Source: a virus
DNA length: 33,150 nucleotides
Virus record (IMG/VR): IMGVR_UViG_3300028920_000189
Span: 1-33,150 of that record
Direction: 5' to 3' (one strand)
Shown: one piece after another, positions 1 through 33,150 of the stretch
How the letters are laid out: the number at the start of each line of letters is the position of its first letter
How positions within the stretch are numbered: the stretch's first letter is position 1
The notes under the pieces: model-generated
What the model was told of the DNA's origin: nothing
What the model saw: the letters and a program-made list of their open reading frames with translations, nothing else
The model's database searches: none
Made by a program: the position numbers and the translations under genes

Positions 1-777
1 AATTGTCGCAGTCAGCGTGACAATTTTGGTGCCCGTGTCGTAGTTGTCCAAGATGTTGGTCAACAACTCAGGGTCACTCGTGAAATTGAAAACACCTATC
101 ACATCCGTGATATTGAAATTGGTGTCGGTCGGATATTCATTGAGGTCAATGGTCGTGATATCAGAATCGTATGGCGGCAACGGGTAATTCGCCACCGGAC
201 GAATTTCTTGCTTGATGAGCGGGATGAGACTCCGAAAGATCAAATCCTCCATGTAATCAATGTGCACTTCCATGAGCACACGAATCTCTGACACAGTCGG
301 AGTCAGGTACTTGTCCGACGTTTGCAAGTTCACAACGATTGCAAACTGTCGACCTGGAAGAATTGTAAAGTCCTGAATGTTCGCGTTGAACGTACCCTCG
401 TCGTTCCAGTCGCCAGCACCGGCAACCGACCATGCGCCACCATCCCAGTAGTAGTGGTCAGTTCCATCGGAAATACGAACCTGCGTGATTGTGTCATCAG
501 ATGCGCGATGATCGAATACCTGCATCATCAAAATCTTACGCAGCGACTTTGGGTTCGTAACCCATGTCTCAAAATAGAGATCTGTATCGAGTGGGTAGTA
601 ACTGTGCGGCGACTGTTTCTTGAGCTTGACGTGAAAAGATCGTGGGTCAAGACCAATCTTGTCGGAATCCGAAAACGTCATCTCCGAATATGGCTCGTGA
701 CCATTACCCGCGACGAAATCGAATTCCTTGATGAACCTGTAGACTTCGGCTACAGAAGTATCGCCCAAAATTTCCAT
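1..777 (-). CDS. Virion protein, probably neck or tail completion (partial, runs off left edge)
   Basis: The frame is open for 259 codons from an ATG at 777 to the window edge, so the C-terminus is missing. The ATG directly follows the TAG stop of the upstream gene (TAGATG), so the two are probably translationally coupled. The protein is acidic and rich in aromatic residues, with no signal peptide or obvious catalytic motif. It follows a gp10-like protein in the virion operon, where neck, tail-terminator or baseplate-type genes usually lie. I do not recognise the family, so a virion role is inferred from position only. Confidence 0.7.
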   Translation of the reverse strand, partial: MEILGDTSVAEVYRFIKEFDFVAGNGHEPYSEMTFSDSDKIGLDPRSFHVKLKKQSPHSYYPLDTDLYFETWVTNPKSLRKILMMQVFDHRASDDTITQVRISDGTDHYYWDGGAWSVAGAGDWNDEGTFNANIQDFTILPGRQFAIVVNLQTSDKYLTPTVSEIRVLMEVHIDYMEDLIFRSLIPLIKQEIRPVANYPLPPYDSDITTIDLNEYPTDTNFNITDVIGVFNFTSDPELLTNILDNYDTGTKIVTLTATI

Positions 778-1365
778 CTAACTCATCAACTCTTTCAATG
801 TTCGATCAAGTGCTTCTCGTGCAGCACCATCGAACTTCCTCAAGACTACCCTATCCCTCAACAAATTACCAAGCACAGGACGCGCAGGAATCCTCCAAAC
901 CTCTTTTCGCTTGCCTGTTGGCTTCGGCGCACCAGCTTCGCGAGCTTTGATTGCGACAGCCATGCGCTCCTTATCCGTAGGCACCCATGTCCGTCCACCC
1001 TCCAATATCTTGGCCAACTCTGGATATGCCAAGCCCCTGTCAGATTGACCTTCGAACCAACCAACCTGAATACCAGTCAACCCAATCTGCTCTTTGTGGT
1101 ACTTGAACCGCGCAGCCTCGACAAACTTGGACGTATGCACAAGCAATCTGCCATGACCTTTGATGTACTTCTGCACTCCAAGAAGGGCACCTGCGACTTG
1201 ATTGCCCCTAATTCTACGTTTGAGTTCGGCTTTGACGAACGTACCAAAGCCGATGAGTTGCCTACTCACGTGCTTGTTCAACACCCGCTTGAACTCACCA
1301 GACTTGATGAACTTCTTCAGTCCTTTGGTGTCGACGTGTATCGTGATGGCAACACTCGACGGCAT
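778..1365 (-). CDS. HK97 gp10-like / Mu gpG-like tail completion protein
   Basis: This 195-residue protein has the features of the minor tail component (HK97 gp10) or virion morphogenesis (Mu gpG) group. It has a basic N-terminal half and a conserved-looking C-terminal IPARPVLG motif followed by a helical tail. These proteins act at the neck, joining head to tail or closing the tail. Its start overlaps the upstream stop by one base (TGATG), and its stop abuts the next start. Position after connector genes supports the call. The exact subfamily is uncertain. Confidence 0.7.
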   Translation of the reverse strand: MPSSVAITIHVDTKGLKKFIKSGEFKRVLNKHVSRQLIGFGTFVKAELKRRIRGNQVAGALLGVQKYIKGHGRLLVHTSKFVEAARFKYHKEQIGLTGIQVGWFEGQSDRGLAYPELAKILEGGRTWVPTDKERMAVAIKAREAGAPKPTGKRKEVWRIPARPVLGNLLRDRVVLRKFDGAAREALDRTLKELMS

Positions 1366-1841
1366 CAGAGATCTCCACTCTGAGCAGACGGATGCCTGTC
1401 ATCGAAGTTGACTTGGAACAATGTCTGTCCGCGCTTCGGGTAGTGACCAAAGTCCTTGAACCCGGTCACGAACAAATTGACGGGCCTGTGTTCCAGGTAC
1501 ACGATGCGGTCACCACGCTTGATTTTGACATCAGTGAACTTGCCGTCCGCATCTACTGTGAGCAGACCAGCACGCTTCATATCAAGGAAGCGAAGTGCCA
1601 GATAGCCCATCGTGCGTTCGATCACACCCGAACGTTCCCACTCTGGGTAGTCGAGCTTGGCACCAGCAAAGTAGAACGAGACCTGTGCCTTGACCGTAGT
1701 CCGCGTCCCAGTATTCGGAGCCGCGCCCTCGCGCACAAGCTGGCGCACAGGCTCACGAGCATGTTGGTCAAAGAACGAGTTGTCCCGGTCCATCAACTCT
1801 AGAGTGACATTGACCGGGTGGATGAGCTTTGGTTGCGGCAT
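1365..1841 (-). CDS. Head-closure or connector protein, preceded by a palindrome in the RBS position
   Basis: This 158-residue protein lies between a connector-like gene and a gp10-like gene, the usual place for a head-closure protein. Its central region is beta-rich (residues about 45-140), which fits head-closure folds, but no signature motif is seen. The start is ATG 1841. There is no Shine-Dalgarno sequence: the bases ending 3 nt before the ATG form a perfect copy of the 17-bp dispersed palindrome. Function is inferred from context. Confidence 0.65.
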   Translation of the reverse strand: MPQPKLIHPVNVTLELMDRDNSFFDQHAREPVRQLVREGAAPNTGTRTTVKAQVSFYFAGAKLDYPEWERSGVIERTMGYLALRFLDMKRAGLLTVDADGKFTDVKIKRGDRIVYLEHRPVNLFVTGFKDFGHYPKRGQTLFQVNFDDRHPSAQSGDL

Positions 1842-1844
1842 AGT

Positions 1845-1861
1845 TGTAAAACCGTTTTACA
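1845..1861. promoter_or_regulatory. Dispersed 17-bp palindrome, copy 1 (perfect)
   Basis: TGTAAAACCGTTTTACA. It overlaps the TAA stop of the upstream gene and ends 3 nt before ATG 1841 on the minus strand, replacing the expected Shine-Dalgarno sequence. This copy has a C centre on the plus strand. Confidence 0.85.
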
Positions 1862-2909
1862 CCGTGTTGAATGACCTCGGAGTATCAATGTACGCTGGAC
1901 GACGATACATTCTCAACGCCATGTCCACATCTGCCAGGCCCGTTGGGTTCCACGCTGAAATGTCATCGTAGAGGTTGGCATACTCGATGCGATGCCTATC
2001 CGTTACCTCCTCGATTACACGCCCAGCCCGCATGGCATCCAGATCACCATCGGCGTATATCTCCATCGTAGCCATGACCAACTGCATGATAGCGCGCTTG
2101 ACCAGATGTGGAGTCGAGCCGTCTGCATCCACGTATCCAAACGCACCGACAACCTGCTGATTCAAGTCGCCGACGTTGAACTTGTAGTTACCAACCGCTG
2201 AGAAGATGTTGTTGCACGTGCTGCGCTTCAGCTTGATTCGCGGATTCTTGCGATCGTCTTCAGGTTGATACCTGTTGTACACCGTATAGTACGATGCATC
2301 GACCGCGTTATCGAAGTCATCGTTGATGTACAGTGCCGTCAACTCGATGATGGGCACCGGCAACCACAACACACGCGAGCCATTGCCATCGAACTGCAAC
2401 GTCAGCTCTTTGCGATTGAACCACTGGCCAGTCATGCTATCGAACCATGCCTGCCAGCCAGTCAAGAGCGCGAGCGCACGGTCGTCACTCAACTCAGATA
2501 CAGTAATACCCTCATCCCGAATCTCCTGAATGGACACGTACAACTCATCAGGAGTCAACGAGGCTGGCAGTGTAACACCAAACTCGAATGCTTCCGTCTT
2601 TTCAGGATGTGATGCCGACTCTCTGTAGAACCAGTGGATCTCGTGTACACCAATCGGCTCTGCCGTAGGTACCGTCCACTCTGCGACGTAATGCCCCGAA
2701 CCCAAACGATGCCCAATCGGGCAATCATTCAAGTCAACCGTCGCTCTACCAGCCACAGGATAGACTTGAACCAATGCAGGAGCAGCCGTCACTCTCTCGT
2801 AAATGATGTATTCGAGAGAATAAGGGTCAGTCAGCAACCCATTGATGCGACACACGACATCGATCTTCGGATTAGAGCAATCGCTGGTTTCGTCTCTCTC
2901 GATAGCCAT
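1857..2909 (-). CDS. Head-tail connector (adaptor) protein with N-terminal extra domain
   Basis: This 350-residue protein has a beta-rich N-terminal half (about 15-115) and an alpha-helical C-terminal half. The C-terminal half, with a YVDADG turn followed by a VKRAIMQLVMA helix near residues 265-290, resembles gp6/gp15-type head-tail connectors that dock on the portal. Usual connectors are 100-200 residues, so the N-terminal part looks like an added domain. GGAG lies 8 nt upstream of ATG 2909, and the upstream stop at 2911 almost touches the start. The connector role fits the position downstream of the head genes but was read by eye only. Confidence 0.65.
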   Translation of the reverse strand: MAIERDETSDCSNPKIDVVCRINGLLTDPYSLEYIIYERVTAAPALVQVYPVAGRATVDLNDCPIGHRLGSGHYVAEWTVPTAEPIGVHEIHWFYRESASHPEKTEAFEFGVTLPASLTPDELYVSIQEIRDEGITVSELSDDRALALLTGWQAWFDSMTGQWFNRKELTLQFDGNGSRVLWLPVPIIELTALYINDDFDNAVDASYYTVYNRYQPEDDRKNPRIKLKRSTCNNIFSAVGNYKFNVGDLNQQVVGAFGYVDADGSTPHLVKRAIMQLVMATMEIYADGDLDAMRAGRVIEEVTDRHRIEYANLYDDISAWNPTGLADVDMALRMYRRPAYIDTPRSFNTV

Positions 2910-2910
2910 C

Positions 2911-5091
2911 TCACATCTCCGTCAGCTTCATCCCGTACTCGGACTCCCATGAGCCGGGGCCATGAATAGAGGATAGCAGAGTATCGACGTCAGTAGGAGT
3001 ATGTGATGAACGAGACGAAACTGCTATGTCCAAGAAGTCCAGATTCACTGCTCTGACTGTCGTGTATCCCTGGTTGTCCATCGCGGTCTGAATGTCCGCA
3101 ATGCTCAAGTCGTTCAATGCTGCAACCGCAGCCAGCACCGATGTGATTGTCGCATCCAGGTTCGTGCTGACAACCGGCTCCATCGCAGCCGTATCAGCAA
3201 GTACATCCTGAAGCTGCCCGCCCGTTGCAGCATTCTTGGCACCATCCACGCCAAGTGCATCTCGAATCTGCTGGCGCTCCGCAGCCGTCCAATCTGCAAG
3301 TGATGCCGACTGCTGCCACGAGCCCACACCATGAGCAGCCGTGAGCACAGTATCCACGTCCGCTGCATCATGCGACGACCGCGACGAAATGAGTGCGTCG
3401 AGATTATCCAGGCGTGCTCCACGTGCCACAGTGTAGCCCTGTGCAGTCATCGCCGCCTGTACATCTGCCTGTGAGATATCGTTCAACGCAGCAATGTCAG
3501 CTTGAGTTGCAGCATGCTGTGCAAGTTGGTTCGACTCGTCTGCTGGGTCTGCTGGAAGTCTGCCATCGATCGCAGACGTGTCCACGAGAATATCGTCCAA
3601 ATGCTCATCGACAGAACCGACAGCCGGTGCACCACCTGTTGGAGCCAGCTTCATGGCATCACGGATATCCTGTGGCGTCAATGTAGCGCCACCTGTTTGC
3701 CAGCTACCAGCACCATGTGTGCCCGTAAGTACAGTATCCACATCTGCCGCAGAGTGTGACGACCTGGATGAAATCGTCGCGTCGATATTCGCTCCTGCAA
3801 ATGGCGTTGCGTCCGAGAGAATATCTGCCTGAGTTGCACGAGATGAAATCAGTACATCAACGTTCGTCGAGATCAATGGCTCCATCACGGCTGTATCCGT
3901 GAGGATATCATTCAAATGCTCGTCCACAGAACCACCGGCTGGAGCACCCCCAGTCGGTGCAAGCTTCATCGCGTCTCGCACTTCCTGTTGAGTCAAAGGA
4001 GTTCCACCTGATTGCCACGACCCAGCACCATGAGTACCTGTCAATGTTGTGTCGACATCTGCCGGTGTGTGATTCGAGCGACTTGAAATAGCAACATCGA
4101 TGTTGGCACCAGCAAATGGCGTGGCATCTGACAAGATGTCAGCCTGACTGAGATCGTTCAATGCTGCAATGTCAGCTTGCGTCGTCGCATGCTGTGCATT
4201 CTGATTCGATTCGTCAGCCGGATCGGCTGGCAATCTTCCATCGATAGCTGCCGTATCAGTCGCAATATCATCGAGATGTTCATCGACAGAGCCAGCGGCT
4301 GGAGCACCACCCGTTGGCGCGAGCTTCATGGCATCGCGAACTTCTTGGGCGGTCAGTCCAGAGTCGCCCTCCCACGAGCCTACTCCATGTGTACCAGAGA
4401 GTTGTGATTCGACGTCAGCAACCAACTCCGCAGCACTCGTACCAGCACCACCCCCGCTATCGAGCAGCTCAACGGGGTCAGTCGTCTCATCGAAATCAGA
4501 ACGTGAGCTGATCGTCGCGTCGATGTTGGCACCAGCAAATGGTGTAGCATCCGACAAGATGTCAGCTTGAGTAGCACGAGACGAGACCGCTGCATCAAGA
4601 TTGTCCAGGTTCGGCGCACGCGCAGCCGTGTAACCTTGCGATGTCATCGCAGCCTGGACATCTGCCTGACTCAGGTCATTCAGTGCAGCAATGTCCGACT
4701 GAGTGTCATCATGCTCGTCGAACAAATCCTTGACCCACTGGTCGATCTTGATTTCGCCGTGGAATGGAACGTTCTTCGCAGTACCACCACTCTCATCAAC
4801 ACGTATCATGTACGTGTCATCGGCTGTCTCATTTGTAATCTGCGACGTATCCCAATCGAAGTAATACTCTCCTGCCGCCAAAGTCGAGCTGACCTCCGTC
4901 ATCTGTTGCTGACGTGTAGTCCAACCCGTGCTCTTGAACGTGTCGTCGTTGAAGTCGTACCAAAATCCATCGCTCGTACGCTGGATAGAAAGCAAGACCG
5001 TGGTCAACCCAGTGAGCGCTGCCAGACTCCCATCCTTCACAGCGGGAGTCTGAATCCGTTCCTCGTCACCTGAAAGAATGCGAGTTAGCAT
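2911..5091 (-). CDS. Large repeat-containing virion protein (fibre, spike or appendage candidate)
   Basis: This 726-residue protein opens with a beta-type domain (about 1-115). The rest is built from repeated segments of roughly 90-120 residues. Each segment carries variants of ADILSDATPFAGANID, a THGxGSW motif, and RDAMKLAPTGGAP followed by GSVDEHLDDI. Three THGxGSW modules are close copies; two towards the C-terminus are divergent or truncated. The repeats are rich in Ser, Thr, Ala and Asp and are visible at DNA level. Modular repeats in the virion operon suggest a fibrous or decorative particle protein. A GGA-type ribosome site precedes ATG 5091. Confidence 0.7.
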   Translation of the reverse strand: MLTRILSGDEERIQTPAVKDGSLAALTGLTTVLLSIQRTSDGFWYDFNDDTFKSTGWTTRQQQMTEVSSTLAAGEYYFDWDTSQITNETADDTYMIRVDESGGTAKNVPFHGEIKIDQWVKDLFDEHDDTQSDIAALNDLSQADVQAAMTSQGYTAARAPNLDNLDAAVSSRATQADILSDATPFAGANIDATISSRSDFDETTDPVELLDSGGGAGTSAAELVADVESQLSGTHGVGSWEGDSGLTAQEVRDAMKLAPTGGAPAAGSVDEHLDDIATDTAAIDGRLPADPADESNQNAQHATTQADIAALNDLSQADILSDATPFAGANIDVAISSRSNHTPADVDTTLTGTHGAGSWQSGGTPLTQQEVRDAMKLAPTGGAPAGGSVDEHLNDILTDTAVMEPLISTNVDVLISSRATQADILSDATPFAGANIDATISSRSSHSAADVDTVLTGTHGAGSWQTGGATLTPQDIRDAMKLAPTGGAPAVGSVDEHLDDILVDTSAIDGRLPADPADESNQLAQHAATQADIAALNDISQADVQAAMTAQGYTVARGARLDNLDALISSRSSHDAADVDTVLTAAHGVGSWQQSASLADWTAAERQQIRDALGVDGAKNAATGGQLQDVLADTAAMEPVVSTNLDATITSVLAAVAALNDLSIADIQTAMDNQGYTTVRAVNLDFLDIAVSSRSSHTPTDVDTLLSSIHGPGSWESEYGMKLTEM

Positions 5092-5094
5092 TTC

Positions 5095-5607
5095 CTATCC
5101 CCAAGAATCCAAATCGACCAGAGGTCGCAGGTTCGGCCAGTCGTTGATATCAGGAACCTCTTCGTTCATGAGAAACTCGTACAACGCCTTCTTCGTCACG
5201 AGATACGGACAAATCGGAGGCGCGTAGTAATCAGGATCTTCCGCCTTCCACATCATCGCTCGTGTCAGTCCATCGTACGGCACAAGCTCCACACTCTCAC
5301 ATGCAGGCTCATCGCACACCGTCTCAAGGCGGAACCATTTGCCACACGTCGGACACTTCCGAAGTGCGGTTCCTGGTTCGAGTGGATGGTTGCCATTCTC
5401 CAACTTCACACGTTGGACCGGAATGCCCATCGCCGTAACTGGATCGAAGTATTGAACAAAATCATCTCCGTCCATCGTACCAAGCACATAGTAGATATCA
5501 ATCCACTGCTCAATGTTGTTCTCAACCTGATGATTGACAATCTTGACCGTGTCAATCGTAGTCGCAGGAATTTGAATCTGGTCCACAGGCTTCAATGTAG
5601 CAGGCAT
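5095..5607 (-). CDS. Zinc-ribbon protein in virion operon
   Basis: This 170-residue protein carries a likely metal site, CPTC followed by CDEPAC, starting near residue 85 (C-x2-C-x11-C-x4-C). The start is ATG 5607, with GGAGG about 8 nt upstream. Its first 16 bases overlap the end of the glycosyltransferase gene, and its stop lies 3 nt from the next start. It may be a structural or assembly protein. Lying directly between a glycosyltransferase and the repeat protein, it could serve either. The family is not recognised. Confidence 0.65.
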   Translation of the reverse strand: MPATLKPVDQIQIPATTIDTVKIVNHQVENNIEQWIDIYYVLGTMDGDDFVQYFDPVTAMGIPVQRVKLENGNHPLEPGTALRKCPTCGKWFRLETVCDEPACESVELVPYDGLTRAMMWKAEDPDYYAPPICPYLVTKKALYEFLMNEEVPDINDWPNLRPLVDLDSWG

Positions 5608-6881
5608 CGATTATCCTCCACGCCACTCACTACACGTCGTGATATGGCTCGCTCATATACTTTGAGCGTCTGCTCTGCGGCTTTCTCCCATGTGAAGTCT
5701 CGCACACGCTCCAACCCAAGTCCACTCAACTCGGAACGAACATCGGGTTTCTTCAGAATACGGAGAGCTTGCACAATACATTCCGCCGACCGAGGCGGAA
5801 TTATCATGGCATACTCACGCTTGTCTTCACCACAGACAATCTCTCCAAGTCCATCAACTTCAGTTGCAATCAACGGTGCACCCATTGCCATTGCTTCCAA
5901 AGCCACAATACCGAATGGTTCATGCGTACTCGGCATGAGCACGCAATCGGCAGCAGCATACAAATCTCGGAGAGCTTGTCCATGTTGAAACCCTACCCAC
6001 CTGAGTCTTTCAGGATGAGCGCGTTCAAGCTTCTTGATTCGCTGCGTGACCTCCCACTGCTCCTTATCCTTCTCCGTGTTCGCGTTGACCTCACCAGCAA
6101 TCACGACCGTCCAACCAGGGTCGACCTTTTCCAACGCGTCGAGGATGTAAACAATGCCCTTCATCTCGGCGACACGCCCGCAGAACAACGCTATCGGACG
6201 GTTATGCTGGAACCCCTCTGCAAACCTCAACTCGTGATCGAAAATGGCTCTGTCACCGTCACCCCGTGTTGGATTCCAAAGCTCGGTATCAATGCCGTTG
6301 TGAATCATGTTGATCGGGCGCTCGGTCAGAAACTGCCTTCGAACAATATCAACATACGCATCAGAGCAAAGAATGACCTCATTCGGATCACAAATGAGAT
6401 TCCCCTCCTGTTGCATCATGTACAGGTCGGCCTCGCCCCACTCTGCCAGGTTGGTCTTCGGATTCTCAAACATCGCAAGGTAGGACAAACAGAGATGCAT
6501 CGTTCCCACGAGTGGTAGACCAAGTGCGTTCTGTGCCATCCGACCTAGCTGGACAGAGCCCCACTCATGCATGTGCACAACATCCCATCCTCCACCACGT
6601 GAATACGTATCCGCAATCAGCTTGGTCAGCGACTTCGCAACCTGCAAATCAATCATGAACCGACATGAGATATCGGGCGTACGTGGTTTCCAACAGATGA
6701 GCTTGTCGTCGTGATGCTTCCGGTAACCAAGATACTCTTTCGAGCCTTCCTGCTTACCAGATGTCAACAAGTCGATCTGCACCCCCATCTTGGCAAGCGA
6801 CCTGTAAATCTCACGGACATGCATACCCATGCCACCAAGGATCTCTTCTGGGTCTTCATAACAAATCGCGAGAACTCTCAT
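5592..6881 (-). CDS. GT4-family glycosyltransferase
   Basis: This 429-residue protein has the full architecture of a GT-B retaining glycosyltransferase of family GT4. The N-terminal Rossmann domain starts with VLAICYED and a GGMG loop (residues 16-19) and has HMHEW near 103. A second domain starts near PIALFCGRV (229). The EPFGIVALE motif (321-329) carries the E-x7-E pair that contacts the sugar nucleotide. The enzyme would transfer a sugar from an NDP donor. Its place inside the virion operon, ATGA-coupled to the upstream gene, suggests modification of a particle protein; the acceptor is unknown. Confidence 0.88.
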   Translation of the reverse strand: MRVLAICYEDPEEILGGMGMHVREIYRSLAKMGVQIDLLTSGKQEGSKEYLGYRKHHDDKLICWKPRTPDISCRFMIDLQVAKSLTKLIADTYSRGGGWDVVHMHEWGSVQLGRMAQNALGLPLVGTMHLCLSYLAMFENPKTNLAEWGEADLYMMQQEGNLICDPNEVILCSDAYVDIVRRQFLTERPINMIHNGIDTELWNPTRGDGDRAIFDHELRFAEGFQHNRPIALFCGRVAEMKGIVYILDALEKVDPGWTVVIAGEVNANTEKDKEQWEVTQRIKKLERAHPERLRWVGFQHGQALRDLYAAADCVLMPSTHEPFGIVALEAMAMGAPLIATEVDGLGEIVCGEDKREYAMIIPPRSAECIVQALRILKKPDVRSELSGLGLERVRDFTWEKAAEQTLKVYERAISRRVVSGVEDNRCLLH

Positions 6882-7066
6882 CGTGGTCTCCTTGGTATCG
6901 GAGTACCATGGTTAGCCAAGCATGACGCCTCAACTTCCGACAGTCGCTCACCGTGTAACCGATACGCTCGCACAAGTGCTGTCATCTGTTGGCCCATTAC
7001 TTTCGTCTCACGTGTGAGAACATCCAACTTCACCAACACCTTTTGCTGAAACTCCTGCTCCGTCAT
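6878..7066 (-). CDS. Small helical protein, unknown
   Basis: This 62-residue, mostly helical, charged protein was assigned from ATG 7066, which overlaps the upstream stop as ATGA. An upstream in-frame start at 7129 would overlap the previous gene by more than 60 bases and is less likely. It overlaps the glycosyltransferase start by 4 bases, again ATGA. The coiled-coil-like N-terminal half suggests protein contacts. No family is recognised. Confidence 0.55.
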   Translation of the reverse strand: MTEQEFQQKVLVKLDVLTRETKVMGQQMTALVRAYRLHGERLSEVEASCLANHGTPIPRRPR

Positions 7067-7584
7067 GCGAACAACAATACCTCTCCACGTGCATCTAACG
7101 TCCGCAAGCCAGCGGAGTAGTTCGTCCACGTCAATCGCAACACACGAGTGCTAGGTCCAGTTGCGGTCAAGTACGCTTCAGTAAGCGCAAGGTCTGCACC
7201 ACCGGAACTGAATACCTTGTGACTGAGATTCAATGCCGCCGCAGCTTTGCTGTAGATTGCATTGTATGCAGCACTCACCAGAATCCCATGCCCTCCCAAA
7301 GAAAAGCTAGATGCTTCCAATGAACTGCGCGTTACAACAACAAGCACGCCAGCCATGCCACCCGACTGTTCCGTCAAGTGTGCCGACCGCAATGCAACGA
7401 CTGCGGCAATCGTGTCATACGGAACAGAGATATCCCAGTCGTTAGGTCCACCTGGAAGTGGATATACCGTGAGCGTAGTATTCGAGACGGACATCACACT
7501 TGGTTGTGCATGATGCTGGTCTGCCGTCACATTCGACAACGCTGAATGGAGCGTCGGATGCTCCAGGTAATCTTCCACTCTCAT
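7063..7584 (-). CDS. Paralogous small virion protein, third of three
   Basis: This 173-residue protein is the third member of a tandem paralogous set. Like the other two it has a short N-terminal segment ending in a DQHH motif (VTADQHH near residue 20), a beta-rich core, and a C-terminal strand pair of the form LRLTWTNY...RTLDARG. The DQHH-type segment is common at domain junctions in phage tail fibre and spike proteins. The start is ATG 7584, overlapping the upstream stop as ATGA. A surface or decoration role is inferred. Confidence 0.65.
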   Translation of the reverse strand: MRVEDYLEHPTLHSALSNVTADQHHAQPSVMSVSNTTLTVYPLPGGPNDWDISVPYDTIAAVVALRSAHLTEQSGGMAGVLVVVTRSSLEASSFSLGGHGILVSAAYNAIYSKAAAALNLSHKVFSSGGADLALTEAYLTATGPSTRVLRLTWTNYSAGLRTLDARGEVLLFA

Positions 7585-8066
7585 TTGGCAACTCCACTGC
7601 CGTACACAGTCAGATTCCTGTTCGCACTTGGATGAGCATTGAAAAACGAGAACACAACGTTCGACCCAGAAATGTATACATCGAGCAACCGGATGATGTT
7701 CTGCCCGAAATCCGAATGACTCAGGTACGTATCACCATGCAGTCGCGAATATCCACCGACGTAACTCTGTGTACCCGATGGATACGGACGCAGCCCAATG
7801 GAACTGGAGTTCTGCGCCGTCGCCATTCCAATGAACCACACACCTGTGTGACCCTGAATGTCCACATTCACATTGCCGCGAATGATTCCCTGGACAGTAC
7901 GGCAGCCAGTCTTTCCAAGTGAGACGCTATGTGAATACTGCCCAGGTGCAATGGACAGTGAATTGACTTGTACCTTGAACGTCACCGCCGATACATGATG
8001 GTCGCCCTCGCCTACGTCCGTCAGCAAGTCGTGATCTGTCACGACATCTCGCCCCTGAAGTCGCAT
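7581..8066 (-). CDS. Paralogous small virion protein, second of three
   Basis: This 161-residue protein is the second of three tandem paralogues. It has the same layout: a MRL start, LTDVGEGDHH near residues 15-24, a beta-rich core, and a C-terminal FSFFNAH...NRNLTVYG element matching those of its neighbours. It is the most diverged of the three, with GDHH in place of DQHH. The start is ATG 8066, sharing a base with the upstream TAA (TAATG). No signal peptide is seen. A small spike or fibre subunit is the best guess. Confidence 0.65.
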   Translation of the reverse strand: MRLQGRDVVTDHDLLTDVGEGDHHVSAVTFKVQVNSLSIAPGQYSHSVSLGKTGCRTVQGIIRGNVNVDIQGHTGVWFIGMATAQNSSSIGLRPYPSGTQSYVGGYSRLHGDTYLSHSDFGQNIIRLLDVYISGSNVVFSFFNAHPSANRNLTVYGSGVAK

Positions 8067-8581
8067 TAGTACAGTACCGCTTGCCCTTTCACCGAAAGAG
8101 TTCTGGATGAACTATCGTAGTTGTGGAACGTAAGTCGCAATGTCGAGCCAATGATCTGCGCGTCCTTCAACGCAATGTACCTTGACCCAGGCGCGGTTAC
8201 CGTATCGAAGATTTTGTGAGTGAGGTTGGTAACCGCCAACTGCTTTGCGTACGTGACAACGTAGCTCTTGTAAATTGAGCCTGTGTTTCGCACGCTGTGA
8301 CCTATCGCATCAGCCGTATCTGTTGTCACATGAACAGTAGCGCACTCTCGCCACAACGAACCCGAACCACCACCTGCGATAGCCGGTCCTTCCATGTACA
8401 CACGTGCAGCTACAAATCCAGAATTAGGGAGCGTTACATCAAGATTGAACGCAGACCCTGCCGAAATGACAGTGGACGTGTCACTGAATGTGACATCGTC
8501 CGGTGCGGAATGGTGTTGGTCAGCAGATACATCCGTGAGTGCATCATGCGACCGACCATCTGTGTTCTGGTCAAGTCGCAC
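8066..8581 (-). CDS. Paralogous small virion protein, first of three (GTG start)
   Basis: This 171-residue protein is the first of three tandem paralogues. It has LTDVSADQHH (about residues 15-24), a beta-rich core and a C-terminal LRLTFHNY...RTLSVKG element. The start codon is GTG at 8581, preceded by an AGAGGT ribosome site with 6-nt spacing, and the upstream stop lies 3 nt away. The close match of both ends to the next two genes points to gene duplication followed by divergence of the core. Confidence 0.68.
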   Translation of the reverse strand: MRLDQNTDGRSHDALTDVSADQHHSAPDDVTFSDTSTVISAGSAFNLDVTLPNSGFVAARVYMEGPAIAGGGSGSLWRECATVHVTTDTADAIGHSVRNTGSIYKSYVVTYAKQLAVTNLTHKIFDTVTAPGSRYIALKDAQIIGSTLRLTFHNYDSSSRTLSVKGQAVLY

Positions 8582-8584
8582 GAT

Positions 8585-9229
8585 CTACCTCTTATGTCCA
8601 CCGTTGCGACGTTCTGCACGTTCAAGTACCGCGCGAATTATTGCTCGGTCGCGCTCAGACAACGGTTCATTGGCAAGTGCATCATCGATGTTAGGTTCTG
8701 GAATTGATTCCTGCACCTTGTTGGGCACCTTGCGAATCTCACCAATCAATTCTTCTCTGGTCTTCGCATGAGCGTTCTCGATTATCTCAATGTGCTTCTC
8801 GTTCCTGACAACGTCACGACGGATAGCAGCATCAGTAGACTCCAAAGATGCCATATCACGCGCTGCCGTAACCGCAGCCCCTACGCCTGTCAAAGACGCA
8901 GCAATGAGTAAACCCATCAACCACCATCTCCACTTGGACAAGCCAGCAATCTCGCGCTCATTAGCCGAGATAACTCCCTCCTGATCACATTTGTGTGTTG
9001 GTAGAGGTGCGTCTTCCAATGCATCAATACGACGCCTGGAATCCTTATCACGCTCCGTCAAACGAATCACACCATCTCGCGCTTCTGTTGCCGCCTTGGA
9101 AACGGCTGGAAGTTGTTCGTCGGCTATGGATGAAACGCGTGCTTCGATGCGTACAGTAGAATCAATCAACTTTGATAGATCAGCGGTCGGAATCGGAGTA
9201 TGCCCGTACTGTCGAGGTTTGTCGCTCAT
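8585..9229 (-). CDS. Coiled-coil protein with one membrane segment
   Basis: This 214-residue protein has a heptad-like charged region (about 18-80) and one strong membrane segment, WWLMGLLIAASLTGVGAAV, near 101-119. A second charged helical region leads to an Arg-rich C-terminus. The layout resembles XhlA-like or other phage membrane-associated coiled-coil proteins, but no signature fixes the family. A GAGGCGGGAA ribosome site lies just before ATG 9229, and a well-formed promoter lies at 9264-9292, so this gene probably heads its own transcript. Lysis or virion-membrane roles are both possible. Confidence 0.65.
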   Translation of the reverse strand: MSDKPRQYGHTPIPTADLSKLIDSTVRIEARVSSIADEQLPAVSKAATEARDGVIRLTERDKDSRRRIDALEDAPLPTHKCDQEGVISANEREIAGLSKWRWWLMGLLIAASLTGVGAAVTAARDMASLESTDAAIRRDVVRNEKHIEIIENAHAKTREELIGEIRKVPNKVQESIPEPNIDDALANEPLSERDRAIIRAVLERAERRNGGHKR

Positions 9230-9263
9230 TTCCCGCCTCTGCTAGCATGTTGGTGTTACAGAA

Positions 9264-9292
9264 ATTATATTATTCTGTGTTATTTATTACAA
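9264..9292 (-). promoter_or_regulatory. Sigma70-like promoter
   Basis: Read on the minus strand: a -35 element TTGTAA (9292-9287), a 17-bp spacer, and a consensus -10 TATAAT (9269-9264). The predicted start near 9257 leaves a leader of about 28 nt before ATG 9229. It overlaps the stop of the upstream gene, so it is an internal promoter of the virion operon. Confidence 0.55.
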
Positions 9293-9575
9293 CTCTGCCA
9301 TCCGAGAAATAGAGTGTGACTTGCAGTACATCACGGCCATTACGCATGCTGACACGTTCGCCTTTTGACACGCCATTCTTGGAGAGGTACTCAATCCAAA
9401 TTCTGGTGTAATGGTCTGTCAGACGCGGTAGGTCAACGCGGTGCCCTTCGTAGTCAACGATAGACACACGGCGAATATTGCGTTGGTTGTAGGGGTGGTC
9501 TATAGCTACACGATCCTGCGGTCTAGCAGGATTGAGCTTGATTGTGGAGCCGTCCTTGCACTGGACAAGAATCAC
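9270..9575 (-). CDS. Small basic protein, unknown (GTG start)
   Basis: This 101-residue, beta-rich basic protein starts at GTG 9575, which overlaps the upstream stop as GTGA. It lies two genes after the capsid gene. No catalytic, metal-binding or membrane motif is seen. The position suggests a virion or assembly role, for example a small head or connector component, but nothing in the sequence proves it. Confidence 0.6.
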   Translation of the reverse strand: MILVQCKDGSTIKLNPARPQDRVAIDHPYNQRNIRRVSIVDYEGHRVDLPRLTDHYTRIWIEYLSKNGVSKGERVSMRNGRDVLQVTLYFSDGRVVINNTE

Positions 9576-9865
9576 TTCTGTTCCAGAACCTCGAAACGAG
9601 GATCGGATTTGTAGTAATCAATCAGCTCTTTGCCATGCACAACGAACTTACGCCCTCTGACGTACGAACGACCATGACGCATGAGCGACGCGCAACCAGT
9701 GAGTTTGACATACGCCCATGATTCCGTTGCAGGCTTTGCCTTTGGCTCCGACTTTGCCTTCTTGGGCTCTGCCTCGGGCTCCACCGCTGACGTTTCATTC
9801 TTGGGCTCTTTGGCTGTCGCCTTAGCCTTCGGCTGGCGAACCTTTGTCGATTTAGATTTTGCCAT
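9572..9865 (-). CDS. Small protein with Lys/Ala-rich N-terminus, downstream of capsid
   Basis: This 97-residue protein has a low-complexity N-terminal half rich in Lys, Ala, Glu and Pro and containing TKVRQPK. Its compact C-terminal half (from about residue 48) runs SWAYVKLTG...RGRKFVVHG...YKSDPRFEV. The start was set at ATG 9865 because GGAGGG lies 8 nt upstream. An in-frame start at 9925 would put the dispersed palindrome inside the protein. Head decoration or head-tail joining is possible from its position after the capsid gene. Confidence 0.6.
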   Translation of the reverse strand: MAKSKSTKVRQPKAKATAKEPKNETSAVEPEAEPKKAKSEPKAKPATESWAYVKLTGCASLMRHGRSYVRGRKFVVHGKELIDYYKSDPRFEVLEQK

Positions 9866-9890
9866 CGTGGTCCCTCCGCTTTCGCCAAGT

Positions 9891-9907
9891 TGTAAAACGG
9901 TTTTACA
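9891..9907. promoter_or_regulatory. Dispersed 17-bp palindrome, copy 2 (perfect)
   Basis: TGTAAAACGGTTTTACA, 25 nt upstream of ATG 9865 (minus-strand gene), between that start and the hairpin that follows the capsid gene. Confidence 0.85.
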
Positions 9908-9925
9908 GCCTGGTGGTCTGGACAA

Positions 9926-9956
9926 GAGAGAGCACGAGGGGACTCAGTGCTCTCTC
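9926..9956 (-). terminator. Strong hairpin after the major capsid gene
   Basis: A perfect 10-bp stem (GAGAGAGCAC with GTGCTCTCTC) encloses an 11-nt loop in the 116-nt gap after the capsid stop. On the minus strand it is followed only by a short T-poor run, so it is not a textbook intrinsic terminator. It may attenuate transcription or stabilise the capsid mRNA, giving more capsid than downstream products. Confidence 0.5.
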
Positions 9957-9981
9957 AAGTCCGTGACCTCAACTATCAACC

Positions 9982-11193
9982 TTAGTTCAGGCCGATGTTG
10001 ATACCCTTGACGATCGCGGTATCCTCCTCGATGTTGACCGAGAGACGTGTCGTGATCGCAAACTGCGTGACACCACGGTAGATGTCACGGGCCTGCTCCA
10101 CCATGATGTCGCGACCAATTGCCAGAATCAGGTTCTGGTAGTCGGTGAGCAGCATCTGACCAGCGGAGTTGTACGTCACCTTGAAGGTACCACCAGCCGC
10201 CAGGGCACCACCGGCGAGGGTCGTGATCGTGCCGTTGGTCCGGTCGATGGTATAGTCGTTACCGGCACCCTCCACGTACGGAGTCGTGGGAGTCTGCTCC
10301 AACGTCGTGTCGGTCACGTACTCGATGGTGCCAACGGGCGCGTAACGCAGGGGCTGCGTGGATGGAGCCGCCGCGAACGTGATGTGCTCGACGACACGCG
10401 GTTCGCTGTCGAGAAGCGGCACGCCCACGAGCTGCACACCGAAGGGGGTCTGCGGCATCATGCTCTGGTTCGCAGCGTCACCCTGCGGAGTCTGCCGCGC
10501 ACCGACCTTCTCCCGGTAGAGCTGCTCGTGATCGAGCGAGCACAGGAACCGGAGGTTCTGACGCACACGCCGGAACTTCACGGGCATGCGGTTGATCATG
10601 CGCGAGAAAATGTTGGACGCGATGTCGTTGCCCTCGCCATCGAAGATGTTCCCGCTGTCCGCTGCACGGAGCCAGCCGTCGAACTGGGCGATGAAGCTGT
10701 CCTTGATCACGTCGGTCGCGTGACCACCTTCGAGAAGGTCTGCCTCCAGACGTGCCGGTCCCAGTACGTCACCGTTGATGCACAATTCCTCCAGGTCGTT
10801 TCCGGTCTGAGTCGCCATGAGGCGCGTGACCGTATCTTCGACCTGTTCGCCCTCGATGCACTGGTCGGGGAAGTTGTCGCTGATCTCGAAGGGGGTCATC
10901 TGGTCCTTCGGGGTCAGTGAGATCTTCGAAGTGGTGACACCACGACGAACCTGCGGTGCAGTTGCCTCGGTCTTGGGAACCGTCACACGAGAGCCGACAC
11001 CGATCTTGTCGATCTCCATCGTCTCGCGACGGAATCGGACCACGCGCACCTGGCCCTTCAACTGTGTGATGTCGATCACGTAATCGATGAACTGGTCGGA
11101 CTGCTTCGGGTTGAGCTTGCCAGCCGTCGCCAGTGCATCTGTCGTGATGACCGCTTTCTGAACGAGTTGCTCGTTGGTCAATTCACGTGCCAT
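9982..11193 (-). CDS. Major capsid protein
   Basis: This 403-residue protein lies directly after the protease and scaffold genes, as expected for a major capsid protein. An N-terminal helical segment (MARELTNEQ onward) and the TGNDLEELCINGD region near residue 135 resemble HK97-fold capsid proteins of similar length. It has the best ribosome site in the operon (AAGGAGG, 9 nt before ATG 11193) and is followed by a strong hairpin, both consistent with high expression. An HK97-fold assignment is inferred from these features and gene order. Confidence 0.8.
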   Translation of the reverse strand: MARELTNEQLVQKAVITTDALATAGKLNPKQSDQFIDYVIDITQLKGQVRVVRFRRETMEIDKIGVGSRVTVPKTEATAPQVRRGVTTSKISLTPKDQMTPFEISDNFPDQCIEGEQVEDTVTRLMATQTGNDLEELCINGDVLGPARLEADLLEGGHATDVIKDSFIAQFDGWLRAADSGNIFDGEGNDIASNIFSRMINRMPVKFRRVRQNLRFLCSLDHEQLYREKVGARQTPQGDAANQSMMPQTPFGVQLVGVPLLDSEPRVVEHITFAAAPSTQPLRYAPVGTIEYVTDTTLEQTPTTPYVEGAGNDYTIDRTNGTITTLAGGALAAGGTFKVTYNSAGQMLLTDYQNLILAIGRDIMVEQARDIYRGVTQFAITTRLSVNIEEDTAIVKGINIGLN

Positions 11194-11243
11194 TTTTCCA
11201 TTCCTCCTTATCAGTTCCAGTCATTGGCGACTGGCTGAAACAC

Positions 11244-12719
11244 TCAGTCTCCGAGAGTTGCCTTGCCACGCAGATGCGGGGGCATGATGCTTGCGAATAC
11301 TCCCTCCGTCTCACCACCACCGTCACCATTGGACGGTGATTCATCCGTGGTCTCCCCCTTCGGAGCAGAACGCGCACGCTCCATCTTCTCGACCTTTTCG
11401 ATCGTTTCCTTGGAAGCGGTCTCGATGGAATCGAGCCGTTCGGCGATCGGCGTGACTGCTTTGGCAACGATGTCAGACATCTTGCTCAACAGGTCGTCCG
11501 TGTCCACGCTTTTTGCAACGGGTTTGTCCGTGGCAGCGGGCGCGTCTGTGGCAGCGGGCTCGTCAGCAGCCTTTTCCTCTGCCGCACTCATTTCTTCGTC
11601 GGTCATTTCGTCTCCCTCTTCTTCCTCTTCTTCGGTCGGTTCTTCCTGTTTGGACACGGATGAAACCATGTCTTCCAGTTTCGCCGCACGAACGAGGATA
11701 TCAAGAGCCTCGCCAATTTTCCACCGAAGATCGTATTGATCCATGCGCTTCGCTTCTTCAGTGTCAACGCCAAGTGCACCCGTGATGACACTCAACACGT
11801 CCGACGCGGCACTGACTTGCTTCGCGACCTCGGTGAAATCCAACTCGACCTTTTCGGCAGACTTGGCCACTTCCACGAACTTCACTGACATCTCTTCCTC
11901 CTCCGATCCCTCGGTTGACTTCTCGGTCTCCTCCTCCAGAATCTTGCGTGCTTTTGCTTGCAATTGGTCCTTCAGGTCCTGCGAGAGATTCGATTGAGGA
12001 ATCCTAGCAATCGCATTACGCAAATGGGGGAGATCGATTTTACCCGTATCATCCTTGTAGGGGAACATTCGATTCGTTCTCGGAACTGTCTTCCCCTCTT
12101 CATCCTTTTCGCCACCGGGTTTGATGTAAAAGAACGCTGAATCCGGCAGAGTGTTGACGTATGCAGTTGACCAAACCGCCTCCTCAACTTCCTCTTCAGA
12201 TTCTACACTCTTTCCAACGACTGCGCCAAAGCTATCAACAATGACCTCGATATCCTCCACGAACTCGGCACAAATCTCTTCATCCTCGTCCGTGATTTTC
12301 ACGACCGCTGTCGACAACTTTTCGGCAACAACATCAATCACCGAAACCATCTTGTCGCGCTGGCTACCAGGAACCTTGGCATCTGCCAGTCGGTTGCCAC
12401 CAGCTTTGATCGTTTCAGCCATGTCAGCGAGTTCATCGGAAGTACGAGCCATGAGGGACATGATCGGAACAGGCATCTCTGCCTCATCGTCCGTCTCGGC
12501 TTGCATGAGCCACTCGCGGGTATTCTCCAGGCGAGAGAGCACATTCTGGACGAAACCCTGGACTGCCGCCTTGAGCGACGGTTCCTCAGTTTCCTCTTCC
12601 TTTGACTTCTGCTTTGCAATGAAAAAGAACTGACCGTTCGCTCCATCATCGACAAGTGAAACCTTGCTTGGTCGAATGGCGGTCAGTTCTCGTTTCGGCT
12701 CTCTGTTTTCATCTGCCAT
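11244..12719 (-). CDS. Scaffold-like prohead protein (acidic, coiled-coil)
   Basis: This 491-residue, very acidic protein has long Glu-rich stretches (near residues 268-278 and 350-375). A middle domain, AYVNTLPDSAFFYIKPGG (about 185-245), ends in a DLPHLRNAIARIPQSN-type motif often found in phage prohead proteins. A coiled-coil tail runs from about 395 to 450. The N-terminus (SKVSLVDDGANG) also resembles the start of XkdF-type proteins. Lying between protease and capsid, it probably acts as an internal scaffold. The start is ATG 12719. There is no Shine-Dalgarno; a degenerate palindrome ends 2 nt upstream. Confidence 0.68.
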   Translation of the reverse strand: MADENREPKRELTAIRPSKVSLVDDGANGQFFFIAKQKSKEEETEEPSLKAAVQGFVQNVLSRLENTREWLMQAETDDEAEMPVPIMSLMARTSDELADMAETIKAGGNRLADAKVPGSQRDKMVSVIDVVAEKLSTAVVKITDEDEEICAEFVEDIEVIVDSFGAVVGKSVESEEEVEEAVWSTAYVNTLPDSAFFYIKPGGEKDEEGKTVPRTNRMFPYKDDTGKIDLPHLRNAIARIPQSNLSQDLKDQLQAKARKILEEETEKSTEGSEEEEMSVKFVEVAKSAEKVELDFTEVAKQVSAASDVLSVITGALGVDTEEAKRMDQYDLRWKIGEALDILVRAAKLEDMVSSVSKQEEPTEEEEEEGDEMTDEEMSAAEEKAADEPAATDAPAATDKPVAKSVDTDDLLSKMSDIVAKAVTPIAERLDSIETASKETIEKVEKMERARSAPKGETTDESPSNGDGGGETEGVFASIMPPHLRGKATLGD

Positions 12720-12721
12720 GT

Positions 12722-12738
12722 TGTCAACCCGTTTTACA
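12722..12738. promoter_or_regulatory. Dispersed palindrome, copy 3 (one perfect arm)
   Basis: The right arm GTTTTACA is perfect; the left arm TGTCAACC matches 6 of 8 bases. It ends 2 nt before ATG 12719 on the minus strand, in the ribosome-site position. Confidence 0.6.
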
Positions 12739-12778
12739 AGTTATACTCGCAATCAAAGGCAACAGGCAAGTACATAAG

Positions 12779-13675
12779 CTATGCAGCCCTGCCCAAAATT
12801 TTACGCAACTCTACAACTCTTGCAAGTCCTGCGATTGACCAGCTCTTGTAATCGCCTGTCTTCACCTTGCCCCAGAGTGTATCAGAAATGATGCGAGCGT
12901 ACATAATCCACGTCCCTTTCGGGAATGTGAGCGTCTTCATTTCCTTCGCAGGATGGTCATCATCAAGAGCCGGAACTTCGACATCGTACGTACGCTCCTC
13001 GTCCAAGACGAAACTCTGCACCGGACGAATCGCTTCCGGCACAATCTCACCATCATGCATGACGTCGATGCCATGATCGTCGTCCATCATGTAGTGCTCA
13101 AGGAAGTAATACGCGGCTGCGCGTACGACTTCCTCATCGTAGATTTCATCGTGAAGGTCCGTGACGCCTGGTACCAATACAGCAGATGCTACAATCCGCT
13201 CCTCGGTACTCTTCTGCACCGGCATCATCTTGATGACGTTGTTAGGTAGGTATGCCTCAACGTCAACAACCAGACCATTCTGCTCCGTCTTGACCTTGAC
13301 CAGTTCCTCGAAACTCTCGATTGCTTTGATGCGGTAACCGTAAGCGCCGCCTTCTGGGCACCCACCTTCCGGCAATCCATGCAATCCCTTCATGAGATCG
13401 TAGTCCGATTCCGTGATATCGAATGCATGGCCAAGCTTGACCGCACCAACAATTTGTCCTTCAGACATGATGAAGTACGGTATCTTGTGCGAGTTCTCAA
13501 TTTTTTCATCGGACACAATCATCTTGACCGTTCCGTCGACAGACCCATCACTGACGTTCTTCATCAGGTTCAACGCCCGTGTCGGACTCTTGTCTTCTTC
13601 ATCGAGGAAGCTGCCAGGAAACCTGACGGGATTGGCACGTCCACCAGTATCAAGATCCCCAGAAGTGATAGTCAT
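12779..13675 (-). CDS. XkdF-type prohead maturation protease
   Basis: This 298-residue protein resembles the XkdF family (S78-type serine protease of PBSX-like phages). It has PGVTDLHDEIYDEEVV (169-184), a DDDHG motif (198-202) holding the likely catalytic His, FPKGTWIMYARI (251-262), and a KSWSIAG segment (277-283) holding the likely Ser. The enzyme would cleave scaffold and capsid during head maturation. Its position between portal and scaffold is typical. A GGAG ribosome site immediately follows a perfect copy of the dispersed palindrome. Confidence 0.8.
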   Translation of the reverse strand: MTITSGDLDTGGRANPVRFPGSFLDEEDKSPTRALNLMKNVSDGSVDGTVKMIVSDEKIENSHKIPYFIMSEGQIVGAVKLGHAFDITESDYDLMKGLHGLPEGGCPEGGAYGYRIKAIESFEELVKVKTEQNGLVVDVEAYLPNNVIKMMPVQKSTEERIVASAVLVPGVTDLHDEIYDEEVVRAAAYYFLEHYMMDDDHGIDVMHDGEIVPEAIRPVQSFVLDEERTYDVEVPALDDDHPAKEMKTLTFPKGTWIMYARIISDTLWGKVKTGDYKSWSIAGLARVVELRKILGRAA

Positions 13676-13686
13676 GTCTCAACTCC

Positions 13687-13703
13687 TGTAAAACGGTTTT
13701 ACA
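13687..13703. promoter_or_regulatory. Dispersed 17-bp palindrome, copy 4 (perfect)
   Basis: TGTAAAACGGTTTTACA fills most of the gap between portal and protease genes. On the minus strand it ends 11 nt before ATG 13675 and runs straight into the GGAG ribosome site. Confidence 0.85.
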
Positions 13704-13706
13704 ACT

Positions 13707-15398
13707 CTAGGCTGAAAACATCTGCACGAATGTGTGCAAAGAAGCTTTCTCGTCTTCAGACAAGATATCTTGCTCGCCATCGCGAGCAAGTACCTTCAAC
13801 AGAACCGCACTGGCATCTTGGAATGCCTTGCGCGACGTAACCTCTTCCGAACCCGTATCTCCAGCCTGTGTCGCAGCCGATGCCTTGGCATTCTCCCACG
13901 CCATGGTAATCGAGAACGGAATGTCTGGATTGATCTCGGTTGGAGGTTGTGGCAACTCCATGCCCGTAACATCTTCAACAATACGCGTGGACGTGCGCGG
14001 GGTGAGACCGCCACTACGCTCGGCAGTCGCCAGCAACTGTGTCAGCTCGTAGTTGTCAGTGACGTTGGGCTTGTTGCTCTGGAACAACACGCTCGCAAGA
14101 CCAAGCCGTGCGATGATTGTGTTCGAGAATATGCGATCGATCATGTCACGCTCTGGCCCGAAGATCTGCTCCTCTGCCAGCTTCCGACTTGCTTCCGCAA
14201 CTGCACGGTTGTAATCCTCGGCACGACCGACAAAGATCGGCGGCAACCGGAACGCCCGCCGAATCATGTCGTTGTTCATTTGGATATATTCCTTGAACAA
14301 AGCATCGCTGTGCTGGTGCTCCGTCAAAGGCTTCAGTTCCATCTTCATGGCGGCAGGGTCTTTCATGCCCTCGCCAACAGGCTCGCCCTCGATAAGCACA
14401 AGCGATGCGTAGTTCTTCTTCCCTTGGACTCGTTCCTCGAAAAACTCATTCAAGCGTTGAATAGACCCGTCCGTCACCATGACGTTCGTTGCCAGCAACG
14501 CCAGTGCAGGAATCTGGTTGTTGTCGAACGTAACGTAGTTGATCTCTTCCGCAGCACGCACGCCGTAAATAGCGAATAGATGACCAATCCATCGTGGGAG
14601 ACCGTACGGGCTACGCGGCGAATACAGCTTTATATGGATGACCTCGTGTGCCAGCTTCTCCTTGTCGGTGCCTTTCGGTGCAACCTTGCCATCCTCTGCC
14701 AGAATATCTCGCGGATCACCCCACTCCTTGAAATAGACCGTGTCCAATCCATTCTCGCGAATCTGGACAAACCGTCTGAAACGCTTGGACGTCGGATAGT
14801 CCTGCATAACCCACTGCTGTCCCTTGCGAACAGGTCGTGGCACATCGTAGCTGGTCAGCTCATCATCCTGTTGCTTCAGACGAACCATCCAGCTTGGCAA
14901 GTGATTGAGCCCAGCAGGCTCGTCGATGTTCGCACTTGGAATGACCTCGATGTACGCATTGCCAGTTGTTTCGAGATCTTGTCGCAATCGCGAGCGCAAC
15001 TCATCAAGTGAGCCTATCTCCTGATCAAGAACCGCGTTCTCGAAAAAGTTCGTCGCCTTGGAGACCTCATCGACAACAGCGTCAGGAAGTTCCTCGTTCT
15101 TATCGTGTATGTTCTTCCGTGGCACACAACGATAACCAAGCTTCTCGATGTTGACAGCCATGGCGTCAAGCGACGGACCAAGTTCCGCGCAGTTCTCGCG
15201 CATGGTCGACAAAGTAAGCATGTCGAACGGTGGCTTGATGAGATTATCTTTGCCGTACTTTCCTGCAAATGGATCGTCACCAAGTGCTTTCGAAGCTGCA
15301 CGCTCTGTACTTTCGGTCTTGATGACGTGAATCTTGAGGACACGCTTGATCTGCTCCGACCCTGCTTTGATTTCGCCCTTGGACTCTGCGCCTTCCAT
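13707..15398 (-). CDS. Portal protein (PBSX-like family)
   Basis: This protein of about 563 residues would form the dodecameric portal through which DNA enters the head. An N-terminal segment, PPFDMLTLSTMRENCAELGPSLDAMAVNIEKLGY, resembles PBSX-type portals, as do the ALALLATNVMVTDG region and the RRAFRLPPIFVGRAEDYNRAVAEASRK helix region further on. It follows terminase and precedes the protease. The start was placed at ATG 15398 because GGAGG lies 6 nt upstream. ATG 15410 is an alternative, and an open frame up to 15503 only overlaps TerL. Confidence 0.85.
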   Translation of the reverse strand: MEGAESKGEIKAGSEQIKRVLKIHVIKTESTERAASKALGDDPFAGKYGKDNLIKPPFDMLTLSTMRENCAELGPSLDAMAVNIEKLGYRCVPRKNIHDKNEELPDAVVDEVSKATNFFENAVLDQEIGSLDELRSRLRQDLETTGNAYIEVIPSANIDEPAGLNHLPSWMVRLKQQDDELTSYDVPRPVRKGQQWVMQDYPTSKRFRRFVQIRENGLDTVYFKEWGDPRDILAEDGKVAPKGTDKEKLAHEVIHIKLYSPRSPYGLPRWIGHLFAIYGVRAAEEINYVTFDNNQIPALALLATNVMVTDGSIQRLNEFFEERVQGKKNYASLVLIEGEPVGEGMKDPAAMKMELKPLTEHQHSDALFKEYIQMNNDMIRRAFRLPPIFVGRAEDYNRAVAEASRKLAEEQIFGPERDMIDRIFSNTIIARLGLASVLFQSNKPNVTDNYELTQLLATAERSGGLTPRTSTRIVEDVTGMELPQPPTEINPDIPFSITMAWENAKASAATQAGDTGSEEVTSRKAFQDASAVLLKVLARDGEQDILSEDEKASLHTFVQMFSA

Positions 15399-15411
15399 GC
15401 TTTCCTCCATG

Positions 15412-16956
15412 TCAACGACCGATGAGCCCAGGCTCTTTCTCCCGCCGTCGCCTTCGCCTTCCGCCACGAATTGCGCCCCATCCTGCGATGTAGAGCGCGT
15501 CAAACAAGTCCTTCAATTTCAAGTGCGGGAACCCGGTCAATTGCTTCTCTAGTTTAGCCGACCGGCTCTTTCTGTGAAAGACCTTATGACGTTCGTAGTA
15601 AACAGAGAATGCTTGTGCCCTGGAAATCTTGTCCTTTGTCGTCCATATCGGCATGGTACGAACATCTGGAAACTCATCTGCAACTTCGGACTCAAGTGCA
15701 GCCTGATACGCATTCGCCTCGACGAATGAGCGTATCGGCTCCCATTCGTCGAACATGTCGACTACCAATTCCTTCTGTCGTTTGAACTTGTAACGACCAG
15801 CCAGATAATCGAGCACGTAAATCTCAAGCGTACCTGGCATGATTCCGACAACTACAATTGCGAACTCGTCAGCACTATCCTTCAACGAAATGGCCAGGTC
15901 GACTCCCATCCAAACCTTCAAGCCAAGTCGTCTGACCAACTCATGTGGGTCTTCATCGTAATATCTGAAGTCGTCACTGTCGAAATAGTCACCGCGCAGC
16001 ATCTCGATTCGATTCTGATACTGCGCCTCGAAATCACCCTGCGGCATACCTTGACGTCGCTTCAGGAGTTTCTCTGCCGGGAATCCTTCCTCATCCCAGA
16101 CAATTCCGTTCTCTGGAAGTGAGAAGGTTCCATCTGGATTCTCGACGAGATCGACTGTATCGCCTGTCGTCTTGTCAAACACGCCAGGGAGAATCATGTA
16201 TGAGTCGGAGAAGTACGGGTCCTTCTCAATCAAGTGTCCGTACAAATCCTCCGGGTGGTAACGCGTACCCAATACACGAATCTCACCATTCGCCTTCAAG
16301 CACGGGAGTAGCGATTTGTAGTAGAACTTCAGAACGATTTCGCGCTGCGTCTCGGACTTCGCATTCTTCTCATCAACCAAGTCGTCACAGATGATCAGCT
16401 CAAAGTGTTTCGAGACGACCGCACCATCGGCACCCGCAACGTGAAACGTTTGCTCCTTCTGACCAGGCTCACGTCCAGCAACACTGGCAGCAGTCTCATC
16501 CCACTTCTTGCCCATGAGATTTCCGAAAACCTCAATGAACTGTGGGCGTTCCATGTGACCTTTGATTGCAGCGAGAAATGACTTGGACTGATCGAGAGCG
16601 CGGGATGCGATGAGGATGTTGATGTTTGGATCTTGCAACGAGCGCATGAGCGCATAGCAGATATCGCAAGCTGTCGACTTACCCGAACCGCGAGGTCCAA
16701 GCAACAGACCGCTATCAACTCCTTTCGCCTTCAGCCGGTCGAAGAATTCTATAAACGCTTGATGGTGTGGTGAGACCCGCAGTCCAAGCAACCGCATAAG
16801 CACATCGAGACGAGAATCCTCAATGACGAGACGTCTGATCATCTCGCATTGCATCTGGTCCGCTTTCAGAATCGCAGCAATTATCTTGTCACGCTCTGTC
16901 TCGCGGTTGGTCTTCTTGTCCAGAAACTCGGCGTAACCATCCGTGATGATATCCAA
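15412..16956 (-). CDS. terL: Terminase large subunit
   Basis: This packaging motor has an N-terminal ATPase and a C-terminal nuclease. Numbered from TTG 16956 (514 residues), Walker A is GPRGSGKST (87-95) and Walker B with its acidic pair is ELIICDD (186-192). Nuclease acids are likely D353 in MGVDLA, E413 in VEANAYQ, and the DLFDALY aspartates near 483-486. A poly-Arg stretch lies near the C-terminus. The start is uncertain: the frame is open to ATG 17025 and ATG 17136, but those extensions overlap TerS and look like non-coding frame. No clear ribosome site supports any start. Confidence 0.92.
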   Translation of the reverse strand: MDIITDGYAEFLDKKTNRETERDKIIAAILKADQMQCEMIRRLVIEDSRLDVLMRLLGLRVSPHHQAFIEFFDRLKAKGVDSGLLLGPRGSGKSTACDICYALMRSLQDPNINILIASRALDQSKSFLAAIKGHMERPQFIEVFGNLMGKKWDETAASVAGREPGQKEQTFHVAGADGAVVSKHFELIICDDLVDEKNAKSETQREIVLKFYYKSLLPCLKANGEIRVLGTRYHPEDLYGHLIEKDPYFSDSYMILPGVFDKTTGDTVDLVENPDGTFSLPENGIVWDEEGFPAEKLLKRRQGMPQGDFEAQYQNRIEMLRGDYFDSDDFRYYDEDPHELVRRLGLKVWMGVDLAISLKDSADEFAIVVVGIMPGTLEIYVLDYLAGRYKFKRQKELVVDMFDEWEPIRSFVEANAYQAALESEVADEFPDVRTMPIWTTKDKISRAQAFSVYYERHKVFHRKSRSAKLEKQLTGFPHLKLKDLFDALYIAGWGAIRGGRRRRRREKEPGLIGR

Positions 16957-16975
16957 GCTGTCGGGTTTATTCCCG

Positions 16976-17707
16976 CTACTCGGAATATTCCGCGTCGATG
17001 ATCTCGTCCGCTTCTGCGTACGCATCCCGTGTTGCATTTTCCAATATCTGTGAATAGCCTTCGGCCAATTGCGGTGTGCCTTGGACAATATGATTGAATC
17101 GCTGCATCTGTTCTTCGAACAGTTCACGCAGCTCATCCGTGGGCATCATGTTCAAATTTACTTCGCCAAGCATTCGCACTTCCTTGGCTCGCTTTGAGAT
17201 GATGCCAAGGTCTTGGCCCATGGTCATGACGTCCTTGTGAATCTGCGCCTTGGCTTTGATGGCACCGACCACTCCCGATTTCTTCGGATCATCACCCATG
17301 TGCAGCTTGACGTAGTCTTCAAGCTCGCGAATGCATTGTTCCATGCGAAGGGAAAAGTAGTAGAACCGATGAGCAGTTCCCATGCTGGTATACTTGGCGC
17401 CATCGTGTTCGACAAGCCTGGTCTCGACTGCATCGTAAATGTCGTCCCCGATGCCCAGTCTGTCCTTGATTTCTTCTCTCGATAATCCCTCCGAGATGAA
17501 CGCACGCATATAAATGACTGCGTACTTGTACCAACGATTGCGCTCGGCATTCGACATATTCGCCCGATACTGCTCCAATGGCATAAGTTCTTCGGACGGA
17601 TATCGCTTGCGAGATGTCGACGCAATTGCAGGAGTCTTACCGTTCCTTTTCTTGGGTTTCGGCTTCGACTCTTGAGTCCCCTGCTTCTTTGGTTTACGTA
17701 CACGCAT
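16976..17707 (-). CDS. terS: Terminase small subunit
   Basis: This 243-residue protein lies immediately upstream of TerL. It begins with a Lys/Arg-rich tail (MRVRKPKKQG), followed by helical segments. A helix-turn-helix-like region, SEGLSREEIKDRLGIGDDIYDAV, lies near residues 73-95 and fits DNA recognition by TerS. The C-terminal part is helical and acidic, as expected for a TerL-binding tail. The start is ATG 17707; GTG 17710 directly precedes it. No Shine-Dalgarno is seen, and the divergent methylase region begins within 60 bases. Confidence 0.72.
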   Translation of the reverse strand: MRVRKPKKQGTQESKPKPKKRNGKTPAIASTSRKRYPSEELMPLEQYRANMSNAERNRWYKYAVIYMRAFISEGLSREEIKDRLGIGDDIYDAVETRLVEHDGAKYTSMGTAHRFYYFSLRMEQCIRELEDYVKLHMGDDPKKSGVVGAIKAKAQIHKDVMTMGQDLGIISKRAKEVRMLGEVNLNMMPTDELRELFEEQMQRFNHIVQGTPQLAEGYSQILENATRDAYAEADEIIDAEYSE

Positions 17708-17765
17708 CACATATAACTATACAACTCAAATGATCAACTTCAAATGTATATCATATAATTCGGGT
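17708..17765. promoter_or_regulatory. Divergent control region between terS and the methylase gene
   Basis: This 58-bp AT-rich gap holds a consensus TATAAT at 17754-17759 on the plus strand, only 6 nt before ATG 17766. On the minus strand TATAGT-like sequence lies just before TerS. Both genes lack a ribosome site, so leaderless or near-leaderless transcripts are possible. No convincing -35 element was found. Confidence 0.4.
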
Positions 17766-18599
17766 ATGAACACTTTGCTACGTTGGGTTGGATCGAAGCA
17801 ATGGATGCGCCATGAAGTTGCATCCATCGTACGCGAAAGACTATGTGATGATTGCACATATTGGGAACCCTTTGCTGGTGCTGCGTCGGTACTCTTCACT
17901 CTACACGATATCCAATCCGCTTGTCTATGCGACGTCATCGAACCACTGATCCGCACTTACAAAGCAATAAAAGACGAACCGATAGAGGTATGGAGATCTG
18001 CACAAGAATTCGGTGGCGACGGCATCAACGCATACTACTTCTTGCGCGAGGTCTTCAACGACTTCCTCACGTTACGCAAGAAGCCCAAGAACGAGTACGA
18101 GCTGGCTGGACTATTCATCTATTTGAACGCATGCTGCTACAACGGGCTGTGGCGACAAAATGCAGAAGGCGAATTCAATGTCCCCGTGAGCGACAGGAAG
18201 ACCGTCAAGATTCCGAAGCAACGCACCTTCCTGTCCGTTGGTCAGATACTCCAACGCACTGACCTCCGACTCATGGAACCACCTACCGACATCTTCAAAG
18301 TCATCGACGAATCACGCAAAGGCGATGTCATCTTCTCGGACCCGCCATACTACGGAACGTTCGATGGCTATGACGGACTCGACATCTCTAGTGAGATGTT
18401 CCAAGAAACTCTGGCCGACGTATTGCAAAAAGCTCACAAGCGCGGAGTAACCGTCATCGCAATGAACTCAAATGAACCATTCGTCCGCAAATTGTATCGC
18501 TCGTGGTGTCGTATCAAAACTATCAACCGTCACCAGACCGTAGCCAGTACAAACAGCGGGAGGAAAGAATGGCAGCAAATACTCGGGGTGAGCAAGTGA
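17766..18599 (+). CDS. DNA adenine methylase (Dam / D12 class)
   Basis: This 277-residue N6-adenine methyltransferase transfers a methyl group from S-adenosylmethionine to adenine in DNA. Conserved elements of the D12 class are RWVGSKQW near the N-terminus, the AdoMet loop EPFAGAASV (34-42) and the catalytic DPPY (192-195). Length is typical. The start at ATG 17766 was preferred over an in-frame ATG at 17730 because family members start shortly before the VGSK motif. It leads the plus-strand operon and could protect phage DNA or mark it for regulation. Target site unknown. Confidence 0.9.
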   Translation: MNTLLRWVGSKQWMRHEVASIVRERLCDDCTYWEPFAGAASVLFTLHDIQSACLCDVIEPLIRTYKAIKDEPIEVWRSAQEFGGDGINAYYFLREVFNDFLTLRKKPKNEYELAGLFIYLNACCYNGLWRQNAEGEFNVPVSDRKTVKIPKQRTFLSVGQILQRTDLRLMEPPTDIFKVIDESRKGDVIFSDPPYYGTFDGYDGLDISSEMFQETLADVLQKAHKRGVTVIAMNSNEPFVRKLYRSWCRIKTINRHQTVASTNSGRKEWQQILGVSK

Positions 18600-18835
18600 T
18601 CTGCTATCTATGCGAGCAAGAGTTCGATAGTCTTCAAACTACAAATGTGTGCAATGGTGACATATACCGATTCTGCGAAGAGTGTGTCACAGAATTCCAA
18701 ACCGCTCGTGATGACATAGAACACGAGCTTGTGCGAACTAGAAAGTACAAAATAAAAAAGTGGCTCAGGGAGCGGCGAGCTGTAAAACGGTTTTACAGGC
18801 GGCAGCTTCCTCTGCTGAGAGAGGGGACAACATGA
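18569..18835 (+). CDS. Small Cys-rich protein with basic tail
   Basis: This 88-residue protein has a likely zinc site, CYLC...CNGDIYRFCEEC, in its first half (C-x2-C-x13-C-x8-C-x2-C) and a Lys/Arg-rich helical tail. The start was set at ATG 18569, preceded by GGGAGGAAAG. It overlaps the methylase end by 31 bases. It ends as ATGA with the next gene, and a perfect dispersed palindrome lies inside its last codons. Nucleic-acid binding is plausible. Family not recognised. Confidence 0.65.
   Translation: MAANTRGEQVICYLCEQEFDSLQTTNVCNGDIYRFCEECVTEFQTARDDIEHELVRTRKYKIKKWLRERRAVKRFYRRQLPLLREGTT
18781..18797. promoter_or_regulatory. Dispersed 17-bp palindrome, copy 5 (perfect, inside a coding end)
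   Basis: TGTAAAACGGTTTTACA inside the 3' end of the Cys-rich gene, 34 nt upstream of ATG 18832 of the next plus-strand gene. It shows that the motif is also used in the plus-strand operon. Confidence 0.85.
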
Positions 18836-19023
18836 AGGTGAGAGGGATAAGACGACCTCCGGTGACGTGGGCTTTCAGGAGAGCCACAGAAGAGAAAAAA
18901 ATACTCTGTGACAACTGTATCAACTACGACCTCCGAGAATCCTGCCCCCGGTATACACTGAGCAGCGCACAACGTCAGGAAGTCATCGCGACCCGCTGCT
19001 ATTTTCACGACCCGAGGCAGTAG
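18832..19023 (+). CDS. Small Cys-motif protein
   Basis: This 63-residue basic protein has CDNC...SCP...RCYFH spacing near residues 26-59, a pattern seen in many small phage proteins of unknown role that probably bind zinc. The start was set at ATG 18832 (GAGAGGGG upstream, ATGA overlap with the previous gene). An in-frame extension upstream would translate the palindrome and is unlikely. Confidence 0.6.
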   Translation: MKVRGIRRPPVTWAFRRATEEKKILCDNCINYDLRESCPRYTLSSAQRQEVIATRCYFHDPRQ

Positions 19024-19046
19024 CCAACCCATATAATAGAGACGGA

Positions 19047-19385
19047 ATGAACAACCTGAGTCTGGAACAGGCCAGGGAGATATTAGAGGTAGACTCTCTG
19101 GCAGATGAGCGCGAGATCAAAACCAGTTATCGAAAGCTAGCACTGAAACATCATCCTGATCATGGAGGGGACGCACATGAATTCAACCGCATACGCGAAG
19201 CTTACGATAGGCTCACGAAAACGCCTCTAAGTGAAATCGTAGCAAACGACATCGAGGCAATGATCTTCGACGACATATTCAATTCATGGCTCGAAAACCA
19301 AGATGAATCCACCCAAGAAACAATACGTAGGCAAGTGGACAAAGTGGAGAAAGAAGCGGTACCGAACAAAGCTAGCCGCAAATGA
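19047..19385 (+). CDS. J-domain (DnaJ-like) protein
   Basis: This 112-residue protein is mostly a J domain. It begins SLEQAREILEV, continues with IKTSYRKLALKHHPDHGGD holding the HPD tripeptide (36-38), and ends with a FNRIREAYDRL helix. J domains stimulate Hsp70 (DnaK) ATPase, so the phage protein probably directs host DnaK to a phage or host client. The charged tail after residue 60 would be the specificity part. A TATAAT sequence lies 9 nt upstream of the ATG. The last 83 bases overlap the next gene. Confidence 0.85.
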   Translation: MNNLSLEQAREILEVDSLADEREIKTSYRKLALKHHPDHGGDAHEFNRIREAYDRLTKTPLSEIVANDIEAMIFDDIFNSWLENQDESTQETIRRQVDKVEKEAVPNKASRK

Positions 19386-19776
19386 GGAAGACCGTCTTTG
19401 GAAGATCATGGATGACTTCATAGACGGTGCCGTTCTGGAACCACGTGCCCAACTTCGATTCTTCAAAGCCGTAGAACAACTCATCGTAGACGCACACGTC
19501 GCACGCCTGCGATTCAAAGAAGTGAAGGAAACGGAATCAGAGTCGTTACTCGAATTCCTCTTCCGATACATATACAAACGCTGGGACGTAACACCGTCCG
19601 AGATGAAACGACAAGTCCGCAGTGTAACCAGAATCGAAATATTCAAAGCCAGAAAACATTTCGTAGTCGAGTTGAAGAAACATGGCTACTCGAATTATCG
19701 CATTGCTAAAATGATCGGAGTCGGACACCCGACTCCAGGAACGTGGGAAAAATATGACGTTGACATTAGCGACTAA
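19303..19776 (+). CDS. Basic helical protein with HTH-like C-terminus
   Basis: This 157-residue basic protein ends in a segment that reads like a helix-turn-helix, KKHGYSNYRIAKMIGVGHPT, near residues 125-144, suggesting DNA binding. The start at ATG 19303 lies inside the J-domain gene, giving an 83-base overlap without a clear ribosome site. A later ATG at 19408 is an alternative. A regulatory role is possible but not shown. Confidence 0.6.
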   Translation: MNPPKKQYVGKWTKWRKKRYRTKLAANEEDRLWKIMDDFIDGAVLEPRAQLRFFKAVEQLIVDAHVARLRFKEVKETESESLLEFLFRYIYKRWDVTPSEMKRQVRSVTRIEIFKARKHFVVELKKHGYSNYRIAKMIGVGHPTPGTWEKYDVDISD

Positions 19777-19792
19777 AGGGGCACGTCCTTCC

Positions 19793-20446
19793 ATGCCCGA
19801 AGCCATCAAAGCCAAATGCTTTGATTGTACTGCTCAGTTCTTCGACGGGCGTCGTGATTGTGAAATCAACGGATGCCCGCTTCATCCACGCATGCCATAC
19901 CGCGACCGTCCTTCGAACCTGGATTGGTTGTGGGGAGTGTGGAGCGAGAAGCATCGAGGCCAGCTTGCCAAGCTTGGTGTGACCGCACAGGAATACATCA
20001 AGAACGTCTTGATTGTAGGTCATACCGCGAAGGGTCTGCCCAAGTACAAGATCCCCATGGGTGACATGATCCGCGCCAAGTGCTTCCGATGCTGCTACGA
20101 CTACAGCCAGGAAACCGTCACTTTGTTTCCATTACGCACGGTGTCGTATCGCAACAAGAACAACAAGAAAGTTACTCGTCGCCTTGAGAAGGCAGAAGGT
20201 CCATTCGCAACAATCAAAAGCGTGAAGCACAAGATCATCATCTCGTCAGGCGGTGAAGCTGGCAGAATCGAATGCAGCATTCGCGACTGCCCGTTGTACT
20301 ACTGGACTCCCTACCGCAGGCAATTGCCCTCGTACGATTGGATGTTCGAATCCGATCACACCAAGAAACACCGACTTGCAGTCGCCGCACTTGGCATCAG
20401 TGAAGAAGAATACGTGCAACGCCTGCTCGTGGAGAAATCGCTGTGA
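19793..20446 (+). CDS. Duplicated zinc-ribbon protein
   Basis: This protein of about 217 residues contains the same Cys module twice. The first is AIKAKCFDCTA...DCEINGCPLHPRMPYR (about 4-40). The second is MIRAKCFRCCY...ECSIRDCPLYYWTPYR (about 83-172). Each would bind one zinc ion. A helical segment follows each module (LGVTAQEYI and LGISEEEYV), so the whole unit is duplicated. The start at ATG 19793 was chosen after AAAGGGG; ATG 19754, overlapping the previous gene, is possible. Nucleic-acid or protein binding is likely, function unknown. Confidence 0.7.
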   Translation: MPEAIKAKCFDCTAQFFDGRRDCEINGCPLHPRMPYRDRPSNLDWLWGVWSEKHRGQLAKLGVTAQEYIKNVLIVGHTAKGLPKYKIPMGDMIRAKCFRCCYDYSQETVTLFPLRTVSYRNKNNKKVTRRLEKAEGPFATIKSVKHKIIISSGGEAGRIECSIRDCPLYYWTPYRRQLPSYDWMFESDHTKKHRLAVAALGISEEEYVQRLLVEKSL

Positions 20447-20718
20447 ACGACGATGGCTATCACCATACGTTCGAAGACTTTCTTGACTTGCCAGACGTAA
20501 TGTTCTTGTTATACTTCAGAAACGTCTCAGGTACATGGTCATTGAATCCGCGCGTATTTCTCACCCGCAACATGGCTGAATACATCGGTCGCTTCTACGA
20601 AAGACCCACCTTCATAGTTCCTATAACAAGCCATGGACCTGAGCGTCTTGTACGCAAAGTGAAGAAGATTCGCAAAGTCAAAAAACCGAAAGTCAGAAAG
20701 GTGAGGAAACCGAAATGA
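20443..20718 (+). CDS. Small protein with Lys/Arg repeat tail (GTG start)
   Basis: This 91-residue protein starts at GTG 20443 (GTGA overlap with the previous stop, GGAG 9 nt upstream). The first 65 residues look globular and aromatic-rich. The last 25 are almost all Lys, Arg, Val and Pro in a repeated KVRK/KVKK pattern, which suggests binding to nucleic acid or an acidic partner. It is coupled to the endolysin gene by ATGA. Confidence 0.6.
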   Translation: MNDDGYHHTFEDFLDLPDVMFLLYFRNVSGTWSLNPRVFLTRNMAEYIGRFYERPTFIVPITSHGPERLVRKVKKIRKVKKPKVRKVRKPK

Positions 20719-21623
20719 AGTACGGGGACAAAGGCGCCGCTGTGCGTAAAATGCAAAATGCATTGCTAGACGAAGGCTATCCTCTTCCAAAATTCGGAGC
20801 AGATGGTGACTTCGGAAACGAAACCATGACTGCTTTGAAAGAATTCATGGACGAACATAGCATCCATTGGTTCAATGCAGATGACAAAGTACCGCAAGCC
20901 GCGCTCGACATTCTGCTCAACGTCGAAGAATCACCAGTGCCAGATGTACCCGCTCATCACTTCGCAGACATCAAGCTCTACGACTTGCGTGATGAGCCGT
21001 GGGAGAAACGAATCCCACAGAAGTTCAAGCGCTCCGGTGGCCTGCCTGTCATACGCGACCCTGCTATGATCACAGGTATTACCGTGCACCAAACAGCAGT
21101 GCCCTACAGCGTCCGCGACTACCAAATCCAAGCCGCTGGTGGCGACGAACACCTGGCGCTCGCACTCAGGTCATTGAATGTTGCGTGTCATGTGATGGCA
21201 TTCAGGAAGGGGTTCATCGCAGCCCCGAATCATCTCACACACTATGTCTACCATGGAAATGGCTTCAACAGTCATGAGTTGGGAATCGAGATAGATGGTC
21301 GGTTCCCGGGACTCATTGGTGAGAAAACGTGGGATGGCAAGAAAGCATCAGAAGTCACTGACACACTCGTACGTGCCGCGTGTGCAGGCATCGAGTACCT
21401 CGTGCGCGAAGGACGTGCGTGTGGCATGCCAATCACAAAGATTCACGCACACAGGCAATCGTCGGCTACTCGTCGTTCTGATCCTGGGGAGGAGCTTTGG
21501 AAGCGTGTCGTTCTCGACTATGCTGTTCCTGTTCTTGGTCTGAAGACAGAACCAGCTCTTGTCCTGAAGGATGGTCGTCCGATTCCGACACTGTGGGACG
21601 AGAATGGAGTCGGCCCTTACTGA
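20715..21623 (+). CDS. Endolysin: N-acetylmuramoyl-L-alanine amidase with peptidoglycan-binding domain
   Basis: This 302-residue cell-wall hydrolase cleaves the bond between muramic acid and L-alanine. An N-terminal peptidoglycan-binding type 1 domain (YGDKGAAVRKMQNALLDEGY...FGADGDFGNETMTALKEF, 2-44) is followed by a type 2 amidase domain. That domain has ITVHQT (H125), NSHELGIEIDG (185-195) and IHAHRQSS...SDPG (243-258), which supply the likely zinc ligands. There is no signal peptide, so release needs a holin; a holin-like gene lies convergently downstream. The start overlaps the previous stop as ATGA. Confidence 0.9.
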   Translation: MKYGDKGAAVRKMQNALLDEGYPLPKFGADGDFGNETMTALKEFMDEHSIHWFNADDKVPQAALDILLNVEESPVPDVPAHHFADIKLYDLRDEPWEKRIPQKFKRSGGLPVIRDPAMITGITVHQTAVPYSVRDYQIQAAGGDEHLALALRSLNVACHVMAFRKGFIAAPNHLTHYVYHGNGFNSHELGIEIDGRFPGLIGEKTWDGKKASEVTDTLVRAACAGIEYLVREGRACGMPITKIHAHRQSSATRRSDPGEELWKRVVLDYAVPVLGLKTEPALVLKDGRPIPTLWDENGVGPY

Positions 21624-21664
21624 TATCAGTGGGCTGCTGCAACCATGGTTGCCACGCCATCAGT
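21619..21664. terminator. Dyad at the convergent endolysin/holin junction
   Basis: ACTGAT (21619-21624) pairs with ATCAGT (21659-21664) around a 14-bp palindrome GCAACCATGGTTGC (21639-21652). The structure spans both convergent stop codons. It lacks a T-run on either strand, so bidirectional termination is suggested rather than shown. Confidence 0.4.
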
Positions 21665-21941
21665 CAGAGTCCGGTTCCTTCGCGGGCTCGATATCACGCT
21701 CGACAGAAACCTCGGTACCGCGCTTCCCGAAGAACTGCCCAATGATTGCTGAGACATTCGTGAGAGCGTGCGCGCTCACGTTGATGCCGAAGACTCCAAG
21801 CAAGAAGTTGATGGTCTGCTCTGGCGTGAATGCCATGGTGCCAGTGAGCGCGAGCGCGAGGAACGCTGCCACTGCAACCAACGCATAGATGAACTTGGTC
21901 GACTTCCAGAGCGGCTTGCTTTCATGTCCGTTGTCACTCAT
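21660..21941 (-). CDS. Holin-like membrane protein
   Basis: This 93-residue protein has a clear membrane helix (about 16-37) and a second hydrophobic stretch (about 43-72), with a charged C-terminus. Size and layout fit a class II-like holin that permeabilises the inner membrane for the endolysin encoded convergently next to it. The start at ATG 21941 was chosen because GGAGGAG lies 6 nt upstream; the longer open frame has no membrane character and overlaps the upstream gene. Confidence 0.65.
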   Translation of the reverse strand: MSDNGHESKPLWKSTKFIYALVAVAAFLALALTGTMAFTPEQTINFLLGVFGINVSAHALTNVSAIIGQFFGKRGTEVSVERDIEPAKEPDSD

Positions 21942-22158
21942 AGGGATTCTCCTCCACATCGCTGGGTGCTTCTCCGAAGAAATGCAACACAGCTTTGGCT
22001 TCGGCGCGAACCATCGCCATCTTGGTCTTTGTCGGAGCGGGCCATGCCTTGGAGATTTCCTCCCACTCCTTGTCCGGTAGCTTCGCAATGAAGCCAATGA
22101 ACTCACCTATCACGGGCAATGCCCGCGACACCACATCAAAGATCTTCCCGAAGTTCAT
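21934..22158 (-). CDS. Small amphipathic protein in lysis region
   Basis: This 74-residue protein has a hydrophobic N-terminal stretch (VVSRALPVIGEFIGFIAKL, about 9-28) and a charged C-terminus. TAGGAGGGG precedes ATG 22158, and its end overlaps the holin-like gene by 8 bases. A second holin or antiholin is possible. The hydrophobic part is borderline for a membrane helix. Confidence 0.6.
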   Translation of the reverse strand: MNFGKIFDVVSRALPVIGEFIGFIAKLPDKEWEEISKAWPAPTKTKMAMVRAEAKAVLHFFGEAPSDVEENPYE

Positions 22159-22167
22159 CGTCCCCTC

Positions 22168-22665
22168 CTACTCGTCACAGTTCAAGAGCGTGCACAAGTT
22201 GTCCAGTGCGGACTGCATACCCTCGGGTACATCAACGCCCGCTTGCTCACACAACCTGAGTATCGTCCGTCCATGATCGAGTACACGCGCAGCCCAGTAG
22301 CGCCAGTCAGACTCGCCTGCCCTTCCTGCCTCGATGTCGTCATAGACGTTCTCCAACTCTTCCATTGCAGTCCTGAATGACGAGATGACCTGTTCCAGCC
22401 TGATGTACGTGCTCATGCACTCGCGCCAGAACTCCATGCCCTCTTCACCACTGCCTGCCGGGAACCCAGCTGCTTCTGCTCGTTCAATACAAACGTCGCT
22501 ATGATTCTCCAGTCGTGGAGCAATCTGCTCATCTGCCAGTCGTCCTGCCTCACGCACTCCCATGTGCGTCGACCGGATCGTGTCCATGACTCCGTTGCAG
22601 TTCGCGCCCATGACGACAGGCGTAACCAACAACGCAAACACCAATACTGCGACTCGCGCTCTCAT
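22168..22665 (-). CDS. Secreted protein with N-terminal signal sequence, possible spanin-like role
   Basis: This 165-residue protein has a classic signal sequence (MRARVAVLVFALLVTPVVMGANC). A Cys at position 23 follows, but the preceding residues are not a standard lipobox. The mature part is helical and acidic with several Cys. It heads the small minus-strand lysis operon, so an envelope role such as an outer spanin is possible. GGAGGGG precedes the ATG, and a perfect dispersed palindrome lies 12 nt upstream. Confidence 0.6.
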   Translation of the reverse strand: MRARVAVLVFALLVTPVVMGANCNGVMDTIRSTHMGVREAGRLADEQIAPRLENHSDVCIERAEAAGFPAGSGEEGMEFWRECMSTYIRLEQVISSFRTAMEELENVYDDIEAGRAGESDWRYWAARVLDHGRTILRLCEQAGVDVPEGMQSALDNLCTLLNCDE

Positions 22666-22677
22666 ATCCCCTCCGGT

Positions 22678-22694
22678 TGTAAAACGGTTTTACA
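22678..22694. promoter_or_regulatory. Dispersed 17-bp palindrome, copy 6 (perfect)
   Basis: TGTAAAACGGTTTTACA, 12 nt upstream of ATG 22665 on the minus strand, next to the GGAGGGG ribosome site and 7 bp from the stop of the upstream gene. Confidence 0.85.
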
Positions 22695-22701
22695 GGTCAG
22701 C

Positions 22702-23058
22702 TTACGAGGTCGGCCCCATGTCGAATGCCATCCAATGCAGCTCGCACGCGGCGGCAACCGTCGCCGTGAAGCCGGTCTTGGTGGGCGTGGTGCCGTTCTT
22801 GATGATGGGCACTGCGAGAACGGTATCCGACGTCAGCATAACAGCGACATTGTCGGTGTCGAGTGCCTTGGAAAAGGTGACGACCTCGTCACCTGCACCA
22901 GACGCGGTGAGAATACCAGTGCGAAACGCACGCATGAACTGAGAGAGAATACGACCAGCCTGTTTGTTCTCCAGACCCTTCCGTGCTCCCTTGTTCAGGT
23001 TCGCGCCACCTTCGAAATGATCCTCATTCGGAACATGGTTGCTTTCTGCCGAAGCCAT
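22702..23058 (-). CDS. Small protein, probable virion component
   Basis: This 118-residue protein has an N-terminal charged region (NHVPNEDHFEGG) and a beta-rich rest with many Thr, Ala and Val residues, similar in character to small decoration proteins. The start is ATG 23058, preceded by AAGGAGG. A promoter-like element lies at 23099-23127. It faces away from another structural-type gene (23162-23713), and the two may be co-regulated. No family recognised. Confidence 0.6.
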   Translation of the reverse strand: MASAESNHVPNEDHFEGGANLNKGARKGLENKQAGRILSQFMRAFRTGILTASGAGDEVVTFSKALDTDNVAVMLTSDTVLAVPIIKNGTTPTKTGFTATVAAACELHWMAFDMGPTS

Positions 23059-23098
23059 TGCTTCCTCCTTTACCTTGGCGACACGCGCCAGTAAAAGA

Positions 23099-23127
23099 AT
23101 ACTAGCAAGGACTTTCATGTATGACAA
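23099..23127 (-). promoter_or_regulatory. Sigma70-like promoter
   Basis: Minus strand: -35 TTGTCA (23127-23122), 17-bp spacer, -10 TAGTAT (23104-23099). The predicted start near 23092 gives a leader of about 34 nt to ATG 23058. The -35 matches 5 of 6 and the -10 matches 4 of 6 consensus bases. Confidence 0.45.
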
Positions 23128-23161
23128 GTTCGAGCTAGAATATAGCTCTCAGGAGGAAATG

Positions 23162-23713
23162 ATGACGCAAGTATATTCCCAGGATGCTGCCTACAAGCAA
23201 AAGCTTCTCGGCAATCCTACGAACGACATTCTCGCTCGATACCTGGATTCGGCAGGAGACGGGAGTGGCACCAAGAACATGGCAGCGGCTGCGGACGAAT
23301 ACTTCCTCACGCCAGGTTCCAACCTCATCTACGTCGTGGATCACATCAGAATTGCAATCACTGACAACGTTGCATTGGACGCAGATGGATTCGGTGGGCT
23401 CGCAGCACTGACAGCCGGATGCCTGTTCAAGGTCCAATCCGTCGACAGTGTAGTTGCAGACATCGTCGATCTGGCAAATGGCGTGCCTATCGCAAGTCAT
23501 GGCGAATTGTCTGGGCTTGGGAGATTGTCGATCATCGACGAGGCGGCAGGATGTTTCGTCCAATGTGACATGGACCTGGGTGCGCCTATCAGGTTGGATG
23601 GAAACAGAAACGAACGACTGCTTTTCGAGACGAAGGCAGGTGCGGTCAACGTGTCAGGACTCGTCTCCCTCTACGTCTTCGCCACCGGGCGAATCTTCAA
23701 GGATCTCAGCTAA
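23162..23713 (+). CDS. Probable structural protein on the plus strand
   Basis: This 183-residue protein starts at ATG 23162, five bases after AGGAGG; the frame is open further upstream but without support. The sequence is beta-rich with a GSNLIYVVDHIRIAI strand region and ends in VSLYVFATGRIFKDLS. Its style resembles phage minor structural proteins. It stands alone on the plus strand, and its 3' end overlaps the convergent gene by 60 bases. Confidence 0.62.
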   Translation: MTQVYSQDAAYKQKLLGNPTNDILARYLDSAGDGSGTKNMAAAADEYFLTPGSNLIYVVDHIRIAITDNVALDADGFGGLAALTAGCLFKVQSVDSVVADIVDLANGVPIASHGELSGLGRLSIIDEAAGCFVQCDMDLGAPIRLDGNRNERLLFETKAGAVNVSGLVSLYVFATGRIFKDLS

Positions 23714-24208
23714 CCCAAAGATCATCGGCGCAATCTGTTTGATCTGCTTGCGCGTCAACTCATAGGGCACATCATCCTCGTTGACCTGATGCACAACAAG
23801 ATCGATCTTCTCGCGCATGAGATTTCCGAACGCTTCCACATTCGTCTCAATCTCTTTGAACACAGGCGCATGTTCTTCCTGTAGCTCTTTGATCTTCTCG
23901 TCGAACTCTGCCTTGCGTTCCGTGATCACGAACTGAAGCTCTTTGGCTTCGCCCACCATTTTCGGCTCGCCATCATCGTCCCTGTCCGCGTACTCCTTGC
24001 ACAAAGCCTTCCGCGCCTTGTCGAACTCAACAAACGATTCGGGTTTGCGCTGCGCCTTCTGCTGCGCGATTGCGATCTTCTTGACCATGCCTTCCATCTT
24101 CGCAATGTTCTTGATTACCGCGAAGTTGAACTTGGCCCCGGGTTGATCGTCGCCAAGCAACTGCAATGCATTCCAGAAGTCCAACAACTCAATCCGTGTC
24201 ATCTCCAT
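23654..24208 (-). CDS. Coiled-coil protein, unknown
   Basis: This 184-residue, highly charged, mostly helical protein has long heptad-like regions (about 40-135) and an acidic C-terminus. The start was set at ATG 24208 with GGAAGGGG upstream; it overlaps the previous gene by 20 bases. Its last 60 bases overlap the end of the convergent plus-strand gene. An assembly chaperone or regulatory scaffold is possible. Family not recognised. Confidence 0.62.
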   Translation of the reverse strand: MEMTRIELLDFWNALQLLGDDQPGAKFNFAVIKNIAKMEGMVKKIAIAQQKAQRKPESFVEFDKARKALCKEYADRDDDGEPKMVGEAKELQFVITERKAEFDEKIKELQEEHAPVFKEIETNVEAFGNLMREKIDLVVHQVNEDDVPYELTRKQIKQIAPMIFGLAEILEDSPGGEDVEGDES

Positions 24209-24689
24209 CTTTGTCCCCTTCCTGTGGGTTCGCCCACAACGCAACCGTATCCTTATCAAGGAACTTGATTGCAAGCCACCTGAAGATGTAATCAGGCAAT
24301 GATTTCGTGAATGGTATATCTGGATTGTCAGTGGGTCCGTCTGGATAGAAACGCATATGTGCGAACTTCCGCACAAACACTTCCAGTGGAATCCCGTACT
24401 GCAACCCTATCGAAACTGTGATTGCGACAGCATCGAGCAGCCCGTTGATGAGCGAGCCAATCTTGTCGATGCGAATGAACATCTCACCTAGAGTACCGTC
24501 GTCATACGTACCAATCGTAATGTAACCCTTGTACCGTTGATCAGCATGAATGACAAACTTGTGCGTGCTGGCATTTCTCTCGTCGGGCAGTCTCTTCCGC
24601 TTCGGTAGCCAGCCGGTACCATTCTCGCTCTGCTCGGTCTCTTCGCTCGCGTTCTTCTCGCTCTCGCTTTTGCTTTCCTTCATTGGCAT
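24189..24689 (-). CDS. Stand-alone TSCPD domain (class II ribonucleotide reductase C-terminal domain)
   Basis: Residues 44-144 closely follow the C-terminal TSCPD-type domain of adenosylcobalamin-dependent ribonucleotide reductase (NrdJ): KGYITIGTYDDGTLGEMF, then KIGSLINGLLDAVAITVSIGLQYGIPLEV, then KFAHMRFYPDG, then SLPDYIFRWLAIKFL. The catalytic barrel is absent; the N-terminal 40 residues are charged and disordered-looking. It may bind or regulate a reductase encoded elsewhere or by the host. AGGA precedes ATG 24689. The first 149 bases overlap the KOW gene. Confidence 0.75.
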   Translation of the reverse strand: MPMKESKSESEKNASEETEQSENGTGWLPKRKRLPDERNASTHKFVIHADQRYKGYITIGTYDDGTLGEMFIRIDKIGSLINGLLDAVAITVSIGLQYGIPLEVFVRKFAHMRFYPDGPTDNPDIPFTKSLPDYIFRWLAIKFLDKDTVALWANPQEGDKDGDDTD

Positions 24690-24942
24690 GATTTCTGTTC
24701 CTGACCCTCTTGTGCAAATCGTACTTTGTCTTCTCGACTATGAACACGAAACGAACCGGGACACGTACCAACCCGCCTGGTCCTTTGCGATTGTATGGCT
24801 TCTGAATGTACACATACTTCGCGGGCGCACCAACACCAGGCTCAGTTTTCTTCACACGACCGACCAAGCCATCATTGCTACCACCGATTACCTGGACCTT
24901 GTCGCCTTTCCAAATGCGCTTCCTCGGAGCCTTCTTGCCCAT
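24541..24942 (-). CDS. KOW-domain protein resembling ribosomal protein uL24
   Basis: This 133-residue protein starts with a KOW motif, WKGDKVQVIGGSNDGLVGRVKK (11-32), and continues through KYVYIQKP to GGLVRVPVRFVFI, the order seen in ribosomal protein uL24. Residues 77-125 form an Arg/Glu-rich helix that uL24 lacks. It may bind ribosomal RNA or RNA polymerase (KOW also occurs in NusG). The start was set at ATG 24942 (GGAAGG upstream, TGATG with the previous gene). Confidence 0.68.
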   Translation of the reverse strand: MGKKAPRKRIWKGDKVQVIGGSNDGLVGRVKKTEPGVGAPAKYVYIQKPYNRKGPGGLVRVPVRFVFIVEKTKYDLHKRVRNRNHANEGKQKREREERERRDRAEREWYRLATEAEETARREKCQHAQVCHSC

Positions 24943-25316
24943 CACGCCTTCCCGATGACTCGCGTCGAACCAACGAACGCACCAAGTGAATCCGCTACGT
25001 CATTGTACAATCCGTACTTGCGCCCAATATACGGACGCATCGTGTGAAAGATGAACGTGTCGAGTCGAGCCTGCACGATGATGTACGCTTCCTCCGTTGT
25101 AAGCTGGTCATGGTACACGACCACTGCCACATCCTTCACTTCGGATGCAACTGCCTTCGCCTCGACTGCAACATCATCATCCATGTTCTCACCAAGACGC
25201 AATAAAACATCCGACATCTGATTCAGCACTCTGCTCATCGAAACAAAGTCATCCGTGATACGCAGGTTCTGCATCATCAACGACAGTTCGTAATAGCTGT
25301 TATCTTGAAATCGCAT
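24942..25316 (-). CDS. Helical protein, unknown
   Basis: This protein of about 124 residues is helical with regularly spaced hydrophobic residues and no Cys. The start at ATG 25316 is only weakly supported by AGAG upstream; it overlaps the previous gene by 17 bases. A longer frame to 25376 exists but lies inside the previous gene. No family recognised. Confidence 0.58.
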   Translation of the reverse strand: MRFQDNSYYELSLMMQNLRITDDFVSMSRVLNQMSDVLLRLGENMDDDVAVEAKAVASEVKDVAVVVYHDQLTTEEAYIIVQARLDTFIFHTMRPYIGRKYGLYNDVADSLGAFVGSTRVIGKA

Positions 25317-25629
25317 GAATTGCTCTGGCCAGTGCCTGAGAGAGATCGGCTGAAGCTCCCTCTGCTGCAACCTCACCTGGATCAGTCGTGATCCACACTA
25401 GCCACTTTCTTCCGTTTGGGCTGTCGTACTTTCGTAACTCGACTTTTCTTACGCCTGCTTCCACCAGACTGCTTTCGAGTTGGCTTATCACGTCCGCCAC
25501 TTCCGGGCTCAGATTCACGTTTGGCAGATTTTCTTTTGGCTTTCGTACTCGCAGCTTTCTTTGACTTTTCGCTTCGGAAGTGCTTTGCTGCACGGGCTCT
25601 GTTTTTCGCAAAGGTTTCCTCACGCGCAC
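25300..25629 (-). CDS. Small protein with RVRKPK motifs (GTG start), largely inside the previous gene
   Basis: This 109-residue protein starts at GTG 25629, preceded by a good GGAGGAAC ribosome site. The N-terminal 35 residues are basic, with two RVRKP motifs. The rest (LSPEVADVISQLESSLVEAG...VELRKYDSPNGRKWLVWITTDPG) looks like a compact alpha-beta domain. About 248 bases overlap the upstream zinc-finger gene in another frame. Both frames look protein-like, so genuine overprinting or a frameshift fusion are open possibilities. Confidence 0.58.
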   Translation of the reverse strand: MRVRKPLRKTEPVQQSTSEAKSQRKLRVRKPKENLPNVNLSPEVADVISQLESSLVEAGVRKVELRKYDSPNGRKWLVWITTDPGEVAAEGASADLSQALARAIHAISR

Positions 25630-25900
25630 GTATTCGTTCCTCCGCGTTCGTGATCTCCCTCAACTTTTCTATCGTACACATGTCCGATGGATCGTCAACT
25701 TCACATGCCTCACGACAAGCATAGCAAATCAACGTATCACCAGTCGGATGCGTTGGCATTCCATCGTACGGTTCCACCTGTACGACAGCCGCTTCTCTGA
25801 TCCTCGAAATTCCAACCCCGCATGTCACACACACCGGGTAACACTCTGGTGCATACTTGAAGTAGCGCCAGGCATCTTCGCCAATTGCCGCTGGTTTCAT
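25382..25900 (-). CDS. Zinc-finger protein with long basic tail
   Basis: This 172-residue protein has an N-terminal metal site of two CxxC pairs (CVTCG near 24-28 and CYACREAC near 58-65). From about residue 85 a long tail consists mostly of Lys, Arg and Ser and includes TKVRQPKRKK. The basic tail coincides with the overlap with the next gene. ATG 25900 overlaps the upstream stop (ATGA). A nucleic-acid role fits the composition. Confidence 0.62.
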   Translation of the reverse strand: MKPAAIGEDAWRYFKYAPECYPVCVTCGVGISRIREAAVVQVEPYDGMPTHPTGDTLICYACREACEVDDPSDMCTIEKLREITNAEERIRAREETFAKNRARAAKHFRSEKSKKAASTKAKRKSAKRESEPGSGGRDKPTRKQSGGSRRKKSRVTKVRQPKRKKVASVDHD

Positions 25901-26313
25901 GAGAATTGTACCGAGTCGTCCTTGTAGCGATCCGTCAGGTACTGGATCACATTCATCGTATACGCGAAAGAGTATGGTCCCTTCACACGCTCGAATGCTT
26001 CATGGTCATCGAGCAACCACAGCACCATCTCAATCATCTGCATTGACCGATTGACACCAGCAGAATTCTTGTCGAGTACATACGTGAATGCTCGCTTGAG
26101 CAGAACAATGAGCATGATCCTGGCATTCTCTTCAGTCGGTTGAGTGTACGTCCAGAACTCTCGTGTGATTTCCAACCGCTTGCCGTCAAGTTGTTCCAGT
26201 ACCTCGTACGACGCGAATGCCAAGAGAACTTCCTGGCGAATCTTGAGTGGGTCAAGCTCTGGTCTACCGCGAAACTCTCGCAGCTTATCCAAAATGTCCT
26301 GATTGTTTTTCAT
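25897..26313 (-). CDS. Helical protein, unknown
   Basis: This 138-residue, mostly helical protein has alternating hydrophobic and charged residues, for example ARIMLIVLLKRAFTYVL near 64-80. It could be a small cytosolic regulator or structural chaperone. ATG 26313 has only a weak upstream site. Its stop overlaps the start of the next gene (ATGA). Family not recognised. Confidence 0.6.
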   Translation of the reverse strand: MKNNQDILDKLREFRGRPELDPLKIRQEVLLAFASYEVLEQLDGKRLEITREFWTYTQPTEENARIMLIVLLKRAFTYVLDKNSAGVNRSMQMIEMVLWLLDDHEAFERVKGPYSFAYTMNVIQYLTDRYKDDSVQFS

Positions 26314-26321
26314 GAGCTTAT

Positions 26322-26483
26322 TTACGCTTGAGCATCTCTTGCATCTAAATACTGTTCCATCGTCTTCTCAAATTCCTTGATGGAACCTTCAACCTGGGCA
26401 AGCGTATCGTGCAATGTAGTCAACTGATCAATAAGCTTCTTGATCGCGTTTCTACTATCCCTGATTCTCTCTGTGATTTTCAT
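26322..26483 (-). CDS. Small coiled-coil protein
   Basis: This 53-residue peptide from ATG 26483 is a nearly continuous heptad-like helix (NAIKKLIDQLTTLHDTLAQV). It lies between two better supported genes with gaps of 8-10 bases. There is no ribosome site, so the call rests on tight spacing and coding-like composition. Confidence 0.45.
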   Translation of the reverse strand: MKITERIRDSRNAIKKLIDQLTTLHDTLAQVEGSIKEFEKTMEQYLDARDAQA

Positions 26484-26493
26484 GACTATCACA

Positions 26494-26940
26494 TTACTCT
26501 TCGAGAATGTTCTGGGCATTCTCCCACGACTCGTCGAGCTGTTCCTCCCATTGCAGGAGATGCTCCAACATGCCACGAACCCATGCATTCTTCTTGAGCT
26601 TGCTCGTGATCTCGACGCGTGCAGAACGAATCGCCTTGAGTCCAATACGAATCTTCTTGAGCGCATTCACAATCGCTGTCGCTCTGATACCAGAATCTTC
26701 ATCCGATTCATCCATGATCGAATTGACTACAAACTTCGCTTCATCCACAGAGCAACGAGCGGCAGAGTACGCTGACAGTGCAGCAGAGATATTCTCCGGG
26801 CTCGCCATCGTACGAGACCGACGCTTGGTCTCTTTCTTCGGCTCCGTCTTCTTGGTTGCCTTGGTCGTCTTCTTCTTCGGCTCCGTCTTCTTGGTTGCCT
26901 TGGTCGTCTTCTTCTTGGGTGTACGTGTCTTGGTTGCCAT
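26494..26940 (-). CDS. Lys-rich histone-H1-like N-terminus with helical domain
   Basis: This 148-residue protein has a first part (1-45) that is a Lys/Thr/Pro repeat: the unit TTKATKKTEPKKK occurs twice, encoded by a 39-bp tandem repeat. Such tails resemble bacterial and phage histone H1-like proteins that bind DNA non-specifically. The rest is a helical domain without a recognised signature. The start is ATG 26940 with GAGAGGGG upstream. A 21-bp inverted repeat sits just upstream of that ribosome site. Confidence 0.65.
   Translation of the reverse strand: MATKTRTPKKKTTKATKKTEPKKKTTKATKKTEPKKETKRRSRTMASPENISAALSAYSAARCSVDEAKFVVNSIMDESDEDSGIRATAIVNALKKIRIGLKAIRSARVEITSKLKKNAWVRGMLEHLLQWEEQLDESWENAQNILEE
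26842..26918. repeat. 39-bp tandem repeat, two copies
   Basis: Two near-identical 39-bp units encode the TTKATKKTEPKKK repeat of the Lys-rich gene. Unit number is likely to vary between relatives. Confidence 0.8.
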
Positions 26941-26955
26941 AATGGTCCCCTCTCT

Positions 26956-26976
26956 TGACGTTATCATGCAACGTCA
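26956..26976. promoter_or_regulatory. Inverted repeat upstream of the Lys-rich gene
   Basis: TGACGTT and AACGTCA are separated by 7 bp, 15 nt upstream of ATG 26940. It is unrelated in sequence to the dispersed palindrome. The position suits an operator or a 5' leader hairpin. Confidence 0.45.
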
Positions 26977-27009
26977 TTATCTGAATTCAAACTGAAAGTG
27001 GTGAGTGTG

Positions 27010-27195
27010 CTACCAGATGTCGCGTGTCCATCTATCACACGAATTTCCGCCATCGGTCCAACCAATGAACGGACATGTACCGGAGCGAGCAGGAGCATCG
27101 AACTGGTCGTAGTGCAGACAATACTTGCACATCTTTCGAGTTCTGGCCAAGTAGCCTATCAAGAACGTCAGCACCGACAGTATTCGAGAAATCAT
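27010..27195 (-). CDS. Small Cys-rich protein with hydrophobic N-terminus
   Basis: This 61-residue protein starts with a hydrophobic stretch (ILSVLTFLIGYL) and then carries CKYC...CPFIG...CDRW, likely zinc-binding. The Cys part resembles the plus-strand gene at 18832. The start at ATG 27195 overlaps the previous stop as ATGA. An internal ATG (27132) before CKYC is possible if the hydrophobic part is not translated. Confidence 0.58.
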   Translation of the reverse strand: MISRILSVLTFLIGYLARTRKMCKYCLHYDQFDAPARSGTCPFIGWTDGGNSCDRWTRDIW

Positions 27196-27455
27196 TTCTT
27201 CACCCGTAGCATCCTGCGAATACGAGCTTTCAACTCGTCACATGCGCCCATGAGTTGAAATGGATTCCCACCTTCATCGAAGATTGTAGCTGCTGTGCCA
27301 TCGTTGAACGTGACAACGATTCCGACACCGACTGCACGACTGGTTTCCGATTCAAGCATCTTCGCGACACCACGTAACGTGTCAACCACAGCCGACGTTT
27401 CACCGTCGATGAACGCTTGCTTCTGCTTTTCGCCCTCGATAACGAGAAGTCTCAT
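27192..27455 (-). CDS. Small alpha-beta protein, unknown
   Basis: This 87-residue protein runs from a strand-like MRLLVIEGE through a helix to GVGIVVTFNDGTAATIFD and a basic C-terminal helix. AAAGGA precedes ATG 27455. It is ATGA-coupled to both neighbours. No signature identified. Confidence 0.62.
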   Translation of the reverse strand: MRLLVIEGEKQKQAFIDGETSAVVDTLRGVAKMLESETSRAVGVGIVVTFNDGTAATIFDEGGNPFQLMGACDELKARIRRMLRVKK

Positions 27456-28024
27456 GTTCGTCCTTTGAGCAGATACGTAACCGTCATCGTCAGCGCATCA
27501 AACGCTGCATCGCTGTTCACTATCGAGAAGTGGTCGTACTCACTCGACAGTGGCCAGTTCAAAATGGCTGGGTCGCCCACCAGTCTTGCACCAGTCTGGG
27601 CATCGGGGTCGGGGTCTTCGATGTACACGTTGATTACACACCCAACCGGGTGAGTCAGCTTGAGTGTGCAACCACGCAAACTCAGGTTAGGTCGCAAGTC
27701 CGTGCTGATTGGCCAACATGGATCAAGCGTCAAGAGTGCCGTGCGTCTGTACTTCAGCTTCGGCAACTCATTGAGCACACCTTTCACCAGATTTTTGCCA
27801 CCAAGCGACTTACCCACCACGAGCAATTCATTGTCGGGTGAGTTATGCTTCAAGATGTAACGTCGGAACTTCCGACATCTCGACATGAGTAGCATGGACC
27901 TACGTGCCAAGAACTTGAACTCAATCCCTCCTCCTACCAAAAACTCCCGAACCATCCTAGCCGTTCTGGTTTCTCGACGCCTGACGCTGGCACTCCAACC
28001 ATTCATGACCGCTACGATAAGCAT
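27452..28024 (-). CDS. Alpha/beta-hydrolase-like protein next to the SLT lytic enzyme
   Basis: This 190-residue protein has a nucleophile-elbow sequence ELLVVGKSLGGKN (66-78) with Ser73, followed by a strand ending LLTLDPCWP (Asp101) and a late DHFSIVNSD (His165). The order Ser, Asp, His and spacing fit an alpha/beta hydrolase (esterase or lipase type). It directly follows the SLT gene (TAGATG), so a lysis or envelope-lipid role, as for esterase-type lysins, is possible. The fold is shorter than usual at the N-terminus. Substrate unknown. Confidence 0.62.
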   Translation of the reverse strand: MLIVAVMNGWSASVRRRETRTARMVREFLVGGGIEFKFLARRSMLLMSRCRKFRRYILKHNSPDNELLVVGKSLGGKNLVKGVLNELPKLKYRRTALLTLDPCWPISTDLRPNLSLRGCTLKLTHPVGCVINVYIEDPDPDAQTGARLVGDPAILNWPLSSEYDHFSIVNSDAAFDALTMTVTYLLKGRT

Positions 28025-28651
28025 CTACTGCCAGTTCCTTCCACCGATCTGCTTGTAATACTTGTAGGCGCGTTGCACCGGGCGTGTAGTCTTGGCGTAG
28101 CTGTCAGACGGACAACGCCCCATGCCATATGCAGCAATCCAACGTGCCCATGTACCACCACACTTACGCCGCGCCTCTGCCAGATACGCAGCCCCAGTCT
28201 CGACTTGGCAGTACGCCTTGCTGGCATTCACGCCCATTCGACCTTTCACAGGAAGTAAATGATGATTGCAGTCCGCTGGCCTGAAGTTGAGTGCGACTCC
28301 GTGTGTCTGCATCAACCCATACTCACCAAGCTCACCACGCTTCCGTCGGTTCTCGACAGCTTCTGATAAGCTCGACTCCTTGAACGCAATTGCAACCAGC
28401 AACAACGGGTCAATGTTGTGTCGCTGGCCAGCGTTATAGAATATGGCAGTGAGCCGCTTTGCACGCTCGTCACTGATCGCGGGCTGTAGCTCGCGAATCC
28501 CGTACTCGATGGACGACAACGCGCCTGTATCACCAATCGCAGTCGAGACAATCCTGCCTCCACAATCGGCGATCAAGAAGAACAGTGTCAGTGCCGCCAC
28601 AATTCCAACTGACCACAATACAGCGGGCAACCAAGTACGCTCATTTGACAT
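28025..28651 (-). CDS. Membrane-anchored SLT-type lytic transglycosylase/lysozyme
   Basis: This 208-residue protein has one N-terminal membrane segment (about 8-28) and an SLT lysozyme-like domain. That domain holds AIAFKESSL with catalytic Glu92, GEYGLMQTHG (109-118) and IAAYGMGRC (172-180), the standard order of family-1 lytic transglycosylases. It would cleave the glycan backbone at the outer face of the inner membrane, either for DNA entry or lysis. AAGGAGGT precedes ATG 28651, and one half of the dispersed palindrome lies further upstream. Confidence 0.82.
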   Translation of the reverse strand: MSNERTWLPAVLWSVGIVAALTLFFLIADCGGRIVSTAIGDTGALSSIEYGIRELQPAISDERAKRLTAIFYNAGQRHNIDPLLLVAIAFKESSLSEAVENRRKRGELGEYGLMQTHGVALNFRPADCNHHLLPVKGRMGVNASKAYCQVETGAAYLAEARRKCGGTWARWIAAYGMGRCPSDSYAKTTRPVQRAYKYYKQIGGRNWQ

Positions 28652-28666
28652 AGCATACCTCCTTTT

Positions 28667-28683
28667 CCGTCAACGGTTTTACA
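28667..28683. promoter_or_regulatory. Dispersed palindrome, copy 7 (half-site)
   Basis: Only the right arm (GGTTTTACA, 28675-28683) and the inner AAC of the left arm are kept. It lies 15 nt upstream of ATG 28651, the same position as the perfect copies before other genes, so it is probably a decayed or weak site. Confidence 0.45.
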
Positions 28684-28733
28684 ACATTTTGGTTGATGAT
28701 GCTACTTTTGGAAGGGAAAATGCGAGGATATGA

Positions 28734-29024
28734 CTACCGTTTGGCCCACTCTTTGAACGCGGTGATCAGGCTCGACTTCACGTTGATACCTTCCTTCCGC
28801 ATCTCGGTTTCGAGTGCTTCCAACATCTGCTCGTGCGGCTCGATGATCCTGTCACAATCATTCAGCGCTTGTGCGTACTTGGTCTTGCCCTCGTCGTTAC
28901 CACCGGCATCGTCCCACTTCTGGCGCGCACTCTCCAGTGCACCCTTCCGCGCACGCTCTGCCTGGATGCGCTCGCGGTACAAATTAGCAACCATACACGC
29001 AGTGATCACTGTCAACAACTTCAT
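28734..29024 (-). CDS. Small protein with N-terminal hydrophobic segment
   Basis: This 96-residue protein has a short hydrophobic start (MKLLTVITACMVANLY) followed by charged helices. It may be secreted, with a Cys at position 10 in a lipoprotein-like spot (ITAC), or only membrane-associated. GAGGAG precedes ATG 29024. A perfect palindrome lies 16 nt upstream. A spanin-like lipoprotein is one possibility given the nearby SLT gene. Confidence 0.6.
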   Translation of the reverse strand: MKLLTVITACMVANLYRERIQAERARKGALESARQKWDDAGGNDEGKTKYAQALNDCDRIIEPHEQMLEALETEMRKEGINVKSSLITAFKEWAKR

Positions 29025-29040
29025 GTCTCTCTCCTCTGGC

Positions 29041-29057
29041 TGTAAAACGGTTTTACA
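29041..29057. promoter_or_regulatory. Dispersed 17-bp palindrome, copy 8 (perfect)
   Basis: TGTAAAACGGTTTTACA, 16 nt upstream of ATG 29024 on the minus strand, in the 50-nt gap after the 29075-29770 gene. Confidence 0.85.
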
Positions 29058-29074
29058 ACTATACAGCCTTCCAA

Positions 29075-29770
29075 CTATTCAATCAACGATTCCAGCTTCG
29101 CAACCAAGTCGAACGCAGTCTTGCCTTCGCCGAAATGGAACTCGTTCCACTCTTCAGGCTTCATCTCCGTTCCACCACCGCGTTTCTTCAACCACTCTAT
29201 CGAATCTTCCCATGTCATCAATTCGTCTTTCTCGTAATCGAAATGCGGAAATGACTCAGTAACAGAGTAACTCGTCACTACCTCGCCCTCATCAGACTCA
29301 CGCAGCAACTCAGCTACCTTTCCCCAACCATCGTAACCCTGTGACTCTTCTCTGAGAATGCCGATCTTGAGTCCCTCGTCAATGATGTCTGCAAGCCAGG
29401 CACGGTTAGGTCCATCTACCCACAAATGAATCTCACACTGACCATGAATCCATGCGATGAACTTCATCGAGTCCGAACCGATCTTCACAATCGTGTTCAA
29501 CTCGCACTGGAAAAGATCCCATTCCTCTCCCGCAATCTCCCGCATACCACCACCGGCAGTGGACAATGCATACCGAAGCATCATCGGAGCAGGATCTTCT
29601 CCCAAGCCAAGTGCCACAAATATACGTTTGGCTTTGTCTCCGTCGAACCTCATCCCTTCCAGATCAACAATCGACCTGAAGATGTTGCCAATCAGCACAC
29701 TACAATACGCCCGCTCTCGTCCACCCACATAGACAGTCTTCTCTTTTGTATGAAACGCGATGCTGCTCAT
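29075..29770 (-). CDS. Hypothetical protein
   Basis: This 231-residue acidic protein of mixed alpha-beta composition has no recognised motif. It is the longest unknown gene of the right-hand accessory operon. It overlaps the preceding small gene as ATGA. Composition and packing leave little doubt that it is coding. Function unknown. Confidence 0.68.
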   Translation of the reverse strand: MSSIAFHTKEKTVYVGGRERAYCSVLIGNIFRSIVDLEGMRFDGDKAKRIFVALGLGEDPAPMMLRYALSTAGGGMREIAGEEWDLFQCELNTIVKIGSDSMKFIAWIHGQCEIHLWVDGPNRAWLADIIDEGLKIGILREESQGYDGWGKVAELLRESDEGEVVTSYSVTESFPHFDYEKDELMTWEDSIEWLKKRGGGTEMKPEEWNEFHFGEGKTAFDLVAKLESLIE

Positions 29771-29889
29771 GACACCTTGTCCTTGTAACCGGCTCGTGTA
29801 ATATCCCGCGACCCAACCACATATGCATCATCGAGATCATAACCACAACGACACTCCCATGATACTTTTAGATTTTCATCAATGCTCAT
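29767..29889 (-). CDS. Very small protein directly behind a palindrome
   Basis: This 40-residue peptide from ATG 29889 has a CRCG Cys pair. A perfect dispersed palindrome ends 1 nt before the ATG, so there is no Shine-Dalgarno. A longer frame from 29994 would translate the palindrome, and its start is only weakly supported. The stop overlaps the next start as ATGA, which favours a real gene. Confidence 0.45.
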   Translation of the reverse strand: MSIDENLKVSWECRCGYDLDDAYVVGSRDITRAGYKDKVS

Positions 29890-29890
29890 C

Positions 29891-29907
29891 TGTAAAACCG
29901 TTTTACA
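29891..29907. promoter_or_regulatory. Dispersed 17-bp palindrome, copy 9 (perfect)
   Basis: TGTAAAACCGTTTTACA with a C centre on the plus strand, as in copy 1. It ends one base before ATG 29889 on the minus strand, in the ribosome-site position. Confidence 0.85.
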
Positions 29908-30014
29908 ACCTTCCTGTACCACCATATCCGTGGACGCCAATGAATCCACCACCAGCGGAACCTCGCGTCCAGTATCAGATACCGAAGCTTCCATGTCAGT
30001 AGCCTAGACATCTA

Positions 30015-30236
30015 TCAGTCAACCAACCCAACCGCACGTGCATCGTCCGGTCCTACACGAATCACAATGTACGTATGGTCTTTCTTCATCGTACCCAACG
30101 GTGGATCAGTCTTCAGCCAATCCGCGAATCGGATTCTGATATACCCAGGCATCGCACTATCGTAGTAACACTTCACACAATACCCGGTACGACTCCCGCT
30201 GTATTTCCGCATTACCAAGTAAACGTTCTCACCCAT
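30015..30236 (-). CDS. Small protein, unknown
   Basis: This 73-residue beta-rich basic protein from ATG 30236 contains YCVKCYY, a single CxxC pair. It overlaps or abuts the preceding gene end (TGACATG). The longer frame to 30305 lies inside that gene. No family recognised. Confidence 0.52.
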   Translation of the reverse strand: MGENVYLVMRKYSGSRTGYCVKCYYDSAMPGYIRIRFADWLKTDPPLGTMKKDHTYIVIRVGPDDARAVGLVD

Positions 30237-30237
30237 G

Positions 30238-30420
30238 TCACTTCTCGTCTTTCGAGAACTTCTTGTTCGACAGTTGCAACGCACTTGAGATTTCTCTGAG
30301 TGCATTCACAAACACACACGACTTAGCTATCGTGTTAGTTATCGTGGACTTCTGCGTATACGCAATGCACCTGTCATCACACACACGGTTGAAGTCAACC
30401 CAGCAACGTTCTTTACTCAT
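30238..30420 (-). CDS. Small Cys-containing protein
   Basis: This 60-residue protein from ATG 30420 is ATGA-coupled to the previous gene. It has three scattered Cys and a basic C-terminus. Coding status rests on tight coupling to both neighbours. Function unknown. Confidence 0.5.
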   Translation of the reverse strand: MSKERCWVDFNRVCDDRCIAYTQKSTITNTIAKSCVFVNALREISSALQLSNKKFSKDEK

Positions 30421-30611
30421 CTGTTCATATCCTCGAATGGTTTGAGTAGCGTTACCTCGTACGTACGCTTGCATTTCTCGCAATGTACGTTCACCCAACC
30501 CATGGGCATCTCTCCGTGTTCCGACCACACATCAATTTCGTTTTCCTCCAAGAACTTCCGCAATTCCAGTAGATGTTCACATGGAGGTTCTTTCCCATAT
30601 TGTCCCCACAT
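30417..30611 (-). CDS. Small protein with CEKC motif, first gene of the accessory operon
   Basis: This 64-residue protein has ELRKFLEENEIDVW followed by VHCEKCKRTYEV, a CxxC pair that with CEH near residue 10 could bind metal. The start at ATG 30611 was chosen (GAGAGG about 10 nt upstream); a TTG at 30665 extends the frame. It is the last coding unit before the gene-poor right end, and a perfect palindrome lies about 120 bp upstream. Confidence 0.52.
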   Translation of the reverse strand: MWGQYGKEPPCEHLLELRKFLEENEIDVWSEHGEMPMGWVNVHCEKCKRTYEVTLLKPFEDMNR

Positions 30612-30733
30612 CAGACTAATCCTCTCTGTCGCTGATTGTTTCGGAGACACTGTGCTCCACCCCAATTATCTGTCCCGACCACCACATCTGGTGGACCCAC
30701 GGTCTTCAGAAGGAAGATCCTAGTTAGTAGACC

Positions 30734-30750
30734 TGTAAAACGGTTTTACA
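30734..30750. promoter_or_regulatory. Dispersed 17-bp palindrome, copy 10 (perfect)
   Basis: TGTAAAACGGTTTTACA at the boundary between the minus-strand accessory operon and the gene-poor right end. It is well placed to control the first transcript of that operon. Confidence 0.85.
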
Positions 30751-30821
30751 ACTCCTCCTACACCCCACCGTGGCCACGGCAGAAAAACCCCGTCGCCACA
30801 CCGCTACCCTAGTGCGAAACA

Positions 30822-30860
30822 CCAAATCTGAAAAATCCGAATTTTGTGCGCGCATCAGGG
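30822..30860 (+). repeat. 39-bp direct repeat, copy A
   Basis: It starts CCAAATCTGAAAAA and ends GTGCGCGCATCAGGG. It differs from copy B at 3 of 39 positions, all in the middle. Copies are 95 bp apart. Confidence 0.85.
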
Positions 30861-30916
30861 CGTGTCCACGCTGGTGGAAATCTGTCCACGCATACCGCTA
30901 CATATATGCACAAAAG

Positions 30917-30955
30917 CCAAATCTGAAAAACTCCAATTTTGTGCGCGCATCAGGG
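30917..30955 (+). repeat. 39-bp direct repeat, copy B
   Basis: Second copy of the 39-bp repeat, same orientation, 36 of 39 bases identical to copy A. Confidence 0.85.
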
Positions 30956-31546
30956 TGGGGCTTGCCGGAACGGCGTGCGTACGTTTTCCCATGAAGTTTT
31001 TGAAATTCGTTTCATGTGCATATGCAATACCAATTGCAATTCCAACCTACACGTTGCATGCATACATATCTTGTTCTTGCAATGGCAAGCCCCGTGCCAT
31101 GTCCCGTGTCACGCATGTGTGAAGCCACGACGTCTCTTCGCGTGTCATATACGTGCCTACTTCGAAATTGCAAAGCAAATTGCTACAACCAATTAGTATG
31201 TTGGATTGCAACCCATGTGCCAAAGTGGTGCCATGTATGTTTGAAATGGACTTGCAAATTGCAGCAACTTGGCCTTGGCTTTGCAAGTGTAATTTGCATT
31301 TCCACGTTACACGTTAGACACAAGGCTAAAACCATCATATGGGTGCGTGGACACGACTAGTACATGTGTGTACGTGGCTTGTTCTTCTTTGGATTCGTGC
31401 GTACATATGGGTACAGTGCTGAATTAGTACGTCGACGTCTATATGTGTGTAGACATAGCGTGGTCTTTAGTATGTTTACGTCCACGTTGGAACAACGTGT
31501 GCGTATATATGTATGCGATTAGTAAAATTGGTATCGTTGGTCTAGT

Positions 31547-31563
31547 TGTAAAACCGTTATACA
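31547..31563. promoter_or_regulatory. Dispersed palindrome, copy 11 (one mismatch)
   Basis: TGTAAAACCGTTATACA matches 16 of 17 bases. It lies about 60 bp before the first iteron cluster, not next to a recognised gene. Confidence 0.7.
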
Positions 31564-31623
31564 GACTGTAATGCGCGTGTCTATACCACGTGCATAAACT
31601 CGCGTGTGCTGGCGTGTCGTTGG

Positions 31624-31768
31624 TGTTACACCCCTGTTACACCCCCTGGCCCAGTGAAATCGCTTGGTTAGCAGCGTGGCTGAATTGGTGTTACACCCCG
31701 AAAGCCCAGTGATTCCGGTGTGCTGGCAGATGTTACACCCCCCTGTTACACCCCAGGTGTTACACCCC
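31624..31768 (+). repeat. Iteron-like cluster A: six copies of TGTTACACCCC
   Basis: Exact copies begin at 31624, 31635, 31689, 31731, 31744 and 31758, all in the same orientation. The first two are directly adjacent (11-bp period), and the last three are 13-14 bp apart. GCCCAGTGA also recurs after two of the copies (31649 and 31704). Head-to-tail short repeats near helical spacing are typical of initiator-protein binding sites. Confidence 0.8.
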
Positions 31769-31883
31769 CCATTACTTGTGTACGTATACAGTGGACGTGC
31801 GTGTGTGTACTCGTGTGCGTGTCGAAGTAACGCGTGTGAGTAGAGCGGCGGACTTGGCACAGCCCATGCACCACTCTCGGGGC

Positions 31884-32042
31884 ATGACACACACAGACAT
31901 CACAGCAATCGACATTCAAAGTGGCAACGCGATAATCGTGGATAGCGCGACTGTTCGTGCTTATGTGGGTATCGACGAGATCGTATCCACGATTATCGAT
32001 GACAGTGAGATTGATAGCGCGATTGATGCAATCATCGCGTAG
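31884..32042 (+). CDS. Small acidic protein between the iteron clusters (tentative)
   Basis: This 52-residue acidic peptide is rich in Ile, Asp and Ala (for example IDDSEIDSAIDAIIA). Its stop lies at the start of the next gene's AGAAAGG ribosome site, which suggests an operon. The ATG 31884 has a poor ribosome site. A 15-bp inverted repeat lies inside the frame. Confidence 0.4.
   Translation: MTHTDITAIDIQSGNAIIVDSATVRAYVGIDEIVSTIIDDSEIDSAIDAIIA
31930..31998. repeat. 15-bp inverted repeat inside a small gene
   Basis: CGATAATCGTGGATA (31930-31944) is repeated inverted as TATCCACGATTATCG (31984-31998) with a 39-bp spacer. It could form a stem-loop or be a paired binding site. Confidence 0.75.
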
Positions 32043-32055
32043 AAAGGTTTGAACC

Positions 32056-32259
32056 ATGAGCACAAAAGACAAAAGCCGGATGGCACGGCGCATGCTGTAT
32101 GTACACATGCGACGTACGCAGGCGCGCCCCGGTAAAACAGATCATATCGTGGAGTTGTATAACGGGTTTACAACTCATGCTCTACATTCGTTTACCTCGA
32201 CGCGCCTGCGAACTACGCGCGTGCTGGGTTCCCGCCCACCCTATGCGAGACATACCTAA
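32056..32259 (+). CDS. Small Arg-rich protein (tentative)
   Basis: This 67-residue basic peptide (MSTKDKSRMARRMLYV) is preceded by AGAAAGG 8 nt before the ATG. A degenerate copy of the dispersed palindrome lies inside the frame, so part of it may be non-coding control sequence. Function unknown. Confidence 0.42.
   Translation: MSTKDKSRMARRMLYVHMRRTQARPGKTDHIVELYNGFTTHALHSFTSTRLRTTRVLGSRPPYARHT
32156..32172. promoter_or_regulatory. Dispersed palindrome, copy 12 (two mismatches)
   Basis: TGTATAACGGGTTTACA: each arm has one mismatch to the consensus. It is the rightmost copy seen. Confidence 0.6.
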
Positions 32260-32358
32260 TCCACGTTACTTGATCTTTATGAGAGAACGACTAATCGTTC
32301 TGTCTTGTAAGTACGACAATAGATTAGTACATAGGTTGCAGGCTCCGTGCCAGCCGGG

Positions 32359-32459
32359 TGTTACACCCCCTGTTACACCCAGAATTCCGCCAGATTCCGG
32401 GCACTTAGCCGGGGTGTTACACCCCTGTCACACCCTGTTACACCCCGGGTTGTCACACC
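32359..32459 (+). repeat. Iteron-like cluster B: six copies of TGTTACACCC or TGTCACACC
   Basis: Copies begin at 32359, 32371, 32415, 32426, 32436 and 32451. Two have C in place of the second T (TGTCACACC). Orientation is the same as in cluster A, and spacing in the tight groups is 10-15 bp. The pair-then-group arrangement resembles cluster A, and GATTCCGG occurs in both. Confidence 0.78.
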
Positions 32460-32473
32460 TTGTAACGTTACAA
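32460..32473. promoter_or_regulatory. 14-bp perfect palindrome at the end of cluster B
   Basis: TTGTAACGTTACAA directly follows the last iteron. Its GTTACA half matches the iteron core, and its ends match the dispersed palindrome. In iteron replicons such inverted half-sites serve initiator autoregulation. Confidence 0.6.
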
Positions 32474-32573
32474 AGTCTAGTGACAGGCGCGCACATGAGT
32501 GAATACGCGCGACGCGATCTGTTAGTTCATAAGAGCGGGGCGGTTGGCACGGAGCTAGCATAGCAGGGGAGGC

Positions 32574-32882
32574 ATGGCACAACGCAGCAACACATCAACA
32601 CTGACCCGTACCGAGCGAACACGCTTGCAGGCACAACTACTCACGGTTGGGTCGGAATCTCCCGCACGATCACATCTCGTGATCACGGACTTTGAACGTT
32701 TCCTGCACGACACGGGTCGTGTATACGACAGCGGTCGGAACGTGAACAAAGAAATCTTCGACACGTTCGGGCCATCACGAGGATACGACCCGTGCGAATA
32801 CGAGGATACGGTCGTGCTGGCAGTGGAGCAAGCTGATGCTGAGATCGCCGATCACTGTAATCGGATCTTGGGTCGCAAGTAG
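32574..32882 (+). CDS. Small protein downstream of iterons, unknown
   Basis: This 102-residue protein has a basic N-terminal helix (LTRTERTRLQAQLL) and an acidic C-terminal half (EYEDTVVLAVEQADAEIADH). GGGGAGG immediately precedes the ATG, with tight spacing. It is the first gene after the iterons and could be a control protein. It does not resemble known initiators. Confidence 0.6.
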   Translation: MAQRSNTSTLTRTERTRLQAQLLTVGSESPARSHLVITDFERFLHDTGRVYDSGRNVNKEIFDTFGPSRGYDPCEYEDTVVLAVEQADAEIADHCNRILGRK

Positions 32883-32888
32883 CTATAA

Positions 32889-32910
32889 CACGTGGCAATG
32901 GTGTCACGTG
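32889..32910. promoter_or_regulatory. Pair of CACGTG palindromes upstream of the last gene
   Basis: CACGTG occurs at 32889-32894 and 32905-32910 in the 45-bp gap. CACGTG is the core of the ParB site parS, but flanking bases match poorly. Confidence 0.3.
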
Positions 32911-32927
32911 AACATAGGAGCAAGGAC

Positions 32928-33150
32928 ATGAACACATTGGCAAAAACCGTTCTCGACCGTATCGCCCAAATCGTTATCGGTCTCACCCTCGCACAGTGCG
33001 AGGCAATCTTTCACTTCGCCGCGCTCAAACTGCGCGAGAACAGTGTCTCAAATGAGACACTGCTCGCACTGGCCGAGATCGAACCCGTCGTTGCCGAGCC
33101 CGATCCACTTGGCGATCTCGCCGCATTGCCCCTGGCCACGGACGATCTTG
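32928..33150 (+). CDS. Unknown protein (partial, runs off right edge)
   Basis: Seventy-four codons are visible from ATG 32928, with AGGAG 7 nt upstream. The N-terminus is helical (MNTLAKTVLDRIAQIVIG) and later becomes acidic and Pro-rich. A perfect 20-bp inverted repeat (33042-33061) lies inside the gene. The C-terminus is outside the window. Family not recognised. Confidence 0.6.
   Translation, partial: MNTLAKTVLDRIAQIVIGLTLAQCEAIFHFAALKLRENSVSNETLLALAEIEPVVAEPDPLGDLAALPLATDDL

Follow-up and report, generated by a model that had tools for sequence, protein, structure and literature searches.

Dispersed palindromes at gene starts in a clade of metagenomic phages: candidate operators whose sequence differs between sister lineages

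The palindromes and their setting

The window, that is, the whole 33,150-nt stretch of viral DNA analysed here (IMG/VR record IMGVR_UViG_3300028920_000189), carries the 17-bp palindrome TGTAAAACSGTTTTACA in eight perfect and three degenerate copies, 11 in all (table 1). Every coordinate listed for the perfect copies in an earlier note, made from the sequence alone, was borne out. Three of its four degenerate copies also stand, whereas the one at 28667 (CCGTCAACGGTTTTACA) is a half-site at best: its right half is intact, but the five mismatches in its left half place it outside a search allowing three. At that threshold (<=3 mismatches) dinucleotide shuffles predict 0.01 copies and none of 100 shuffles reaches 11, in agreement with the note's view that such a 17-mer lies beyond chance in 33 kb. 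Eight of the 11 copies lie 1–34 nt upstream of a start codon, as the note had held for most of them; those at 30734, 31547 and 32156 are located at the right end, where genes are sparse and no start could be called with confidence within 60 nt. A search of Rfam gave no match, and the papers containing TGTAAAAC or GTTTTACA held only unrelated sequence strings. The TyrR box, TGTAAA-N6-TTTACA, was considered and rejected, the spacing of the palindrome here being N5 and not N6.

The copy at 18781 precedes an operon encoding two proteins that we name smallZn and ZN, together with a DnaJ-domain and a helix-turn-helix (HTH)-like protein. The HTH protein of G022, a contig of a sister lineage, matches Bac_DnaA_C (E=6.6e-12), while the copy in the window has no family match itself; the gene is missing from G009, L211, L216 and L217.

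Table 1. Palindromes and operon genes of the window. T1, contigs with the window palindrome; T2–T4, sister lineages with other palindromes; counterparts are given as contig or contig:position.
Feature	Position	Strand	Remarks
Perfect palindrome	1845..1861		Supplies TAA stop of gene 1857-2909(-); 3 nt to ATG of gene 1365-1841(-) (connector region); junction also marked in G003:14021, G010:9474, T2 G022:20365, T4 L217:653
Perfect palindrome	9891..9907		25 nt before ATG of gene 9572-9865(-), just past major capsid gene; conserved in G003, G010, G009, G006
Degenerate palindrome, 2 mismatches	12722..12738		2 nt before ATG of gene 11244-12719(-); no counterpart in other T1 contigs at <=2 mismatches
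Perfect palindrome	13687..13703		Separates portal and head-protease genes; protease ATG 11 nt away; conserved in G003, G010, G009, G006
Perfect palindrome	18781..18797		Heads rightward smallZn-DnaJ-HTH-ZN operon, 34 nt before ATG 18832 (+ strand); conserved in G003, G006, G009; T2 counterparts G022:37504, L128:2395; T3 and T4 counterparts one gene further in (L211:6157, L217:9649)
smallZn	18832..19023	+	63 aa, basic, Cys-rich; in every motif-bearing contig covering the operon
Short DnaJ-domain protein	19047..19385	+	PF00226, E=7.6e-14
HTH-like protein	19303..19776	+	Related to the DnaA-domain-IV-like HTH protein of G022, but diverged
ZN	19754..20446	+	Two tandem similar zinc modules
Perfect palindrome	22678..22694		12 nt before ATG of gene 22168-22665(-); conserved in G003:35305; T2 counterpart G022:40713
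Half-site only	28667..28683		Left half 5/8 mismatched; 15 nt before ATG of gene 28025-28651(-)
Perfect palindrome	29041..29057		16 nt before ATG of gene 28734-29024(-)
Perfect palindrome	29891..29907		1 nt before ATG of short ORF 29767-29889(-)
Perfect palindrome	30734..30750		Gene-poor stretch
Palindrome, 1 mismatch	31547..31563		Gene-poor stretch
Palindrome, 2 mismatches	32156..32172		Gene-poor stretch

Conservation and replacement among relatives

The earlier note had made its suggestion depend on the motif recurring in relatives, and at conserved positions. Both are the case: four related metagenomic phage contigs (G003, G010, G009 and G006) carry the window palindrome, and each of the 14 sites that these contigs have where they correspond to the window falls at a junction bearing a window site. 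Identity is 96% at the sites versus 61% in the flanks. The first 24 kb of the window found no megablast match among 50,697 phage records, which also hold no homologue of ZN or of the DnaA-like protein. Single perfect copies, each with a few weak extras, occur in G008, G002, G019, G021, G001 and G014.

The T1 palindrome spans phages of 40–52% GC and that of T2 phages of 44–60% GC, and such a spread under one palindrome type argues for a binder encoded by the phages. That the sites instead serve a transcription factor of the host, which the phages have co-opted, is highly unlikely. This explanation could draw on G011, an unrelated phage contig with four perfect palindromes, of which three immediately precede gene starts. 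In the part recovered, this contig has no detectable homologue of the window's proteins, candidate binder included. However, the exact motif gives 62 scattered single matches in 84,980 species genomes (GTDB), about the chance level in a collection that possibly excludes the true hosts, and the GC range of the T1 phages suggests different hosts.

Within one terminase/portal clade, three other lineages bear different palindromes in the same architecture, namely GTCTAACCGGTTAGAC, CTGCAAACGTTTGCAG and, in T4, AGTTGTGCAA-N4-TTGCACAACT. The last was predicted from ZN alone, the ZN-bearing contigs being fetched first and the palindrome then found in them. In all four lineages the palindrome heads or interrupts the operon encoding ZN. 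Between T1 and T2 five junctions are identical and three lie one gene apart, an overlap that perhaps exceeds chance only slightly. In the terminase and portal trees T1–T4 group together as one clade, whereas in the capsid tree a motif-free high-GC clade adjoins T1. This conflict is mosaicism, and we relied on the terminase and portal trees, given that their genes are neighbours of the ZN operon. Both ZN and any start-associated palindrome are missing from more distant relatives, three genomes of ~105 kb among them; as a negative control, relatives free of the motif, such as G024, G026 and G029, were searched de novo and yielded no comparable palindrome near starts. The joint absence of ZN and palindrome amounts, in essence, to a single contrast between clades. 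L160 and L136 contain repeats that bore no resemblance to start-associated palindromes, and these were set aside.

Site placement and the candidate binder

Across 11 contigs with the window palindrome or a sister one, 49 of 65 sites lie 0–45 nt upstream of starts against 3.7 expected, as counted with a simple gene caller and a few missed starts supplied manually. Since gene density is high in these genomes, the test was repeated on intergenic positions only, where 46 of 56 sites are near starts and 14.7 are expected (P about 7e-20). A few sites of the motif-bearing contigs do fall inside coding sequence. Those in the gaps often overlap the stop codon of the preceding gene just before the next start of the same operon. 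Site and ATG are separated by 0 to about 40 nt; where the gap is 1–3 nt, the site must usually be transcribed through.

The proximity to starts, the presence in late operons and the lack of any lysogeny gene among those found in motif-bearing contigs could also indicate a promoter or activator element, at which the bound protein recruits RNA polymerase so that each marked gene has its own transcript, as in late-gene activation. We consider this unlikely, given that at several genes the site ends 0–3 nt before the ATG, where a transcript starting downstream would omit the start codon, and that the variable spacing leaves the site unfixed relative to a transcript start.

The earlier note had further proposed a dispersed centromere of the N15 type. 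Here a ParB-like or architectural protein would serve partition, condensation or replication, with sites being intergenic mainly for room. Most sites are indeed intergenic, and their spacing is unusually even in G022 (CV 0.34, P<1e-4), G003 (0.33, P 0.006) and L211 (0.18, P 0.009). However, the spacing in the window is not even (CV 0.85), the ParB_N domain (PF02195) has no match in 11 records, the motif-bearing ones of which are fragments, and the excess near starts persists among intergenic positions. With the sites thus tied to gene junctions, the centromere is not favoured and seems to us improbable.

A further alternative places the activity in RNA, with a hairpin in the 5' leader controlling how each gene is translated or its transcript processed. 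Hairpin folding is possible for all four palindromes (-1.9 to -12.1 kcal/mol) and the sites adjoin start codons, but the 17-mer hairpin of the window is weak, copies also occur in gene-poor and coding stretches, and compensating or G-U changes are almost absent. Mismatches are one-sided instead, the same half-site variants occurring in either half and the centre base pointing either way, as for a symmetric dimer bound to DNA. A hairpin is thus a very improbable explanation.

ZN, which every motif-bearing contig spanning the operon encodes and motif-free relatives lack, is the leading candidate for the palindrome binder, although DnaJ and smallZn co-occur with the palindrome just as well. In T3 and T4 the protein is not basic (pI 6.9 and 5.3). 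For a ZN homologue, an AlphaFold model (mean pLDDT 75.6) matched no structure in PDB or BFVD. The motif-bearing contigs yielded neither an integrase nor a classical repressor; these contigs are all fragments, and the true regulator may lie outside the recovered parts.

A proposed dispersed operator system

We put forward that the palindromes are probably dispersed operators of a phage-encoded DNA-binding protein, itself probably dimeric, which recognises two inverted half-sites and controls transcription into or through operons. From putative operators in the short gaps between genes of one operon, just before start codons, the bound protein would most likely block transcription into or through the gene that follows, either by standing in the way of the polymerase as a roadblock or by occluding a promoter. 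Structural and other operons would be held down until it is removed, and the same protein would also sit at the operon encoding the candidate binder. Four elements of this proposal we infer: that the binder is encoded by the phage, that it is ZN, that its effect is repression and not activation, and that it blocks elongation.

The closest analogue, which the earlier note did not name, is phage phiC31, whose dispersed inverted repeats are reportedly the CIRs bound by the c repressor. Recovered by the same method as a yardstick, these repeats form a perfect palindrome present about 16 times, almost always between genes. They occur in both structural and early operons, for example directly upstream of the portal gene and directly past the capsid gene. 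Both systems thus consist of dispersed intergenic palindromes in several operons. The phiC31 palindrome nevertheless differs in sequence (CCTACTCACGTGAGTAGG), its TACTCACGTGAGTA is absent from the window, G003 and G022, and the 683-aa c repressor gave no tblastn match at E<=1 in 19 contigs, which are incomplete. Unlike the phiC31 comparison, the clade of the window has palindromes that differ between sister lineages.

Such divergence is known for the stoperators of cluster A mycobacteriophages (L5), 20–30 dispersed repressor sites in short intergenic spaces whose sequences diverge between subclusters along with the repressor (PMC6550527, PMC9283540). L5-type stoperators are 13 bp long, asymmetric, monomer-bound and orientation-dependent (PMC9283540); the sites of the window share their dispersed intergenic placement but are 17 bp, symmetric and orientation-free. 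In cluster K mycobacteriophages, start-associated sequences (SAS/ESAS) lie just before the start codons of a subset of genes, as the window sites do, and the inverted-repeat consensus of ESAS differs between subclusters while positions are kept (PMC3203893). The SAS, however, is an asymmetric, RBS-like 13-mer (GGGATAGGAGCCC) accompanied by pairs of 17-bp inverted repeats, and occurs only in the genome half that holds the non-structural genes (PMC3203893), whereas the window marks structural operons, has no such 13-mer and differs in sequence and layout. The 22 C1 operators of phage P1, spread over ~93 kb, are also 17 bp (PMC8546580) but asymmetric (ATTGCTCTAATAAATTT). The earlier note, with its phage regulon operator or repressor silencing, was in the right neighbourhood, though the details depart from both stoperators and SAS. 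The best explanation would be a system that works like the phiC31 repeats or the cluster A stoperators, yet belongs to neither family.

Only a small number of phages are known to have a single regulator working at many sites across the genome, and it is puzzling how such a regulator could change its target at dozens of sites together. The pattern looks like a switch protein made by the virus and its docking sites evolving together. It is possible, though doubtful, that ZN represents a previously undescribed DNA-binding family acting as a genome-wide roadblock or repressor, with at least four operator specificities in one clade and site positions largely kept. With four palindromes in matching places and one syntenic operon, the co-evolution of regulator and operator becomes directly testable, and the system may expose a new kind of DNA-binding protein.

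A palindrome conserved at gene junctions

In the window, a linear viral contig of 33,150 bases, TGTAAAACSGTTTTACA is found in eight perfect copies and three with one or two mismatches, against 0.01 expected. All eight perfect copies claimed in the earlier note were recovered, as were three of its four degenerate ones, the fourth (28667) being an intact right half only. The proposed placement upstream of starts also holds, with 8 of 11 full copies located 1-34 nt before the ATG of a plausible gene; the marked starts are in both operon directions, as described, mostly within leftward operons. Additionally, a gene-poor stretch contains two clusters of iteron-like repeats, made up of six 15-mers of the GGTGTTACACCCC type together with related TGTTACACCC units, and may be a replication origin or other control region. 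The structural gene region contains a long ORF, glycosyltransferase-like by eye and conserved in the relative G003 (44% identity).

Viral contigs were scanned with the exact motif and, separately, with the major capsid protein. Both scans agree on the same four contigs (G003, G010, G009 and G006) of the window's phage family (capsid identity 74-82%), which carry 8, 4, 3 and 3 sites of this type (T1, up to two mismatches), respectively. The GC content of T1 contigs spans 40-52%. Within the regions common to the window and these relatives, 14/14 of the relatives' sites fall at junctions also bearing a site in the window, and site identity at orthologous junctions is 96% versus 61% for the 30-nt flanks. 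Since the sites recur at the window's junctions and are better conserved than their surroundings, the motif is neither absent from relatives nor unconserved in position, the two outcomes named against it in the earlier note. Four perfect T1 copies, three directly before gene starts, were found in another phage contig, G011 (IMGVR_UViG_3300017989_000452; L015, L040, L041), in which no homologues of the window's proteins are detectable; none of the explanations considered fully accounts for them. The same contig has two GGTTTTACA half-sites 21 bp apart.

Coordinates and context of sites and genes
Feature	Location	Remark
Window site	18781	heads a rightward operon; sole such case among start-linked window sites
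Window site	1845	provides TAA of upstream gene; ends 3 nt from next ATG
Iteron-like clusters	window 31620-31775, 32355-32466	
Glycosyltransferase-like ORF	window 5592-6881(-)	
Adenine methyltransferase-like gene	window 17730-18599(+)	PHROG 56, E=1.8e-39
ZN	window 19754-20446(+)	
Half-sites	G011 near 12964 and 12985	
Common T1/T2 junction	window 1365-1841(-)	before connector gene
Common T1/T2 junction		downstream of orthologous large tail gene
Common T1/T2 junction	G003 20-685	before this gene
Common T1/T2 junction	window 18832-19023(+)	before smallZn gene
Common T1/T2 junction	window 22168-22665(-)	before this gene
T4 site, L217		ahead of connector gene, shared with T1 and T2
T4 site, L217		terminase-portal gap, shared with T2 and T3
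T4 site, L217		before DnaJ gene of ZN operon, as in T3
Coding palindromes, T4/T3	L217 4814, L211 1239	N-terminal part of protease
Coding palindromes, T2	G022 31510, L124 5110, L127 3366, L128 8436	gene after portal
Resolvase-domain protein	G024:19603-20043, G026:28684-29124	

Sister palindromes in related lineages

The remoter relative G022 (capsid identity 63%) has no T1 site and about 20 copies of a second palindrome, GTCTAACCGGTTAGAC (T2), also present in four other capsid-related contigs and one more fragment, L172. The layout is that of T1, the palindrome often providing one gene's stop and ending 0-13 nt before the next start. Five junctions are common to T1 and T2, and three further T2 junctions are offset by one gene from T1 junctions. 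Over 11 contigs, 49 of 65 T1 and T2 sites precede a start by 0-45 nt, against 3.7 expected. Because these genomes are mostly coding, the intergenic and near-start effects were tested separately: 56/65 sites are intergenic (8.5 expected), and of those, 46 are start-proximal, against 14.7 expected. Copies of CTGCAAACGTTTGCAG (T3), up to five per contig, occur in a third group (L211, L202, L198); in L211, four of five lie in gaps ahead of starts and one within the protease gene. Spacing is unusually even in G022, G003 and L211 (CV 0.34, 0.33 and 0.18), and not even in the window (CV 0.85), whose right end is dense in sites. Some palindromes inside coding frames keep their position between contigs, which suggests selection acting on the DNA site.

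Every palindrome-bearing contig covering the rightward operon (smallZn-DnaJ-HTH-ZN) encodes ZN, a protein with two zinc modules, absent from motif-free relatives, three 105-107 kb records among them. In a test of prediction, viral contigs were searched with the ZN alignment only, and the palindrome was looked for afterwards. Two new contigs emerged, L216 and L217, with no T1, T2 or T3 palindromes and with a fourth dispersed one, AGTTGTGCAA-N4-TTGCACAACT (T4), in three and four copies, respectively; the full 14.9-kb L217 record has five. T1-T4 form one clade in terminase and portal trees (support 100/100 and 100/99), the latter not separating T1 from T3 and T4.

Candidate binder and proposed mode of action

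Because ZN co-occurs with the palindrome in T1-T4, is encoded in a site-marked operon in all four lineages and has two similar modules (35% identical), it is the leading candidate binder, its modules being suited to a two-fold site. A family search gave no convincing match, the PDB no relatives and fold comparison no match; in T3 and T4, moreover, ZN is not a basic protein. The neighbouring DnaA-domain-IV-like protein (HTH) can be assigned to a recognised class of DNA-binding protein in G022, G006 and L128, and is absent from G009, L211, L216 and L217, while DnaJ and smallZn, a basic Cys-rich protein, are as universal as ZN. The true regulator may also be encoded in the remaining parts of these fragmentary genomes; the motif-bearing contigs, all fragments, yielded no integrase, resolvase-type recombinase or HTH_3 repressor. 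A DNA adenine methyltransferase-like gene adjoins the ZN operon and occurs also in G003, G006 and G022. A protein with a resolvase domain, perhaps a serine integrase or invertase, is encoded by G024 and G026, two motif-free relatives of ~105 kb.

Half-site variants are one-sided and recur in left and right halves alike, while the centre base occurs in both orientations; this fits a symmetric protein on DNA better than an RNA stem. In several genes only 0-3 nt separate site and ATG. Were transcription to begin past such a site, the start codon would be missing from the RNA; polymerase must therefore usually read through the site. From this distance we infer that a bound protein would be best placed to stop polymerase coming from upstream.

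Comparison with known phage systems

phiC31 served as a yardstick: there, the de novo search used here recovered about 16 copies of TACTCACGTGAGTA, nearly all intergenic, including directly before the portal gene and directly after the capsid gene. We take these to be the phage's conserved inverted repeats, to which the c repressor binds; no homologue of that repressor was found in the contigs (fragments) studied here. The stoperators of L5 lack symmetry and depend on orientation (PMC9283540), and stoperators diversify between subclusters along with their repressors (PMC6550527). The extended SAS of cluster K likewise keep position with an altered consensus between subclusters (PMC3203893). 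P1 has 22 C1 operators, also asymmetric (PMC8546580). By sequence or regulator, the present system appears to be a member of none of these four; by analogy, it would work like all of them, and like phiC31 most of all.
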